The notes under the pieces were generated by a model, which did not search any database, was not told the DNA's origin, and worked only from the letters and a program-made list of their open reading frames with translations. DNA of 64,000 nucleotides from Salinimicrobium tongyeongense (lineage in GTDB: Bacteria; Bacteroidota; Bacteroidia; Flavobacteriales; Flavobacteriaceae), in assembly GCF_026109735.1 (NCBI RefSeq), contig NZ_CP069620.1, positions 2,232,001-2,296,000 of the forward strand, given 5' to 3'. Position numbers and translations under genes: made by a program. Shown one piece after another: positions 1 to 64,000 of this stretch. Each line of letters opens with the position of its first letter. The stretch's first letter is position 1.

Positions 1-2
1 AA

Positions 3-182
3 AATGACAGGAATTATATTTTTGAGATCCCGCATGGTGGGGTTTTTAGGATCTATAACGGAAAGATTTTCAAAAAGGGGGAACGGCGTATAAAAAGATA
101 TGAATGTGTAGAAGTGAAAACAGGCAGAATTTACCTGTTCCAGCCCAATGCAGAGGTGGAATTATTAAAAACAGCCAATTAA
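3..182 (+). CDS. SprT-like domain protein, C-terminal end (partial)
   Basis: An open frame enters from the left edge and stops with TAA at 180-182, giving about 59 residues that end in ELLKTAN. The segment is basic and rich in aromatic residues (IPHGGVFRIYNG, then GRIYLFQPNAEVE). It resembles the tail of the SprT-like zinc metallopeptidase-fold proteins that sit beside mannose-1-phosphate guanylyltransferase in related flavobacteria, but the catalytic HExxH region lies outside the window, so the name rests on tail similarity and context. The next gene starts one base after the stop, which suggests one transcript. Confidence 0.55.
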   Translation, partial: NDRNYIFEIPHGGVFRIYNGKIFKKGERRIKRYECVEVKTGRIYLFQPNAEVELLKTAN

Positions 183-183
183 T

Positions 184-1266
184 ATGAAGGAAAATAATTT
201 TGCAATTTTAATGGCTGGCGGGGTAGGATCGAGGTTCTGGCCCGTGAGTACTGCGGCAAAACCAAAACAGTTCAGGGATTTACTGGGCAGGGGGGAGACT
301 TTGATCCAGACCACGTTTAGGCGCCTTAGCCAATTGGTACCTTCAAAGAACATCTACGTGCTTACCAATGAGCGTTATGACCACCTGGTGAAGCAGCAGT
401 TGCCCCAGCTTGACGAAGAACAGATTGTGCTGGAGCCGGTAATGAGGAATACGGCCCCGGCAGTGCTGCTCGCATCTTTAAAAATCTGGAAGAAGAACAG
501 CAAGGCCGTGATGATCATGGCGCCCAGCGACCACTGGATAGAAGATGAGCAGGCTTTTCATAATGACCTCACTACGGCTTTTGAAGCGGCGCGTGGCCAG
601 GATAAAATCCTTACTTTGGGTATAAAACCCACTTTTCCCAATACAGGCTACGGGTATATTAAATTTGATCCCCTGGCTTCGGGAAGGGTGAAGCCGGTAG
701 AATTATTTACTGAAAAACCTTCTTACGCTGTAGCCAAAGATTTTCTGAAGAGCGGAAATTTCCTGTGGAACGCAGGAATTTTTGTGTGGAATGCAGCGTA
801 TATCCTCAGGGCTTTTCAGAAGAACCTGCAGCAGACCTTTGACCTTTTTTCTAAAGGTGCACCTGTTTTTAATACTTCCGAAGAAAAAGATTTTATCAAA
901 CAAAATTATCCGGAAGCTGAAAATATTTCGATTGATTATGCCATTTTAGAGAAGGAACAGGGAACTATTGAAGTGATCCCAGCCTCTTTTGACTGGAATG
1001 ACCTTGGTACCTGGGGCTCGCTTTATGAAGAGACCGTGAAGGATGCTGACGGGAACATAGCTCTAAACGCCCGACTTTTTGCTGAAAATGCCACGGGGAA
1101 CTTAATTTCTTCAGATAAAAATAAGGTTGTGGTGCTTGAAGGGATGAACGACTACGTCATTGTAGACGAGAATGAGGTCCTGCTAATTGTGCCCCGTGAA
1201 AAGGAGCAGGATATAAAAAGGATACGGGAGAGCGTGAAGGAAAAATTCGGTGAAAATTTGGGTTAG
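184..1266 (+). CDS. manC: Mannose-1-phosphate guanylyltransferase
   Basis: Makes GDP-mannose from mannose 1-phosphate and GTP in the cytoplasm, feeding polysaccharide and glycan synthesis. The nucleotidyltransferase signature AGGVGSRFWP is at residues 11-20, followed by the lysine-bearing STAAKPKQF; the metal-binding region APSDHW is at 113-118, and the sugar-site EKPS and NAGIFVWN blocks lie near residues 175-195. At 360 residues it is the single-domain form, lacking the C-terminal isomerase domain of the roughly 470-residue bifunctional enzymes. It starts one base after the SprT-like gene and is followed after 3 bases by the DUF389 gene, so an operon is likely. Function is confident; the symbol is by family. 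Confidence 0.9.
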   Translation: MKENNFAILMAGGVGSRFWPVSTAAKPKQFRDLLGRGETLIQTTFRRLSQLVPSKNIYVLTNERYDHLVKQQLPQLDEEQIVLEPVMRNTAPAVLLASLKIWKKNSKAVMIMAPSDHWIEDEQAFHNDLTTAFEAARGQDKILTLGIKPTFPNTGYGYIKFDPLASGRVKPVELFTEKPSYAVAKDFLKSGNFLWNAGIFVWNAAYILRAFQKNLQQTFDLFSKGAPVFNTSEEKDFIKQNYPEAENISIDYAILEKEQGTIEVIPASFDWNDLGTWGSLYEETVKDADGNIALNARLFAENATGNLISSDKNKVVVLEGMNDYVIVDENEVLLIVPREKEQDIKRIRESVKEKFGENLG

Positions 1267-1269
1267 GGA

Positions 1270-2694
1270 ATGGAAGATAAATCAGGAAGTGGTACAGCAA
1301 TACCTACAGCAGAGGAAAACAGGGGCAGGACTGCCCTTAGGGAAATAAAGGAATTTCTTAAGGAACTCCTGGATATTCACGACGACACCGACAGGGAGAC
1401 GACCCTCGAGACGGTGAAGCGTGATATTTCGTTTAAAGGGCACAACGCCTGGATCCTTATCTTTTCCATTTTTGTGGCATCTATTGGCCTTAACGTGAGC
1501 AGTACCGCCGTGGTAATTGGTGCCATGCTTATTTCCCCCTTAATGGGCCCCATTGTGGGGATTGGTTTTTCGGTGGCCATAAATGATATTGATACCTTAA
1601 AACGCAGCCTTGTCAACCTTGGGGTGATGGTGTTCTTAAGTGTGCTTACCGCTTATTTGTACTTTTTGATCTCTCCCATCAAAGAAGAAACTCCCGAGCT
1701 CGTCGCCCGAACTTATCCAACCATACTCGATGTTCTAATTGCCATTTTTGGAGGCTCAGCGCTTATAATAGCAAAAACAAAGAAAGGAGCAATTGCAAGT
1801 GTGATCATGGGGGTTGCCATTGCCACCGCTCTTATGCCACCTTTATGTACGGTAGGCTACGGTTTGGCAATAGCGAATTGGGAATATGCCGGCGGGGCTC
1901 TCTATCTTTTTACCATCAACTCTATTTTTATCGCGCTTTCTACTTTCCTGATGGCAAAATTGCTGCGTTTCCCACTGGTGAAGTACGTGAACAGCAAAAG
2001 AAGGAGGAACACTGCACGCCTTGCCTCTTTGGTGGCAGTTCTCGTGATGATACCCAGTATCATTCTGTTCGTGAATTTGTTGCGGGAGCAGGTTTTTGTA
2101 AGTAAAACAAAAGAATTTGTTCACGAAGTTGTGAATTACCCCGGGGCCGAAGTGGTGAAATTTGAACAGGATTACAAAACAAAGATCATTGAAATTTACC
2201 TGATAGGCCGGCCCGTGCCGCAAGATCAAATTGACCAGTGGGTGCAGGCCATCACCCAGGTGCCAAATCTGGAAGATGTGGTGCTCGAAGTGCATCAGGG
2301 CTCTGACCAAACTTCAGAAATGGCCACCCGGCTTTCTACGGAAGTAAGGGCAGGAATCCTGGAAGATCTCTACGTGAAAAATCAGCAACTGGTAGAAAAT
2401 AAAGATGCGCGTATACAGCTGCTGGAGCAGGAACTGCTTAAATACCGTAGTGCGGGAATTCCTTTTGAAAGTATTTCCAAAGAAGTGCGTATCAATTATT
2501 CTGGAGTCCAGGAGATGAGTTATGCCAACAGCCTTGTCACAAATTTCTCGCAGATAGATACCATCCCCACCTTTAATGTGAAATGGTCTCCTAAACTAAA
2601 GGGTTCAGCCCGAAAAACTCAGATGCAACAACTTGAACAGTGGTTACAGGTGCGCCTGTCACTGGACACGCTGGTAGTTCGATCTGTAGATTAA
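1270..2694 (+). CDS. DUF389 (TIGR00341-type) integral membrane protein
   Basis: A 474-residue protein with an N-terminal cytoplasmic stretch of about 55 residues, then about six hydrophobic segments between residues 60 and 270. The family-typical LISPLMGPIVGIG block sits near residue 88 and an ATALMPP block near 185. The C-terminal ~200 residues are soluble and mixed alpha/beta, with a charged helical stretch near 370-400. The family has no established biochemical role. It starts 3 bases after the guanylyltransferase and ends 8 bases before the convergent ABC gene; I see no terminator hairpin in that gap. Confidence 0.85.
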   Translation: MEDKSGSGTAIPTAEENRGRTALREIKEFLKELLDIHDDTDRETTLETVKRDISFKGHNAWILIFSIFVASIGLNVSSTAVVIGAMLISPLMGPIVGIGFSVAINDIDTLKRSLVNLGVMVFLSVLTAYLYFLISPIKEETPELVARTYPTILDVLIAIFGGSALIIAKTKKGAIASVIMGVAIATALMPPLCTVGYGLAIANWEYAGGALYLFTINSIFIALSTFLMAKLLRFPLVKYVNSKRRRNTARLASLVAVLVMIPSIILFVNLLREQVFVSKTKEFVHEVVNYPGAEVVKFEQDYKTKIIEIYLIGRPVPQDQIDQWVQAITQVPNLEDVVLEVHQGSDQTSEMATRLSTEVRAGILEDLYVKNQQLVENKDARIQLLEQELLKYRSAGIPFESISKEVRINYSGVQEMSYANSLVTNFSQIDTIPTFNVKWSPKLKGSARKTQMQQLEQWLQVRLSLDTLVVRSVD

Positions 2695-2702
2695 GGTGTA
2701 AA

Positions 2703-3467
2703 TTACAGTCCTTGCTGCTGGGCGTCCCGTACTTTTTTAAATAGATCGGAAGAATAAACAAAGTCGGTCACCGTTTTGTCATCGGTTTTAAAGACCTTGC
2801 TTTTATCGCCTTTCCAGGCCAGCACGCCATCTTTCAAAAAGGCGATATTTTCACCAATTTCGAGTACCGAATTCATATCGTGAGTAATCACCACCGTAGT
2901 GATGTCGTACTCCACAGTGAGTTCGTGGATCAGGTTATCGATCACCGTAGCAGTGCGCGGATCAAGCCCAGAGTTTGGCTCATCGCAAAAAAGGTATTTT
3001 GGACGGTTAACGATCGCGCGGGCAATTGCTACCCGCTTTTGCATCCCTCCACTAATTTCTGAAGGATATTTTTTACCCGAATCGGCAAGGTTTACCCTTT
3101 CAAGTACTTCGTCAACCCGGTCTTTTAGATCTCTTTTCTTCTTTTTGGTGAACATCCTGAGTGGAAACATCACGTTTTCCTGAACGGTCATGGAGTCAAA
3201 TAACGCGCCTCCCTGGAACAGCATTCCCATTTCCTGCCTTAATCCCCGTTTTTGTTCATCGCTAAAAGAAGAGTATGGTTTTCCGTCGTATTCTATAATT
3301 CCCTCATCAGGAGTGAAAAGCCCAAGCATGCATTTCATCAACACGCTTTTTCCCGAACCCGATTGGCCTATAATTAAATTGGTCTTTCCTGTTTCAAATA
3401 CAAAATCAATCCCTCTAAGGATGTGCTCATCGTCAAAACTCTTCTGTAATCCTTTTACTTCAATCAT
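2703..3467 (-). CDS. ABC transporter ATP-binding protein, MlaF type
   Basis: ATPase subunit of an MlaE/MlaF lipid transporter, acting at the inner face of the cytoplasmic membrane. With the start used here the protein has 254 residues, Walker A GQSGSGKS at 34-41, a Q-loop in MLFQGG, the signature SGGMQKRVAIARA and Walker B YLFCDEPNSGLD. The frame stays open to 3527, but those extra residues lie inside the permease gene. The ATG at 3467 shares one base with the permease stop (TAATG), the usual arrangement for translational coupling, so I chose it. No MlaD-type MCE gene is adjacent. Confidence 0.9.
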   Translation of the reverse strand: MIEVKGLQKSFDDEHILRGIDFVFETGKTNLIIGQSGSGKSVLMKCMLGLFTPDEGIIEYDGKPYSSFSDEQKRGLRQEMGMLFQGGALFDSMTVQENVMFPLRMFTKKKKRDLKDRVDEVLERVNLADSGKKYPSEISGGMQKRVAIARAIVNRPKYLFCDEPNSGLDPRTATVIDNLIHELTVEYDITTVVITHDMNSVLEIGENIAFLKDGVLAWKGDKSKVFKTDDKTVTDFVYSSDLFKKVRDAQQQGL

Positions 3468-4204
3468 TAGCTTAGTAGTAACTGGGTGACTATGTAATTT
3501 GTAATAATAATAACAACACTTGTCCATACAAATGAGGTGGTACTGGCCTGCCCTACTTCAAGAGAACCTCCTTTCATGTAATAGCCATGGTAAGAAGGCA
3601 GGGTTGCCAGGATAAAAGCAAACAGGAAAGTCTTAAAGAACGCGTAAAAAAGGTGGTATGGATCAAATTCTTCCTGCAGGCCCTGTAAAAAGAGATCGGC
3701 AGGTACAAAACCTCCCATCACTGCGGCAGTGTAAGCCCCTAAAATTCCTAAGAACATCGAAATCGCAATAAGAAAAGGATAGGTGAGCATGGCAATGATC
3801 TTAGGGAAAATCAGGTAATTTAACGAGTTGATCCCCATCACCTCAAGCGCATCAATCTGTTCCGTAACCCTCATTGAGCCTATGCTAGAAGTAATAAAAG
3901 ATCCCACTTTACCTGCCATAATGATAGAGATAAAAGTAGGGGCAAACTCAAGAATGATAGATTGCCTTGCGGCAAAAGCGACAAGGCTCTTCGGGATTAA
4001 CGGGTTGTTGAGGTTAAGCGCCGTCTGCAAAGCAACCACCGCACCAATAAAGAATGATAGAAAGGCCACAATCCCCAGGGACCCCATAATGATTTCGTCT
4101 ATTTCCTTAAATATCAGTTCTCTTAAAACCGAACGTTTGGTCATTCTACCAAACACGCCCTTCAACATTAAAAAATATTCCCCAATAGACTGCAGGTACC
4201 TCAT
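3467..4204 (-). CDS. ABC transporter permease, MlaE/YrbE family
   Basis: Membrane subunit of the phospholipid-trafficking ABC system encoded with the downstream ATPase. The 245 residues show about five hydrophobic helices and the family features: an N-terminal amphipathic stretch, a G-x-V-A-L-Q-type block (GAVVALQTA), and the conserved region containing GKVGSFITSSIGSMRVTEQI followed by ALEVMGI. In Mla systems such a permease binds a periplasmic MCE protein. None is seen nearby, so that partner must be encoded elsewhere. First gene of a two-gene minus-strand operon, divergent from the phosphatase at 4316. Confidence 0.9.
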   Translation of the reverse strand: MRYLQSIGEYFLMLKGVFGRMTKRSVLRELIFKEIDEIIMGSLGIVAFLSFFIGAVVALQTALNLNNPLIPKSLVAFAARQSIILEFAPTFISIIMAGKVGSFITSSIGSMRVTEQIDALEVMGINSLNYLIFPKIIAMLTYPFLIAISMFLGILGAYTAAVMGGFVPADLFLQGLQEEFDPYHLFYAFFKTFLFAFILATLPSYHGYYMKGGSLEVGQASTTSFVWTSVVIIITNYIVTQLLLS

Positions 4205-4315
4205 TGTAAGCTTTTGTTATGGCTAAAATACTAATTTTTGAAAGAATGTATTTAAGCTTAACTTAATCTTTATACTCCTTAAACTTCGTATTTTTACAAC
4301 ACTAAAATTTTTACA

Positions 4316-5980
4316 ATGAAATATTATGTTCAGATGTTCCTGCTGGCTTTCTGCTTTACTGCGGTAAGTGCACAGGAAGTCCCCCAACGATCTTTTGATC
4401 CTGAAAAAGACCTTCATGCCACTCCCAGACTTGTGGTTGGCGTGGTGGTAGACCAAATGCGTTATGATTATATCACCAGGTTCTGGAACCATTTTGGAGA
4501 CGATGGTTTTAAAAGGCTAGTTTCTGAAGGTTTTAATCTTCGCAACAACCATTTCAATTACATCCCTACCTATACTGCGCCGGGCCATGCTTCGGTATAT
4601 ACTGGTGCAGCGCCTCAAACCCACGGCATCATTGGAAATAACTGGTATAATAAATTTGAGAAGGAATACGTCTACTGTGTTGAGGATGCTTCAGTAGCGC
4701 CTGTGGGAACCAAAGACGATGCCGGGAAAATGTCTCCGCACCGCCTAATTACCACCACGGTGGCCGATGAAAACCGCCTTCATACCCAAATGCGGGGTAA
4801 AACCATTGGTATCGCTATCAAAGACCGTGGTGCCGTTCTTCCGGCAGGACATACGGCCAATGCGGCATACTGGTTTCACGGTAAAGGCGAAGGCAGCTGG
4901 ATCACCAGCTCATTCTATACCACCCAACTGCCTCAATGGGTGCAAAAATTCAATGCTTCAGGAAAAGCCGAAAGCTACCTGAAACCCTGGACTACCTTAG
5001 CCGACATTAACACCTATATTGAAAGTGGTACTGATATTAATGATTTTGAAGGAGGTTTTAAAGGAAAACCCGATACAGGGTTTCCTTACGACCTCAGGTC
5101 TCTAAAAGAGCAAAACGGGGGCTATGACATCTTAAAGGCCACGCCTTACGGAAACAGCCTCACAGCCGATTTTGCCATAGCAGCACTCGATGGGGAGCAG
5201 CTTGGGCAGGATGCCGACACCGATTTTCTAACAGTTAGTTTTTCCTCAACAGATTATGTGGGCCATAACTTTGGGGTGAACTCAAAAGAGGTGCAGGACA
5301 CTTACCTTAGGTTAGACCGCGATCTTGCCAAATTGCTGAAGGCCCTGGACCAAAAAGTGGGAGAGGGCAACTACACCCTGTTCCTCACCTCAGATCACGG
5401 TGGGGTGCAGGTTCCGGCTTATCTCGAAACAGTGAAAGTGCCGTCGGGATATTTTGACTGGGACAAGCTCAAAAAAGAACTGAATGCTTTCCTTAGCGGG
5501 AAATTTCAGAAAGATAACCTTATAGAGAATATTTCTAATAACCAGATCTTTTTCAACTATGATGAGGTGCTAAAAATGGATATTTCTTCGGAAGATCTTC
5601 AGGGAGAGATCCTGCATTTTCTGCTTCAGTATGAGAATATCAGCAGGGTTTTTACCAGGAGTCAGTTGCAGGCGTCGAGTTTTTCTGAAAAAATCGCATC
5701 GGCCGTTGATACCGGTTTCAACCAAAAAAGAAGTGGCGATATTGCCCTGCTCCTCGATCCGTCGGTGATCTCTTATTCACGCACCGGCTCAACTCATGGT
5801 TCGGGTAATAATTATGACACACATGCGCCCCTTATTTTCTTCGGAAAAGGCATTAAAGCCGGGAACAGTCTTGAAAGAACCGAAATTGTAGATATTGCAC
5901 CCACTATTTCGGCCCTGCTTGGCATTCCGTTTCCAAGCGGTGCTACCGGCCGGCCCTTATATATGGTCTTTGAAAAATAG
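4316..5980 (+). CDS. pafA: Alkaline phosphatase family protein, PafA type
   Basis: Predicted periplasmic, zinc-dependent phosphate monoesterase of the alkaline phosphatase superfamily. A signal peptide (residues 1-19, ending SAQ) precedes the mature chain. Residues matching PafA are visible: Asp46 (VVDQMRYD), nucleophile Thr87 in PTYTAPGHAS, Lys169 and Arg171 in KDRGAVLPAGH, Asp313 and His317 in STDYVGHN, Asp360-His361 in TSDHGG, and the late His494 region THGSGNNYDTHAP. The Lys/Arg pair separates PafA-like monoesterases from nucleotide pyrophosphatases. The gene ends exactly where the convergent glycosyltransferase ends, and its apparent terminator lies within that gene. Confidence 0.88.
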   Translation: MKYYVQMFLLAFCFTAVSAQEVPQRSFDPEKDLHATPRLVVGVVVDQMRYDYITRFWNHFGDDGFKRLVSEGFNLRNNHFNYIPTYTAPGHASVYTGAAPQTHGIIGNNWYNKFEKEYVYCVEDASVAPVGTKDDAGKMSPHRLITTTVADENRLHTQMRGKTIGIAIKDRGAVLPAGHTANAAYWFHGKGEGSWITSSFYTTQLPQWVQKFNASGKAESYLKPWTTLADINTYIESGTDINDFEGGFKGKPDTGFPYDLRSLKEQNGGYDILKATPYGNSLTADFAIAALDGEQLGQDADTDFLTVSFSSTDYVGHNFGVNSKEVQDTYLRLDRDLAKLLKALDQKVGEGNYTLFLTSDHGGVQVPAYLETVKVPSGYFDWDKLKKELNAFLSGKFQKDNLIENISNNQIFFNYDEVLKMDISSEDLQGEILHFLLQYENISRVFTRSQLQASSFSEKIASAVDTGFNQKRSGDIALLLDPSVISYSRTGSTHGSGNNYDTHAPLIFFGKGIKAGNSLERTEIVDIAPTISALLGIPFPSGATGRPLYMVFEK

Positions 5981-6829
5981 TTAGAAAATTTTCGACAACA
6001 TCTTTTTATAGCGGAGCCTTCTTATGAAGGCTCCTTCTTTTTTACCTACCAAAAATGGCATTTTTGAAGCCTTTGCCCTTTTATAGCCTTCCAGGTAATC
6101 TAGTGCAAGTGCGGCATTGCCTTTTTTAAGCGCCAGTTTGACCGAAGCGATCGCAGTAATGATCCAGCCGTAGCGCAGCTTGTAAAAAGCCTCTCCCTGT
6201 TTCCATTTTGCAGCTTTGTTATAGGTAAAACCGGTTGGCCGCAGGTGCTTTACGGCAAGGGAAGCATCAGTTTTGATTTCCCAGCCGTGAAATTGTGCCA
6301 GTAACTCGTCTACAGTGTCCCAGCCCATAGAAGGTTTAAGCCCCCCAATGTCGTTAAAACAGGCTTTTCGGTAAGCCTTTAGCGCCCCACGAATGTGGTC
6401 TTTCCCGGTCAAATTCTCAAGCCGCCAGGCTCCGTCTTTTTTGATATGGCAAAATCCGCCGGCCATTCCTGTCTTTGGGTCTGCCTCAAAATGCCTGCTA
6501 ATGGTTTCGAGGTAGTTTTCAGGAAAAATAAGATCGGCGTCAAATTTGCAGATAATGTCGTAGTTCTCGTCCAAATGCTTCAGGCCGTGATTGAAAGCCT
6601 TTATCACTTTGCTGCCGGGCAAATGTGCTTCGGAAGAAGTGGTGCTCACCAGGGAAATTAAGGGGTGCTTTTGAGCGTAATCTTTCACCACCTGTGCCGT
6701 CTCGTCTGAAGATTGATCGTCAACCACCACCAGTTTTGCTGGCTTCAGGCTTTGTTTACAAAGCGACTTCAGGCTTTGCCCTATAAATGCTGCCTCATTA
6801 TGTGCTGGGATGACGATGTAGAATCTCAA
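5981..6829 (-). CDS. Family 2 glycosyltransferase
   Basis: A 282-residue GT-A fold enzyme predicted to transfer a sugar from a nucleotide donor; the acceptor is unknown. The N-terminus FYIVIPAHNEAAFIG is the usual donor-binding strand and loop, followed by VVDDQSSDET near residues 36-45 and the metal-binding DxD as FDADL near 100. A WDTVDE block near 170 fits the catalytic-base region. No transmembrane segment is obvious. Downstream of the ketoacyl synthase / methyltransferase pair with a 122-base gap. Its 3' end carries a hairpin on the opposite strand and a copy of the dispersed palindrome. Confidence 0.85.
   Translation of the reverse strand: MRFYIVIPAHNEAAFIGQSLKSLCKQSLKPAKLVVVDDQSSDETAQVVKDYAQKHPLISLVSTTSSEAHLPGSKVIKAFNHGLKHLDENYDIICKFDADLIFPENYLETISRHFEADPKTGMAGGFCHIKKDGAWRLENLTGKDHIRGALKAYRKACFNDIGGLKPSMGWDTVDELLAQFHGWEIKTDASLAVKHLRPTGFTYNKAAKWKQGEAFYKLRYGWIITAIASVKLALKKGNAALALDYLEGYKRAKASKMPFLVGKKEGAFIRRLRYKKMLSKIF
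6013..6044 (+). terminator. Rho-independent terminator for pafA, inside the convergent gene
   Basis: GGAGCCTTC (6013-6021) pairs perfectly with GAAGGCTCC (6026-6034) around a TTAT loop and is followed by TTCTTTTTTT on the plus strand. It lies 33 bases past the phosphatase stop and within the 3' coding part of the minus-strand glycosyltransferase. Confidence 0.75.
6050..6066. repeat. Dispersed palindrome CAAAAATGGCATTTTTG (perfect)
   Basis: Perfect 8-base arms around one central G, inside the glycosyltransferase coding sequence, where it encodes KMPFL on the minus strand. Member of the family described in the findings. Confidence 0.7.
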
Positions 6830-6930
6830 TGTTATAATAACTTTCGGCTAAAATACGACTTCCATTAGTTTCCGCCGGAAGATGTATAAAGAGGAATGGA
6901 ACATTTAAAGCCAGCTCCCGAACGGGGTCC

Positions 6931-6947
6931 CAAAAATGGCATTTTCA
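6931..6947. repeat. Dispersed palindrome, two end mismatches
   Basis: CAAAAATGGCATTTTCA in the gap between the glycosyltransferase and the methyltransferase. The left arm is perfect; the last two bases of the right arm differ. Confidence 0.55.
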
Positions 6948-6951
6948 GCGA

Positions 6952-7473
6952 TCATTTTCTTTCGGCATATACGGCGTAATAGCGGGGCGTGAATTGCCTG
7001 AGCAGTGGGCGTATTCCGAGCTTCTTCACCGGATTGGTCCATTTATGGCGTTTCCTGATTTCCCAGCCTGCTTTCTCCAGCAGCCAGTCAAACTGCCAGT
7101 CTTCAAATTCGTGGTAGTGCCTGTCCCATTTATCGGTTTTGCTGCGATAGGCAGGAGAGAACCATAGATTTAAGGGGATTGTGGTCACCAGCTTTTTAGC
7201 TTGTATGTCGCGAAGCACGTTAAATGGTGCCACGAGGTGCTCAAAAATCTCGAAAGCAGTGACAATTTCGGCTGTAGAATTTTTCACGCTGCTGGTGTCG
7301 AGATCAAGGTCTTCCCCTCTGGTGTTTGTAACCTTATAGCCCTGTGCTTCCATGAGTTCACTGAACGGATTTCTCACGCCCAGGTCCAGGATACTGGCGG
7401 GAGCGGGAGCAGCCTTGTTCAAAAATTCTAAAGTGTGTTTGTAGCGCTTGTTCGGGAAGGTCTTCTCGTACAT
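6952..7473 (-). CDS. Class I SAM-dependent methyltransferase (putative)
   Basis: A short 173-residue protein with a methyltransferase-like core. ILDLGVRNPFSELMEAQGY around residues 34-52 corresponds to the SAM-binding first strand, though without the classic GxGxG, and TAFEIFEHL near 90-98 matches the motif seen in Ubi-type methyltransferases. Substrate unknown. Its ATG shares one base with the stop of the upstream ketoacyl synthase, so the two are translationally coupled. The degenerate glycine motif leaves room for a non-catalytic methyltransferase-fold protein. Confidence 0.75.
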   Translation of the reverse strand: MYEKTFPNKRYKHTLEFLNKAAPAPASILDLGVRNPFSELMEAQGYKVTNTRGEDLDLDTSSVKNSTAEIVTAFEIFEHLVAPFNVLRDIQAKKLVTTIPLNLWFSPAYRSKTDKWDRHYHEFEDWQFDWLLEKAGWEIRKRHKWTNPVKKLGIRPLLRQFTPRYYAVYAERK

Positions 7474-8531
7474 TAGAACTGGTACACAATAGCGTTAATA
7501 TTCATTCCGGCGCCAACGCTGGCCAGGATAATCACATCTCCTTTTTCCAGAGACTGGCCTTCCATTTTTTGCTTGAGAATGAGGTCGAGCAGGGTAGGTA
7601 CGGTAGCAACGCTGCTGTTGCCAAGTTTATCAATACTCATGGGCATGATGCCTTCAGGCATCTGTTGCCCGTATAGCCTGTAAAACCGCTTTACGATAGC
7701 TTCATCCATCTTTTCGTTCGCCTGGTGGATGAGGATCTTCTTGATGTCTTCTATTTTTTTGCCGCTTTTTTCAAGACAGCTTTGCATGGCGCCTGGTACA
7801 TGGCTCAGGGCAAATTCGTAGATCTTACGGCCGTGCATCTTGATATACCGGCGGTCATCGGCCGCTTTTGAATTATTTGATTTTCCGAAGAAAATAAAGT
7901 TAGCTTCTTCAAAAGAGTAAGTGGCACTTTCATGGGCTAAAATCCCTCCTTCCTCTTCACTGGCTTCAATCACTGTAGCCCCGGCCCCGTCTGAATAGAT
8001 CATGGAATCACGGTCATGCCTGTCTACCACACGAGACAGGGTTTCAGAACCTATTACGAGGCATTTTTTAGCCATCCCGCTTTGTATAAAGGCTTTGGCC
8101 TGAATCACGGCTTCAACCCAGCCCGGGCAGCCAAAAAGTATATCGTAGGCAACACATTTTGGGTTCTTGATGCGCAGCTTGTGTTTTACTCTTGTGGCAA
8201 TACTGGGAACGGTATCACTTTGCTGGTCATTGTGAAGCACGTCGCCATAGTTGTGGGCAACGATAAGATAATCGAGTTCTTCGGGATCAATACCGGCATC
8301 TTCTATTGCGCTGTTGGCAGCGAGATACGCGATGTCGGAATTATTGAGTTCATTGTGTACATAGCGCCTTTCGGCAATTCCGGTTATGGCTTTGAATTTT
8401 TCAATGATAACTGCATTTGGCTGTGAGAAGTTGGTGCCATCTTCATACAAAAATTCATGTTTTTGAAAATCTGAATTTTTTTCAACTCTGCTGGGGATGT
8501 AACTTCCTACTCCGGTAATTTTTATGCTCAT
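7473..8531 (-). CDS. 3-oxoacyl-ACP synthase III family protein
   Basis: Thiolase-fold condensing enzyme of 352 residues. The catalytic triad of the KAS III group is intact: Cys135 in FGCPGW, His269 in LIHQAN and Asn305 in LGNSSVAT. The glycine-rich C-terminal ASVGAGMN is also present. It is not beside plsX or acpP, so it is more likely an accessory KAS III than the main FabH; the acyl substrate is unknown. First gene of a likely operon with the methyltransferase. A TAATTTTG -7-like box lies at 8561-8568 on the minus strand, without a clear -33 TTG. Confidence 0.85.
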   Translation of the reverse strand: MSIKITGVGSYIPSRVEKNSDFQKHEFLYEDGTNFSQPNAVIIEKFKAITGIAERRYVHNELNNSDIAYLAANSAIEDAGIDPEELDYLIVAHNYGDVLHNDQQSDTVPSIATRVKHKLRIKNPKCVAYDILFGCPGWVEAVIQAKAFIQSGMAKKCLVIGSETLSRVVDRHDRDSMIYSDGAGATVIEASEEEGGILAHESATYSFEEANFIFFGKSNNSKAADDRRYIKMHGRKIYEFALSHVPGAMQSCLEKSGKKIEDIKKILIHQANEKMDEAIVKRFYRLYGQQMPEGIMPMSIDKLGNSSVATVPTLLDLILKQKMEGQSLEKGDVIILASVGAGMNINAIVYQF

Positions 8532-8715
8532 TCTGTGTCAGTTATAAAGTTGACAAGTATCAAAATTAAGAAATGTTATTGCGGTTTCGCTATATTTTTT
8601 ACATTAAAATTAACTTTTGCGACATCTCTAAAGGAAGTGGTAAAATCTTTGAATATGCTTAAAAGTTATAAAAATTTCTGCCTTTTTGTTAAGGTGCTGT
8701 TAATGGTGGTTTAGC

Positions 8716-8745
8716 TAAAAAAACCGGAGGTGATTTGCCTCCGGT
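8716..8745 (-). terminator. Rho-independent terminator of gcvP
   Basis: ACCGGAGG (8723-8730) and CCTCCGGT (8738-8745) form a perfect 8-base stem with a 7-base loop. Read on the minus strand it ends in a run of seven T, 11 bases after the gcvP stop. Confidence 0.85.
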
Positions 8746-8755
8746 CTTCTCCTTT

Positions 8756-11608
8756 TTAATCTTCCATATATTCTTCTATTGGAGCGCAGGTGCAAATGAG
8801 ATTTCGATCTCCAAATGCTTCATCTACCCGTCGAATAGAGGGCCAGAATTTATTTTCGGCCAGGTAATCCATAGGGAAGGCTGCTTTTTGCCTGCTGTAT
8901 GGGAAATTCCACTCGTTGGCAGTTAGCATGGCCAGGGTGTGAGGGGAATTCTTCAGTACGTTGTTAGGTTCATCTTCGGTAGCCTCATCAATTTCTTTGC
9001 GGATGGAAATAAGGGCATCGCAAAACCTGTCGAGTTCAGCTTTACTCTCGCTTTCGGTAGGTTCTATCATGAGGGTTCCGGCAACCGGGAATGACACTGT
9101 GGGAGCGTGGAAACCGTAATCGATGAGCCTTTTTGCAATATCGGTCACTTCAATTCCTTTAGCTTTAAACGGGCGGCAATCTACGATCATTTCGTGGGCA
9201 GCCCTTCCGCGTTCACCGCTGTAAAGTGTCTTGTAATGTTCTTCTATACGCGACTTGATATAGTTGGCGTTCAAAATGGCATATTGGGTCACCTTTTTCA
9301 GGCCTTCTGCGCCCAGCATTTTAATGTAGCCGTAAGAGATAAGGCAAACCAGGGCCGATCCCCATGGAGCAGAAGAAATTGCGGTTATGGCGTCATCGCC
9401 TCCGGTTTTTACTACCGGGTTTCCTGGAAGGAACGGCACCAGCTGTTTTGCAACGCATATGGGGCCAACTCCAGGGCCACCACCACCATGCGGTATGGCA
9501 AAGGTCTTGTGTAGATTGAGGTGGCAAACATCGGCACCAATCACTCCGGGGCTGGTAAGGCCTACCTGCGCGTTCATGTTTGCACCATCCATATAAACCT
9601 GCCCGCCGTACTGGTGAATAATATCAATAACTTCCACAATGGCCGATTCAAACACGCCGTGCGTAGAAGGATAAGTCACCATGAGTGCCGCCAGCTTATC
9701 TTTGTGTTTAAGGGCTTTTTCCTTAAGATCTTCAATGTCAATATTGCCAGATTCGGTAGATTTTGTAACCACCACTTTCATACCGGCCATCACTGCCGAT
9801 GCAGGGTTGGTGCCGTGTGCCGAAGACGGAATAAGACAAATGTTCCTGTGTGCTTCCCCGCGTGATTCGTGGTACTTGCGAATTACCATGAGCCCGGCGT
9901 ATTCTCCCTGGGCGCCCGAGTTTGGCTGTAGGGAAGTACCGGCAAATCCGGTGATTTCGGTGAGTTGTTCTTCCAGCCGCTTCAGTACAATTTGATAACC
10001 TTCGGCCTGGTCTACAGGAACAAAAGGATGCAGGTTGCCCCACTGCGGGTAACTTATGGGGAGCATTTCGGCAGCGGCATTCAGTTTCATGGTGCATGAA
10101 CCCAGCGAGATCATGGAGTGGTTAAGGGAAAGATCCTTGCGCTCCAGCTTCTTGATGTACCGCATCAACTCTGTTTCTGAATGATACGAGTTGAAAACCT
10201 CATTTTTAAGGAACTCGGTTTTGCGTTCTACTGAAGCAGGGATGTAGCTTTTTTCTGAAAGGTCAGTAGCTTTAATGGCGTCTTTACCGGCAGCTTCAGC
10301 AAAAATTGCGAGTATGGTATTAACATCATCAAGGTTTGTGGCCTCATTCAGGGAAATTGCCACTACATCTGAAGAAGGGTAGTAGAAATTCACCTCGTTT
10401 CGCTCTGCAATTTCCTTTACTCTCGCTGCTTCGGCTTTAATGAGTACAGTATCGAAAAATGTTGAATTAAGCTGAGAATATCCTAATTTTTCAACGTTTT
10501 CAGCAACAGTTGCGGCAAGGCTGTGAACCCTGTTCGCGATAAATTTGAGTCCGCGTGGGCCGTGGTAAACAGCGTACATTCCCGCCATTACAGCCAAAAG
10601 TACCTGTGCGGTACAAATATTAGAAGTGGCCCGGTCTCTTTTAATATGTTGCTCCCGGGTTTGAAGTGCCATTCGAAGGGCATAGTTTCCGTCGGTGTCT
10701 TTGGTAACACCAATGATGCGGCCGGGAATACTGCGTTTGTATTCTTCTTTTGTGGCAAAATATGCAGCATGAGGGCCGCCGTAGCCCAACGGAATTCCGA
10801 AGCGCTGGGTGGTTCCCACAACCACGTCTACTCCAAATTCTCCCGGAGCACGCAGTTTCACCAGGCTCAGAATATCGGCGGCAACTGCAGTTTTTATATT
10901 GTGTTCTTTAGCTTTGGCAACAAATCCTGAATAGTCGTAAACCTGGCCCATCCTTCCCGGATACTGTAAAAAAGCTCCAAAAAATTCTTCGGAAAAATCA
11001 AATTCCTCATGATCGCCAATAACAAGTTCAATGCCCAGGGGAATTGCACGGGTTTTAAGAAGGTCTATGGTTTGCGGAAGTACAACTTCAGAAACAAAGA
11101 ATTTATTTACGTTGCTTTTCTTTTGATCCCGTTCCCTCACTTCATAGAGCAGCGACATGGCTTCGGCAGCAGCGGTACCTTCATCAAGAAGGGAGGCATT
11201 GGCCAGTTCCATTCCGGTAAGATCGGCTATTACGGTCTGGAAGTTCAAAAGGGCTTCCAGCCTTCCCTGGGCAATCTCGGCCTGGTAAGGAGTGTAGGCG
11301 GTATACCATCCCGGGTTTTCCAAAATATTTCGCTGAATCACCGGGGGCGTAATAGATTGGTGGTAACCAAGCCCGATATATGTCCTGAAAACCTTATTTT
11401 TGGCAGCCAGGGAGATGCTGTGGGCAATATACTCATGCTCGCTCATGGCCGGGGCAAGCTCAAGATCTTTTTTTAGGCGAATATCATCGGGCAGGGTTTC
11501 GTAAATTAGTTGATCTATAGAGTCAACTCCAATAGTCTCCAACATATCCTTTAGATCATGTTCCCGGGGGCCTATATGACGTGTAGCAAAAGAAAAAGTA
11601 TTCATCAA
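8756..11608 (-). CDS. gcvP: Glycine dehydrogenase (decarboxylating), P protein
   Basis: Pyridoxal-phosphate enzyme of the glycine cleavage system: it decarboxylates glycine and passes the aminomethyl group to the lipoyl H protein. At 950 residues it is the full-length fused form, an inactive-like N-terminal half plus a catalytic C-terminal half. The cofactor lysine is Lys701 in [16 protein letters not shown]; the N-terminal landmark RHIGPREHD and the LGSCTMKLN block near 515 are also typical. The other glycine cleavage genes are not adjacent. Single-gene transcript by appearance, ended by the hairpin at 8716-8745. No glycine riboswitch was seen in the 112-base upstream gap. Confidence 0.97.
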
Positions 11609-11720
11609 GTAAAAGTTGTGTTTTGAAGGGCGAAAATAAGCATTTTCAACCTAATTTTTAATGATTTAAAACAGCAAGATTGGTAAAGTTTTCAAGCTTT
11701 TGGCTGTGGCCTTTGAGGTA

Positions 11721-12533
11721 GTGAAAAAAATATTTGATTTCTATATTAACAGTAGTATTCACGTGGCTTTGGCAGTCATTTCGCTTTGCCTTGTCACGAG
11801 CTTGCATTTTGGGGGGCAGGTTGAGCTTAGCCTGCTAATTTTTATCTTTTTTTCGGTGATTACGGGGTATAATTTTGTGAAGTACGCCGGAGTAGCCGGC
11901 CTGCACCACCGCACCCTCACCCGCGGTCTCCAAAACATCCAGATTTTTTCTTTTTTGTGTTTTTTAGGGTTGCTTGTTTCCGCCTTTTTTGTTGATGTAA
12001 AAATCCTGCTGCTAAGTGCCATTTTTGGATCCCTAACTGCGCTTTACGCCCTGCCGGTTTTTAGCAAAAAGAGAAATTTGAGAAGCATCTCGGGGCTCAA
12101 GATCTTTATTATAGGAATTGTTTGGGCCGGGGTGACGGTAATTCTCCCGGTGACAGGTGTCAAAAATGTCATTTTGGAAGACCTTTTCGTGGAGCTTTTT
12201 CAGCGGTTTTTGTTGGTGCTGGTCTGGATCCTGCCATTCGAGATAAGGGACCTGAAGTACGACCTCGAGCAACTTGGAACCCTTCCGCAGCGCATAGGGG
12301 TGACACAAACAAAAATTGTGGGTTTGCTGTTACTGGCAATCGTGATGGTGACAGATTTTTTGAAGGCTTCGGGGTCACAGGCCTCTTTTTATGCCCTTGT
12401 TCTTATGTGCCTTCTTACCGGCGCTTTTGTAATGGCCAGTAAAGAACACCGAAGCCGCTATTTTACTGCTTTCTGGGTAGAAGCCATTCCTGTCTTTTGG
12501 TTAATAATCCTTTGGGTGTTAAGCGTCTTTTGA
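11721..12533 (+). CDS. UbiA-like polytopic membrane protein
   Basis: A 270-residue, very hydrophobic protein with about eight or nine membrane helices. The loops GYNFVKYAG near residue 53 and PFEIRDLKYD near 178 sit where UbiA prenyltransferases carry their two Asp-rich motifs. The first is degraded (no NDxxD), so catalysis is doubtful. The frame extends to a TTG at 11700, but I prefer the GTG at 11721: it is preceded by GAGG at a suitable distance and the resulting MKKIFDFYINSSIHVALAV matches what I recall of relatives. The 3' end overlaps the convergent small gene by 15 bases. Confidence 0.7.
   Translation: MKKIFDFYINSSIHVALAVISLCLVTSLHFGGQVELSLLIFIFFSVITGYNFVKYAGVAGLHHRTLTRGLQNIQIFSFLCFLGLLVSAFFVDVKILLLSAIFGSLTALYALPVFSKKRNLRSISGLKIFIIGIVWAGVTVILPVTGVKNVILEDLFVELFQRFLLVLVWILPFEIRDLKYDLEQLGTLPQRIGVTQTKIVGLLLLAIVMVTDFLKASGSQASFYALVLMCLLTGAFVMASKEHRSRYFTAFWVEAIPVFWLIILWVLSVF
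12161..12177. repeat. Dispersed palindrome, one mismatch
   Basis: CAAAAATGTCATTTTGG within the UbiA-like gene, preceded by GTGT. It encodes KNVIL, a different frame from the copy at 6050. Confidence 0.6.
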
Positions 12534-12779
12534 AGTTCCGTTTTTGATCTTATTTTTAAAAACTTCCTTTTCCTTGGAAGAGCAGGTTTTAAGATCGGCT
12601 TTTTTCAGAAGATTACTTAGTTTTTTATTGCTGTGGTAGTAATCATTACAGGTTCGGCAGAAGTAGAGGTGAAGCTTCAGTTTTAGTTTTTCTATAAAAC
12701 CGGCCTCTTGATATTCGGCCTTTGTGCAAACTTTTTCTGCTTCGGCGCAGCTAAGTTTCATAAAATGTAGTCTCTTCAT
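12519..12779 (-). CDS. Small zinc-finger protein, candidate anti-sigma factor
   Basis: An 86-residue, Lys-rich soluble protein with HLYFCRTC near residues 37-44, an H-x3-C-x2-C arrangement as in zinc-binding anti-sigma (ZAS) domains; Cys11 and Cys18 lie upstream. Its ATG is one base after the stop of the sigma factor gene, the classic sigma/anti-sigma order. No transmembrane helix is present, so it would act in the cytoplasm. An in-frame ATG at 12761 is an alternative start. The anti-sigma role is inferred from motif plus position. Confidence 0.7.
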   Translation of the reverse strand: MKRLHFMKLSCAEAEKVCTKAEYQEAGFIEKLKLKLHLYFCRTCNDYYHSNKKLSNLLKKADLKTCSSKEKEVFKNKIKNGTSKDA

Positions 12780-12780
12780 G

Positions 12781-13332
12781 CTAAAACCAATTTTTCTCCA
12801 GGCATTTGGCCAGAGAGGTTCTGGCCCTGTGAATGATCACCCAAAGGTTAGACGGACTAATTTCAAATTCATTACAGATGGTATCGGTATCTACGCCATC
12901 AATGGTCTTCATTTTAAAAATGGCTGCCTGTTTCTCGTTTAACTGGTTAAGGCACTCGAGAATTGCCAGCCCCAGTTCGTGGTTTTCCATCTCATCTTCG
13001 GCAGTCATGTGAGAGAGGTCGGCAACCCTTTCTTCCAGCCAGTCGCCTTCATTTTCACTGTCGCCAAATTGCATTTTTACTTCGGCCTGGCCTTTTTGAG
13101 AATTGTTGCGGCGGTAATAATCAATGATCTTTCGTTTTAAGATCGAAATGAGCCAGGTTCTTTCCGAGGCCTCTCCCTTGAAATTTTTCATGGAGTTGAG
13201 GCCTGCCAGGAAGGTTTCAGAAACAAGGTCGTTCGCTATTTCCCGGTCATTCACGCGCACAATGGTGTAGTTGAACAGGTAATCGGCATACCTGTCTACC
13301 CAATTTTCGGGATTAATGCTGTTTGTTTCCAT
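12781..13332 (-). CDS. ECF-type RNA polymerase sigma factor
   Basis: Sigma-70 family, group 4. Region 2 lies at about residues 10-75 (DYLFNYTIVRVND, then DLVSETFLAGL and RTWLISILKRKIIDYYRR), and region 4 at about 115-175, with a helix-turn-helix in TDTICNEFEISPSNLWVIIHRARTSL. The frame is open to an ATG at 13386, adding 18 residues. I prefer the ATG at 13332 (METNSINPENW) because region 2 then starts at the usual distance and the extra residues look unlike the family. Forms a two-gene operon with the zinc-finger protein. Target promoters cannot be deduced. Confidence 0.88.
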   Translation of the reverse strand: METNSINPENWVDRYADYLFNYTIVRVNDREIANDLVSETFLAGLNSMKNFKGEASERTWLISILKRKIIDYYRRNNSQKGQAEVKMQFGDSENEGDWLEERVADLSHMTAEDEMENHELGLAILECLNQLNEKQAAIFKMKTIDGVDTDTICNEFEISPSNLWVIIHRARTSLAKCLEKNWF

Positions 13333-13424
13333 AACTGGCCGGTCTGTCTCAAAAATAGCAAAAGATTTGGTTAATGCTTTGTGCATTCGCCAAACCTTCT
13401 GCTTATCTTGTAAGATGTGTGGTC

Positions 13425-15461
13425 TTATTTCTTCGGAAGCAATCCTGCTCTTCGCAACAAGGCTTCGGGGGCAGCTTCTTTTCCTCTGAAGCGTTTGTAC
13501 AGGGTCAACGGATGCTCGGTGCCTCCCTGTGAAAGTATGGTTTCCCTGAATTTATTGGCGGTTTCCCTGTCAAAAATGCCATTTTCAGTAAAGAATTCAA
13601 AAGCATCGGCGTCCAGCACTTCTGCCCATTTATAGGAATAATAACCGGCGGCATAGCCACCCTGGAAAATATGTGAAAAGGAAGTGCTCATGCAGTTCTC
13701 TTTCACTTCGGGATAAAGTTGGGTGGGTTCAAAGGCTTTTTCTTCATGGGCCTTGACATCATCAATGCCCGAGGGGTCTTCGCTGTGCCAGCTCATGTCA
13801 AGCATTCCAAAGCTCAACTGCCTTAAGGTAGCCATGCCTTCGTGGAAAGCAGCCGAATCTTTGATCTTTTGGATAAGCTCATCGGGAATTACTTCGCCTG
13901 TCTCGTAGTGCGTGGCAAAAAGTTTTAGAGCTTCTTTTTCATAGCACCAGTTTTCGAGCACCTGGCTTGGCAGCTCAACAAAATCCCAGAAGACGTTAGT
14001 CCCCGAAATACTTGGGTAAACAGTATCTGCCAGCATGCCGTGCAGGGCGTGGCCAAATTCGTGGAAAAGGGTAGTGACCTCGTTAAAAGTGAGCAGCGAG
14101 GGCTCTTCGTCTGTAGGTTTTGTGAAGTTGCAAACTATGGAAATATGGGGGCGTTCATTTTTGCCCTTTTGGCGGTACTGAGATTTATAAGAAGTCATCC
14201 ACGCCCCGCCGCGTTTTCCCTCCCGTGGGTGGAAATCGGCATAGAACAGGGCCACTTCTTTATCTTCTTCATCTTTCACGCGGTATGTAAGTACTTCGGG
14301 GTGATAGGTTTCCACATCAAAAACCTGCTGAAACCTGAGGCCGTAAAGTTTTTCGGCTACCATGAAGACGCCTTTGATCACGTTGTTGAGCTCAAAATAA
14401 GGTTTGAGCTGTTCGTCATCGAGATCGAAGAGCTTTTGTTTCAGTTTTTCTGAATAATAGGCAGCATCCCATTTTTCTAGTCGGTCAATATTGTCAAGCT
14501 CGCGGGCAAAGTTTTCAAGTTCTGCGAATTCTTTTTCGGCTGCAGGTTTGGCTTTTTCTAAAAGTTCTTCCATGAAGGAATTTACTTTTTCAGGAGTTTC
14601 GGCCATACGTTCTTCAAGCTTGAAATGCGCATAGGTTGGGTAGCCCAAAAGGTTTGCTTTTTTGTGTCGCAGCTTGACAATTTGCAGCACATTCTCCCTG
14701 TTGTCAAGCTCGTCCCCATGAAAACCTTTGGCGCCAAAAGCAATGGCAAGCTCTTTGCGCAGCTCCCGGTTTTTGGCATATTTCATAAACGGGATGTAGC
14801 TTGGATAATGAAGGTTGAAGATCCAGCCTTCTTTGTTCTTCTTTTCTTTTGCCAGCATTTTTGCCGCAGTGCGGGCCCCTTTTGGCAGGCCTTCTAGATC
14901 TTCTTTCCTGGTGATGTGAAGTTCGTACCTGTTCGTTTCGGCCAGTACATTTTCTCCAAAGTTGAGGCTTAGGGCAGCCAGTTTTTTATCGAGTTCCCGC
15001 AATTCCTGCTTTTTGGCAGGATCAAGGCTGGCCCCATTGCGCTTAAACATTTTGTATTTCTTGTCCAGCAGGGTGCTTTGTTCCACGTTGAGGTTAAGGC
15101 TGTCTCTATTTTTATACACAGCTTTCACCTTCTGAAAAAGTACCGGGTCCTGGATAATGTCGTTTTTGAAATCGGTAAGCACCGGGGATATTTCCTGTGC
15201 TAGTTTCTGGATTTCATCATTGGTTTCGGCTGAATTGATGTTGAAGAAAATACTGGTGATCCTATCCAGCTGTTCTCCTGCAAATTCAAGGGCTTCCACG
15301 GTATTTTCAAAAGTTGGGGCTGCTGCTGAAGCTGTGATTTTTTTGATGTCTTTTTGTGCCCGCCCAATAGCTTCTTCTATGGCCGGTTTGTAATGCCCGG
15401 TCTTTATTTTCATAAATGGGGCAGTATTGAATTCTTGCAGTAATGGATTTCTTTCTGTCAT
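13425..15461 (-). CDS. M3 family metallopeptidase (oligopeptidase A / Dcp type)
   Basis: Zinc oligopeptidase of 678 residues, the usual length for this family. The HEFGH zinc motif is His467-His471 in TLFHEFGHALHG, with the third ligand region about 25 residues later, where the family has a conserved Glu (WDFVELPSQ). The N-terminal two thirds is the helical lid typical of M3 enzymes. No signal peptide is evident, so it is probably cytoplasmic and degrades short peptides; oligopeptidase A and dipeptidyl carboxypeptidase cannot be told apart here. Monocistronic in appearance. A dispersed palindrome copy lies in its 3' part. Confidence 0.92.
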   Translation of the reverse strand: MTERNPLLQEFNTAPFMKIKTGHYKPAIEEAIGRAQKDIKKITASAAAPTFENTVEALEFAGEQLDRITSIFFNINSAETNDEIQKLAQEISPVLTDFKNDIIQDPVLFQKVKAVYKNRDSLNLNVEQSTLLDKKYKMFKRNGASLDPAKKQELRELDKKLAALSLNFGENVLAETNRYELHITRKEDLEGLPKGARTAAKMLAKEKKNKEGWIFNLHYPSYIPFMKYAKNRELRKELAIAFGAKGFHGDELDNRENVLQIVKLRHKKANLLGYPTYAHFKLEERMAETPEKVNSFMEELLEKAKPAAEKEFAELENFARELDNIDRLEKWDAAYYSEKLKQKLFDLDDEQLKPYFELNNVIKGVFMVAEKLYGLRFQQVFDVETYHPEVLTYRVKDEEDKEVALFYADFHPREGKRGGAWMTSYKSQYRQKGKNERPHISIVCNFTKPTDEEPSLLTFNEVTTLFHEFGHALHGMLADTVYPSISGTNVFWDFVELPSQVLENWCYEKEALKLFATHYETGEVIPDELIQKIKDSAAFHEGMATLRQLSFGMLDMSWHSEDPSGIDDVKAHEEKAFEPTQLYPEVKENCMSTSFSHIFQGGYAAGYYSYKWAEVLDADAFEFFTENGIFDRETANKFRETILSQGGTEHPLTLYKRFRGKEAAPEALLRRAGLLPKK
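13571..13587. repeat. Dispersed palindrome, two end mismatches
   Basis: CAAAAATGCCATTTTCA, preceded by TGT, within the M3 peptidase gene; read on the minus strand it encodes ENGIF. Confidence 0.55.
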
Positions 15462-15645
15462 AGTCTTGAATTATTTTTGGCTAAAAAGGATGCCTTTTAA
15501 CGAAATTTTTAGAAAAAGCTCGGAAAGTTCTGAAATAATTCTTTACTTCACATTTCCAAAAAATTTAAGACAGTAGCTTTTAGGTTTTTGATTAATATAT
15601 TTAGAATGGTTAATAAATACTATTAAAACAGCAAAATGCTACTAG

Positions 15646-15670
15646 AAAGCCACGTGAAAACGTGGCTTTT
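15646..15670. terminator. Bidirectional terminator downstream of purE
   Basis: AAAGCCACGT (15646-15655) and ACGTGGCTTT (15660-15669) make a perfect 10-base stem around a GAAA tetraloop. It lies 14 bases past the purE stop on the minus strand. The flanking A and T runs would allow termination in either direction. Confidence 0.8.
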
Positions 15671-15683
15671 ATTTTTTATACTC

Positions 15684-16169
15684 TTACTTTCTGATGCTTT
15701 TTGCTCCTTCAATCACTTTTTGCCTGAGGCTTTTTTTGTAATCAACGATCTTTTGAAGTACATGGGGGTTGGAACTGCCAATGATTTGAGCTGCGAGTAT
15801 TCCGGCGTTTTTGGCGCCGTTCAATGCCACGGTGGCCACGGGAACCCCGCCGGGCATTTGAAGTATAGACAGCACAGAGTCCCAGCCATCAATAGAGTTG
15901 CTCGATTTTACCGGCACTCCAATGACCGGCAGGGGGGAAAGGGAGGCAATCATTCCCGGCAGGTGCGCGGCGCCACCGGCCCCTGCAATAACCACTTTAA
16001 TGCCGCGGGTATGGGCGTTTTGCCCGTAGTCGAAAAGTTTTTCGGGGGTGCGGTGAGCAGAAACTATATCTACTTCAACTTCTATTTCAAAAGACCTTAA
16101 AATATCTATTGCTTCCTGCATTACCGGCATATCGCTGGTGCTGCCCATGATGATCCCTATTTTGCTCAT
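15684..16169 (-). CDS. purE: N5-carboxyaminoimidazole ribonucleotide mutase
   Basis: Class I PurE: converts N5-CAIR to CAIR in purine synthesis. The 161 residues show GIIMGSTSDMPVM near the N-terminus (phosphate and substrate loop), SAHRTPEK near residue 40 with the catalytic His, and GAGGAAHLPGM near 67-77. It follows purK after a 57-base gap holding inverted repeats, and the pair performs the two ATP-linked carboxylation steps used by most bacteria. The hairpin at 15646 closes the unit. Confidence 0.97.
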   Translation of the reverse strand: MSKIGIIMGSTSDMPVMQEAIDILRSFEIEVEVDIVSAHRTPEKLFDYGQNAHTRGIKVVIAGAGGAAHLPGMIASLSPLPVIGVPVKSSNSIDGWDSVLSILQMPGGVPVATVALNGAKNAGILAAQIIGSSNPHVLQKIVDYKKSLRQKVIEGAKSIRK

Positions 16170-16183
16170 ATTTAATCTTTTAA

Positions 16184-16214
16184 ACCTAACAGGTTTTTAA
16201 AGTCTGTCAGGTTT
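16184..16214. repeat. AACCTRACAGGTT-type inverted repeat between purK and purE
   Basis: The gap holds AAACCTAACAGGTTT (6-base arms around AAC) followed closely by CTGTCAGGTTT, a second partial copy of the same unit. It could be a decayed terminator or a small repeat element; no other copy was noticed in the window. Confidence 0.45.
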
Positions 16215-16226
16215 GAATGAATGGTT

Positions 16227-17387
16227 TTATTCACTTATTACTCTAATCGTCTTTTTTACTGCTTCCGCAATTTTCCTGGCTTCAGAAAGATTGGCGTTTA
16301 CTATGGTCACGTGGCCCATTTTTCTGAAAGGCCGGGTGATCTTTTTTCCGTAGATATGGGGGGTGACGCCTTTGAGTTTCATGATCTTTGAAATGTTCTC
16401 GTAAACCACGTTCCCTGAAAAGCCTTCTTCGCCCACCAAATTCACCATCACACCGCCGGCCTTGCTCTCGGTCTCACCTAAAGGAAGGTCAAGAATGGCC
16501 CTTAAATGCTGTTCAAACTGGTTGGTAAAGGCGGCTTCTATGCTGTAATGCCCGCTGTTGTGTGGCCTGGGAGCAACTTCGTTCACTAAGATCTCATCTT
16601 CCTGCGTCTGGAACATTTCAACAGCCAAAAGCCCGATATGCTCGTAGGCGCGGGATACATTTTCGGCCACTTTTCTGGCCTTTTCGGCTACGGCAGCATC
16701 AATGCGCGCCGGACAAATCACGTATTCTACCTGGTTGGCTTCAGGATGAAACTCCATTTCAACCACAGGGTAGGTTTTTACTTCTCCAGACGGGTTGCGG
16801 GCCACGATTACCGCCAGTTCATTCTTAAAAGGGATGAGATCTTCGGCAATACAGGCAGTTTCGGGTAAATCTTCGGCGGTTTGAAGGTCTTTTACAACTG
16901 CAACTCCTTTGCCATCGTAACCTCCCGTTGTGCTTTTCCACACAAGAGGCAGGGAAATTTCCCCTTTTTGAAGAGCTTCCAAAAATGCCATTTTTGAAGG
17001 GTATTTCTGAAAGTTTGCCGTGGGGATTTCGTGGCTCCTGAAGAAATCTTTTTGTACAGCTTTGTCCTGTATCTTCTTCAGGGTTTTGGAGGAAGGATAG
17101 ACTTTTTTTCCTTCAGATTCTAATTTTTCAAGAGCTTCAACATTAACGGCCTCAATCTCAAAGGTGAGCACATCGGCTTTTCTTCCGAAGTTCACCACCG
17201 TGTCAAAATCCATGAGATCGCCCCGGGTAAATTCGTCGCAGGCAATCCTGCAGGGCGCTTCGGCACTGGGATCGAGCACAATAGTGCGAATGTCAAACTT
17301 TCGGGTTTCGTAGAGGAGCATTTTGCCCAGCTGGCCACCACCAAGTATCCCTAGGGTGAAATCTGAAGAAAAATAGTTGATCATCAA
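16227..17387 (-). CDS. purK: N5-carboxyaminoimidazole ribonucleotide synthase
   Basis: ATP-grasp enzyme making N5-CAIR from AIR, bicarbonate and ATP, directly before PurE in the pathway and in the operon. The 386 residues begin with a Rossmann-like LGILGGGQLGKML. The ATP-grasp core includes KSTTGGYDGKGV near 150, and NEVAPRPHNSGHY near 270 is the PurK signature. Two adjacent ATG codons (17387, 17384) could both serve as start. A perfect copy of the dispersed palindrome lies within it. Confidence 0.97.
   Translation of the reverse strand: MMINYFSSDFTLGILGGGQLGKMLLYETRKFDIRTIVLDPSAEAPCRIACDEFTRGDLMDFDTVVNFGRKADVLTFEIEAVNVEALEKLESEGKKVYPSSKTLKKIQDKAVQKDFFRSHEIPTANFQKYPSKMAFLEALQKGEISLPLVWKSTTGGYDGKGVAVVKDLQTAEDLPETACIAEDLIPFKNELAVIVARNPSGEVKTYPVVEMEFHPEANQVEYVICPARIDAAVAEKARKVAENVSRAYEHIGLLAVEMFQTQEDEILVNEVAPRPHNSGHYSIEAAFTNQFEQHLRAILDLPLGETESKAGGVMVNLVGEEGFSGNVVYENISKIMKLKGVTPHIYGKKITRPFRKMGHVTIVNANLSEARKIAEAVKKTIRVISE
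16980..16996. repeat. Dispersed palindrome CAAAAATGCCATTTTTG (perfect)
   Basis: Perfect 8-base arms around a central C, inside purK; on the minus strand it encodes KMAFL. Confidence 0.7.
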
Positions 17388-17484
17388 TGAGGTGTTTCAG
17401 CAAAAATAATTTTAAAAATCTGAAATGCCGCAAGATTCAGTTATAAATGCGCAGGGTTTGGCGCTATGAGTTGATTGGAATATG

Positions 17485-17492
17485 TATCTTTG
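17485..17492 (+). promoter_or_regulatory. -7 promoter box of hpt-adk
   Basis: TATCTTTG fits the Bacteroidota -7 consensus TAnnTTTG. No TTG stands at the ideal distance upstream (candidates give spacers of 11 or 24). It lies upstream of the preferred start codon, which argues against translation starting at 17475. Confidence 0.5.
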
Positions 17493-17513
17493 CTTCCCAA
17501 AAATATTTTTGTT

Positions 17514-18623
17514 TTGGTACAACTACACGATCTAAAATTTACTCCTTTTATTTCTGAAGCCGAAATCAATGCAGGCATAGAAAAAGTGGCTGCACAGATA
17601 AATGCCGATTTTGGAGACAAAACGCCCGTCTTTCTTGGGGTTTTAAACGGCGCTTTTCTTTTTGCGTCTGAAGTTATTAAGAGATTTAAGGGAGACTGTG
17701 AAGTGAACTTTGTGAAGCTTAGTTCTTATGAAGGTACGGGAACCACAGGCAATGTGGAATCCCTAATGGGTATTACAAGTCCGCTTAAGGGTCGTAATGT
17801 AGTGGTTATTGAAGATATTGTTGACACTGGGAACACCCTGGAAAGTATCGATAAGATCCTTAAAAGGGAAGAAGTGAACCAATATAAAATTGCAACTTTA
17901 TTTTACAAGCCGGCATCTTACAAAAAGAGCCTTCCCATAGATTATGTGGGAATGGAGATCCCCAATGATTTTATAGTAGGATATGGCCTTGATTATAACG
18001 GGCTGGGCAGAAATCTCACCCAGGTCTATAAACTTAAAAACAGTAAAATGACAAACATTGTTTTGTTTGGGCCTCCTGGCGCAGGAAAAGGAACCCAGGC
18101 GTCTATTCTGAAAAATCATTACAACCTGAAACACATTTCTACAGGAGATGTCTTTAGGTACAATATCAAGAATGAAACTGAACTTGGGAAACTTGCGAAA
18201 GCATACATGGATAAAGGCCAGCTGGTGCCCGATAGCATTACCATTGATATGCTGAAGGCAGAAGTACGCCAGTCAAGTGAAGGGAACGGGTTTATTTTTG
18301 ACGGATTTCCTCGCACAGTGGCACAGGCCGAAGCACTTGAAGAATTCCTTCAGGAAGAGGGCACCCAGGTTAGCGCCATGATCGCCCTTGAGGTTGATGA
18401 CGAAATTCTTGTAGAGCGTTTGCTGGAGCGTGGCAAAACATCGGGCCGGCCAGATGATGCCAATGAGCTTGTTATTCGCAAGAGAATAAAGGTATATTAT
18501 GAAGAAACCGCTATTTTAAAGCAGTTTTATTTAAAACAGAATAAGTATTTTGGAATAAACGGGGTGGGTTCTATTGAAGAGATCACTGCGCGTTTAAAAG
18601 AAGCTATTGACCAGCTGGTATAA
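17514..18623 (+). CDS. adk: Hypoxanthine phosphoribosyltransferase-adenylate kinase fusion
   Basis: Two enzymes in one 369-residue chain. Residues 1-175 are a purine phosphoribosyltransferase with the PRPP loop VVVIEDIVDTGNTL (Glu100-Asp101), which salvages hypoxanthine or guanine. Residues 179-369 are adenylate kinase with P-loop GPPGAGKGTQ at 186-195, DGFPRT and a short lid (RGKTSGRPDD). An internal ATG at 18048 stands exactly where the kinase domain begins. The outer frame reaches a TTG at 17475, but a promoter box at 17485-17492 suggests the TTG at 17514 (MVQLHDLKF). The fusion is, to my knowledge, usual in this family. obgE follows after 29 bases. Confidence 0.92.
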   Translation: MVQLHDLKFTPFISEAEINAGIEKVAAQINADFGDKTPVFLGVLNGAFLFASEVIKRFKGDCEVNFVKLSSYEGTGTTGNVESLMGITSPLKGRNVVVIEDIVDTGNTLESIDKILKREEVNQYKIATLFYKPASYKKSLPIDYVGMEIPNDFIVGYGLDYNGLGRNLTQVYKLKNSKMTNIVLFGPPGAGKGTQASILKNHYNLKHISTGDVFRYNIKNETELGKLAKAYMDKGQLVPDSITIDMLKAEVRQSSEGNGFIFDGFPRTVAQAEALEEFLQEEGTQVSAMIALEVDDEILVERLLERGKTSGRPDDANELVIRKRIKVYYEETAILKQFYLKQNKYFGINGVGSIEEITARLKEAIDQLV

Positions 18624-18652
18624 GAACTACCGTTGGGTAAAGATGATATAGG

Positions 18653-19663
18653 ATGACTGAAGGGAATTTTGTTGATTACGTTAAGATACACGTAGCCTCG
18701 GGTAACGGAGGTAAAGGATCGGCTCATTTGCACCGTGAAAAATACATTGCAAAGGGCGGGCCCGATGGAGGAGATGGAGGCCGTGGAGGGCATGTGATCA
18801 TAAAAGGGAACAAAAACCTTTGGACGCTTTTTCACCTCAAATTTAAAAGGCATATCAAAGCCGGGCACGGCGAGCATGGCAGCAAACAGCGCAGCACCGG
18901 TGCCGACGGGCAGGATGAGATCATTGAAGTGCCCCTGGGTACCGTGATTCGGGATACCGAAACTCAAAATATTCTGCACGAGATCACCGAAGACGGGCAG
19001 GAAATAATTGTTGCTGAAGGTGGAAAAGGCGGGCTGGGCAACTGGCATTTCAAATCGTCAACCAATCAGACGCCCAGGTACGCACAGCCGGGTATTCCGG
19101 GGGAGGAAGAAGATATTACCCTTGAGCTTAAAATTCTGGCCGATGTTGGTCTCGTAGGATTTCCAAATGCCGGAAAATCTACTTTACTTTCAGTAATTAC
19201 AGCGGCTAAACCCAAAATAGCCGATTATGAATTCACTACCCTAAAACCTAATTTGGGAATAGTGGAATACCGTGACTTCAAAACTTTTGTAGTAGCCGAT
19301 ATTCCCGGGATTATTGAAGGTGCGGCTGAAGGGAGAGGTATTGGTCACAGGTTTTTGAGGCACATTGAACGCAACTCGACCCTTCTCTTTCTTATACCTG
19401 CCGATGCAAAGGATATTGTAAAGCAGTATGAGATCCTGGTAGATGAACTAAGGCGTTATAACCCCGAACTTCTTGATAAAGACAGGCTGGTGGCTATTTC
19501 AAAAAGCGATATGCTCGATGAGGAGTTAAAAGCTGAAATGAAGGCGCAACTCGATGGGGAACTTAATGCTCCATACTTATTTATTTCATCTGTAGCGCAG
19601 CAGGGCTTGACCCAGCTTAAAGATAAGCTTTGGGAAATGCTGAATAAAGAGGAGTCTGTTTAA
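18653..19663 (+). CDS. obgE: Obg-family GTPase
   Basis: Ribosome-associated GTPase involved in large-subunit assembly and stress control. The 336 residues show the glycine-rich Obg fold (1-158, with [12 protein letters not shown] near 32-43), then the G domain: G1 GFPNAGKST near 168-176, G3 DIPGIIEGA and G4 SKSD near 283. No C-terminal OCT extension is present, as in many short Obg proteins. It follows hpt-adk closely and is probably co-transcribed. Confidence 0.96.
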
Positions 19664-19688
19664 TTCCTGTTAATCTCTTAATTTTCAG

Positions 19689-19720
19689 TGGTGTTTTCTG
19701 TAAATTTAAGGAAAACACCA
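19689..19720 (+). promoter_or_regulatory. Inverted repeat around a -7-like box before the DUF4136 gene
   Basis: TGGTGTTTTC (19689-19698) and GAAAACACCA (19711-19720) are perfect 10-base arms around a 12-base centre holding TAAATTTA, one base from the TAnnTTTG box. The right arm ends 2 bases before the ATG. Either an operator or an RNA hairpin masking the start. Confidence 0.5.
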
Positions 19721-19722
19721 GT

Positions 19723-20244
19723 ATGAGATTTTTAAAAATATTCTGTTTGTGTGCCATGATAAGCGCCTGTGGAGGACCAAGGGCAGCTTACGACTACGAT
19801 GACCAAATTAATTTTTCCAACTATAATTCTATAGGCATTTATCCTGAAATGCGTACCGGGCTGAGTGAGCTCGATGAAAACCGGCTGCTTAACAGTGTCA
19901 AAAATGCCATTAAGGAGAGGGGTTTATCTGCCTCTACAACTCCCAATCTTTACCTCAATATTTATTCGGAACAGTACCAGGAACCCAGCCGCAACCGTTT
20001 GGGAGTGGGAATAGGCGGTACCGGAGGGAATGTGGGAGTAGGGGTGAGCGGTGGGATTCCCTTAGGAGGACCGGAGAGCTTTCTTCAGCTTACTTTTGAC
20101 CTGATAGATGTTCAAAGAGACGAACTGGTATGGCAGGCGGTTGTGAACAGTAAATTTGACTTCAACTGGAGCCCTTCGAAAAGACAACAACAGTTTGATA
20201 AAATTGTAAATGAAGCTCTGGAAGGTTACCCTCCAAAAAGGTGA
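19723..20244 (+). CDS. DUF4136 lipoprotein
   Basis: A 173-residue envelope protein with a lipobox, MISAC, placing the lipidated Cys at residue 16. The mature part has a YDDQINFSNYNSIGIYP start as in DUF4136, a Gly-rich segment near 95-120 (GVGIGGTGGNVGVGVSGG), and a C-terminal strand/helix region (LVWQAVVNSKFDFNWSP). The family has no known function; members are anchored in the outer or inner membrane of Bacteroidota. Ends before the bidirectional hairpin at 20277. Confidence 0.85.
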   Translation: MRFLKIFCLCAMISACGGPRAAYDYDDQINFSNYNSIGIYPEMRTGLSELDENRLLNSVKNAIKERGLSASTTPNLYLNIYSEQYQEPSRNRLGVGIGGTGGNVGVGVSGGIPLGGPESFLQLTFDLIDVQRDELVWQAVVNSKFDFNWSPSKRQQQFDKIVNEALEGYPPKR

Positions 20245-20270
20245 TTTTAGGATTATTTTTTAAACTCATA

Positions 20271-20303
20271 AAAAAAGCCCCGATTTCTCGGGGCCTTCTT
20301 TTT
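20271..20303. terminator. Bidirectional rho-independent terminator
   Basis: GCCCCGA (20277-20283), TTTC loop, TCGGGGC (20288-20294), with six A before and T-rich sequence after. It serves the DUF4136 gene on the plus strand and the OmpA-family gene on the minus strand. Confidence 0.88.
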
Positions 20304-20325
20304 GGCTGGTTAGTTAAATTGTAGC

Positions 20326-22014
20326 CTAGTTTTGGTCATCATCGGCTGCTTCAGGCTGATCTTGCAGGTAAGGAGTGCTTCCTGTAATTTCAGTGAATTC
20401 ACTTCTTCTGTTGCGGGCATATTCAGCAGCAGTACACATATTAGGTCTTGTACAGTCATTCAATGGCACTTCTTCACCATATCCTTTTGGAACCAGCCTG
20501 TCACGGCTTATTCCCTGAGACACTAGATACTCGAGAGTAGACTCGGCACGACGCTGAGAAAGGTCCATATTGTATTTATCTGACCCACGGGCATCGGCGT
20601 GAGATCCAATTTCGATTTTAAGCATTGGATAGTTCTTCATGATCTCAGCTACACGGTTAAGGGTAGGTTCAGATTCAGGTTTGATGGTTGCTTTGTCGAA
20701 ATCGAAGTAAATGTTTCCAACTCCTGCGATTTGTCTTCTACCGGTTTCAGGATTGATCTCCATTTCTTCTTTAGGAAGGATTGGAGGTGTGTAGTCTTCT
20801 CTGGTGAAAGCGTAAAGGTTATCAGATCCTCTTCTGTTGGAAGCAAGATATCCTTTTTCTTCTCCTTCTTTAAGTACAAAAGCAAAGTCATCAAATTCAC
20901 TGTTTAGAGAGTTTCCAAGGTTTTGAGCCTCTCCAAAAGTTCCATTTGTTTGCTCACTTTTAAATACATCAAGGTTACCGTAACCCATGTGGCCATCGGA
21001 AGTGAAATAAAGCGTTCCGTCATTAGCAATGTAAGGGAACTGCTCGCGGTGAGCAGTGTTTACATTTGGCCCGAGGTTTACGGGTTCACCAAAGGTTCCG
21101 TCTTCGTTAACAGCCACGCTGTAGATGTCAAATGACCCCATAGATCCTGGCATATCACTGGCGAAGTAAAGAGTAGAACCGTCTTCACTTAAGGTTGGGT
21201 GCTCTACGGAATACTGGTCGCTGGTGAAAGGCAAGGCTTCAATGTTTGTCCATTCTCCATCAACAAGCTCGGCGCGGTAAATTCTAATGGTAGCTACAGG
21301 TACTTCGGCCCAGTCAACTTTAACCCTTCTAGAGTTAGTACGGTCAAAGTACATAGTTTTTCCATCGGTAGAAAAAGCCGCTGAACTTTCGTGAGTATCG
21401 GTGTTGATCTTGTCGTTGAACAAAGCGATGTTGCTTAGTTTACCTTCATCATCAATATCGGCTACGTAAAGGTCAAGATAAGGTTTCTTGTTCCATGCGT
21501 AAATTGGCCGGGATTGATTGCGGGTAGAGGCAAAAACGATGCGGTCACCCATAAAAGTAATTCCGAAGTCTGAAGACGCTGCGTTCTGCATTACCTGGTT
21601 GGTAGTGTAAGTGTGAGATACAGCGGTATCAAGCTTTGAAGTCCACTCTTCAAAATCTACAGTTTCGTTGTAGTACTGGCTAAAATATTTGTCGGCTTCT
21701 TCGTCCTGTCCTGTAGCACGAAGGGCATGAGCAAACCTGAAAGAATATTCGGGTGCAACGCTGCCGTCATTGTATTTCAGAAAAAGGCTGCGGTAGGTTT
21801 CTGCCGCATTGCCCATTCTGTTTGTAAAGAAATAGGAGTCTCCTAATTTCTGAAGGACTTCCTGATCCTTATCCTGAACTAACCGGTACTCTTCAGAAGC
21901 GTCCATATAGGCTCTCTGGTTGAATAAACGGTTAGCTTTCTTTACCTGCGAACTCTGGGCCACGGCCGAGAATCCAATAAGGATAGCTAAAAGTGTTGTA
22001 TAAAGTTTTTTCAT
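20326..22014 (-). CDS. OmpA-family protein with PD40 repeats (T9SS-cassette type)
   Basis: A 562-residue exported protein. The signal peptide ends near residue 19 (SAVAQ). A TPR-like segment covers about 25-125, PD40/WD40-like propeller repeats cover about 150-400 (GKTMYFDRT, GSTLYFASDMPGS, GTLYFTSDGH), and a C-terminal OmpA domain covers about 430-540 (YFDFDKATIKPES, SHADARGS, RRAESTLEYL), expected to bind peptidoglycan. This domain order is that of the PorE/SprE-like partners encoded beside PorP/SprF proteins. It is the last of three minus-strand genes. It probably links an outer-membrane complex for the secreted protein upstream to the cell wall. Confidence 0.9.
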   Translation of the reverse strand: MKKLYTTLLAILIGFSAVAQSSQVKKANRLFNQRAYMDASEEYRLVQDKDQEVLQKLGDSYFFTNRMGNAAETYRSLFLKYNDGSVAPEYSFRFAHALRATGQDEEADKYFSQYYNETVDFEEWTSKLDTAVSHTYTTNQVMQNAASSDFGITFMGDRIVFASTRNQSRPIYAWNKKPYLDLYVADIDDEGKLSNIALFNDKINTDTHESSAAFSTDGKTMYFDRTNSRRVKVDWAEVPVATIRIYRAELVDGEWTNIEALPFTSDQYSVEHPTLSEDGSTLYFASDMPGSMGSFDIYSVAVNEDGTFGEPVNLGPNVNTAHREQFPYIANDGTLYFTSDGHMGYGNLDVFKSEQTNGTFGEAQNLGNSLNSEFDDFAFVLKEGEEKGYLASNRRGSDNLYAFTREDYTPPILPKEEMEINPETGRRQIAGVGNIYFDFDKATIKPESEPTLNRVAEIMKNYPMLKIEIGSHADARGSDKYNMDLSQRRAESTLEYLVSQGISRDRLVPKGYGEEVPLNDCTRPNMCTAAEYARNRRSEFTEITGSTPYLQDQPEAADDDQN

Positions 22015-22026
22015 GTTTCTTAGGTT

Positions 22027-22986
22027 TTAGAAGAATCTTGGGGATACGTTGTAACCTTTTGAAAGGCCAAGAAGATCAAGGTCAAACAGTACCATGATCT
22101 CATGAGTACCATCATTAAAGTCACTTAGGTTTCCTGTGGTATAATCGTAGGCGTACCCTATTCTTAGTTCAGGAGTAACTCTAAAGTTCACAAGTCCGCT
22201 TACTGTTTCATCAAATCTATAAGCCACACCTGCTTCAAAACGGTTGTAAAGAAGCACGTTTGCTGTAATGTCAACAGAAAGAGGGGCTCCTTCTACCGCA
22301 CGGGCCATGAAGGCTGGTTTAAGCTTTAAATTTGGGTTTAGGTCAAACACATACCCCCCGGTAAGGAAGTAGTGAATATTTTCCTCTCCCAAACGAGCCA
22401 GTCCAGTTTTGTTTTCAAGATGTTTTGATGTGAAAAGGTTTGGTGCCGAAAGACCTACATAGTATTTATCACCAAACCAGTAAGCACCAACTCCAAAATT
22501 TGGAAATACTTCACTAAGGTTTTGAGCAGCAGGATCAACCTGATTGTTGCCTGTCTCAAGGGCAGTGAGGTTTGCATCAAAGAAAGTAACCCCTGCCTTT
22601 ACCCCAAAAGATAATTTTGAAGTTTCGGATACCGGTAGTACATAAGCCACATCGGCATACAGGTTATTTTCTTTAACAATATCACCAATTTCGTCGTGAA
22701 CTATAGAGATCCCAGCTTCAAGCCTTTCGCTTAACCCTGTATGGGCAAAGAAATTAGCAGTTTCAGGAGCTCCTTCCATCCCGGCCCATTGGTTTCTATA
22801 TATACCACCAACGTTTAGTATTCCCAGGTCATCTATTGCATAAGCGGGGTTAATTACGCTCATGTTATACATATACTGAGTATACATGGGATCTTGTTGT
22901 GCATTACCCTTTAGTGAAAAAAGGGCAATGCAAACAACTGTAAAAATTTTTATAAAAGAATTTCTCATTTGTTTCGAATATTTCAA
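22027..22986 (-). CDS. Type IX secretion PorP/SprF family outer membrane protein
   Basis: A 319-residue protein with a signal peptide (cleavage near residue 29, NAQQDP), then the family start DPMYTQYMYNMSVINPAYA and IYRNQWAGMEGAP. The rest alternates polar and hydrophobic residues as in a beta-barrel and ends with a basic and aromatic tail (NVSPRFF). PorP/SprF proteins assist delivery or surface anchoring of T9SS cargo. It lies directly between the cargo gene (2-base gap) and the OmpA gene (12-base gap), so all three are probably co-transcribed. Confidence 0.92.
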   Translation of the reverse strand: MKYSKQMRNSFIKIFTVVCIALFSLKGNAQQDPMYTQYMYNMSVINPAYAIDDLGILNVGGIYRNQWAGMEGAPETANFFAHTGLSERLEAGISIVHDEIGDIVKENNLYADVAYVLPVSETSKLSFGVKAGVTFFDANLTALETGNNQVDPAAQNLSEVFPNFGVGAYWFGDKYYVGLSAPNLFTSKHLENKTGLARLGEENIHYFLTGGYVFDLNPNLKLKPAFMARAVEGAPLSVDITANVLLYNRFEAGVAYRFDETVSGLVNFRVTPELRIGYAYDYTTGNLSDFNDGTHEIMVLFDLDLLGLSKGYNVSPRFF

Positions 22987-22988
22987 AA

Positions 22989-25900
22989 TTATCTGCTTAA
23001 GTATACTCTACCTTGAATAGGAGCGGTCTGTCCGTCGTTATAGTTAAGGATGTAGAAGTAAACTCCTACAGGAAGCACACCGTTACCGAATGATCCTTCC
23101 GAAGAAGTTCCATCCCATCCCTGAGATCTTCCTACCTGACCTTTATAGACAGCTTCACCCCATCTATTGTAGATCTCCATCATGTGATTTGGATATTCTG
23201 AAGAAATGTTCTCAATGACAAACTTATCATTGATGCTATCGCCGTTTGGTGAGAATATTTCAGGAATAACAACTTCACAGTTTTCTAAGGTAACATCTAC
23301 ACGAGTTCTGGTAGAACTTTCACATCCAGAAGTAGCATCAACGGCAGCGGCGAATAAAGTTGTGCCATTTTGCAGCGGAGTGGATGGAGATACAGTTTCT
23401 GAACCTGTAGCGGTAGTGTACCATACAAGATCTCCGTTAGCAATAACGCTTCCTTCAAGATTAGCTACGGTCAACTGCTGGCCGGCACATAATTGTTCGG
23501 GTTCAGTTAACAAAGCTGGTGCGTCTACGTCATTAAGTGTTACCGTGACAGCTGTAGCATCAGATACACAACCAGTGGTATTTGTTTGTGTTACATAGTA
23601 GGTTCCAGCAGTAAGCCCTTGTGTAGCATCAAGTTCTGTATCAAGTGTTTCTTCAGCATATACTGAGAATACGGCACCGTCTTCACCAGAGATCACAAGA
23701 TCGGCCACAGTCGCGCTGGCAGCACAACCATCAAATGGGGTCACTGTTGGAGCGGCGGGAGTGTTTTCTTCGTTGCACTCTGGCTCCTCTGTTCCAACAA
23801 TTACAGTAACTGTAGCTGAATCTGAACATCCGTTGTCGCTTGTCACAGTGTAAGTGTAAACACCTTCGGCATCGGTTGCAGGGTCGAAAGTTGCATCAAC
23901 TTCGTCACCTTCAAAAGTCCATGTCCCGCCTGTCTCTGGAGATCCGCCAAGTTCGGCGAAAAGGTCTACTGTTTCTGTTGCATCTTCTTCGAGATTTACA
24001 GTAGCATTTTCTCCGGCATTAGGGTTTTCAAGAACAGTAACAGTAAGTACGGCAGAATCTGTACACTGACCAGTTCCTACTGTGTAAGTAGTAGTGAAGT
24101 CTCCAAATTTGCTATTGATGTTGTAGTCGTCAATAATTTCCTGAATGCTTGGGTTAAAGCTTCCATTTGTAGCCACTCCTGATTCAAGAAGGCTTATATA
24201 AAGATTTCTAACACCTGCATTGGAGAGATTTTCTACTTCAGAATTACAAACTTCTACTGAGTTGTCTGCTCCTGCATTGGCAGTGTTAGCAGTTACATTA
24301 ACAGTAAAGGTAGTAGAAGCACTTCCTTCTATACAACTTTCAGTATCACCTTCTTCAACGGTGTAAGTGATGGTGAAAGCACCTTCTTCAGATACGTCCA
24401 ACATACCATCAGTAATTACTCCTGAAGCATCAGAGAAAGTTCCGCCTAAAGTGTTGTCATTATTAAGGAAATCAAACAGGTTAAGGGTTCCTTCTGCAGT
24501 ACAGGTTGTAATATCACTAATGTCACCTGTGCTTGCAGGTTCAGTAGGTACTATTGTTACCGTTAGTTCTACTGAGTCGGTACACTCTCCATTGGTTAGC
24601 GTATAGGTTGTTGTGAAATCACCAAAGCCATCTTCATCAGCCTGGTACATAGCTGAAATCTCAGCTGGAGTTGGGCTAAATGTTCCCTCTCTAGATACTC
24701 CTGCATCCAAAAGTTCGAAATAGAATTTCCTTATTTCGTCAATACTTGGGAAAGTAGTTTGTACATCCGTTTCACAAACATCTGCTGAACTGTCTGTTCC
24801 GGCATCTACAATACCTGTGCAAGGATCAGTTGATACTGTAACAGTAACAGTAGCTGAATCCATACAGCCTTCATAACCTACAGTGTAAGTAAAAGTTCCT
24901 GGTTCGTCCGTAGCTGGATCAAAAGTTCCGTCTCCGTTACTCCAGGTTCCACCTTGCTGTGCGTTTTCCCCTAAATATTCAAATAGGGTAACTTCATCGT
25001 CTTCTGTAGTTAAAGTAACAGTAGCGTCATCACCGGCAAAAGCTTCAGCGACTACATTAATTGTAAGTTCGTAAGATTTTCCGTTTACTGTGTACACCGA
25101 TGTGAACTCTCCCAAACCATCTTCATCTGCCTGATATTTAGCAGCCATTTGAGCGGGAGTAGGGTTGAATGATCCATTAGCAGAGGTTACTTCCGCAGGT
25201 AGAAGACTGAAATAATAATTTTTAATTGCATCAATGCTAGGGAAAATTGTTTGAACATCGGCAAGACACACTATACCAGAACTAACGCTTGGATTTGAAG
25301 GGTCGGGGGTATCTGTCACCACAACTGTAACTACTGCAGAATCCATACATCCTTCATATCCTATAGTGTAAGTAAAACTACCAGACTCGTCTGTAGAAGG
25401 ATCAAAGAATCCATTTCCTTTACTCCAGGTTCCACCTTGTTGAGCATTTTCTCCAAGGTATTCGAATAGATTCACGACGTCATCTTCTGTAGTTAAAGCA
25501 ACTGTGACGTCATCACCTGCTTCAGCTTCAGTAACTACATTAATGGTAAGTTCGTAAGATTTTCCGTTTACCGTGTACACCGATGTGAACTCTCCCAAAC
25601 CATCTTCATCTGCCTGATATTTAGCAGCCATTTGAGCGGGAGTCGGGTTGAATGATCCGTTAGCAGAGGTTACTTCCGCAGGTAGAAGACTGAAATAATA
25701 ATTTTTAATTGCATCAATGCTGGGGAAAATTGTTTGAACATCGGCAAGACACACCACACCAAAACCAACCCCTGGATCGGTTGGGTCTGTAGTTAGGGTA
25801 ACAACTACAGAAGCAGAATCTGTACAACCGCCTGTGCCTACAGTATAAGTGTAAGTGCCAGCTGCATCTGTGGCAGGATTAAAAGTGCCATTGCCAGAGC

Positions 25901-27650
25901 TCCATGTCCCTCCTTCTTGTGCATCTTCCCCAAGTAAGGTAAATAGATCTACCGGAGCATCATCAGGGCTTAACGTAATAGTGTTATCATTTCCTGCATT
26001 TGCATCCTCAATAACGGTAATAGATATTGCAGCTGTATCTTCACATTCTCCTTCACCTACAATGTAAGTACCTATTACAGTAACTGGTTCAGTAAGTGGT
26101 ATGCCAGGAAATAAGAACCTCTCTAGTCCACTAAAATCTCCTTCAAATGTTCCATCAAGATCTCTATCTCCAAGCCATTCTGCAAGTACTTCCATACCTG
26201 CTGTTGGATCTGGATCTTGTGACTCTGGATCTTGAGCATTTATAATTTGCTGAACAAGAGCTTCAATTTCAGTACGGCAGAAGGTTTCATTCACGTCTTC
26301 ACCTGCATTAGCCTCACAAGGGGCTACTGTAATAGTGAATATTGCAGAATCCGTCCCGGTAATACAACCGTTAGTTTCATCTACAGTGTATGTGACGGTG
26401 TAAACTCCAGCACCTGTCTGTGATGGGTCGAAAAGCCCGTCAGGGTAACCTTCAAATGTACCGGAAGTTTGTGCTTCGGAGGTAAGGAAAGAATACAAAT
26501 CCTGTGTTTCATCATCAATAGCGAATTCCAAAGTGACATCCTGTCCTGCATTTGCTTCTTCTGTTGCAACTACCGAAATGGTTAATTGAACTGAGGCTTC
26601 ACATTCATCTTCACCCAAAGTATAGGTGGTGGTGAAGTCTCCAAGTCCATCTTCATCATTCTGATATTGCTGTGCAAGTTGAGCAGGAGTTGGGTTAAAA
26701 GTTCCATTGCCGGAAACTCCGTCACTTAACAGTCCTAATAGGTAATTATTGATAGCGTCAATGCTGGGGAAGGTTTCCTGAACATCAGTCTCACAAACAA
26801 CTCCTGTATTAGGGCTTCCTGCGTCACCTGTAGTAAGTGTTACATTAACAGCAGTCCGGGCTTGGCTTTCTACCGGAGGGGAAGGATTTCCTTCATCATT
26901 AACAATTTGACTAACGTAATAAGTGCCTGGTACTAATAACTCATTATCTGCCAAGGCCGGATTGCTTGTAGCAGTACTGTACCATCTAAATGCCTGGGTA
27001 TCTTCGCTGGTTCCAGTAGCTTGCAAATCGCTTACAGTAGCTCCTTGACACAATTCTTGATCTTCTGCTATAGGGGCAGGTGCAACATCTGGGCTATATC
27101 TAATTGCTAGTCTAAATGAATAGTCGCATGAACTAGTCGACGATGTTTGACCCACGAAATATGAATTTCCATCAACTAATTCATCTGATTCAGCATAAGT
27201 TGCTGTTCCGAATTCAGTTTGGTAAACTATAATTTCACCTCCAGCATTAGGAGATATTATCTCGATAAGATCTTCTATTGTACGATCATCGTTTTCCGAA
27301 GCTAAATACGGGGAAAAAACCGATCCGTAAGAAGAGTCTGGAGCTGGAATTGTACCTACTGTAACTGTCACAGGGGTAGGGCTAAGGCAATTCCCGTCAG
27401 CATTTCCTGCGTAGTAAGTTGTATCATCTTCTAAAAATTCATTAGAAGGAATCCGCTGTGTCAATGCAGAATCACGATACCAAACTACATCATTTGTTGC
27501 GCCGGTTCTTTCTGAAAGGTCAGTAATGTCATCTAAGTAACAAAAATCCGCAGGATTTGAATCACTTAGCTCGGGACATTCTTCTTGCCCATAAGAAGAC
27601 AAGGTTCCGCTAAATAGTAATAAGGCAAAAAAGAATAGTGGTATTCTCAT
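22989..27650 (-). CDS. Large T9SS-secreted repeat protein with gliding-motility C-terminal domain
   Basis: About 1553 residues, acidic, with a signal peptide (MRIPLFFFALLLFSG to SSYGQ). The mature chain is made of beta-rich units of two alternating kinds: one with T/S-rich VTVTV endings (GGTWSxGxGTFDPATDxxGTYTYTVG) and one with FPSIDxI...FNPTPAQ...YQADEDGxGxFTTTYT. The last ~90 residues (VIPEIFSPNGDSINDKFVI, IYNRWG, LPVGVYFYIL) are the type B CHU_C sorting domain used for T9SS export. The frame also allows an ATG at 27674; I chose 27650, which begins the signal peptide. Probably a surface adhesin; ligand unknown. Confidence 0.92.
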   Translation of the reverse strand: MRIPLFFFALLLFSGTLSSYGQEECPELSDSNPADFCYLDDITDLSERTGATNDVVWYRDSALTQRIPSNEFLEDDTTYYAGNADGNCLSPTPVTVTVGTIPAPDSSYGSVFSPYLASENDDRTIEDLIEIISPNAGGEIIVYQTEFGTATYAESDELVDGNSYFVGQTSSTSSCDYSFRLAIRYSPDVAPAPIAEDQELCQGATVSDLQATGTSEDTQAFRWYSTATSNPALADNELLVPGTYYVSQIVNDEGNPSPPVESQARTAVNVTLTTGDAGSPNTGVVCETDVQETFPSIDAINNYLLGLLSDGVSGNGTFNPTPAQLAQQYQNDEDGLGDFTTTYTLGEDECEASVQLTISVVATEEANAGQDVTLEFAIDDETQDLYSFLTSEAQTSGTFEGYPDGLFDPSQTGAGVYTVTYTVDETNGCITGTDSAIFTITVAPCEANAGEDVNETFCRTEIEALVQQIINAQDPESQDPDPTAGMEVLAEWLGDRDLDGTFEGDFSGLERFLFPGIPLTEPVTVIGTYIVGEGECEDTAAISITVIEDANAGNDNTITLSPDDAPVDLFTLLGEDAQEGGTWSSGNGTFNPATDAAGTYTYTVGTGGCTDSASVVVTLTTDPTDPGVGFGVVCLADVQTIFPSIDAIKNYYFSLLPAEVTSANGSFNPTPAQMAAKYQADEDGLGEFTSVYTVNGKSYELTINVVTEAEAGDDVTVALTTEDDVVNLFEYLGENAQQGGTWSKGNGFFDPSTDESGSFTYTIGYEGCMDSAVVTVVVTDTPDPSNPSVSSGIVCLADVQTIFPSIDAIKNYYFSLLPAEVTSANGSFNPTPAQMAAKYQADEDGLGEFTSVYTVNGKSYELTINVVAEAFAGDDATVTLTTEDDEVTLFEYLGENAQQGGTWSNGDGTFDPATDEPGTFTYTVGYEGCMDSATVTVTVSTDPCTGIVDAGTDSSADVCETDVQTTFPSIDEIRKFYFELLDAGVSREGTFSPTPAEISAMYQADEDGFGDFTTTYTLTNGECTDSVELTVTIVPTEPASTGDISDITTCTAEGTLNLFDFLNNDNTLGGTFSDASGVITDGMLDVSEEGAFTITYTVEEGDTESCIEGSASTTFTVNVTANTANAGADNSVEVCNSEVENLSNAGVRNLYISLLESGVATNGSFNPSIQEIIDDYNINSKFGDFTTTYTVGTGQCTDSAVLTVTVLENPNAGENATVNLEEDATETVDLFAELGGSPETGGTWTFEGDEVDATFDPATDAEGVYTYTVTSDNGCSDSATVTVIVGTEEPECNEENTPAAPTVTPFDGCAASATVADLVISGEDGAVFSVYAEETLDTELDATQGLTAGTYYVTQTNTTGCVSDATAVTVTLNDVDAPALLTEPEQLCAGQQLTVANLEGSVIANGDLVWYTTATGSETVSPSTPLQNGTTLFAAAVDATSGCESSTRTRVDVTLENCEVVIPEIFSPNGDSINDKFVIENISSEYPNHMMEIYNRWGEAVYKGQVGRSQGWDGTSSEGSFGNGVLPVGVYFYILNYNDGQTAPIQGRVYLSR
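24835..25757 (-). repeat. Two tandem 483-base units within the secreted protein gene
   Basis: Two successive copies, about 24835-25275 and 25318-25757, are offset by exactly 483 bases (161 codons). Over 25068-25273 against 25551-25756 I count four differences, and 74 consecutive residues (from VCLADVQTIF to LTINVV) are identical, so those changes are silent. Confidence 0.85.
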
Positions 27651-27674
27651 TTTACCCAGAGTAAAAATTTGCAT

Positions 27675-28029
27675 AGGCTTTAAGTGTTAAATTTAATCAA
27701 TTGCATTTTAGGATTTATAGTTCAAATATAAAGTAAACATTCATTTTAAAACTTAAACTCCTGTTAAGGGAAAAGTCTAAAGAGAATGTAGCCGAAACTA
27801 CTATATATTGCTGAGGTAGGGGAGGTTAAAAGTACGACTTTTTCGTTAATAAAATTTTTTTAGGAGTTTTTTTACATCTAATAAGTTAAAAGTGTTTTTC
27901 GTCCATATAAATTAACTCACAGTTGGACATAAGAATTCACTTTTTGTTACAGATTTTCAGAAGTTTTTTTTGCAATACTTCACAGGCAGTCTTTCTTTCT
28001 ATTCTTTTATATTTACTCAAAAATTAATA
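27675..28029. other. 355-base divergent intergenic region
   Basis: AT-rich DNA between the secreted-protein cassette and mpl. It holds the minus-strand -7 box at 27723-27730 and T-rich tracts before mpl. A TTG at 27970 opens in frame with mpl, but I see no coding character in that extension. No RNA gene or clear repeat recognised. Confidence 0.6.
27723..27730 (-). promoter_or_regulatory. -7 promoter box of the secreted-protein cassette
   Basis: TATATTTG on the minus strand matches TAnnTTTG and lies about 50-75 bases before the candidate ATG codons. No clean TTG is seen at the -33 position. Confidence 0.45.
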
Positions 28030-29385
28030 ATGCGGCTACATTTTATAGCAATTGGGGGAAGTGCCATGCATAACCTTGCCCTTGCTCTTCACGAAAAAGG
28101 ATATAAAATCACAGGTAGTGATGATGTCATTTATGAACCTTCCAAAACCCGATTAAACAACAAAGGCCTGCTGCCAAAGCAATTTGGGTGGTTTCCCGAA
28201 AAAATCACTAAAGACCTCGATGCTGTTATCCTTGGGATGCATGCCCGGGAAGATAATCCCGAATTGGCAAGAGCAAAAGAACTGGAACTTCCTATATATT
28301 CTTATCCCGAATTTTTATTCGAACAATCTAAAGAAAAGACTAGAGTGGTTATTGGCGGTTCTCATGGCAAAACTACAATAACCTCAATGATTCTACACGT
28401 GATGAATTACCATCACAAGAATGTGGATTTTATGGTAGGTGCTCAATTGGAAGGATTTGAGAATATGGTACACTTAACCCAGGAAAATGATTTTATTGTG
28501 CTTGAGGGGGATGAATATTTATCCTCTCCTGTAGACAGGCGTCCAAAGTTTCATCTTTATAAACCTAACATCGCTTTACTTAGCGGGATCGCCTGGGATC
28601 ATATCAATGTTTTTCCCACTTTTGAAGAATATCTGGAGCAATTCAGGATTTTCATAGACTCCATAGTTAAAGGTGGCATTCTGGTGTATAATGAAGAGGA
28701 TGAACACCTGAAAAGGCTAGTTGAAGAATCCACAAATCCTATTAGAAAACATCCGTACAAAACTCCCCATTACAGGGTTGAAGAGGAAATGACGCTTCTG
28801 CAAACTCCTGAAGGGGACATGCCCGTTTCAGTTTTCGGTGAACACAACCTGCAAAACTTAGCAGGCGCAAAATGGGTTTGTCAGCATATGGGTATCGACG
28901 AAGAAGATTTTTACGAAGCTATAGGCTCTTTTAAAGGTGCTTCCAAGCGACTTGAAAAAATTGTGGAAACCAAAAATACCGTAGTATTTAAAGATTTTGC
29001 CCATAGTCCCTCAAAGGTGATGGCAACTACTAAGGCCGTGAAGGAACAGTATCCGGGAAGGCAGGTGGTCGCATGCCTTGAACTGCATACTTATAGCAGC
29101 TTAAATGCCGATTTTCTTAAGCAATACAAATCTTCTCTGGATGCAGCCGATGAAGCCGTGGTTTTCTTTTCGCCCGAAGCAGTAGAGCATAAGAGGCTTG
29201 AACCTATTTCAAAAGAGCAGATCTTTGATGCCTTTGCCCGAAAAGACCTTAGGGTTTACACCAATCCGCTCGAGTTTAAGGCGTATTTACAGGAACAACC
29301 TTATGCTCAAAAAGTGCTGTTGTTAATGAGCAGTGGTAATTACGGAGGTCTGGATTTTGACGAGATCAAAAACTGGATCTCCTAA
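28030..29385 (+). CDS. mpl: Mur-ligase family protein, Mpl (peptidoglycan recycling)
   Basis: UDP-N-acetylmuramate:tripeptide ligase type, which reattaches recovered murein peptides. The 451 residues show the MurC/Mpl N-terminal fold MRLHFIAIGGSAMHNLA, ATP loop GGSHGKTT at 109-116, an EGDEY block near 166 and a C-terminal domain with DFAHSPSKV. The lack of the D-glucose/UDP-binding GTxGKT form of MurC and the HFIAIGGSAM start favour Mpl over MurC. The frame is open to a TTG at 27970, but the ATG at 28030 gives the expected N-terminus. A copy of the dispersed palindrome starts at its stop codon. Confidence 0.88.
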   Translation: MRLHFIAIGGSAMHNLALALHEKGYKITGSDDVIYEPSKTRLNNKGLLPKQFGWFPEKITKDLDAVILGMHAREDNPELARAKELELPIYSYPEFLFEQSKEKTRVVIGGSHGKTTITSMILHVMNYHHKNVDFMVGAQLEGFENMVHLTQENDFIVLEGDEYLSSPVDRRPKFHLYKPNIALLSGIAWDHINVFPTFEEYLEQFRIFIDSIVKGGILVYNEEDEHLKRLVEESTNPIRKHPYKTPHYRVEEEMTLLQTPEGDMPVSVFGEHNLQNLAGAKWVCQHMGIDEEDFYEAIGSFKGASKRLEKIVETKNTVVFKDFAHSPSKVMATTKAVKEQYPGRQVVACLELHTYSSLNADFLKQYKSSLDAADEAVVFFSPEAVEHKRLEPISKEQIFDAFARKDLRVYTNPLEFKAYLQEQPYAQKVLLLMSSGNYGGLDFDEIKNWIS

Positions 29386-29398
29386 AATGGCATTTTTG
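29382..29398. repeat. Dispersed palindrome, one mismatch
   Basis: CTAAAATGGCATTTTTG overlaps the mpl stop codon, and its right arm supplies the TTG of the likely radC promoter. Confidence 0.6.
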
Positions 29399-29423
29399 GA
29401 ATAGCTTCATTTTGTTATCTTTA
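29396..29423 (+). promoter_or_regulatory. Likely radC promoter
   Basis: TTG (29396-29398), a 17-base spacer and TATCTTTA (29416-29423), one base from the TAnnTTTG consensus, 15 bases before the radC ATG. Confidence 0.5.
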
Positions 29424-29437
29424 GAGAAACTGAGCCA

Positions 29438-30139
29438 ATGGATTCTGAGAAGGCAAAAGCTTTTACTATTAAACACTGGGCAGAAGGAGACCGGCCCCGG
29501 GAGAAGCTCCTTCAAAAAGGCAGGGAGTTTTTAAGTGATGCCGAGTTGCTGGCCATCCTCATTGGTTCGGGGAGTAGAAACGAATCGGCAGTTGAAGTCT
29601 GTAAAAAGGTTTTGTTCAGGGCCGGAGACAACTTAAATGAACTGGGAAGGTTTACCGTAAAACAGCTCATGGAAGTAAAAGGCATTGGCGAAGCCAAAGC
29701 TTTAACCATAGTAGCCGCACTGGAGTTGGGGAGAAGAAGGAGATCTTCTGAAGCTCTCGAAAAGAAAACAATATCTTCAAGTGCTTCGGTATTTGAACTT
29801 ATGCAGCCAAAAATAGGAGAATTGCCCCACGAGGAATTCTGGATGCTCTATCTAAACAATTCCAATAAAGTCATCCAGGAATTGCCTTTGAGCAAAGGTG
29901 GCATAACGGGAACCCTGGTTGATGTACGGCTGGCCTATAAGCAGGCTTTAAATCTTGGCGCTACGGCTACCATTCTGGTGCATAACCATCCTTCAGGAAA
30001 TCTCAACCCAAGTGCGGCCGATAAGCAACTGACCCAAAAATTTAAAACAGCCGGGGAATCACTCGACATTAAAGTTCTGGATCATTTAATAATAACCGAA
30101 AATTCCTACTTCAGCTTTGCTGATGAAGGTATGTTGTAA
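29438..30139 (+). CDS. radC: RadC family JAB/MPN-domain protein
   Basis: A 233-residue protein of the UPF0758/RadC family. An N-terminal helix-hairpin-helix region (RPREKLLQKG, LLAILIGSGSRNESA, MEVKGIGEAKA to about residue 90) is followed by a JAB-type domain with the zinc motif HNHPSGNLNPSAAD: His182, His184 and Asp195. Its historical link to DNA repair is unproven; the metal-binding fold is clear. First of a run of plus-strand genes reaching 34961. Confidence 0.93.
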   Translation: MDSEKAKAFTIKHWAEGDRPREKLLQKGREFLSDAELLAILIGSGSRNESAVEVCKKVLFRAGDNLNELGRFTVKQLMEVKGIGEAKALTIVAALELGRRRRSSEALEKKTISSSASVFELMQPKIGELPHEEFWMLYLNNSNKVIQELPLSKGGITGTLVDVRLAYKQALNLGATATILVHNHPSGNLNPSAADKQLTQKFKTAGESLDIKVLDHLIITENSYFSFADEGML

Positions 30140-30148
30140 GAAGTATTT

Positions 30149-31438
30149 ATGCTGCTGGTATACACCCAAAAGATCACTCCCAGAATTACCTACGTGTTCA
30201 AACATGTGTGTACGCAAATCTTAGGTTTGCCTGTGGGTTTTACCTCGAAGATCGAAGAATTTGTGGCCCATGAAGGCATGAAACTTTCCTACGGAAAACA
30301 AAGCCTGGCAAACGAGGTCTTTATTCAGAATGTAGACCTTCTGCTGGAGCAGGGAATGAATGATCTCGAAGTTAAGGTGCACGACTGGGATGGGGTGCCT
30401 TGTTTCTTTGCTGTTGGGGAGACCAGCTCGATTCCTTTTGACATTTTTGCAGCTTCTTTTTACCTGCTTAGCAGGTATGAAGAATACCTTCCGCATGTGA
30501 AAGACAAAGAAGGGAGGTTTCAGGCAAGTGAAAGCCTGGCATATCAGGAAGGTTTTCTTGAGAAGCCGGTCATTGATATTTGGGCGCAGAAGTTCAGGCA
30601 GGTTCTTAGTAACAAATTTCCAAATCAAAAATTTCCGAAGAGAAAATTCACCACCCAAACTATCGTTGCTGTCACTGAAGCTTATTGTTATAAGAAAAAG
30701 GGGATTGTTAGAGTGGTTCTTGGGTTGCTGCTCGACCTTATCAGGTTTAAGCCGAAATACGTTTTGCACCGCTTGCAGGTAATGACCAGGATGAAGAAGG
30801 ATCCCTACGATATTTACACCAAGGTGATCCAGTTTTTGAAGAAGTACCGTGTTCCCATGAAATTCATGTTCCAGGTAAGCGATTTTTCTACTTACGACAG
30901 GAACATCAACCACAATAGGCTGGAGTTGCAAAGCCTTATTAAGTCGGTCGCCGATTATGCCGAAGTCGGGTTGCAGCCGGGTTTCTATGCCAATCAGAAA
31001 TTTGCAGTACTAAAAGAGGAAAAAAAGCGGCTGGAAGACATTATTAAAAGACCGGTGAAAAGTGCCATCAACAATCACTACAATTTGTTGCTGCCCGATA
31101 CCTACAACCACATGGTAGAACTTGAATTTCAGAAAGATTTTTCTATGGGTTACCCCGAAGCTCTTGGCTTGCGCGCCGGCACCTGTACGCCCTTTCTGTT
31201 CTACGATCTCAACTTTGAAATTACCACGCCTTTGCTGGTTCAACCTTACGCGATCAATTCTGAAGCCTTCGGAAAATTAAAAGAAAATGAAATTGAGTAT
31301 AAGGTTCTCGAAATAAAACGACAAATTTCCATGGTGGAAGGAAGGTTGATTTCCGTATTTACAAATAAAGATTTTTCTGAATACGCCAATGCAAGAAGGA
31401 ATTTTTCAATTTTAAAAATACTTAATGAAATTCAGTAA
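30149..31438 (+). CDS. Polysaccharide-deacetylase-like protein (DUF7033 type), altered metal motif
   Basis: A 429-residue protein like the Bacteroidota polysaccharide deacetylase family with an N-terminal DUF7033-like region (about 1-160, including FDIFAASFYLLSRYEEYLPH). The second part has the late motifs of the family: a NNHYNLLLPDTY block near 311 and SMGYPEALGLRAGT near 340. Where relatives carry an Asp-x-Asp metal site (DVDxAY-like), this protein has AVTEAY at 174-179, so both Asp are missing. It may be inactive, bind metal differently or have another role. Follows radC by 9 bases and overlaps the next gene by 14. Confidence 0.72.
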   Translation: MLLVYTQKITPRITYVFKHVCTQILGLPVGFTSKIEEFVAHEGMKLSYGKQSLANEVFIQNVDLLLEQGMNDLEVKVHDWDGVPCFFAVGETSSIPFDIFAASFYLLSRYEEYLPHVKDKEGRFQASESLAYQEGFLEKPVIDIWAQKFRQVLSNKFPNQKFPKRKFTTQTIVAVTEAYCYKKKGIVRVVLGLLLDLIRFKPKYVLHRLQVMTRMKKDPYDIYTKVIQFLKKYRVPMKFMFQVSDFSTYDRNINHNRLELQSLIKSVADYAEVGLQPGFYANQKFAVLKEEKKRLEDIIKRPVKSAINNHYNLLLPDTYNHMVELEFQKDFSMGYPEALGLRAGTCTPFLFYDLNFEITTPLLVQPYAINSEAFGKLKENEIEYKVLEIKRQISMVEGRLISVFTNKDFSEYANARRNFSILKILNEIQ

Positions 31439-32114
31439 TATCCGTCACATATTTTTTGACCTTGACCATACCTTGTGGGATTTTGACCGCAATTCTGGTC
31501 TTGCCTTTAATTCCATTTTTGAAAAACATAAGATCAAGGTGAGGCTGGAGGAGTTTCTGGCCATTTATGCTCCCATAAATGCCAATTACTGGAAGCTTTA
31601 CCGCGAAGACAGGGTGACCCAGGAAGACCTGCGTTACGGCAGGCTTAAAGATTCTTTTAAAGGGATGAAAGTGAATGTTTCCGATGCCCAGATAAAGCAG
31701 TTGAGCATAGATTACATAGAGCATTTGCCGCAGAACAATTACCTGCTTTCGGGCGCTGTTGAAATCCTTGAATACCTTCAGCCGCTTTATAAACTGCACA
31801 TCATTACCAACGGCTTCAAAGAAGTTCAGCATAAAAAACTGGAAAGCTCTGGGATCCTCAAATATTTTACAACAATTACCACTTCCGAAGATGTGGGGGT
31901 GAAAAAACCCAACCGCAAGATCTTTGAGGTGGCCCTAAACAGTGCCAGTGCTAAGGTTGACGAAAGCATCATGATAGGCGATAATCTTGAAGCCGATATC
32001 TTGGGTGCCAAAGACTTCGGAATGCAGGCTATACTGTACAATTACTACAAAACCGAATTCTCTACAGATCACCACCAGGTGATGGAAATGAAGGAATTAA
32101 CCCGCTTTTTGTAA
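31425..32114 (+). CDS. yjjG: HAD-superfamily pyrimidine nucleotidase, YjjG type
   Basis: A 229-residue HAD hydrolase that dephosphorylates non-canonical nucleoside monophosphates in related bacteria. HAD motif I is FDLDHTLWDF with Asp12 and Asp14, motif II HIITNGF near 125, motif III KKPNRKIF near 162, and motif IV MIGDNLEADI near 185. The cap domain lies between motifs I and II. Its ATG is inside the end of the upstream gene (14-base overlap), so the two are likely coupled. Substrate is by family only. Confidence 0.88.
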   Translation: MKFSNIRHIFFDLDHTLWDFDRNSGLAFNSIFEKHKIKVRLEEFLAIYAPINANYWKLYREDRVTQEDLRYGRLKDSFKGMKVNVSDAQIKQLSIDYIEHLPQNNYLLSGAVEILEYLQPLYKLHIITNGFKEVQHKKLESSGILKYFTTITTSEDVGVKKPNRKIFEVALNSASAKVDESIMIGDNLEADILGAKDFGMQAILYNYYKTEFSTDHHQVMEMKELTRFL

Positions 32115-32149
32115 TAAGCGGGAGCAAATTTCGTTAGACTAAGAACTGT

Positions 32150-32698
32150 ATGAAGATGTCCTGGAGAAAATGTTGTTCTAAAATGGCCTTTTTGACACTC
32201 CTCGTGGCCTGTTTTTCCTGTGTTAAAGATGTTGATCTTGACCAGGCAAACGAGATAGTGCTGTCTCCCGAAGCAGCCGTAGACCTTATCTTTTTTGACC
32301 TTGTTGCCAGTGAATTTACCACTGTGTCTGGCAGTGGCGTAACGGCAAAAGATGAGACTCGCCTCGATTTTCTCGATGATGATTATATACAAAATGACCT
32401 GGTGCGGGCCGATTTCAACTTCAGGTTCACCAACACCTTCGAGAGTCCTTTAAATGCCATCATCAGGTTCCTTTCGCCGGGAAACGGGGTGCAGCATACC
32501 GTGGTAGTTCCTATTCCGCAGGGAAGTTTAGAAGAACCGGCGGTGGTAGATTACACCGAAATCATTAACGAAGCACAAATAACACGAATAAGAAGGAGTA
32601 TAAAAATGTCTGTTGAAGTCACCAGGCATGACCCTTCGGCGGTTGCAGGTTCTTTGCAGCTGGCCTCAAAAGGGTTTTTCTACTTTGAATTCCAATGA
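32150..32698 (+). CDS. Putative lipoprotein, unknown function
   Basis: A 182-residue protein with a basic start, a hydrophobic stretch and Cys residues at 21 and 24 (LLVACFSCVKD), one of which is the likely lipidation site. The mature part is acidic at first (DVDLDQANEIVL), then beta-rich with an FNFRFTNTF strand and PIPQG. I do not recognise a named family. Its end overlaps the DUF5723 gene by four bases (ATGA), which indicates translational coupling and a shared envelope task. Confidence 0.75.
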   Translation: MKMSWRKCCSKMAFLTLLVACFSCVKDVDLDQANEIVLSPEAAVDLIFFDLVASEFTTVSGSGVTAKDETRLDFLDDDYIQNDLVRADFNFRFTNTFESPLNAIIRFLSPGNGVQHTVVVPIPQGSLEEPAVVDYTEIINEAQITRIRRSIKMSVEVTRHDPSAVAGSLQLASKGFFYFEFQ

Positions 32699-34089
32699 TG
32701 AGAATATTGTTTGTCCTCTTCATATTGACTTTTTCTTCGGGTATAATGGCCCAAAACAAACAGCTGCTGTACAATTTTGACGATTTGCCGCAAAGCCTCC
32801 TGTTAAACCCCGGTGCCGAAACCAATTTTGACATGCATATTGGGCTTCCATTTCTGTCTCAAATCCATTTGTCGGCAGGCTCTTCGGGGGTGAATATGTA
32901 CGATATTTTCAGGGAAGGTGAGGGTTCAGTAAATGACAGGATTAGAAATTCGCTGCACAAGCTTACCCGAAAAGATTTTTTTACCGTGAACCAGCAGCTT
33001 GAGATCTTTTCAATTGGATGGCGCGACAGGCAAAGAAGGTATTATACGGCCGGGATTTACCAGGAATTTGATGCCTTTGTGTACTTTCCCAAAGACCCTG
33101 CAGTGCTGGCTTATGAAGGGAATAAAAATTACATAGGGCGAAATTTCGATTTTTCGGATGCTGCTTTCACTGCCGAGGTACTCAACGTTTTCCACCTGGG
33201 TTTTACCAATTATTATTCTGAAGATTTTAACTACGGCTTCCGCGGAAAAATTTATTCCGGAATTTTTAATGCCCACAGTGTTGATAATACCGGGATTTTT
33301 AGAACCGAGCTTTCCCCTGAAGGCCCCAACCTTTACCGGCATTATATGTCGCAGGTCGATATCTTGATAAACACCGCCGGGTGGGACGAACTCACAGATT
33401 CTGATGCTACCGACAGGCAGCTGATGGCGAGCTTCTTAAAAAAGGCATTTTTGGGAGGTAATATTGGGCTGGGCCTCGATGCCGGCTTCACCTGGTACCC
33501 TTCAGATCAATACAGGGTGACAGCCAGCCTGCTGGATATAGGTTTTATGCGCCAAACCAAAAATGTTGAAAACTACAGGTACTACGGAGATTACCAAACC
33601 GACGGGATCGAGCTGCTTTTCCCTGGTACGCGCGAGTACTGGGATGAATGGGAAGACAACTTGGACAAAAACCTGAAAGATGAAACCCTAACCAATTCTT
33701 ACACCACCTGGCGCCCGGTAAAGTTCAATGCCTCAATAGATTTTGGGTTTGCTGAAAATGCCGAACCCTGTAACTGCTACCGCCCCATGGGCCGAAGAAG
33801 GTATTTTAACCATCTTGGAGCCCAGTTTTTTGCCGTAAAACGGCCTAGGGGCCTCAATTATGCCACCACGCTTTATTTTGATAAAACCTTTAACGACAAT
33901 TTCAGGGGGAAGATCACCTACACTGCCGATTCCTACTCGTTTTCAAATATAGGGCTCCTGTTTTCTGCCAGACTTTCCAATTTTAATGTTTATCTTGCTG
34001 CAGATAATCTGCTGGATTATACAAATCTTGCAAAGGCGCAAAATGCCTCGGTGCAGCTTGGGGTCCAGCTAATGTTTAGCAGGGAATGA
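32695..34089 (+). CDS. DUF5723 family outer-membrane-like protein
   Basis: A 464-residue protein with a signal peptide (to about residue 19, GIMAQ) and then a run typical of DUF5723: LLLNPGAET, GLPFLSQIHLSAGSSGVN and repeated amphipathic strands, ending FNVYLAADNLLD and QLGVQLMFSRE. The pattern suggests a PorP-like or other beta-barrel outer membrane protein. Function unknown. Two ATG codons in tandem (32695, 32698). Four-base overlaps with the genes on both sides tie the three into one coupled unit. Confidence 0.8.
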   Translation: MMRILFVLFILTFSSGIMAQNKQLLYNFDDLPQSLLLNPGAETNFDMHIGLPFLSQIHLSAGSSGVNMYDIFREGEGSVNDRIRNSLHKLTRKDFFTVNQQLEIFSIGWRDRQRRYYTAGIYQEFDAFVYFPKDPAVLAYEGNKNYIGRNFDFSDAAFTAEVLNVFHLGFTNYYSEDFNYGFRGKIYSGIFNAHSVDNTGIFRTELSPEGPNLYRHYMSQVDILINTAGWDELTDSDATDRQLMASFLKKAFLGGNIGLGLDAGFTWYPSDQYRVTASLLDIGFMRQTKNVENYRYYGDYQTDGIELLFPGTREYWDEWEDNLDKNLKDETLTNSYTTWRPVKFNASIDFGFAENAEPCNCYRPMGRRRYFNHLGAQFFAVKRPRGLNYATTLYFDKTFNDNFRGKITYTADSYSFSNIGLLFSARLSNFNVYLAADNLLDYTNLAKAQNASVQLGVQLMFSRE

Positions 34090-34961
34090 GAACCTTTTTT
34101 TTCTTTTTTGTTTTTTTGATCGGCATCACCGGGAACATTTTTGGGCAGGATGCCAATAAGTATCACTATGTGCTTGTACCACAGGAATTTGAATTCCTGA
34201 AGCACCCAAACCAGTACCAGTTAAACGCCCTCACCGCCTTTCTTCTCGAAAAGTACGGTTTTGAGGCCCTTTACGGGGAGAAGACTCCGGCAAATGTGGG
34301 GCTTTGCGACGTGCTCAAAGCCAATGTTCACAATGACTCGGGGATATTTCGTTCAAAACTCTATGTGACCCTCGAAAACTGCCAGGGAGAGGTGTTGTTT
34401 ACTTCAAAAACCGGCACGAGCAGGGAAAAGAATTTCAAAAAATCATATCATGAGGCTTTGAGGGAAGCCTTTACTTCTTTTGAAGGCCTAAAAGAAGGCA
34501 CAGAACTTATAAAAAGCGGGGTTACTGTTGCTGAAAATTCTTCGGAAAATGATCCTGCTGAAGTGGTGATAGATCCTGTGCCTGCGGCCAGAGATCTTCA
34601 GGAAAAACCTTCAGAAGTCATTGTAGACCCTGTGGTTACTTCCGAAGAAATGGAAAAAGCTGCTAAAGCATCCCCGGCAGTTCCTGAAGCAGTTCAGAAA
34701 AACAAAAATTTGCAGTTCGTGAACGGCGCCATTACCTATAAGCTGGTGAAAACACCTACAGGTTACGAGCTTTTCAGGGAAGGCGAGCCGGGTAAATTCG
34801 GAACTTTGCTGAAGTCGGGAGGCGGAGACAACTATTTGTACTCTTCAAAAAACATCTCCGGAAATGCCTTTTTTGACACCCGTGGAAACCTGGTTGTTGA
34901 ATACCTTGAACCTAATTCCCAGCAACTCATTAGCGTAAAATATACGGCGAAAGCTCAATAA
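34086..34961 (+). CDS. Exported protein of unknown function
   Basis: A 291-residue protein with a strong Phe-rich signal peptide (MRTFFFFFVFLIGITGNIFG). The first half holds HYVLVPQEFEFLKHPNQYQL and KLYVTLENCQGEVLFTSKTG, reminiscent of small envelope domains in flavobacteria but not a family I can name. A Pro/Glu/Val-rich linker lies at about 150-215, then a second beta-rich domain (ITYKLVKTPTGYELFREG). ATGA overlap with DUF5723 upstream; the 3' end overlaps the convergent rarA by 7 bases. Confidence 0.75.
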   Translation: MRTFFFFFVFLIGITGNIFGQDANKYHYVLVPQEFEFLKHPNQYQLNALTAFLLEKYGFEALYGEKTPANVGLCDVLKANVHNDSGIFRSKLYVTLENCQGEVLFTSKTGTSREKNFKKSYHEALREAFTSFEGLKEGTELIKSGVTVAENSSENDPAEVVIDPVPAARDLQEKPSEVIVDPVVTSEEMEKAAKASPAVPEAVQKNKNLQFVNGAITYKLVKTPTGYELFREGEPGKFGTLLKSGGGDNYLYSSKNISGNAFFDTRGNLVVEYLEPNSQQLISVKYTAKAQ

Positions 34962-36232
34962 CCGTATTTGCCTTTCCAGCGTTTTTGCAGAAAATCCCTT
35001 TGTGCCTGCTCCCGCTGATTGTTTCCGGGGCGAAAAAAGGTGTGGTTGCTTACTTCCTTCGGAAGAAATTCGGCTGCGGCAAAATTCCCTTCGTAATTAT
35101 GGGCGTATTTATAATCTTCGCCGTAACCAAGGTCTTTCATGAGTTTGGTAGGGGCATTTCTTATGGCCAGCGGCACAGGAAGGTTCCCGGTCTTTTTTAC
35201 CATCGCCTGGGCTTCATTGATCGCCATATATGAGGCGTTTGATTTTGGGGAAGTGGCCAGGTAAATACAGCACTGGCTCAATATGATCCTCGATTCGGGG
35301 TGGCCAATGGTAGAAACCGCCTGGAAGGTATTATTGGCCAGGATCAAAGCCGTGGGGTTTGCATTGCCAATGTCTTCGGAAGCTAAAATGAGTAAACGGC
35401 GGGCAATGAATTTCACATCTTCACCCCCTTCTATCATTCTTGCCAGCCAGTACACGGCCGCATTTGGATCGCTGCCGCGGATGGATTTGATAAATGCCGA
35501 AATGATGTCGTAATGCTGCTCCCCGGTCTTGTCATAAAGCACCGTGTTTTGCTGAACTTTGTTCATCACCATGTCGTTGGTGATCACTACCTTGTCTTCT
35601 TCTTCAGAAGTCACCACGAGCTCAAAAATGTTGAGGAGCTTTCGGGCATCACCGCCGCTAAGCCTTAACAGAGCTTCGGTTTCCTGTAATTCAATTTGTT
35701 TTTTGGAGATGAGCTCATCTTCAGCAATGGCTCTTTTCAGCAGGGCGATAAGATCGTCTTTTGAGAAAGAGTTGAGCACATAAACCTGGCTTCGCGACAG
35801 CAAGGCGGGAATCACTTCAAAACTGGGATTTTCGGTGGTGGCACCAATTAAGGTGATCCAGCCCTTTTCAACTGCACCTAAAAGGGAATCCTGTTGAGAC
35901 TTGCTAAACCTGTGGATCTCGTCAATGAACAGGATGGGATTTTTGGTGGTGAAAAGTCCGTCGCTCTTTTTTGCTTTTTCAATAACTTCCCTTACATCTT
36001 TAACACCGCTGCTAATGGCACTAAGGGTGAAGAAGGGGCGGCCAGATTCGTTCGCAATGATATTTGCCAGGGTAGTTTTGCCCACGCCGGGAGGCCCCCA
36101 AAAGATCATACTGGGTATAATGTCCCTTTTAATTTGCTTGCGCAGGGCAGCTTCGGGACCCACCAGGTGTTGCTGTGATAAATAATCGTCTAATGAAAGC
36201 GGACGTAATCTTTCGGCCAATGGTTTATTCAT
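34955..36232 (-). CDS. rarA: Replication-associated recombination protein A (AAA+ ATPase)
   Basis: Clamp-loader-like AAA+ ATPase (MgsA/RarA) acting at stalled replication forks. The 425 residues show Walker [10 protein letters not shown] at 46-54, Walker [11 protein letters not shown] near 100 and sensor 1 GATTENPSF near 130. The C-terminal tetramerisation region starts around 240 ([22 protein letters not shown]) and PKSNASY lies near 330. N-terminal [14 protein letters not shown] is family-typical. Single gene, convergent with the exported-protein gene. Confidence 0.96.
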
Positions 36233-36336
36233 GAGGTAAAAATAGTAAATTGACTACTCTTGCAGAAAACGGAAGAGCTTTAAGTTTTCTTAATGACGAA
36301 CTGGCAGAAGGAAGAAGGTGTGCAAGAATGAGGCGT

Positions 36337-36353
36337 CAAAAATGTCATTTTTG
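36337..36353. repeat. Dispersed palindrome CAAAAATGTCATTTTTG (perfect)
   Basis: Perfect 8-base arms around a central T, in the 175-base gap between rarA and the rhomboid gene; preceded by GCGT and followed by GGAGG. Confidence 0.7.
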
Positions 36354-36407
36354 GGAGGTTTTACAAGCCTCGTTTTTAATGGTCAGCTTTTTGTAATGTG
36401 CTAAGCC

Positions 36408-37157
36408 ATGAAGGCGGAAAAATCGGGAAATACAGATCCTTTTATATTTACTACAGGGGTGGTAGGTTACCCTTTGTTGTTTGTGCTGGCTATCTGGATC
36501 GTGTTTTGGATGGAAATACGCTTTGGCTGGGACTTCACCAGCTTCGGGATCTATCCCCGGAGCCTTGAAGGGCTAAGAGGCATAGTTTTTTCACCTTTTA
36601 TACACAGTGGGATAAAACATTTGTTTCACAATACAGTTCCGCTGTTCGTGCTTAGTCTTTCCCTCTTTTATTTTTACCGGAAATTAAGCTGGAAAATCCT
36701 TTTTTTAGGGCTCCTGCTGTCGGGGTTCCTTACCTGGCTCATTGGGAGGCCGGCCTTTCACATCGGGGCTTCAGGAATGATCTATGTATTGGCAGGATTT
36801 TTATTCTTTAAAGGAATTTTTTCGAGATATTTCAGACTGGTAGCGCTTTCCCTGATCGTGGTTTTTCTTTACGGCGGATTGTTGTGGTACATTACACCCA
36901 TTGATCCCAAAATTTCCTGGGAAGGTCACCTGGCAGGACTTCTTTCAGGATTGATCTTTGCGCTCATTTACAGGCAGAATATTGCCCGTGCCCCAAAATA
37001 CGAGTGGGAAAAGGAAACTTACAGGGAAGAGGAAGACCCTTTTATGCGGCATTTTGATGAAAACGGAAACTTCATTGAAAACCCTGATGTGGAAGACGAT
37101 CCACTTTATGTTTACCACTACAAACGGGAAGAAAAAGACCGGCCAAAGGAAGAATAG
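36408..37157 (+). CDS. Rhomboid family intramembrane serine protease
   Basis: A 249-residue membrane protease with about six helices. The catalytic pair is visible: Ser122 in HIGASGMIY and His174 in WEGHLAGLLSG. The oxyanion region HLFHN with Asn75 is also present. The last 50 residues are a charged cytoplasmic tail. Substrate unknown. Ends 6 bases before the convergent rlmB stop. Confidence 0.92.
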   Translation: MKAEKSGNTDPFIFTTGVVGYPLLFVLAIWIVFWMEIRFGWDFTSFGIYPRSLEGLRGIVFSPFIHSGIKHLFHNTVPLFVLSLSLFYFYRKLSWKILFLGLLLSGFLTWLIGRPAFHIGASGMIYVLAGFLFFKGIFSRYFRLVALSLIVVFLYGGLLWYITPIDPKISWEGHLAGLLSGLIFALIYRQNIARAPKYEWEKETYREEEDPFMRHFDENGNFIENPDVEDDPLYVYHYKREEKDRPKEE

Positions 37158-37163
37158 ACTTCG

Positions 37164-37901
37164 CTAATCCAGTCTCTGCCGCATCACCTCATAAAGAAAA
37201 GCACCGCAGGCTACAGATACATTTAAACTGCCAATACTGCCCTGCATGGGGAGTTTGGCTTTGTCGTCAACCAGCTTGAGCACAGATTCAGAAATACCCT
37301 TACCTTCATTTCCCATTACCAGGGCGGTTGGTTCTTTAAAATCTACAGAATACAGCAGTTTATCTGTCTTTTCTGTGGCAGCCACCACTTTAATACCCGA
37401 GCCCTGCATGTAGAAAATGGCATCTTTGATATGGTCTACCTTTATAAGCGGAATCTTAAAGATCGCCCCGGCAGAGGTTTTCACCGTATCGGCTGTAACC
37501 GGAGCACCCCCTTTTTTCTGAATTATGATCGCGTTCACACCGCAACATTCGGCAGTTCTTATAATCGCACCAAAATTGCGCACATCATCAACCTGGTCGA
37601 GTAGGAGGAAGAGGGGAGCAGCCTCCTGCTGAAGTGCTTTTTCAACTTCAGAAGCCAAATCGGCGAATTGCACGGGAGAGATCTTTGCCACAACACCCTG
37701 GTGGTTTCCTTTTACCAGTCGGTTTAATTTTTCTACCGGCACGTAAGAAATATTGTAGTCGCCAGATTTGGTCTTTTGCTGTAACTCCTGGAATAACTGT
37801 CCGCTAAGGCCTTTTTGAACAAAGATCTTATCTATGGTCTCATTATTCTGAATGGCTTCAATAACGGCCCTAATTCCAAAAATGGTGGTTGTATCTTTCA
37901 T
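37164..37901 (-). CDS. rlmB: 23S rRNA (guanosine-2'-O)-methyltransferase RlmB
   Basis: SpoU/TrmH-family methyltransferase of 245 residues that modifies G2251-type positions in the peptidyl-transferase region. The N-terminal TTIFGIRAVIEAI is the substrate-binding domain. The knotted SPOUT core shows LLLDQVDDVRNFGAIIRTAE near 95, ALVMGNEGKGIS near 195 and the last motif LPMQGSIGSLNVSVACGAFLYE. A TATCTTTG box stands at 37906-37913, only 4 bases before the ATG, which suggests a very short or absent leader. Confidence 0.94.
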   Translation of the reverse strand: MKDTTTIFGIRAVIEAIQNNETIDKIFVQKGLSGQLFQELQQKTKSGDYNISYVPVEKLNRLVKGNHQGVVAKISPVQFADLASEVEKALQQEAAPLFLLLDQVDDVRNFGAIIRTAECCGVNAIIIQKKGGAPVTADTVKTSAGAIFKIPLIKVDHIKDAIFYMQGSGIKVVAATEKTDKLLYSVDFKEPTALVMGNEGKGISESVLKLVDDKAKLPMQGSIGSLNVSVACGAFLYEVMRQRLD

Positions 37902-37905
37902 ACTG

Positions 37906-37913
37906 CAAAGATA
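37906..37913 (-). promoter_or_regulatory. -7 box abutting the rlmB start
   Basis: TATCTTTG on the minus strand, then CAGT and ATG. If used, transcription would begin at or within a few bases of the start codon. No good -33 TTG is seen. Confidence 0.4.
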
Positions 37914-37953
37914 GAGATAATTGAATGGCTGCGGCGGACTCTTAAAAATTACT

Positions 37954-39702
37954 TCATTCCCGAGCCTGAACTGAAAAAACCTTTTTTACAGAAACAGGTT
38001 CTCCCGAATTTGTAAAACCTTCCAGGTGAATTTCATAGTTCCCGGGAACATCGGAAGTGAAGAATTCAATAACTTCTTCGGAAGCATCTATTTCTACTGA
38101 AGGTTTCCACAGAAGTTGAGTCCTTAGATCTGGAATCCTTGACAGCGGGTTACCTGAAGAAGCGGCATAAGATTGCTTAAAGTAATTCTTGCCGGCTTCA
38201 GGAAGTTTCATTGCCACTCTTTTGATGTAATCCTGGTTTAAAGATTCAGAAAAATTTCCCTCAATAGTTTCAACATCAACAATTCCGGAGAAAATATGAG
38301 AGCCCAAAAAGAAGTTATCCCTCAGGATCTTTATGCTTTTCACGTATTTAGCCGGGTAGTTGATCAAGAGATCGTGATCTTGCACCATAGCGCCGTCTAC
38401 TATAAGCAAAGCCGGAAGATAAAAATTTGTTGCGCCGTCTGTCTGGTTGATGACGAACTCAGATCCGTCTTTGCCCTTTGCCAGGTGGGCAAACATGACA
38501 ATTTCAACCATGGTTTCTTTTATAGTGGGAAACCGGGTGTAATCATCGAGATTATAAACAGTTGGTTCCTGAGAGTAAAAAGGTTCTTTTTCAGCTAGAA
38601 TTTTTAATGTGTCGGGTTTAACGCTGTAATAGGCATTTTCAATCTGAACCTGTACGCTGCGGTCAAGAATATTCTCTTTCATGGCAGGGGTTATCCTGAA
38701 GTTTGCGAACTCCAGTTCAGGAGCATTGATTTGAGGTAAGGGGTCGAGCCGTATCTCGTAATTTTCGGCTTCACCTCCCAAAATCTGCATCAAAGCTTCG
38801 GGGGTGTCGTAGGCTTCATCTAAATTGAGATAGAATTTTCCCTGCTTGTTTGTAGTTGCGATCTTGAGAATGTAATCTTTACCCGGAAGGGAGAAAGCCA
38901 GTTTCTTACCGGCTAAATTGCGGGCTGCATCCGGCGTATTTGCCACAATTCGGCCAGAGATGAGGTTTCCACGGGCTTCAGGAAGAAAGACCGAATCTGT
39001 ATTTTGACGTGCGGCAGGAAAGGAAAGGTCAAAATCTTCAGCAGTAAATTTCTTCGGAATAGAAATGCTGTCTCTTTTTCTAACGGAAAGAGAATACTCA
39101 CCGGCAACTCCTTCGAGCTTTAGAGCTACTTTCTCTCTCCTGTCAAAAATGGCATTTTTCAGTATGATTTTCACAGGATTCTTGCTGTCTGTAACAGGAG
39201 TTTCAGTTGATTCAAAATTTTGAAAAATGGGCAGATTTCCTTCAGAAGTTGACAAAATAGCCGAAGAATCGCCACGGTAAGGGTTAATTATCGCAATATC
39301 CCCGGCAAAATACGACTTGTAATTCCTCATCCAGTTTGAATAGCTCAATAATTTGTAATTTCCGGAAGGTACCGTGGTGGGAATAAAGAAATCTCCCTGT
39401 GCCTGGCCATTTTTCAGCAAAAGTTTATGCTTAAAAATGCTATTTCCATCTTCGCTTATTAATTCTACATAAGCAACTTTGCTTATTTCGCTGAATTCTT
39501 CTGTATCCTTTTCAAGAGTGTAGAGCTTGTAGTACAGATATTCTCCCGGAAAAAGCAACGAAGAATTGTAATGGACAAAGATCTTTTCCTGCGGAACTTT
39601 TTCGAGCAGTGCAGCTCCGGCTGAACTATCTACTGCCTGCGCAGAAAAATGCAGCGGGAGAAAGAAACAGGTAAGTGTGAAAAAAAGGTATTTCATGTTC
39701 AT
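37954..39702 (-). CDS. Exported MG2/TonB-plug-like protein of unknown function
   Basis: About 582 residues with a signal peptide (MKYLFFTLTCFFLPLHFSAQ). The N-terminal part resembles macroglobulin-like beta domains (VPQEKIFVHYNSSLLFPGEYLYYKLYT, FIPTTVPSGNYKLLSYSNWMRNY). Near 440-490 there is a plug-like stretch, LLIVDGAMVQDHDLLINYPAKYVKSIKIL, as in TonB-dependent receptor plugs but with no barrel after it. The track frame starts at 39741, but ATG at 39702, one base after the DUF4249 stop, gives a proper signal peptide; 39696 is an alternative. Last gene of the DUF4249 operon. A palindrome copy lies inside. Confidence 0.75.
   Translation of the reverse strand: MNMKYLFFTLTCFFLPLHFSAQAVDSSAGAALLEKVPQEKIFVHYNSSLLFPGEYLYYKLYTLEKDTEEFSEISKVAYVELISEDGNSIFKHKLLLKNGQAQGDFFIPTTVPSGNYKLLSYSNWMRNYKSYFAGDIAIINPYRGDSSAILSTSEGNLPIFQNFESTETPVTDSKNPVKIILKNAIFDRREKVALKLEGVAGEYSLSVRKRDSISIPKKFTAEDFDLSFPAARQNTDSVFLPEARGNLISGRIVANTPDAARNLAGKKLAFSLPGKDYILKIATTNKQGKFYLNLDEAYDTPEALMQILGGEAENYEIRLDPLPQINAPELEFANFRITPAMKENILDRSVQVQIENAYYSVKPDTLKILAEKEPFYSQEPTVYNLDDYTRFPTIKETMVEIVMFAHLAKGKDGSEFVINQTDGATNFYLPALLIVDGAMVQDHDLLINYPAKYVKSIKILRDNFFLGSHIFSGIVDVETIEGNFSESLNQDYIKRVAMKLPEAGKNYFKQSYAASSGNPLSRIPDLRTQLLWKPSVEIDASEEVIEFFTSDVPGNYEIHLEGFTNSGEPVSVKKVFSVQARE
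39144..39160. repeat. Dispersed palindrome, one mismatch
   Basis: CAAAAATGGCATTTTTC, preceded by CTGT, within the exported MG2/plug-like gene; the minus strand encodes KNAIF. Confidence 0.6.
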
Positions 39703-39703
39703 T

Positions 39704-40900
39704 TTATTCAGTCCAAAAATCGGGTGCCTGGTTGGTGCCATAAACGGTGCAGTCTACACATTCGGTGGAAATAACTCTCATGGGGCCTTCGCCTAATTCC
39801 CCCGGAACAGGTGCTCCGGCCATGCTGTAATATCGAACTGTTCCGCCTTTGATCATACCAATTGGGGTGTCAAAGTTCTCTCCCGGCCTAAATATTAAAC
39901 AAGATTCTGGAAATTGTGGTCGGCGTTCATCAAATGCAAAGAAATCATGGTAGTTGAAATATACCCTTTTTGAAGAGGTAGAGGAGAGGGTGAAGAAGCC
40001 TATAACTTTCTCGTTTTCATTAGCAGCCCGAATATTACCACTTACAAAACCCGGCTGGGTGGGGCTTAAAACACTTCCTGAACCCGAGATTTTTTTAAGT
40101 GTGGAATAATAAGAAAAAGCCTCGGGGGTTAAAGAATACTGTTTCACCAAAATGCTGTAACGCTGGGCCAGTACAGGGTTTTTTGCATCTATAAAGCGCA
40201 CCACAAATGATTTGAGCTCATTGTCGCTAAGGGAGCTAGTGTTTGAGAGAATGATGTCATTTGATGGCACCGTGTTGTAACATACGGTTTCCTGGCGGGT
40301 ATTTGGAACAACGCTCCAGTTGTTTCCTTCAAACTTTATGGTGTTGCGCACCGTATATGGAGAGACAATTTTATAAGTTTCTTCATACTCGTATAACGCG
40401 TACCTGGAGGCTGATGAGGAATACTCACTGTCTACCATTAATGCAACTCCATCTTCTCCCTGGTAAAAGCCGCGTTCGGCATAAAGATTATCGATTTGAG
40501 CTCCCGGGATCAAAGCGGCGGAATCTGAAATATAAGAGTTTCCGTCACGGGTTTCAATTTGCAGCTGGTAAGTGTGTTGTGGCCGGGCAGCAAATTGGGT
40601 ACTGGAAAGATAGATTCCCGGAGTATCTGATTCGTAGAACCGGAATTGAGTACCTGTATCATCGGTTATGGTAACAACTGCATTTGTTTCTGCAGCAGGT
40701 ATTTGCTTTTCGAGTTCGTAGGTGCGTGTGAGCCTGACTTCCTGGGTTTTGACTTCATCGGTGATCAAAGCTTCTACCACGAGAAGGTTCTCGAAAGTTT
40801 CCGTTTCAAATTCATAAGGCTCCACACAGCTGTTTATGACCATTGCAGAAACGAGCAAAAGAAGTTGGCGAATGACAGATTTAATGTTGATACAGTTCAT
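39704..40900 (-). CDS. DUF4249 lipoprotein
   Basis: A 398-residue envelope protein with a lipobox at VINSC (Cys about 25). It follows the DUF4249 pattern: an early LVVEALITDE, a beta-sandwich section with TYELEKQIP and ATITD-like strands, and a C-terminal CVDCT near the end. DUF4249 proteins are encoded next to TonB-dependent receptors and probably act as surface partners in uptake, similar in position to SusD. It is 12 bases from the receptor and 1 base from the next gene. Confidence 0.88.
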   Translation of the reverse strand: MNCINIKSVIRQLLLLVSAMVINSCVEPYEFETETFENLLVVEALITDEVKTQEVRLTRTYELEKQIPAAETNAVVTITDDTGTQFRFYESDTPGIYLSSTQFAARPQHTYQLQIETRDGNSYISDSAALIPGAQIDNLYAERGFYQGEDGVALMVDSEYSSSASRYALYEYEETYKIVSPYTVRNTIKFEGNNWSVVPNTRQETVCYNTVPSNDIILSNTSSLSDNELKSFVVRFIDAKNPVLAQRYSILVKQYSLTPEAFSYYSTLKKISGSGSVLSPTQPGFVSGNIRAANENEKVIGFFTLSSTSSKRVYFNYHDFFAFDERRPQFPESCLIFRPGENFDTPIGMIKGGTVRYYSMAGAPVPGELGEGPMRVISTECVDCTVYGTNQAPDFWTE

Positions 40901-40912
40901 ATTCTCTCCGCT

Positions 40913-43675
40913 TTAAAATCTGAAATTATAGGTGATGGTAGGTACAGGAATTGAAAAAATGGAGCTTTTGTAAGCTTTGACTTCTCCTTCTTCAGTCACA
41001 AAAAATACTGAATACGGATTATTTCTTCCCAGGACGTTGTAAACTGAAATATTCCAGAAACTGTGAGCAAATTTCTTGATCTTGTGATTTCCTTCTACGT
41101 TAAAACTGAGGTCAAGGCGGTAGTAATCTGGAATCCGGAATTTGTTGCGGTCGCTGTAAAGCACGTATTCAATTCCATTTTGATAGTATTTCCCGGTGGG
41201 GAAGGTGACGGGGCGCCCGGTTTGATATACAAAATTGGCTGAGAAACTGAAGCGATGGGTCAATTTATAATTAGCTACCAGGCTTAGATCATGGGGTTTA
41301 TCGTAATTGGCCGGAAAATACTCACCATTATTTACCTGCTGTTCATTAAAAGCTCCATCGAGTTTTAGTTCAGATTTAGAGTAGGTGTAGCCCAGCCATC
41401 CGTTCAAACGGCCTTCGGTTTTTTTCAGAAGAAATTCGGCTCCAAAAGAGCGGCCTTCTCCCTGTAAAACTTCAGTTTCAATGTTTTCATTCAGAAAAAG
41501 CTGCGCTCCTACTTTGTAATCCAGGATATTATCAGATTCTTTGTAGTAGCCTTCCACACTCACTTCATACATATTGTTGTTGAAGTTCTTGTAAAGCCCT
41601 AAAGAATATTGGTTGGCACGTTGGGGTTTTATGTTTTTATCGGTGAGCTTGTAAGTATCTGTAGGCGAAACCGTCGTGTTGTTGGAAAGGGTATGAATAT
41701 ACTGGTAAGCATTGTTGTAGCTAAGCTTTAAAGAGAGATCGGGAAGCAGAAGGTATCTTGCCGAGAGGCGTACTTCGGGTCCGCCGTAAGTTTCCATTAC
41801 TTCATTTTTTCCGTAGTGAATGGTATCTATTACTGTAGCTTCAGATTTTGGCAGGCCTTCTTCATATACTTTCTGGTTCTTTTCACCAAGTGCGGCATAA
41901 TGAGAATAGCGAAGGCCGCCGCTAAGAAGCAGTTTGTTATTAACCGTGAAGTTATCGGCCAGATAAATAGCCGATTCCAGGCCTTTTTCCTTCGGAATTT
42001 CAAAAGGTTCAATAATAGACCCACTTCCCACAGGCTCTATTTTACCAGGGTGCACATTATAGAGTTTGGTTGAAATTCCATAATCAAATTTATGAGCAGC
42101 ATTATGAAGGTACCTCATGTTGAGCTTAACTTCAGTTTCATTTATTTTATAGCCTGATGTAAAGTTATTGTTGTATTCGCTTTCGTAATCTATATCAAAG
42201 TTATAGTGGCTGTTGGTAAGAATAAGGCTGCCGTCATTTTTGTCATTAAACTTATGATTGAGCTTCATGGAGAACAGTAAATTCTGATAGTTAAAGAGCG
42301 AATCAGAAGTGATGCTATAGTTATCACGGCTAAAGTAGCCAGTGGCTTTAAAATTAGTTTTGTCACTAAATTTATGATTGTACTTTGCTATGACATCATA
42401 AAAGGAAGCTTCGCTGTCTTTCAAAGATTCGTCATCCAGGTTCTTTAAAATCCAGTCTGAATAGGTACTTCTTCCGCCAAGGAGAAGTCCCGATTTCTCT
42501 TTAATCACTGGGATTTCGAGAGCTACATTGCTGGTTACGGGCCCCACCGAAACCTCCCCCGCGAATTTCTGGGTATTAGCATCTTTCGAGGTGATGTCGA
42601 ACACAGAAGAAAGTCTGCCACCAAACCGTGCCGGAATGTTTCCTTTGTAGATGGTCATATCTCCAGTGGTAAAAGGATTTACGGCAGAAAAGATTCCGAA
42701 GAAATGTGCAGGATTGTAAAGCACTGCATCATCAATCAGGATGAGGTTTTGATCGGTTTTGCCGCCTCGCACATTAAAGCCGGCAGACCCCTCACCCGTA
42801 GTGGAAATTCCCGGAAGAGTAACAGCTACTTTCATAACATCCCTTTCTCCCAGTACCAGGGGAATATTTTTGATTTCACTTATGTCAATATCTTCTGTCC
42901 CGCCAATGGCATCTTCTACATTCTCGGCCTGGTTAGAATCTACCAGTACTTCTCCCAGCAGCTCATAATCTTCCTTAAGGTTTAAATTGTACGTGCCGTC
43001 GCTAAAGATGACCAGCCGGGTCACCACGTCTTCATTTCCCAAAGATCTGGTTTCCAAAAGATGCTCTCCTGCGGGCAATCTCAGGTTATAATTACCATTG
43101 ATATCGGTTACGGTTCCTATAGTCGTTCCCTGAACAATGATAGATAGATTGGAAATAGGTTCTCCAGTCTGCTGATTTGTTGCCTGCCCAGTCAAATTGA
43201 AAAACCCGGTGCCTGAAGTCTGGGTTTCTTTACCTATAAATATTGTCTTACTTGTTGCCTTGGGACTCTTGTTTTGAGTGTAGAAAACAGGATTATATTC
43301 TTTCGTCTCTTTTGGCCTTTCAGCAGCTATTTTTGAGGTGTCGGGGAAGAACCCCTGAGGTAACTGATCATATATGATGTTACTTTTTGTAATGACCACT
43401 CTGTTATTGTCTAAAAAATAGTAATTGAGAAGAGTCTGTTCAAGTAGCTTTTCTAAGACTTCAGATACGGTGATTTCGTTGTAGTTGGCCGTTACCTGTG
43501 TGCCTTTTACCCAGTCTTCAACATAAAAAAAGTGTAAGCCTGTTTGCTGTTCTATTTCGCCAAGAACCTGTTCTAAGGTAGTTTGTTCTAAAGAGAGGGA
43601 TACTTTAGGAGCTTTCTCCTGAGCCGTGAGGTACTGCAGAGAGAAAAGTATTAGCAGGGTAACAAAATTCTTCAA
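40913..43675 (-). CDS. TonB-dependent receptor with STN and carboxypeptidase-like domains
   Basis: Outer membrane uptake channel of 920 residues. After a signal peptide (to SLQYLTAQ) comes a secretin/TonB N-terminal (STN) domain at about 25-95 (TTLEQVLGEIEQQTGLHFFY), a regulatory-like beta domain at about 160-240 (GQATNQQTGEPISNLSI), a plug at about 255-370 (FNVRGGKTDQNLILIDDAVLYN, then GNIPARFGGRLSS), and a barrel ending ITYNFRF. An STN domain usually signals to an anti-sigma/sigma pair, but none is adjacent. Substrate unknown. Part of a four-gene operon, followed by the DUF4249 lipoprotein. Confidence 0.93.
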   Translation of the reverse strand: MKNFVTLLILFSLQYLTAQEKAPKVSLSLEQTTLEQVLGEIEQQTGLHFFYVEDWVKGTQVTANYNEITVSEVLEKLLEQTLLNYYFLDNNRVVITKSNIIYDQLPQGFFPDTSKIAAERPKETKEYNPVFYTQNKSPKATSKTIFIGKETQTSGTGFFNLTGQATNQQTGEPISNLSIIVQGTTIGTVTDINGNYNLRLPAGEHLLETRSLGNEDVVTRLVIFSDGTYNLNLKEDYELLGEVLVDSNQAENVEDAIGGTEDIDISEIKNIPLVLGERDVMKVAVTLPGISTTGEGSAGFNVRGGKTDQNLILIDDAVLYNPAHFFGIFSAVNPFTTGDMTIYKGNIPARFGGRLSSVFDITSKDANTQKFAGEVSVGPVTSNVALEIPVIKEKSGLLLGGRSTYSDWILKNLDDESLKDSEASFYDVIAKYNHKFSDKTNFKATGYFSRDNYSITSDSLFNYQNLLFSMKLNHKFNDKNDGSLILTNSHYNFDIDYESEYNNNFTSGYKINETEVKLNMRYLHNAAHKFDYGISTKLYNVHPGKIEPVGSGSIIEPFEIPKEKGLESAIYLADNFTVNNKLLLSGGLRYSHYAALGEKNQKVYEEGLPKSEATVIDTIHYGKNEVMETYGGPEVRLSARYLLLPDLSLKLSYNNAYQYIHTLSNNTTVSPTDTYKLTDKNIKPQRANQYSLGLYKNFNNNMYEVSVEGYYKESDNILDYKVGAQLFLNENIETEVLQGEGRSFGAEFLLKKTEGRLNGWLGYTYSKSELKLDGAFNEQQVNNGEYFPANYDKPHDLSLVANYKLTHRFSFSANFVYQTGRPVTFPTGKYYQNGIEYVLYSDRNKFRIPDYYRLDLSFNVEGNHKIKKFAHSFWNISVYNVLGRNNPYSVFFVTEEGEVKAYKSSIFSIPVPTITYNFRF

Positions 43676-43676
43676 A

Positions 43677-44402
43677 TTAGTTGTGGTTTAATTCTGAAGT
43701 TGATGGAATGAGGCTTTGAAACAGCTGAGTAAAAAATTTGTCAGGATTTGCCCTTTTTAGAGGGGAATTAGACCTGTAAAAATTTTGAATTTGCTCTTCC
43801 TTGTTAGGGAACAGCTTACTAACAGATCTTTGGGATTCAATTTCTTCGGGAATATCATTTACCGCAACAAAATATTCAGGGGTGTCTTCCTTGAACTCGA
43901 AGTAGGTGAAATTCTGATCTAAATGTTTTTTAATCTTCTTTCGATGTTTCTTCAGCAAGAGAGTATTGTTGCCCTCCAGTAGAATTTCATAGAACTGAGG
44001 TTTTTCATCTGAAGTTCTTTTCAGGGCAATAAAGCTGTGCCCATCAATATTAAAAGCCTGTACATTTTCTTTGTGCAATTGGATGAGTGTAGCACCACCG
44101 GCGGTAGGAATTCGAGTAAGAAGAAGATCGTCGTAAACGTTGTATTGTAGATCTAGCTTGTAATAAGGCTGACCATTATACACCACGTTGCCATTTAAGT
44201 ATACCATGGTTTGAAAATACTTGTGATCATTACTTTGTATTATATGCTGTTCCACGTACTCTGTGCCATTTGCTAGATCTGTATTTTGAATGTGGATTGC
44301 AGAATCAAAGAGTTCATAAACAGGCTCTACTGCTGTTTGAGAAAAGCTTGCTGCAGGATACAGGAGAAGCAGAGATAGAAACTGTCTAAAGTTTTTTTTC
44401 AT
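43677..44402 (-). CDS. Exported protein upstream of the TonB receptor, unknown function
   Basis: A 241-residue protein with a signal peptide (MKKNFRQFLSLLLLYPAASFSQ). The mature part looks beta-rich (YFQTMVYLNGNVVYNGQPYYKLDLQYNVYDD) with a basic patch KKHRKKIKKHL near 155. I recognise no family. It ends 1 base before the receptor ATG and heads the operon, so it may be a periplasmic partner of the receptor or of its STN domain; that role is inferred only from position. Confidence 0.75.
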   Translation of the reverse strand: MKKNFRQFLSLLLLYPAASFSQTAVEPVYELFDSAIHIQNTDLANGTEYVEQHIIQSNDHKYFQTMVYLNGNVVYNGQPYYKLDLQYNVYDDLLLTRIPTAGGATLIQLHKENVQAFNIDGHSFIALKRTSDEKPQFYEILLEGNNTLLLKKHRKKIKKHLDQNFTYFEFKEDTPEYFVAVNDIPEEIESQRSVSKLFPNKEEQIQNFYRSNSPLKRANPDKFFTQLFQSLIPSTSELNHN

Positions 44403-44707
44403 TTAAAAAATAGGTTGGTGAAGTATAAGAGGGGAAATTAGCATTTTTATAACATAATGAGAAGTGTTTTTAAGGTTTTTCTATATTTTTTTGTTTTGTA
44501 TTGTTCTTTTATGGAAATACTATAGAATCTATAAGCTGGATATACTAAAACAACTTTGAGGAGTTACTTTTTTCGGTTTTAATTCAACCCGAATAGAAGT
44601 TTAATCCTACAAGTGACGTAGTAATATTTGATTATTTACCCTTAATCAAAAAAGGCTGCCCAATTGGACAGCCTTTTTCTTAATCAACGATTGTAAGTAC
44701 TTTTGGG
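44403..44707. other. 305-base intergenic region
   Basis: AT-rich gap between the TonB operon start and the SusD stop. It holds the SusCD terminator at 44648-44680 and presumably the promoter of the 44402 gene, but I find no perfect TAnnTTTG box on the minus strand. No ORF or RNA gene recognised. Confidence 0.6.
44648..44680 (-). terminator. Terminator of the SusC/SusD operon
   Basis: AAAGGCTGCCC and GGACAGCCTTTT form a long stem (one mismatch) around AATT. It lies about 28 bases after the SusD stop, with a T run on the minus strand. Confidence 0.82.
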
Positions 44708-46138
44708 TTAATCCTGATCCCAGAAAATTCTAGTTTGTTGCTCGTCTCCACCTATAGCACTGGAAGCGGCTTCCCAGTTTGCACTGTTTAAAGTAGCTTC
44801 GCTTACAGGATAAGTGAATCTTAATGGTACCGGAAGACCAGACTGTGCTGCATTAGGTAATTCAGGTACATCTAATTTTCTCCAGGTAGACCAGGCTTCA
44901 AAACCGCGGTTGTATAAAGCGATCCATTTTTGAACACCAATTTTTTCTATCCAGTTTTCCTGGCTGTAGGCAACTGCTGGTTGTGCAATGTAGGCATCGG
45001 CTTCAGCTTCAGTTCCGTCCCAATAAAGAATAGATGAAGTAATGGCTTCGTTATAATGAGTTTCTGCATCTTCGCTAATATAACCTCTTGCGGCAGCTTC
45101 GGCGATTAGGAATTCCACTTCAGTATAATCTAAAAGTACACCTTCTAAAGTCGGGTCTTCAAAACGCTCGCTATAAATTGTGCTGTTACCTTGAGTGTTT
45201 CCGTTGGCACCGTAAGTTCCCCCATCATAAACACCCTCTCCAAGATTTTGAGCAAAATAATCATCTCTTCTTGGGTCATCAAGTTCATTCATTTTATCAA
45301 CTATTGTGTTAGCTGCAACGAAATCGGCACGACCAGATTGTACAAGGTCTTCCCAGATAGGGTTGGTGTTTGGAGCTGATGCTTCATAATCCATAGCTGC
45401 ATTATCGGCAAGTGATTCAAATACTCCGGCCTGAATAGCTTCAGTTGCCATTTGAGCAGCTTTGGCGTCATCAACATTAGCATATCTTAAAGCTAAACGA
45501 AGTTTTAAGGAATTCGCAAATTTTGCCCATTGGCCGGCATCCCCATTATAAAGGTAATCGGCCTGACCAAATCCACCGGCTCCATCAGTAAGTTGAGCAA
45601 TTGCAGCATCTAATCGAGTTACGATATCTGCATAAATTGCAGCGTCATCATCATAAACAGGAGTACTGTTTTCAAGATCCAGAGCTTCTGTGTAAGGAAT
45701 ATCACCAAAAGTGTCTACAAGAACATGCCATGTGAAGACCTGCAGTACTTCAATCATAGCCAATTGGTTTTGAATTTGGGCTTCAGACAGAGAAGAGTCT
45801 GGATTTTCATTTATAATCATGGCTGCTTCATCCAGATCTTTAAGAACATCTCGATAAAGAATTATCCATTGGGCACCATTTATATCTCTTTCCACGAGAT
45901 TATAGTTCGCTTCATCGGTATATGTGGTTTCAGTCCAATATTGGGCCACAAGTTTAAAAATTCCCCTGTTAACATTTGTGCTGACCATTTGATCAACCAA
46001 ATTCTTAGTTGCATTTGAGAATAATACATCGGCCGCAACTTCTGTAGGGGCTTTTGTATCGACATTTACGTCTGACAGGTCGTCAGAACATGCTACCACC
46101 CCAGTAGCCAGTAATATGATTAAAAATAGTTTCTTCAT
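44708..46138 (-). CDS. SusD/RagB-type outer membrane lipoprotein (SusD-like 2)
   Basis: Surface nutrient-binding lipoprotein of 476 residues. The lipobox VVAC places Cys17 at the mature N-terminus, followed by the family-typical SDDLSDVNVDTKAPTEV. TPR-like helices are spread through the chain (NQLAMIEVLQVFTWHVLVDTFGDIPYTEAL; WAKFANSLKLRLALRY). It belongs with SusD-like proteins of the PF12771 kind. It is 10 bases behind the SusC partner and closes the operon. No glycoside hydrolase or sensor is nearby, so the substrate may be peptide or glycan. Confidence 0.92.
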   Translation of the reverse strand: MKKLFLIILLATGVVACSDDLSDVNVDTKAPTEVAADVLFSNATKNLVDQMVSTNVNRGIFKLVAQYWTETTYTDEANYNLVERDINGAQWIILYRDVLKDLDEAAMIINENPDSSLSEAQIQNQLAMIEVLQVFTWHVLVDTFGDIPYTEALDLENSTPVYDDDAAIYADIVTRLDAAIAQLTDGAGGFGQADYLYNGDAGQWAKFANSLKLRLALRYANVDDAKAAQMATEAIQAGVFESLADNAAMDYEASAPNTNPIWEDLVQSGRADFVAANTIVDKMNELDDPRRDDYFAQNLGEGVYDGGTYGANGNTQGNSTIYSERFEDPTLEGVLLDYTEVEFLIAEAAARGYISEDAETHYNEAITSSILYWDGTEAEADAYIAQPAVAYSQENWIEKIGVQKWIALYNRGFEAWSTWRKLDVPELPNAAQSGLPVPLRFTYPVSEATLNSANWEAASSAIGGDEQQTRIFWDQD

Positions 46139-46148
46139 GATATTTTTT

Positions 46149-49100
46149 TTAGAATTGTAGTCTTACGTTAAACCCGTACTCTCTGGCAGTTGGAATTGCT
46201 CCAGACTGATATCCCTGGATATTTCCAGAACTTAAACCTGCTTCAGGATCTGAGTAAGGAATGTTTTTGTCAATGATCCACAAGTTTCTTCCTACTGCAG
46301 ACAGGGTTACGTCTGTCATAGAGATTTTTTCAGCGATAGAGTTTGGTAAAGAATAAGATAAAGTAGCTTCTCTTAATTTAACATAACTTGCGTCATAAAC
46401 ATGATAAGCATTAGGTGCATAACCATAACCTATAGCATTGGCGTAGTTACTCATAGAGGTTCTGGTTGTATTCGGAGTTCCATCAGGATTAACTCCTTCC
46501 AATAAGATACCTCCGCCTTCTGATACAGGATCTCTCTTTGGGTTGCCTAATTCATTAAGTCCTGCAGTGTTTACAGGTACACCTGTAGCATAACCGTACC
46601 ATGTGTCAAGAGAGAACACACTTCCACCTTCCTGGATATCGATTAGGAAGCTGAAGGCAATATCTTTATATGAGAAAGTATTGCTTATCCCCGCTTTCCA
46701 GTCTGGGTTAATATCCCCAAGTGGCTGTGGAGTTCCATCTACAACAAACCTTCCGTTGTCTGGATTAATAACAGGACCACTTCCATCTTCTAAATAAGTG
46801 TAGTTAGTTCCCCAAATTGTACCGTAAGGTTTTCCTACTGTAGCGTTAATAGAAACTCCTCCCTGGAGTGATGCCAGCTCGAGGTTCTTGTTGTCTCCGT
46901 AAAGTGAGATAACTTCACTTTCATTGGTAAACCAGTTACCGTTGATCCTCCATTCAAAATCATCAGTCCTAATTGGGCTTACATGTAAGCTGGCTTCAAG
47001 ACCTCTGTTCTCGATTTCACCGGCATTAACCCATCTTGAGGTATAACCAGTAGCAGCTGTGATGGTCACAGGCATTAATTGATCTTGTGAGTTGGACTGA
47101 TAAGCAGCCACGTCAAAACCTAAACGTCTGTCAAAGAATTCCATTTCCAAACCAACTTCCCAGCTCTTGGTAGTTTCATTTTTAAGGTCTGGATTATTGG
47201 CAGTGCTGCTCACAGAGTAAAGCGGAGTCCTAAAGTTTGTAGGGTTGGCATATACATTCTGAACAGATAATGGTGGTGCATAGTTACCTACTTCTGCATA
47301 GTTGGCACGAAGCTTACCAAATGACAACCAGTCATTATTCAGGAATTCTGAAAATACAACACTTGTAGAAACAGACGGATAGAAGTAAGAGTTGTTTTCT
47401 TCTGGTAGTGAGGAAGATTCGTCAACCCTTGCAGTTGCATCAAGGAAAAGTAAGTTTCTATAACCAAATGATGCGCTGGCGAAATAACCGTTAGTATGTA
47501 GTTCTTCAAAGCTTTCTGTTGGTGGCTCTAAAAGGTTCTGTGAATTTGATAAAGCGAAAAGACCAGGAATTACCAAACCACCGGTAGTGCTGGCTCTCAT
47601 TTGACGGAATGTCTGTCTTCTAGCCGTGGCACCAAATAGACCTGAAAGGTTAAGGTCTTCTGTAAGGTCATAATCAAAGTTTAAAAGTAAATCGTAGTTG
47701 AGCTCGGTATAGCTGGCATCATATCTACGGTAGTGTGAAACTCCGTTACTTCCAACGTTTCTCCTCTCTTCTCTTAAGTCATTATAAGTATCCATAGACA
47801 CCCGTCCTGTAGCAGTAAACCAGTCAGTAAATTCGTAGTTTAGGTTGAAATTTCCATACACCCTATCTCTAACATCTGTTTGATAATTCTCATAAAGCTG
47901 CCAGTATGGGTTATCAGTATAGATAGGACTAAAGTTGCCACCTTCTGCATTTGCATAATTCCAGGTGATGTTTCTTCCGGTAGAGAAATAAGCATCTTTT
48001 TGAGCTTCAAAATCTACGTTTGCCTGGTTCCACTGGCGCATAGACTGGAAAATGTTTGTTCCACTATAACCTGTTCCGTAACGTCCTTTACCATCAGTGT
48101 TGGTATAAGTTGCAGTTACTCCTGCAGTAAGTTTTTCGGTGAAATCGTGAGTAGCTTTTACATCTACTGTGTTTCTCTTAATGTTACTGTTTGGAAGAAT
48201 ACCTTCCTGGTCATAAAGGGTATAACCCAATCTATAAGTACTTCGGTCTGTTCCTCCATCAAGAGAGATGCTGTGGTTGTATGAAACCCCTGTTCTAAAG
48301 ATAGATTCGGGTCCATTTTCAGCGGCTGTCCATGGGGTAGCCTGTAGATAGTTTGGAGATTCAGGATAAAATGCATCCCATTGGAAAACCATCAGGCTGG
48401 GGTCAAATCTTCCACCAAAAGAAGCATCTTCTGTAAATGGAACTACCAAATCGTCTGTTCCGTCACCATCAACATCCCATTCGTTAAAGTAAGCATCCTC
48501 GTTTGGGCCATAAAAAGCTCCGTATCCGGCACCATACTCTTTCTGATATTCAACAAAAGTATCATCATCCATTTCAGAAAAAGTTACTCCACTGGAAATG
48601 GTAACTCCAATATCATCGTTCTTTTGTCCTGATTTTGTAGTTATAATGATTACCCCATTCGCGGCACGAGACCCATATAGTGCAGATGCTGCAGCCCCTT
48701 TAAGAACGTTTACAGACGCAACGTCATCTGGATTGATATCCATGGCTGCGTTACCGTAATCGTACCCGCCTCCACCTCGCTGTTGAGTAGAGGTGTTAGT
48801 GTTTTCATTGCTAATTGGCACTCCGTCTACTACGAATAAAGGCTGGTTGTTACCAGTCAATGAAGTATAACCACGGATGATCACGTTTGAAGAACCACCA
48901 AGAGTACTACTCTTTTTGATATCCAAACCTGATACTTTACCAGATAAAGAGTTAATGAAGTTACCTTCTTTTGCCGTGTTTACTTCGGCACCGCTAACTT
49001 CTTCGGTAGCATAACCTAAAGATCTTTTTTCACGCGAAATCCCGAGAGCGGTCACTACAACCTCTTCAAGTTGAGCGGCATCTGGTTTTAAGATCACATC

Positions 49101-49376
49101 AATTGTGTCTACGTTCGTAACAGGATATTCTGCGGTTTGCATTCCCAGATAGGAAAATACCAGTACTTCGCCCTGACTTACTTCGAGGGAGTAATTCCCG
49201 TCAAAATCTGTCTGTACTCCCTTGGTAGTACCTTTAACAAGTACGTTCACCCCCGGGAGAGGCATCCCATTAGCATCAGTCACAGTACCCGATACTGTGA
49301 GGTCTTGTTGTGCAAAGGTAACTTGCACAACTAACGCCAATAATAGCGTTAGCATTCCACTTAATTTTGTTTTCAT
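46149..49376 (-). CDS. SusC/RagA-type TonB-linked outer membrane protein
   Basis: A 1075-residue active-transport channel that pairs with the SusD lipoprotein. A signal peptide (to TFAQQ) is followed by a carboxypeptidase-regulatory-like domain at about 25-95 (VSGTVTDANGMPLPGVNVLVKGT), a TonB-box-like EEVVVTALG at about 104-112, and the SusC plug (NSLSGKVSGLDIKK, IRGYTSLTGNNQPLFVVDGVPI). A long barrel ends in REYGFNVRLQF with a terminal Phe. Substrate unknown. A palindrome overlapping a candidate promoter lies 46-60 bases upstream. Confidence 0.95.
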   Translation of the reverse strand: MKTKLSGMLTLLLALVVQVTFAQQDLTVSGTVTDANGMPLPGVNVLVKGTTKGVQTDFDGNYSLEVSQGEVLVFSYLGMQTAEYPVTNVDTIDVILKPDAAQLEEVVVTALGISREKRSLGYATEEVSGAEVNTAKEGNFINSLSGKVSGLDIKKSSTLGGSSNVIIRGYTSLTGNNQPLFVVDGVPISNENTNTSTQQRGGGGYDYGNAAMDINPDDVASVNVLKGAAASALYGSRAANGVIIITTKSGQKNDDIGVTISSGVTFSEMDDDTFVEYQKEYGAGYGAFYGPNEDAYFNEWDVDGDGTDDLVVPFTEDASFGGRFDPSLMVFQWDAFYPESPNYLQATPWTAAENGPESIFRTGVSYNHSISLDGGTDRSTYRLGYTLYDQEGILPNSNIKRNTVDVKATHDFTEKLTAGVTATYTNTDGKGRYGTGYSGTNIFQSMRQWNQANVDFEAQKDAYFSTGRNITWNYANAEGGNFSPIYTDNPYWQLYENYQTDVRDRVYGNFNLNYEFTDWFTATGRVSMDTYNDLREERRNVGSNGVSHYRRYDASYTELNYDLLLNFDYDLTEDLNLSGLFGATARRQTFRQMRASTTGGLVIPGLFALSNSQNLLEPPTESFEELHTNGYFASASFGYRNLLFLDATARVDESSSLPEENNSYFYPSVSTSVVFSEFLNNDWLSFGKLRANYAEVGNYAPPLSVQNVYANPTNFRTPLYSVSSTANNPDLKNETTKSWEVGLEMEFFDRRLGFDVAAYQSNSQDQLMPVTITAATGYTSRWVNAGEIENRGLEASLHVSPIRTDDFEWRINGNWFTNESEVISLYGDNKNLELASLQGGVSINATVGKPYGTIWGTNYTYLEDGSGPVINPDNGRFVVDGTPQPLGDINPDWKAGISNTFSYKDIAFSFLIDIQEGGSVFSLDTWYGYATGVPVNTAGLNELGNPKRDPVSEGGGILLEGVNPDGTPNTTRTSMSNYANAIGYGYAPNAYHVYDASYVKLREATLSYSLPNSIAEKISMTDVTLSAVGRNLWIIDKNIPYSDPEAGLSSGNIQGYQSGAIPTAREYGFNVRLQF

Positions 49377-49405
49377 TTTAATGATTTGTTTGAATTAGCC
49401 AGTGC

Positions 49406-49436
49406 CAAATTTGAAGATAAATTGTCATCCTGACAA
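49406..49436 (-). promoter_or_regulatory. SusC promoter candidate with overlapping palindrome
   Basis: On the minus strand, TTG at the start of TTGTCAGGATGACAA (6-base arms, 49422-49436), a 20-base spacer, then CAAATTTG (49406-49413), one base from TAnnTTTG, 30 bases before the SusC ATG. The palindrome covers the -33 element as a repressor or activator site might. Confidence 0.45.
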
Positions 49437-49752
49437 CTTTTTTTCTTTAAAACTTTAGTTTAATCTTAAAAACTACTCATTATTTAAGCTTTCGTTAACG
49501 TTTTAAAGTCGTTTTATGCATTTAATGTAGTGGATTCATTTTCAGGTTGGTGTGTGCTCTATATAAAAGCATGATCAATATCATTTGAAGGGTCAAATAA
49601 ATTGATAAAAAAATTTTTATCCTGGAGAGAAATCTGGGATAATAAATTTTTTCAGATAAAAGCCGAAAGTATTTCTGGGGTGTCAAAAATGGCAAAAAAC
49701 AAACGTGTTTTTTTGTTGCTTATAATGCCTCTGAAAATTAATTGCTTAAGAT

Positions 49753-49782
49753 TTGAATTATTGGGTTTTATTTCTACCTTTG
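49753..49782 (+). promoter_or_regulatory. Promoter of the rpsL-rpsG-fusA operon
   Basis: TTG (49753-49755), a 19-base spacer and TACCTTTG (49775-49782), a full match to the Bacteroidota consensus TTG / TAnnTTTG, 55 bases before the rpsL start. Confidence 0.8.
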
Positions 49783-49837
49783 CAGACCTTTTTAGAAAAG
49801 GGCTTATATCAAATAAATAATTAGTGTAAAAGAAATT

Positions 49838-50212
49838 ATGCCAACAATTTCACAATTAGTACGAAAAGGAAGAGCCACAATTACCAAGAAGAGTAAATCG
49901 GCTGCTTTGGATTCGTGCCCTCAAAGACGGGGAGTATGTACTCGTGTTTACACCACTACACCTAAAAAACCAAACTCTGCAATGCGTAAAGTGGCAAGGG
50001 TAAGGTTAACGAATGGTAAAGAGGTGAATGCGTACATCCCTGGTGAGGGTCACAACCTCCAGGAGCACTCGATAGTATTGGTTAGAGGCGGAAGAGTTAA
50101 AGATTTGCCTGGAGTTAGGTATCATATTGTACGTGGTGCTCTGGATACTGCCGGTGTTGCAGGAAGAACCCAGAGGCGTTCAAAATATGGTGCTAAAAAG
50201 CCTAAGAAATAA
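49838..50212 (+). CDS. rpsL: 30S ribosomal protein S12
   Basis: Decoding-centre protein of 124 residues with [11 protein letters not shown] at 41-51 and [12 protein letters not shown] near 85-96. Lys43 and Lys88, the positions whose mutation gives streptomycin resistance in other bacteria, are wild type. First gene of the str operon, 55 bases behind a consensus promoter. Confidence 0.99.
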
Positions 50213-50257
50213 TTTTATTTCAAAGGCAAGTAACAATTAACTTATTACAAAGAAGAA

Positions 50258-50734
50258 ATGAGAAAAAGACAGGCGAAAAAAAGGCCACTTTTACCAGATC
50301 CAAAGTTTAATGATCAGTTAGTAACTCGTTTTGTTAACATGATGATGTGGGATGGTAAAAAATCTGTTGCCTTTAAAGTTTTCTATGATGCCATCGCCAT
50401 TGTAGAGGAGAAAAAACAGGACGAAGAAAAAACTGCACTTGAACTTTGGAAAGATGCTCTATCTAATGTTATGCCCCACGTAGAGGTGCGTAGCCGTAGA
50501 GTGGGTGGTGCAACTTTTCAAATCCCAATGCAAATTAGACCAGATCGTAAGGTTTCAACTGCTATGAAGTGGTTGATCTCTTATTCGAGAAAGCGTAACG
50601 AGAAATCTATGGCGCAAAGACTAGCGGCTGAGATTCTTGCTGCAGCTAAAGAAGAAGGTGCGGCTGTTAAGAAAAGAGTGGATACTCACAAAATGGCTGA
50701 AGCTAACAAAGCATTCTCTCACTTTAGATTCTAA
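50258..50734 (+). CDS. rpsG: 30S ribosomal protein S7
   Basis: Head-assembly protein of the small subunit, 158 residues, with [15 protein letters not shown] at the start and the RNA-binding [16 protein letters not shown] block near 78-93. Nucleates 16S 3' domain folding. 45 bases behind rpsL and 3 bases before fusA. In other bacteria S7 controls this operon; the 45-base gap is too short for me to see a defined binding site. Confidence 0.99.
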
Positions 50735-50737
50735 AAA

Positions 50738-52849
50738 ATGGCACAAAGAGATTTAAAATTTACAAGAAATATTGGTATTGCTGCGCACATTGATGCGGGT
50801 AAGACCACAACTACAGAGCGTATTCTTTTCTATACCGGAATCAGTCACAAAATAGGAGAAGTACATGATGGTGCTGCTACTATGGACTGGATGGAGCAGG
50901 AGCAGGAGCGTGGTATTACAATTACTTCAGCTGCCACGCACTGTAAGTGGAACTACCGCGACCAGGAATACACTGTTAATATTATTGATACTCCCGGGCA
51001 CGTTGACTTTACTGTAGAGGTAGAGCGTTCACTTCGTGTTCTTGATGGGATGGTTGCTCTTTTCAGTGCGGTTGATGGTGTGGAGCCTCAATCTGAAACT
51101 GTTTGGAGACAAGCCGATAAATATCGCGTACCAAGACTTGGTTTTGTTAACAAGATGGACCGTCAGGGTGCAGACTTCTTTAATGTTTGTAACCAGGTTA
51201 GGGAAATGCTTGGAGGGAATCCTGTTCCGCTTCAGGTGCCAATTGGAGAGGAAGTAGATTTCAAAGGTGTGGTAGATCTTATTGCTAAGAAAGCCATCAT
51301 CTGGAATGAGGAAGACTACGGAATGACATACGAAACCATCGAAATTCCGGAGGAATTGATGGAGGACGTAAATAAATACAGAGCTCAACTTGTAGAGGCG
51401 GTTGCTGAATATGATGAGGCTCTTATGGAGAAATTCTTTGAAGATGAAGATTCTATTACTGAAGACGAGATCATTGCTGCGCTTAGAGCTGCTACAATAG
51501 ATATGTCTATCATCCCAATGATGTGTGGTTCTTCATTTAAGAACAAAGGAGTTCAGGCTATGCTTGACGCGGTAATGCGTTACCTTCCTTCTCCTGTAGA
51601 TGTTGAGGCTATTGTTGGTGTTAACCCTGATACAGAAAAAGAAGAAAGCCGTAAGCCTAACGTTGATTCTCCTTTCTCTGCGCTCGCATTTAAGATTGCT
51701 ACAGATCCATTTGTTGGTCGTTTGGCATTCTTTAGAGTTTATTCAGGTACACTTGATGCCGGATCGTATATTTTGAATACACGTTCAGGTAAGAAAGAAC
51801 GTATTTCCCGTATCTATCAAATGCATGCTAACAAGCAACAGCCAATTGACAGGATCGAGGCTGGGGATATTGGAGCTGCGGTTGGTTTTAAAGATATTAA
51901 GACAGGGGATACCATGACAGATGAGAAGCACCCAATCGTGCTTGAATCTATGTCTTTCCCTGAGCCGGTAATTGGTATTTCTGTTGAGCCTAAAACAAAG
52001 GCTGATGTTGATAAGATGGGTATGGCTTTGGCTAAACTTGCTGAAGAGGATCCAACTTTCCAGGTGAAGACTGATGAGGCTTCAGGTCAAACAATTATTT
52101 CAGGAATGGGAGAACTTCACCTTGAAATTCTTGTAGATCGTCTAAAAAGAGAATTTAAAGTTGAAGTTAACCAGGGACAGCCTCAGGTTGAGTATAAAGA
52201 AGCTGTAACCAGATCTACAGATCACAGAGAGGTTTATAAGAAACAATCTGGTGGACGTGGTAAGTTTGGTGATATTGTCTTTAAGCTTGGGCCTGCAGAT
52301 GAAGATTTCAAAGGACCCGGACTTCAGTTTGTTGATGAGATCAAAGGTGGACGTATTCCAAAAGAATTCATTCCTTCCGTAGAAAAAGGATTTAGAGAGG
52401 CTATGAAAAATGGTCCTTTAGCAGGATTCAATATGGATACTCTAAAAGTGAACTTAGTAGATGGTTCTTTCCACCCTGTGGATTCTGACCAGCTTTCGTT
52501 TGAGTTGGCTGCGAAAATGGGATATAAAGATGCTGCCAAGAAAGCAGGTGCTGTGATCCTTGAGCCAATTATGAAAGTTGAAGTGGTGACTCCTGAAGAG
52601 AATATGGGGGATATCGTGGGAGATTTGAACAGGCGTAGAGGGCAGGTTAATAATATGTCAGATCGTTCGGGAGCTAAAGTTATCAAAGCAGAAGTTCCGC
52701 TTTCTGAAATGTTTGGATATGTAACCACACTTCGTACCCTTTCTTCGGGTCGTGCAACTTCTACAATGGAATTCTCTCATTATGCTGAAACTCCTTCTAA
52801 TGTTTCAGAAGAGGTAATTAAAGCAGCTAAGGGATCCGCTAACGATTAA
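50738..52849 (+). CDS. fusA: Elongation factor G
   Basis: Translocation GTPase of 703 residues. The G domain shows [12 protein letters not shown] near 16-27, DTPGHVDF near 87 and NKMD near 141; domains II-V follow, with the domain IV/V landmarks [13 protein letters not shown] and [10 protein letters not shown]. Full length and with no sign of an EF-G2-type divergence. tuf does not follow; in this phylum it usually lies with secE and the rpl genes elsewhere. Confidence 0.99.
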
Positions 52850-52861
52850 TTTATCAGGAAA

Positions 52862-53167
52862 ATGAGTCAAAAAATCAGAATAAAATTAAAATCTTACGAT
52901 CACAACCTGGTAGACAAATCTGCCGAAAAGATCGTGAAAACCGTAAAAAGTACGGGAGCTGTGGTAACAGGGCCAATTCCGTTGCCAACTCACAAAAAGA
53001 TCTTTACAGTGTTGCGATCTCCACACGTAAATAAAAAGTCGAGAGAGCAATTTCAATTGAGTTCTTATAAGAGGTTGCTGGATATTTACAGCTCTTCTTC
53101 AAAAACGATTGACGCCTTGATGAAGCTTGAATTGCCAAGTGGAGTAGAGGTAGAGATCAAAGTTTGA
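52862..53167 (+). CDS. rpsJ: 30S ribosomal protein S10
   Basis: A 101-residue S10 with [19 protein letters not shown] at the start and the central [24 protein letters not shown] loop. Also the NusE transcription factor in antitermination complexes. It sits 12 bases behind fusA but is separated from rplC by an unusual 157-base structured gap, so it appears to belong to the str transcript while the S10 operon continues after the gap. Confidence 0.99.
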
Positions 53168-53324
53168 TGGTAGGAGACAAAGCCTGCTTTGTCTCAACAA
53201 TTAGACGCAACATGTCCCGAGCTGTAGGCGAGGGAAAAACGGTGAAAAATACATTCAGGATTGGAAGTGTTTTTCAATCCTGAATATTTTTAAATAAATA
53301 AATATTAATAACTAATAATTAATT
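53168..53324 (+). ncRNA. Structured gap between rpsJ and rplC, candidate leader or attenuator
   Basis: Hairpin 1: GAGACAAAGC (53174-53183) with GCTTTGTCTC (53186-53195), perfect. A middle segment holds TCCCGAGC...GCGAGGGA, which can form a weaker stem. Hairpin 2: ATTCAGGATTG (53253-53263) with CAATCCTGAAT (53275-53285), perfect 11-base arms, followed by ATTTTT. No promoter box is evident. Candidate ribosomal-protein leader, attenuator or terminator; not identified with a known family. Confidence 0.5.
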
Positions 53325-53936
53325 ATGTCTGGGTTAATAGGAAAAAAGATTGGCATGACCAGCATTTTTGACGAGAATGGAAAAAACATTCCATGTACCG
53401 TTATTGAGGCTGGGCCATGTGTGATTACCCAAGTCAGAACCAAAGAGGTTGACGGGTACGAGGCTCTTCAGCTTGGTTTCGATGACAAAAAGACTGCTAA
53501 TAAGGCTGCCGAAGGGCACGCTAAAAAAGCCGGAACCGCAGCAATGCGCAAAGTCGTTGAATTCAAGGGATTTGAAGGAGAGCACAAATTAGGTGATACT
53601 ATCACTGTAGAACAATTTGTTGAAGGAGAATTTGTGGACGTTTCCGGTGTTTCTAAAGGAAAGGGTTTTCAAGGGGTTGTAAAGCGTCACGGTTTTGGTG
53701 GGGTTGGACAATCTACTCACGGTCAACATAACAGACTAAGAGCTCCCGGTTCTATTGGTGCTGCATCATACCCTGCGAGAGTATTCAAAGGAATGAGAAT
53801 GGCCGGAAGAATGGGTGGTGAAAAAGTAAAAGTAGAAAACCTGAGAGTTTTGAAAGTTATAGCCGATAAAAACTTGCTTGTTGTGAGTGGAGCTGTTCCT
53901 GGACATAAGAACTCTTACGTAATCATTGAGAAGTAA
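53325..53936 (+). CDS. rplC: 50S ribosomal protein L3
   Basis: A 203-residue L3, which binds the 23S 3' domain and reaches the peptidyl-transferase centre through the loop [25 protein letters not shown] near 122-146. N-terminal [13 protein letters not shown] is typical. First gene after the structured gap; its stop overlaps the rplD ATG by one base. Confidence 0.99.
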
Positions 53937-54565
53937 TGGAAGTAGCAGTTTTAGATATAAAAGGAAAAGAAACAGGAAGAAAGGCAAACCTTTCTGATGC
54001 TGTTTTTGCAGTAGAGCCTAACAACCATGCTGTATATCTTGATGTGAAGCAGTATTTGGCCAACCAACGCCAGGGTACTCATAAGGCAAAAGAGCGTGCG
54101 GAAATTGCAGGTTCTACCCGTAAAATCAAGAAACAAAAAGGAACTGGTACTGCTCGTGCAGGAAGTATAAAATCTCCTGTATTTAAAGGTGGAGGTAGAG
54201 TTTTTGGTCCAAGACCAAGAAACTATTCTTTTAAATTGAATAAAGGCTTGAAAAGACTGGCGAGAAAATCTGCTTTGTCTATGAAGGCAAATGATAACTC
54301 CATTATAGTAGTAGAAGATTTTTCTTTTGATACTCCAAAGACTAAAAACTTTATTGATGTTTTAAAGGCTTTAGGGTTGGAAGGTAAAAAATCTTTGATA
54401 GTGTTGGGTGACTCGAATAAAAACGTATATTTGTCGTCACGCAATTTAAAGGCCTCCGAAGTTATAAGTGCTTCAGAATTAAGCACTTATAAAATATTAA
54501 ACGCAAATAATCTTGTGTTTTTAGAGGGGTCTCTAGAAGGAATTGAGTCGAATTTAAGTAAATAA
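53936..54565 (+). CDS. rplD: 50S ribosomal protein L4
   Basis: A 209-residue L4 with the exit-tunnel loop [23 protein letters not shown] near 63-85. In several bacteria L4 represses its own operon by binding the leader; the upstream hairpins at 53174-53285 are a possible target here, by inference only. Confidence 0.99.
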
Positions 54566-54570
54566 GCATT

Positions 54571-54861
54571 ATGAGTATCTTAATAAAACCTATTATTACA
54601 GAGAAAGCTACATCAGATAGCGAGCTTAACAATAAGTACGCTTTTGTAGTTGATAATAAGGCGAATAAGATTGAAATTAAAGACGCAGTTGAGTCTGCTT
54701 ATGGTGTTTCAGTTACTAAAGTTCGTACTATTAATGTCCGTCCAGACAGAAAAACCCGTTACACAAAGACGGGTGTTGTCACTGGTAAAACCAGTGCTTA
54801 TAAGAAAGCATTAGTACAGGTGGCGGAAGGTGAAACTATTGATTTGTATAGTAATCTTTAA
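54571..54861 (+). CDS. rplW: 50S ribosomal protein L23
   Basis: A 96-residue L23 beginning MSILIKPIITEKAT, with the extended loop RPDRKTRYTKTGVVTGKTSAYKKA near 58-81. Located at the tunnel exit, where trigger factor and SRP dock. Confidence 0.99.
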   Translation: MSILIKPIITEKATSDSELNNKYAFVVDNKANKIEIKDAVESAYGVSVTKVRTINVRPDRKTRYTKTGVVTGKTSAYKKALVQVAEGETIDLYSNL

Positions 54862-54870
54862 GATTAAAGA

Positions 54871-55698
54871 ATGTCAGTTAGAAAATTAAAACCAGTTACC
54901 CCTGGTCAGCGTTTTAGAGTAGTGAACGGATTTGACGCGATCACTACTGATAAGCCGGAGAAAAGTTTATTGGCTCCGAACAAAAAATCAGGTGGTAGGA
55001 ACAGTCAAGGAAAGATGACCATGCGCTATATTGGTGGTGGTCACAAAAGGCGTTACAGGATCATCGATTTTAAAAGAGATAAGCAGGGGATTCCTGCAAC
55101 TGTTGCTTCTATCGAGTATGATCCAAACAGAACAGCCTTTATCGCCCTATTGAATTATCAGGATGGTGAGAAACGATATATTATTGCTCAAAATGGACTT
55201 CAGGTAGGTCAGAACATTGTTTCTGGTGTGCAGGATGTAGCGCCTGAAATTGGTAATGCTATGCCATTATCTATTGTTCCTTTGGGTACAATTATTTCTT
55301 GTATTGAGCTTAGGCCGGGTCAGGGAGCTGTAATGGCTCGTAGTGCCGGTGCTTTTGCTCAGTTAATGGCAAGAGAAGGGAAATATGCAACCATTAAATT
55401 GCCTTCAGGAGAGATCCGAAGGGTATTGGCTAGCTGTGTTGCAACTATTGGAGCTGTTTCAAACAGTGATCATCAGTTGTTAATTTCAGGTAAAGCTGGT
55501 AGGCATAGATGGTTGGGTAGAAGACCTAGAACAAGACCTGTTGTTATGAACCCTGTAGATCACCCAATGGGTGGTGGTGAAGGGCGTGCTTCAGGAGGTC
55601 ACCCACGTTCTAGAAAGGGATTACCTGCAAAAGGTTACAGAACCCGTTCTAAAACGAAAGCGAGTAATAAATATATTGTAGAACGTAGAAAGAAATAA
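54871..55698 (+). CDS. rplB: 50S ribosomal protein L2
   Basis: A 275-residue L2 with an OB/SH3-fold core and the C-terminal [21 protein letters not shown] segment that reaches the peptidyl-transferase centre, including its conserved His. Co-transcribed with rpsS 6 bases on. Confidence 0.99.
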
Positions 55699-55704
55699 TA
55701 AGAT

Positions 55705-55983
55705 ATGGCACGTTCATTAAAAAAAGGACCTTACGTTCACTATAAATTGGAGCAAAAAGTTGCTCAGAATACTGAGTCTGGCAAGAAGGCGGTTATAAAG
55801 ACCTGGTCTAGGGCTTCTATGATCACTCCAGATTTTGTAGGGCAAACTATTGCTGTGCACAACGGGCGTCAATTTGTTCCTGTGTACATTACCGAGAACA
55901 TGGTAGGTCATAAATTAGGTGAATTTTCACCAACAAGATCTTTTAGGGGTCATGCTGGTGCTAAGAATAAAGGTAAAAGATAA
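55705..55983 (+). CDS. rpsS: 30S ribosomal protein S19
   Basis: A 92-residue S19 with [10 protein letters not shown] at the start and the [18 protein letters not shown] block near 69-86. Pairs with S13 at the head of the small subunit. Confidence 0.99.
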
Positions 55984-55991
55984 TTGAAGCT

Positions 55992-56399
55992 ATGGGAGTT
56001 CGTAAAAGAGAAAGAGCAGAGCAAACTAAAGAAGCTAAGAAGCAAATAGCTTTTGCTAAACTAAATAACTGCCCTACTTCGCCAAGGAAAATGCGTCTGG
56101 TAGCAGATCTTGTTCGTGGTGAAAAAGTAGAAAGAGCGCTTCAAATTTTGAAATTCAATTCTAAAGATGCGTCTAAGAGTCTTGAGAAATTGCTTTTATC
56201 TGCAATTGCCAACTGGCAGTCTAAGAATGAAGATGCAAGCATTGAAGATGCAGAATTGTTTGTAAAAGAGATTCGCGTTGACGGAGGTAGTATGTTGAAG
56301 AGACTTCGTCCTGCACCACAGGGTCGCGCACATAGAATTAGAAAACGTTCCAACCATGTTACTTTGGTTCTTGGAGCAAACAATAATACACAAAGCTAG
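55992..56399 (+). CDS. rplV: 50S ribosomal protein L22
   Basis: A 135-residue L22 with [19 protein letters not shown] near 26-44 and the tunnel-lining hairpin [22 protein letters not shown] near 97-118, where macrolide-resistance changes occur in other species; no obvious deletion there. Confidence 0.99.
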
Positions 56400-56407
56400 T
56401 TAAGAGT

Positions 56408-57130
56408 ATGGGACAGAAAACAAATCCAATCGGGAATCGTCTTGGTATCATTAGAGGATGGGAGTCCAACTGGTACGGAGGAAATGACTACGGCGATAAA
56501 TTGGCCGAAGACGATAAGATTAGAAAATACATCCATGCTCGTCTTTCAAAAGCGAGTGTATCAAGAGTGATTATTGAGCGTACTCTTAAGCTTGTAACCG
56601 TTACTATCACCACAGCCCGTCCTGGTATCATTATTGGTAAAGGCGGCCAGGAGGTAGACAAGCTTAAAGAAGAGCTTAAGAAGATTACCGACAAGGAAGT
56701 TCAAATTAACATCTTTGAGATTAAAAGGCCTGAACTTGATGCTCACTTAGTGGCTTCTAGTGTTGCCAGACAAATTGAGAATCGTATCTCATATCGTCGT
56801 GCAATTAAAATGGCTATTGCGGCTGCAATGAGGATGAATGCTGAAGGGATCAAAGTTGAGATCTCCGGGCGTTTGAACGGGGCAGAAATGGCTCGTTCAG
56901 AATCCTACAAGGATGGAAGAATTCCATTGTCAACATTTAGAGCCGATATTGACTATGCTTTAGTTGAAGCTCATACTACTTATGGTAGATTGGGTGTAAA
57001 AGTGTGGATCATGAAAGGTGAGGTATACGGTAAAAGAGAACTTTCTCCACTTGTTGGCATGGCCAAAAAACAAGGAGGAAAAACCGGAACCGGACGAAGC
57101 GGTGCACCAAAATCGCGTCGTAGAAAGTAA
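56408..57130 (+). CDS. rpsC: 30S ribosomal protein S3
   Basis: A 240-residue S3 with a KH domain ([18 protein letters not shown] near 73-90) and the C-terminal domain ([20 protein letters not shown] near 158). Forms part of the mRNA entry site and helicase. Confidence 0.99.
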
Positions 57131-57149
57131 TTTTTTAAAGTAAAGAAAA

Positions 57150-57569
57150 ATGTTACAGCCTAAAAGAACAAAATATCGCAAAATGCAGAAGGGCCGTATG
57201 AAGGGTGTGTCTCAAAGAGGGCATAGACTTTCAAACGGAACTTTTGGAATCAAGTCATTAGACTCAAATTTTGTGACTGCACGACAAATAGAAGCTGCGC
57301 GTATTGCTGCTACCCGTTATATGAAGAGGGAAGGTTCGCTTTGGATCAAAATATTTCCAGACAAGCCTATTACCAAGAAACCTCTTGAAGTACGTATGGG
57401 TAAAGGTAAAGGAGCCGTTGAATATTGGGCTGCAGTTGTGAAACCCGGAAGAATACTTTTTGAAGTAGGAGGTGTGCCTTTTGATGTTGCTAAAGAGGCT
57501 CTTCGCCTGGCAGCGCAAAAACTTCCTGTAAAAACTAAGTTCATTGTAGCTAGAGATTATCAAGCTTAA
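57150..57569 (+). CDS. rplP: 50S ribosomal protein L16
   Basis: A 139-residue L16 beginning [19 protein letters not shown], with GFIK-type replaced by [20 protein letters not shown] and [12 protein letters not shown] near 81-92. Near the A-site tRNA and the peptidyl-transferase centre. Confidence 0.99.
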
Positions 57570-57580
57570 TAAGACACGTT

Positions 57581-57772
57581 ATGAAACAATCAGAAGTTAG
57601 AGAATTGTCTGTAGCAGAATTACAGGAAGAACTTGGTAAGTCAAGGAAAGCATATTCCGATCTTAAAATGGCTCACGCAGTATCGCCATTAGAGAACCCA
57701 ATACAGTTAAGAACTGTAAGAAGATCTATAGCGCGTATTGCTACAGAGTTAACTAAAAGAGAACAACAATAA
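57581..57772 (+). CDS. rpmC: 50S ribosomal protein L29
   Basis: A 63-residue, two-helix L29 with [18 protein letters not shown] and [19 protein letters not shown]. Part of the tunnel exit near L23. Confidence 0.98.
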
Positions 57773-57789
57773 GTGTTATTCTGCTGAAA

Positions 57790-58047
57790 ATGGAAAAAAG
57801 AAACTTAAGAAAAGAACGTATAGGTGTTGTTACCAGTAATAAGATGATGAAATCTATTGTGGTTTCTGAAACTAAAAAAGTAAAGCACCCCATGTATGGA
57901 AAATTCGTTTTAAAAACGAAAAAATATGTGGCGCACGACGAAACAAACGACTGCAACATTGGAGATACTGTAAGGATCATGGAAACTCGTCCTTTAAGTA
58001 AGTCTAAATGCTGGAGATTAGTAGAAATAATTGAAAGAGCGAAGTAA
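57790..58047 (+). CDS. rpsQ: 30S ribosomal protein S17
   Basis: An 85-residue OB-fold S17: [19 protein letters not shown], the [19 protein letters not shown] loop and [22 protein letters not shown]. Confidence 0.99.
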
Positions 58048-58049
58048 TT

Positions 58050-58418
58050 ATGGTACAACAAGAGTCTAGATTAAGAGTTGCAGACAATACCGGAGCTAAA
58101 GAAGTTTTAGTTATTCGCGTATTGGGCGGTACAAATAGAAGATACGCTTCTGTTGGGGACAAGGTCGTTGTCAGTGTTAAAGAAGCTACACCTAATGGAA
58201 ACGTAAAAAAGGGTGCAGTTTCAACAGCAGTTGTTGTTCGTACCAAAAAAGAAGTGCGCAGACCAGACGGATCTTATATCCGTTTTGATGATAACGCATG
58301 TGTTCTTCTCAACCCTGCAGGGGAAATGAGGGGTACACGTGTTTTTGGGCCTGTAGCACGTGAACTTCGTGATAAGCAATTCATGAAGATTGTATCATTA
58401 GCACCAGAAGTGCTTTAA
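58050..58418 (+). CDS. rplN: 50S ribosomal protein L14
   Basis: A 122-residue L14 starting [18 protein letters not shown], with [29 protein letters not shown] near 79-107. Binding site of ribosome silencing factor RsfS. Starts 3 bases after rpsQ. Confidence 0.99.
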
Positions 58419-58430
58419 TACATATATAAG

Positions 58431-58742
58431 ATGAAAAAGCTTAAAATAAAAACCGGAGATAATGTTCGTGTAACTGCCGGAGACCACAAAGGTCAGGAAG
58501 GTAAAGTACAACAAGTATTTCTGGATAAGAATAAAGCCATTGTGGAAGGTGTGAATATGGTTTCTAAGCATGAGAAGCCAAGTGCATCAAATCCTCAGGG
58601 TGGAATTAAAAAGAAGGAAGCACCTATTCATATTTCCAATCTTTCTTTGATAGACAAAAATGGTGAAACTACCAGGGTTGGATATAGAACGGAGAATGAT
58701 AAGAAAGTAAGGTTTTCCAAAAAATCTAATGAAGTAATTTAG
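58431..58742 (+). CDS. rplX: 50S ribosomal protein L24
   Basis: A 103-residue KOW-domain L24: [22 protein letters not shown], then [19 protein letters not shown] and [10 protein letters not shown]. An early 50S assembly initiator. Confidence 0.99.
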
Positions 58743-58744
58743 TT

Positions 58745-59296
58745 ATGGCGTACGTACCAAGACTTAAACAAGAGTATAAAGAGAGAGTTATCTCCTCTCT
58801 TACAGAAGAATTCAGCTACTCCAACGTAATGGAGGTTCCAAAACTACAGAAGATAGTGGTGAGCCGTGGCGTTGGTGCTGCTGTTGCAGACAAGAAACTT
58901 ATTGATCATGCGGTAGATGAATTAACAGCTATCACAGGTCAAAAAGCTGTTGCGACCATTTCTAAAAAAGACGTTGCTTCATTTAAATTGCGTAAAGGGA
59001 TGCCAATTGGTGCTAAAGTTACTTTGCGCGGGGAAAGAATGTATGAATTTTTAGATCGTTTGATCACTTCTGCACTTCCACGTGTACGTGATTTTAACGG
59101 TATCAATGCAACTGGTTTCGACGGAAGGGGAAATTATAACCTTGGAGTTACCGAGCAGATCATTTTCCCTGAGATCGATATCGACAAGGTGAATAGGATC
59201 AATGGTATGGATATTACATTTGTAACCAGTGCCAATACCGATAAGGAAGCTAAATCATTGTTAACTGAACTGGGACTCCCTTTTAAAAAGAATTAA
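58745..59296 (+). CDS. rplE: 50S ribosomal protein L5
   Basis: A 183-residue L5 with [14 protein letters not shown], the [27 protein letters not shown] block near 69-95 and [20 protein letters not shown]. Contacts 5S rRNA and the P-site tRNA. Starts 3 bases after rplX. Confidence 0.99.
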
Positions 59297-59298
59297 TT

Positions 59299-59568
59299 AT
59301 GGCTAAAGAATCAATGAAAGCCCGTGAGGTGAAGAGACAGGAATTGGTAGAAAAGTATGCCGAAAAACGCAAGGCTCTTAAAGAGGCGGGCGATTATGAG
59401 GCATTACAGAAATTACCAAAGAACTCCTCTCCTGTGCGTTTACACAACCGTTGTAAGTTAACAGGAAGACCCAGAGGGTATATGAGACAGTTCGGTATTT
59501 CTCGAGTAACTTTCAGGGAGATGGCGAACAACGGATTAATTCCCGGAGTTAAAAAGGCTAGTTGGTAA
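59299..59568 (+). CDS. rpsN: 30S ribosomal protein S14 (zinc-free form)
   Basis: An 89-residue S14 of the long, Cys-poor type: a single Cys in [17 protein letters not shown] and no CxxC pairs, so it does not bind zinc. Downstream, a 65-base gap before rpsH breaks the otherwise tight spacing. Confidence 0.98.
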
Positions 59569-59578
59569 GAATATAAAT

Positions 59579-59623
59579 TGGGAGAAGGTTCTTGCAGTAT
59601 TGTGTAGAAAACCACTTCCGCAA
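59579..59623 (+). promoter_or_regulatory. Bulged stem in the rpsN-rpsH gap (possible S8 site)
   Basis: GGAGAAGGTT can pair with AACCACTTCC around a 19-base loop, with bulges. It lies just before the S8 start, which is the regulatory protein of the spc operon in Escherichia coli. Pairing is imperfect and the assignment is speculative. Confidence 0.25.
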
Positions 59624-59633
59624 ATTAAAATAG

Positions 59634-60032
59634 ATGAATACAGATCCTATTGCAGATTATTTAACAAGAATTAGAAACGCAGTAGCTGCAAACCACAGAG
59701 TGGTTGAGATCCCTGCTTCTAATCTTAAAAAGGAGATCACCAAAATACTTTTTGATCAGGGGTATATCCTTAGTTACAAATTTGATGATTCTACTGCCCA
59801 GGGCAGCATCAAAATTGCACTTAAGTATGACAAGGTAACTAAAGAGCCTATTATCAAGAAAATTCAACGCATAAGTAAACCTGGTTTACGTAAGTATGCC
59901 GGTGCCAATGAACTTCCTCGTATCCTTAATGGACTTGGAATTGCTATTGTGTCTACTTCTCATGGTGTAATGACCGGGAAGCAGGCTCAGCAGGAAAAAG
60001 TTGGTGGTGAGGTATTGTGCTACGTTTACTAA
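59634..60032 (+). CDS. rpsH: 30S ribosomal protein S8
   Basis: A 132-residue S8: DPIADYLTRIRNAVAANH at the start and the C-terminal GIAIVSTSHGVMTGKQAQQEKVGGEVLCYVY, which binds 16S helix 21. Autoregulator of the spc operon in E. coli. Confidence 0.99.
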   Translation: MNTDPIADYLTRIRNAVAANHRVVEIPASNLKKEITKILFDQGYILSYKFDDSTAQGSIKIALKYDKVTKEPIIKKIQRISKPGLRKYAGANELPRILNGLGIAIVSTSHGVMTGKQAQQEKVGGEVLCYVY

Positions 60033-60051
60033 TATTTAAAGACGAAAAGAA

Positions 60052-60594
60052 ATGTCCAGAATAGGTAAAAGTCCAATCACAATTCCACAAGGTGTTACAG
60101 TAGACATTAAGGACGGAGTTGTTACGGTAAAAGGAAAATTAGGTGAACTAACTCAGGAGTTTTCTGAGATTGATATCACTATTGAAGATGGAGTAATCAC
60201 ATTTGAACGTCCTTCAGAAAAGAAAGATCACAAAGCAAAACACGGTCTTTACCGTGCTTTGATCAATAACATGATCGAAGGTGTTTCTAAGGGTTTCACT
60301 CATGAACTTGAATTAGTAGGTGTTGGGTACCGTGCGTCTAACCAGGGTCAAAAATTGGACCTGGCAGTTGGGTACTCTCATAACATTGTCTTAGATTTGG
60401 CCCCCGAAGTAAAAGTGGAAACAATTTCAGATAAAGGTAAGAACCCTATTGTGAAATTGACTTCACATGACAAGCAATTAGTTGGCCAGGTAGCTGCAAA
60501 GATCAGATCTTTCCGTGCGCCTGAACCTTATAAAGGTAAAGGTATTAAGTTCAAAGGTGAACAGTTACGTAGAAAAGCAGGTAAATCAGCTTAA
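60052..60594 (+). CDS. rplF: 50S ribosomal protein L6
   Basis: A 180-residue, two-repeat L6 starting [15 protein letters not shown], with GVGYRAS and the C-terminal [24 protein letters not shown]. Near the GTPase-factor binding site. Confidence 0.99.
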
Positions 60595-60605
60595 TAACTA
60601 AGATT

Positions 60606-60965
60606 ATGGCAGTTTCAAAACAAGATAGAAGAACTAAGATCAAGAAAAGGATCAGAAGAGATATTAGCGGTACTCAGGCTCGTCCAAGACTTTCAGTATT
60701 TAGGAGCAATAAAGAAATTTATGCTCAAATAGTGAATGATGTGGATGGAAAAACTTTGGTATCAGCTTCTTCAAGAGATAAAGAAGTTGCATCAGCAACT
60801 GTAGAGAATAAAATTGAGCAGGCAGCTCTAGTTGGAAAAGCTATTGCTGAAAAAGCTTTAAAAGCCGGGATTGAGACCATCTCTTTTGATAGAGGAGGTT
60901 ATTTGTACCACGGAAGAGTAAAATCATTAGCAGAAGGTGCTCGCGAAGGAGGACTAAAATTCTAA
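60606..60965 (+). CDS. rplR: 50S ribosomal protein L18
   Basis: A 119-residue 5S-rRNA-binding L18: [29 protein letters not shown] near the start and [26 protein letters not shown] at the end. Confidence 0.99.
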
Positions 60966-60969
60966 AAGT

Positions 60970-61494
60970 ATGTATCAGGATTATAAAAATGTAGAACTTG
61001 TAAAACCGGGTGGACTTGAATTAAAAGACCGCTTGGTTGGTGTACAACGTGTTACCAAAGTTACAAAAGGTGGTAGGGCTTTTGGCTTTTCTGCTATTGT
61101 GGTTGTAGGTGACGAGAATGGGGTTGTAGGCCAGGGTTTAGGTAAATCTAAAGAAGTAGCCGATGCTATCGCTAAAGCGGTTGAAGACGCTAAGAAAAAC
61201 CTGGTGCGTATTCCTCTTAATAAAGGAACGCTTCCTCACGAGCAAAAAGGTAAATATGGTGGAGCCAGGGTAATGTTATTGCCTGCAGCACCGGGTACCG
61301 GAGTTATTGCTGGTGGTGCTATTCGTGCGGTACTTGAATCTGTTGGGGTTCATGACGTGCTTTCTAAGAACCAGGGGTCTTCAAACCCGCACAACGTGGT
61401 GAAAGCTACTTTTGATGCTTTGCTTCAATTAAGAAGTGCTGAGACTGTTGCCCGTCAACGCGGTATTTCTCTTGAAAAAGTTTTTAAAGGATAA
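60970..61494 (+). CDS. rpsE: 30S ribosomal protein S5
   Basis: A 174-residue S5 with a dsRBD-like N-terminal half ([22 protein letters not shown]) and the C-terminal [23 protein letters not shown] near 130-152. Translational-fidelity protein; starts 4 bases after rplR. Confidence 0.99.
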
Positions 61495-61506
61495 TAACAA
61501 GGAATA

Positions 61507-61689
61507 ATGGGAAAAATAAAAGTTACTCAGGTAAAAAGTGCTATTAAGCGCACTCAAAACCAAAAACGTACTTTGGAAGCACTTGGGCTAAGAAAACTTG
61601 GTCAGGTTGTGGAGCACGAGAATACGCCAAACATCCTTGGTATGGTAAATAAAGTAAATCACTTAGTCTCTGTAGAGGAGACCAAATAA
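61507..61689 (+). CDS. rpmD: 50S ribosomal protein L30
   Basis: A 60-residue short L30: KIKVTQVKSAIKRTQNQKRTLEALGLRK, then ILGMVNKVNHLVSVEE. Length is normal for bacteria. Confidence 0.98.
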   Translation: MGKIKVTQVKSAIKRTQNQKRTLEALGLRKLGQVVEHENTPNILGMVNKVNHLVSVEETK

Positions 61690-61698
61690 GAAACTCAC

Positions 61699-62151
61699 AT
61701 GGATTTAAGTAACTTAAAACCTGCGAAAGGTTCAGTTCAAAGTAACGCAAAGCGAGTTGGGCGTGGTGAAGGATCAGGGAAAGGCGGTACTGCTACCCGT
61801 GGTCACAAAGGTGCCAAATCTCGTTCTGGTTACTCTAGGAAAATAGGATTTGAAGGAGGGCAGATGCCACTTCAAAGACGTGTTCCAAAATTCGGTTTTA
61901 CCAACATTAACCGTAAAGATTATCTGGGGATCAATCTTGATACACTTCAAACTTTGGTTGACGAAGGAAGAATCACCGATACAGTGGATATGAATGTTCT
62001 TATTGAGAACGGATTGGCTGGAAAAAACGAGTTGGTTAAGATATTAGGAAGAGGTGAATTAAAAGCTAAGTTGAAAATATCTGTTCATAAATTTACTGCC
62101 TCAGCAAAGCAGGCTATTGAAGCTGCTGGTGGTGAAGCTGTTACTTTATAA
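61699..62151 (+). CDS. rplO: 50S ribosomal protein L15
   Basis: A 150-residue L15 with the Gly-rich N-terminal extension GRGEGSGKGGTATRGHKGAKSRSG near 23-46 and FEGGQMPLQRRVPKFGF. Followed by secY after 9 bases. Confidence 0.99.
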   Translation: MDLSNLKPAKGSVQSNAKRVGRGEGSGKGGTATRGHKGAKSRSGYSRKIGFEGGQMPLQRRVPKFGFTNINRKDYLGINLDTLQTLVDEGRITDTVDMNVLIENGLAGKNELVKILGRGELKAKLKISVHKFTASAKQAIEAAGGEAVTL

Positions 62152-62160
62152 TAGATAACA

Positions 62161-63498
62161 ATGAAATTCATCAATACATTAAAGAATATCTGGAAAATCG
62201 AGGAGCTAAAAAACAGAATTTTAGTGACCCTCGGTTTGTTGCTGGTGTATCGCTTTGGAGCACAGGTGGTGCTTCCTGGAATTGATGCGTCTCAATTAGC
62301 GAACCTCGCTACTCAAACTGATGGTGGTCTATTAGGGCTGCTTAACGCCTTTACAGGTGGTGCATTTTCTAATGCTTCTGTATTTGCTTTAGGTATTATG
62401 CCCTATATATCGGCATCTATTGTAGTGCAATTGATGGGAATTGCTGTTCCTTATCTTCAAAAACTTCAGAAGGAAGGAGAAAGTGGTCGTAGAAGGATCA
62501 ACCAGATCACAAGATGGTTAACCATTGCTATTACCCTTGTTCAGGGACCAGGTTATATTTATAACCTTTTTGCCACCTTGCCTTCAGGTGCCTTTTTGCT
62601 TGGAAGTACAGTGACCTTTGTTGCTTCTTCGGTAATTATCCTTACTACAGGAACTATTTTTGCAATGTGGCTTGGAGAGAAGATCACAGATAAAGGTATT
62701 GGTAACGGTATCTCCCTTCTTATTATGGTGGGTATTATCGCTACATTGCCACAGGCTTTTATCCAGGAATTCGCTTCCAGAGTATTCGAATCCAATGGAG
62801 GAATGGTTATGATCCTTATTGAACTTGTAATATGGTTCGTGATTATTCTTGCCAGTGTAATGTTGGTGATGGCTGTTAGACAAATCCCCGTGCAGTATGC
62901 AAGAAGAACTGCTACCGGAGGATACGAGAAAAATGTTTTTGGTTCTAGACAATACATTCCATTGAAGCTTAATGCTTCTGGGGTTATGCCAATTATCTTC
63001 GCTCAGGCAATTATGTTCATTCCTGCAGCTGTTGCCGGACTTTCACAGTCTGAAACCGCCCAGGGAGTGACAGCCGCATTTAGCGATATCTTTGGCTTTT
63101 GGTACAATCTTGTGTTCGCGTTGTTAATTATAATTTTTACGTACTTTTACACCGCGATTACGGTACCTACCAATAAAATGGCAGACGATCTTAAAAGAAG
63201 TGGTGGTTTCATACCGGGGATAAGACCTGGAACAGAAACTGCAGAATTTTTAGATCGCATCATGTCGCAAATCACCCTGCCGGGTTCTGTTTTCTTAGCG
63301 CTTATCGCAGTGTTCCCTGCAATTATCGTTTCCCTTTTGGGAGTTCAGGCCGGATGGGCATTGTTCTTTGGAGGAACATCATTGTTAATTATGGTAGGAG
63401 TTGCAATTGATACCATGCAGCAGGTAAATTCATACTTGTTGAACAGGCACTATGATGGTCTTATGAAAACCGGTAAAAACAGAAAAGCAGTAGCATAA
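62161..63498 (+). CDS. secY: Preprotein translocase subunit SecY
   Basis: Pore subunit of the SecYEG channel, 445 residues and about ten membrane helices. Visible blocks: [16 protein letters not shown] near 27-42, [16 protein letters not shown] near 77-92 (plug/TM2b region), [14 protein letters not shown] near 180, and the cytoplasmic loop region [19 protein letters not shown] near 342-360 that contacts SecA and the ribosome. Shares one base with infA. All signal-peptide proteins of the window depend on it. Confidence 0.99.
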
Positions 63499-63713
63499 TG
63501 GCAAAACAATCGGCGATAGAACAAGACGGAACGATCATTGAAGCATTGTCAAATGCAATGTTCCGGGTGGAGTTAGAGAACGGTCATGTTGTGACCGCGC
63601 ATATTTCAGGTAAAATGCGAATGCATTACATCAAATTATTGCCTGGTGACAAAGTGAAATTAGAAATGAGCCCGTACGATTTATCTAAGGCTCGAATAAC
63701 TTACAGATACTAA
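63498..63713 (+). CDS. infA: Translation initiation factor IF-1
   Basis: A 71-residue OB-fold IF-1: [28 protein letters not shown], then [37 protein letters not shown]. Its ATG overlaps the secY stop by one base. Confidence 0.99.
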
Positions 63714-63718
63714 TAACT

Positions 63719-63835
63719 ATGAAAGTTAGAGCATCAATTAAAAAAAGAAGTGCCGAGTGCAAGATTGTGCGAAGAAAAGGCAGACTATACGTGATTAACA
63801 AAAAGAATCCAAAATTTAAACAAAGACAAGGGTAG
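63719..63835 (+). CDS. rpmJ: 50S ribosomal protein L36 (zinc-free form)
   Basis: A 38-residue protein, [20 protein letters not shown] through [17 protein letters not shown], a full match to bacterial L36. The four zinc ligands of the C-plus form are reduced to a single Cys14, so this is the zinc-free version, as is S14. Lies 5 bases after infA and 2 bases before rpsM. Confidence 0.98.
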
Positions 63836-63837
63836 TT

Positions 63838-64000
63838 ATGGCTAGAATTGCAGGTGTTGATATACCAAAACAAAAGCGAGGCGTTATAGCATTGACCTAT
63901 ATCTTCGGAATTGGAAAGAGCAGAGCTCAGGAAATTCTCAAAGAGGCCAACGTAGATGAAAGTAAAAAAGTTTCCGATTGGAATGATGACGAAATCGGAA
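63838..64000 (+). CDS. rpsM: 30S ribosomal protein S13 (start only, partial)
   Basis: ATG at 63838 opens [20 protein letters not shown] and continues [20 protein letters not shown], the S13 N-terminal helix-two-turn-helix region, for 54 codons until the window ends. Continues beyond the right edge. Confidence 0.98.

Follow-up and report, generated by a model that had tools for sequence, protein, structure and literature searches.

The window analysed here is a stretch of 64,000 nucleotides in a 3.51-Mb chromosome of Salinimicrobium (Flavobacteriaceae), a genus of marine bacteria. Scattered over the window are copies of a palindrome, CAAAAATGNCATTTTTG, with a rigid 17-bp core of the form CAAAAATG-S-CATTTTTG, which lie both within and between genes:

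6050..6066, perfect core, within a gene of the glycosyltransferase family (5981-6829, minus strand), matrix score 30.6
6931..6947, two-mismatch core, intergenic, matrix score 31.1
9271..9287, weak site with four mismatches, within a gene, matrix score 17.7
12011..12027, weak site with four mismatches, within a gene, matrix score 17.5
12161..12177, one-mismatch core, in an open reading frame with a below-cut-off UbiA-family match, matrix score 33.0
13571..13587, core with two mismatches, within a peptidase M3 gene
16980..16996, perfect core, in a purK-like gene, matrix score 39.6
19899..19915, three-mismatch site, within a gene
20234..20250, three-mismatch site, at the 3' end of a gene
29382..29398, one-mismatch core, overlaps a Mur-ligase-family gene at its stop, matrix score 28.4
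32178..32194, two-mismatch core, close to a gene start, matrix score 27.6
33437..33453, two-mismatch core, within a gene, matrix score 29.4
34859..34875, three-mismatch core, within a gene, matrix score 26.2
36337..36353, perfect core, between a divergent MgsA-type AAA ATPase gene and a rhomboid gene, matrix score 37.1
37412..37428, weak copy with three mismatches
39144..39160, one-mismatch core, within a gene, matrix score 26.5

The eight strong copies named in a preliminary description of this DNA are all found at the coordinates claimed, with the mismatch numbers claimed. Five of the seven weaker copies it proposed (19899, 32178, 33437, 34859, and 37412) match with two to three mismatches; the copy near 9281 corresponds to the four-mismatch site at 9271, and the one near 49682 yields a weak score at 49684 with the first, permissive matrix only. 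The ribosomal block (49.8-64 kb), described as free of full copies, contains no matrix site scoring above 16 versus 4.3 expected at the genome density. That a 17-mer of this kind should not recur by chance is borne out by 16 copies in the window with up to three mismatches, compared with a mean of 1.6 and a largest value of 5 in 100 dinucleotide shuffles. Genome-wide, the frequency is far above expectation, with 683 matches at up to two mismatches versus 8 for the reversed word, and 365 at up to one mismatch (about 104 per Mb) versus 1 for the reversed pattern. At a matrix score above 16, 464 kb of sequence contained 129 sites versus 3 in the reversed and 3 in the Markov control, and 400 kb outside the training data contained 131 versus 4 reversed, and the weight matrix gives an estimate of approximately 1,056 sites in the genome, or 1 per 3.3 kb. 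Base composition is ruled out as the cause by the reversed-word, shuffle, and Markov controls. The span of about 33 kb originally given for the palindrome does hold copies; its true range is larger, extending through most of the genus with about 1,000 sites in this genome alone.

The spacing between the half-sites is exactly one base, as AAAATG-N1-CATTTT occurs 100 times and the versions with gaps of 0 and of 2-10 bases do not occur. Within the core, the T preceding the central G (0.78) and the two outermost positions (C 0.68, A 0.75) are the least constant. The site exceeds 17 bp: an A-tract lies 8-12 bp beyond the core, a weaker one follows at -23 to -20, and flank composition is near background past these phased A-tracts (to about -23). 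The inner tract is present in the source genome (A 0.58/0.61 at -9/-8 in the extended logo) and again at 71 exact-core sites from other Salinimicrobium loci (0.75/0.66), but 15 matches to the exact core from other organisms lack it (0.23/0.30). The outer tract peaks at -22, with A at 0.43 and 0.37 in two sets from the source genome and 0.56 at other Salinimicrobium loci; it lies outside the matrix and was therefore not selected by it. With the sites masked, the half-site CAAAAATG alone is still in excess (176 versus 78 in the reversed control).

A recurring word of this type could be a by-product resembling the HIP words, created without functional selection by a methyltransferase recognizing part of it together with biased repair. 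Deviations from the palindrome are indeed commonest at the outermost core positions, and one-nucleotide deviations of HIP1 are biased to the ends according to PMC4390886. Outside the sites, the five-base centre TGNCA occurs 6452 times versus 3994 reversed and AATGNCATT 82 versus 48, counts that include any dinucleotide bias. However, the information reaches A-tracts 8-12 and approximately 22 bp outside the core in a rigid geometry, whereas usual methyltransferase sites are far shorter. Outside the matrix sites, AAATGNCATTT is found only 4 times versus 10 in the reversed control, and ATGNCAT 468 versus 400 times. Such an origin appears improbable.

Over the sampled chromosome the copies are Poisson-spread (variance/mean 0.96), with no origin or terminus bias seen, and this even spread rules out a terminus- or origin-bound site of the MatP/matS macrodomain type. 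Site density increases with the GC content of 10-kb bins (n = 86; rho 0.48), low-GC bins holding few sites; since density rises with GC and not AT (rho +0.48), a site for an H-NS-like xenogeneic silencer is ruled out as well. Clusters of sites gave no clue to the binder. The strong sites (n = 199) comprise 104 in genes, fewer than expected, 81 intergenic, and 14 at stretch edges. The coding sites are distributed as 58, 28, and 18 over the three frames, in agreement with the earlier observation that copies are read in more than one frame, and protein constraint is ruled out by the use of three frames, the many intergenic sites, and the synonymous conservation described below. Between tandem genes, intergenic sites are shifted toward the upstream stop, with a mean relative position of 0.37 (n = 52). 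This enrichment close to gene 3' ends is what intrinsic terminators, or other RNA hairpins sharing a loop by chance, would produce; part of the intergenic subset shows arm pairing beyond the core, at -5 (z 3.1), -7 (z 2.0), and -4 (z 1.9), and G002, a motif-poor relative, has hairpins with a similar centre (L295). Against this, 104 of the 199 strong sites are within genes, no Rfam family reaches the gathering score in the window, and arm covariation is absent at -1 to -3, whether pooled or coding. The arms are independent at most flank positions (at -1, 56 of 113 paired versus 56.5 expected), so the site is not generally an RNA hairpin and we consider this origin quite unlikely, but part of the copies may double as terminators because of the intergenic pairing.

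Twelve Salinimicrobium genomes were compared, nine of them motif-rich, including the source genome, and three motif-poor (G001, which is 74% complete, G002, and G004). In all eight motif-rich relatives the identity of core synonymous codons is above the codon-matched expectation (z 2.4-5.5):

G003, 89/94 versus 69.3 expected
G005, 72/85 versus 50.4
G006, 72/86 versus 50.1
G008, 68/84 versus 48.5
G010, 70/80 versus 47.2
G007, 68/86 versus 48.7
G011, 63/82 versus 47.0
G009, 26/34 versus 19.4

Flanks 16-80 bp away are not raised in these relatives (z -2.8 to +1.3). Orthologous copies are thus kept while neighbouring synonymous sites drift, which answers the question of whether positions are conserved between species. 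On both frequency and conservation, the palindrome withstood the refutation tests proposed in the preliminary description. The site at 16980 has zero to two mismatches in seven of the eight motif-rich relatives, four in G009, and nine in G004, and that at 13571 has one or two in six of the eight and three or four in the other two. Core identity is also raised in motif-poor G002 (36/48 versus 26.3, z 3.0). A model in which the word is frozen in one lineage is exceeded in four of the eight relatives (z 2.4-3.1) and not clearly in the other four (z 0.8-1.8). For the intergenic copies of the window, a plain identity test did not support conservation, as identical core bases were below expectation in seven of nine species and slightly above it in G003 and G005. 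As the word is kept where the protein code permits drift, a DNA-binding protein is the most likely reader.

Copy numbers among the relatives are 0, 9, 42, and 122-416, with 0-42 in the three early-branching Salinimicrobium. Outside the genus no genome exceeded 6 copies in a class search of 396 genomes, and a de novo search for palindromes in 100 kb from each of four genomes, drawn from three sister genera, found none that were dense. The six to seven mismatches in G002, G001, and G004 are not proof of gain, as approximately 75% identity would by our estimate give about that number neutrally; gain versus loss therefore rests on the tree and the frozen-lineage model, with which a site older than the G002 split may be compatible. 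A viral source was rejected, a viral collection having the exact core in 21 stretches with one site each (a raw count that may include chance matches), and cassette arrays as the origin of the dispersed copies led to nothing. The word is nevertheless present in some cassette-array repeats of G002, G003, G007, and the source genome, as might be seen if the copies were relics of a short mobile element (REP- or MITE-like) scattered by transposition. Such relics seem very unlikely, given that the flanks are near background beyond the phased A-tracts. Of 31 outgroup comparisons at copies within genes, 21 align ungapped across the site with 3-10 mismatches and therefore show no insertion at that place; the remaining 10 were gapped and did not enter the mismatch figures, and the alignment may have missed a large insertion. 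The literature matches listed contain no description of the motif.

The palindrome may be the DNA site of a homodimeric, lineage-specific candidate protein acting chromosome-wide, an interpretation to which we give about an even chance. From the sequence, we infer that a putative sequence-specific protein would bind as a symmetric dimer or dimer of dimers, contacting the 17-bp core and the outer A-tracts and bending or wrapping at least about 41 bp, perhaps about 60 bp. Such a protein would have become committed to the palindrome within Salinimicrobium, with about 1,000 sites then built and kept chromosome-wide. The sites are constrained at the DNA level, lie in genes and gaps, and are nearer gene ends than promoters, so a chromosome-wide task is likely; this could be nucleoid organization or the marking of own DNA rather than single-promoter regulation, and the data fit either of the two alike. 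Among the roles first proposed, a nucleoid or chromosome-organizing site fits best and the analogy to HIP1 is loose. No gain of an HU-family protein tracks the motif, with two to three matches in each of the 12 genomes, and an extra HU protein is ruled out as the binder. A ParB/Noc paralogue was likewise rejected, ParB_N being single in 11 of 12 genomes and missing from incomplete G001.

The main competing explanation is a palindromic uptake or exchange tag: the cells would favour word-bearing DNA for import or recombination, and selection or molecular drive would let the word accumulate, as for the neisserial DUS. The palindrome is lineage-specific, high-copy, and kept at orthologous positions and gene ends, and PMC2397512 and PMC3630211 describe the same of DUS, which often sit at gene ends. 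As with DUS, the surroundings evolve slightly faster in some comparisons (flank z -2.8 for G010, -2.6 for G002, and -2.2 for G004). Higher-GC 10-kb bins are richer in sites and low-GC bins poor. A preference for own DNA is reported for Riemerella columbina, also of the Flavobacteriaceae, in PMC7965970. A long comEC open frame is present in 10 of the 12 genomes, including all nine motif-rich ones (648-690 aa); motif-poor G004 has a broken comEC remnant at the conserved position with conserved neighbours, and incomplete G001 a below-cut-off match only. However, G002 has few sites despite its long comEC frame, and PF00437, the family of type IV pilus/T2SS ATPases, passes its cut-off in only one of 12 genomes (G003), which is not the source genome. 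The uptake signals known so far are asymmetric and operate with type IV pili, whereas this site is a dyad with a fixed N1 spacing. An uptake tag is thus a tentative alternative. Slightly more doubtful is its specific form, a genus-born, symmetric self-recognition word with phased A-tracts and about 1,000 sites, for which ComEC would be used without type IV pili; if true, it would have no palindromic precedent among the uptake-type signals known to us, and no precedent of any kind in Bacteroidota.

Few nucleoid or uptake signals of global reach are known to us from Bacteroidota. A selected signal of about a thousand sites in one genus, which the examined genomes of sister genera lack, would allow the birth of a genome-wide recognition system to be watched, and the palindrome points to a putative new sequence-specific chromosome protein or DNA-identity system. 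Since the motif can be synthesized as an oligonucleotide, it should be possible to fish out its reader protein directly.

The closest known systems each share some of these properties. With matS/MatP, Noc, and parS/ParB the likeness is that of palindromic protein sites scattered on the chromosome, but the Salinimicrobium palindrome has about 1,000 sites that favour neither origin nor terminus, and no accompanying ParB paralogue. Like HIP1 and the alternate HIPs of cyanobacteria, it is over-represented genome-wide and lineage-specific. HIP-type words, however, are short and GC-rich, have a link to methyltransferases, and are present at about 500-2500 per Mb (PMC4390886), whereas the palindrome has a 17-bp AT-rich core with A-tract flanks and, at about 104 per Mb with up to one mismatch, lies below HIP density. 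With the DUS of Neisseria and the USS of Pasteurellaceae it shares high copy number, restriction to one lineage, and retention at orthologous positions (PMC2397512, PMC3630211). The palindrome differs from both in its dyad symmetry, in the finding of the pilus ATPase in one of 12 genomes, and in its density of about one matrix site per 3.3 kb. The A-tracts are a further point of resemblance, as USS likewise have A/T tracts beside the core.

The first reading of the window, which reported a dispersed 17-bp palindrome recurring too often for chance, is genuine and understated the signal. The word CAAAAATGNCATTTTTG has 16 matches in the window at up to three mismatches, compared with a mean of 1.6 and a maximum of 5 in shuffled sequences. 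The Salinimicrobium tongyeongense chromosome, a single contig of 3,509,958 bases of which the window forms bases 2,232,001–2,296,000, holds 683 matches at up to two mismatches (8 for the reversed pattern) and 365 at up to one (1 for the reversed pattern). With a weight matrix, 260 sites scored above 16 in 864 kb (41 evenly placed stretches, window included), corresponding to ~1,056 per genome, and 400 kb kept out of training gave 131 matrix sites compared with 4 in the reversed sequence.

The matrix, built from 464 kb, shows conserved bases beyond the 17-bp core, mirrored on both sides (negative positions lie outside the core).

Flank preferences in the weight matrix (464 kb)
Position -1: T or C, hardly any A or G
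Position -3: T preferred
Position -5: G/C
Position -6: A/G
Positions -12 to -8: A-tract

Other Salinimicrobium loci show the same flanks at 71 sites with an exact core (A 0.75 at -9 and 0.66 at -8), where they were not selected on save at position -1 and where some sites may be orthologous to those of the own genome; 15 exact-core matches in other organisms are without A-tract flanks (0.23 and 0.30, respectively). Beyond the matrix span lies an outer A-rich stretch at -23 to -20, where the frequency of A at -22 is 0.56 for the 71 other-locus sites and 0.43 (128 sites) and 0.37 (130 sites) for two own-genome sets; the A-tracts are centred near -22, -10, 3, 13, 26, and 38. The inverted half-sites AAAATG/CATTTT are separated by one base in 100 cases and by 0 or 2–10 bases in none. 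In the 864 kb sample the same pair is also found 15 times with gaps of 13–15, any other gap apart from 1 giving 0–1. Lone half-sites CAAAAATG are over-represented with the sites masked (176 versus 78 reversed). TGNCA is likewise in excess outside the sites (6452 versus 3994 reversed, raw counts that include dinucleotide bias), as a by-product of HIP-like methylation might produce; a site this long argues against that model, which we consider improbable. Variation in one arm is independent of the other at most flank positions, the trace expected of a symmetric DNA-binding protein. Arm pairing appears in the intergenic subset at -5 (z 3.1), -7 (z 2.0), and -4 (z 1.9), and part of the copies perhaps double as terminators.

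Along the chromosome the scatter of sites is Poisson-like (variance/mean 0.96, gap CV 0.89 in the 864 kb sample). Density, which the preliminary description proposed to map against origin and terminus, shows no visible trend around either (~1.6 and ~3.3 Mb, positions inferred from skew), and the ribosomal block, in which no full copy had been seen, indeed contains 0 sites versus 4.3 expected. Across 86 bins of 10 kb, density climbs with GC content (rho 0.48, p 4e-6), the word itself being AT-rich. Relative to genes, taken from simple ORF calls, sites scoring above 20 are distributed as follows, those in tandem gaps being shifted toward the upstream stop.

Placement of 199 sites scoring above 20
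Genes: 104, 168 expected by length
Tandem gaps: 52, 11.6 expected
Convergent gaps: 19, 5.5 expected
Divergent gaps: 10, 5.2 expected
Stretch edges: 14

Conservation between species was assessed at 37 sites in 104 kb by comparing synonymous core codons with identical codons elsewhere in the same alignments. Core codons are kept above expectation in all eight motif-rich relatives (z 2.4 to 5.5; species not mutually independent), in line with the earlier claim that protein constraint does not explain the copies, and codons 16–80 bp from the core show no excess retention (z -2.8 to +1.3). A first run limited to the window gave z 3.1–3.8 in seven relatives. Among the motif-poor genomes, G004 (26/45 versus 24.5) and G001 (6/11 versus 5.1) show no excess and G002 is somewhat raised (36/48 versus 26.3, z 3.0), with flank z values of -2.2, +1.1, and -2.6, respectively. 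A cruder identity test of intergenic DNA in the window, with few alignable bases, lent conservation no support: identical core bases fell below expectation in seven of nine species and slightly above it in G003 and G005. Orthologous coding 17-mers lie within three mismatches in 81/117 cases in motif-rich relatives and 1/21 in the motif-poor genomes, gapped rows (34/151 and 10/31, respectively) being left out. Since neutral divergence in the latter would by rough estimate produce about 6 mismatches, the 1/21 shows that the site is absent there but says nothing on whether it was gained or lost. A rough model with one lineage frozen is exceeded by z 2.4–3.1 in four relatives, the other four giving only 0.8–1.8. 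A decayed ancestral site is compatible with G002 (z 1.2) and fits G004 less well (z -1.5).

The element is private to one genus among the genomes examined. At up to one mismatch the 12 Salinimicrobium genomes contain 365 (own), 416, 196, 174, 171, 171, 149 (a 75%-complete genome), 128, 122, 42, 9, and 0 (74%-complete) copies, compared with 0–5 in each of 48 other Flavobacteriales genomes; a class-wide search of 396 genomes found more than 6 in none outside Salinimicrobium. Exact YCAAAAATGNCATTTTTGR occurs in at least 120 stretches of named genomes, and among the matches listed 65 of 80 are labelled Salinimicrobium, the remaining 15 being single sites under other labels. No comparable palindrome was found in 100 kb from each of four genomes of three sister genera, picked by SecY similarity. 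In a tree with two sister-genus genomes as root, computed from 36,637 aligned columns that include only 7 kb from G001 and 8 and 14 kb from the outgroups, G004 branches first, followed by G002 with G001, then G009, then the remainder. The three motif-poor genomes are therefore early branches, and a single gain would most simply account for the occurrence of the motif in the genus.

The chief rival reading, in which the word is a tag for DNA exchange, draws on comEC. Each of the nine motif-rich genomes has a long open comEC frame; in motif-poor G004 the gene is a broken remnant whose neighbours are conserved, as judged from the own genome and from G002, G003, and G004. However, G002 has few sites despite a long comEC frame, a pilus/T2SS ATPase passes the cut-off in G003 only, and known uptake signals are asymmetric; we regard an exchange tag as unlikely. 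The long frame is present in 10 of the 12 genomes, the own genome included; the G004 remnant lies at ~6700–7560 of locus L396 (contig C11), where gene order is otherwise conserved.

Several other repeats were encountered. G002 carries a cassette-like array (L241, contig C15, 1–15124; L288, contig C8) of small, unrelated ORFs, mostly on one strand, including lipoprotein-like and HTH proteins, with a HigB-type toxin gene adjoining an HTH gene. Its spacers are repeats of ~50–140 bp in several families, many containing the palindrome, and one repeat has further copies elsewhere: a single one each in the own genome (2928378) and G003, and two in G007. Judged from its ORF and repeat layout, the array resembles integron-type arrays. 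The REP-like repeats of locus L254 (1230–1720) contain inverted segments of the GGGCTTTAGCCC/GGCTAAAGCC type; five palindrome sites above 16 (851–2034) surround them, and similar stretches stand in series in G008 (C10, 668076–669643). A second inverted repeat, built around ACAGGT-N7-ACCTGT, is over-represented in 400 kb of the own genome (L031–L050; 6 copies versus 0.05 expected), and the ~40 bp at window 15582–15621, upstream of an ORF, recur in several congeners, often serially ~1.6 kb apart.

The palindrome itself is a rigid, symmetric element under DNA-level selection, spread evenly along the chromosome. From these features we infer a homodimeric protein that would recognise the site, bend or wrap DNA there, and be used over the whole chromosome. 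Two candidate readers were rejected: an HU-family newcomer (two full matches in every genome, a third, partial, in G007, G009, and G011) and a ParB/Noc paralogue (one ParB in 11 of 12 genomes). The element works like a genome-wide protein-recognition word, and by the features tested it is distinct from HIP, DUS, matS, and parS.
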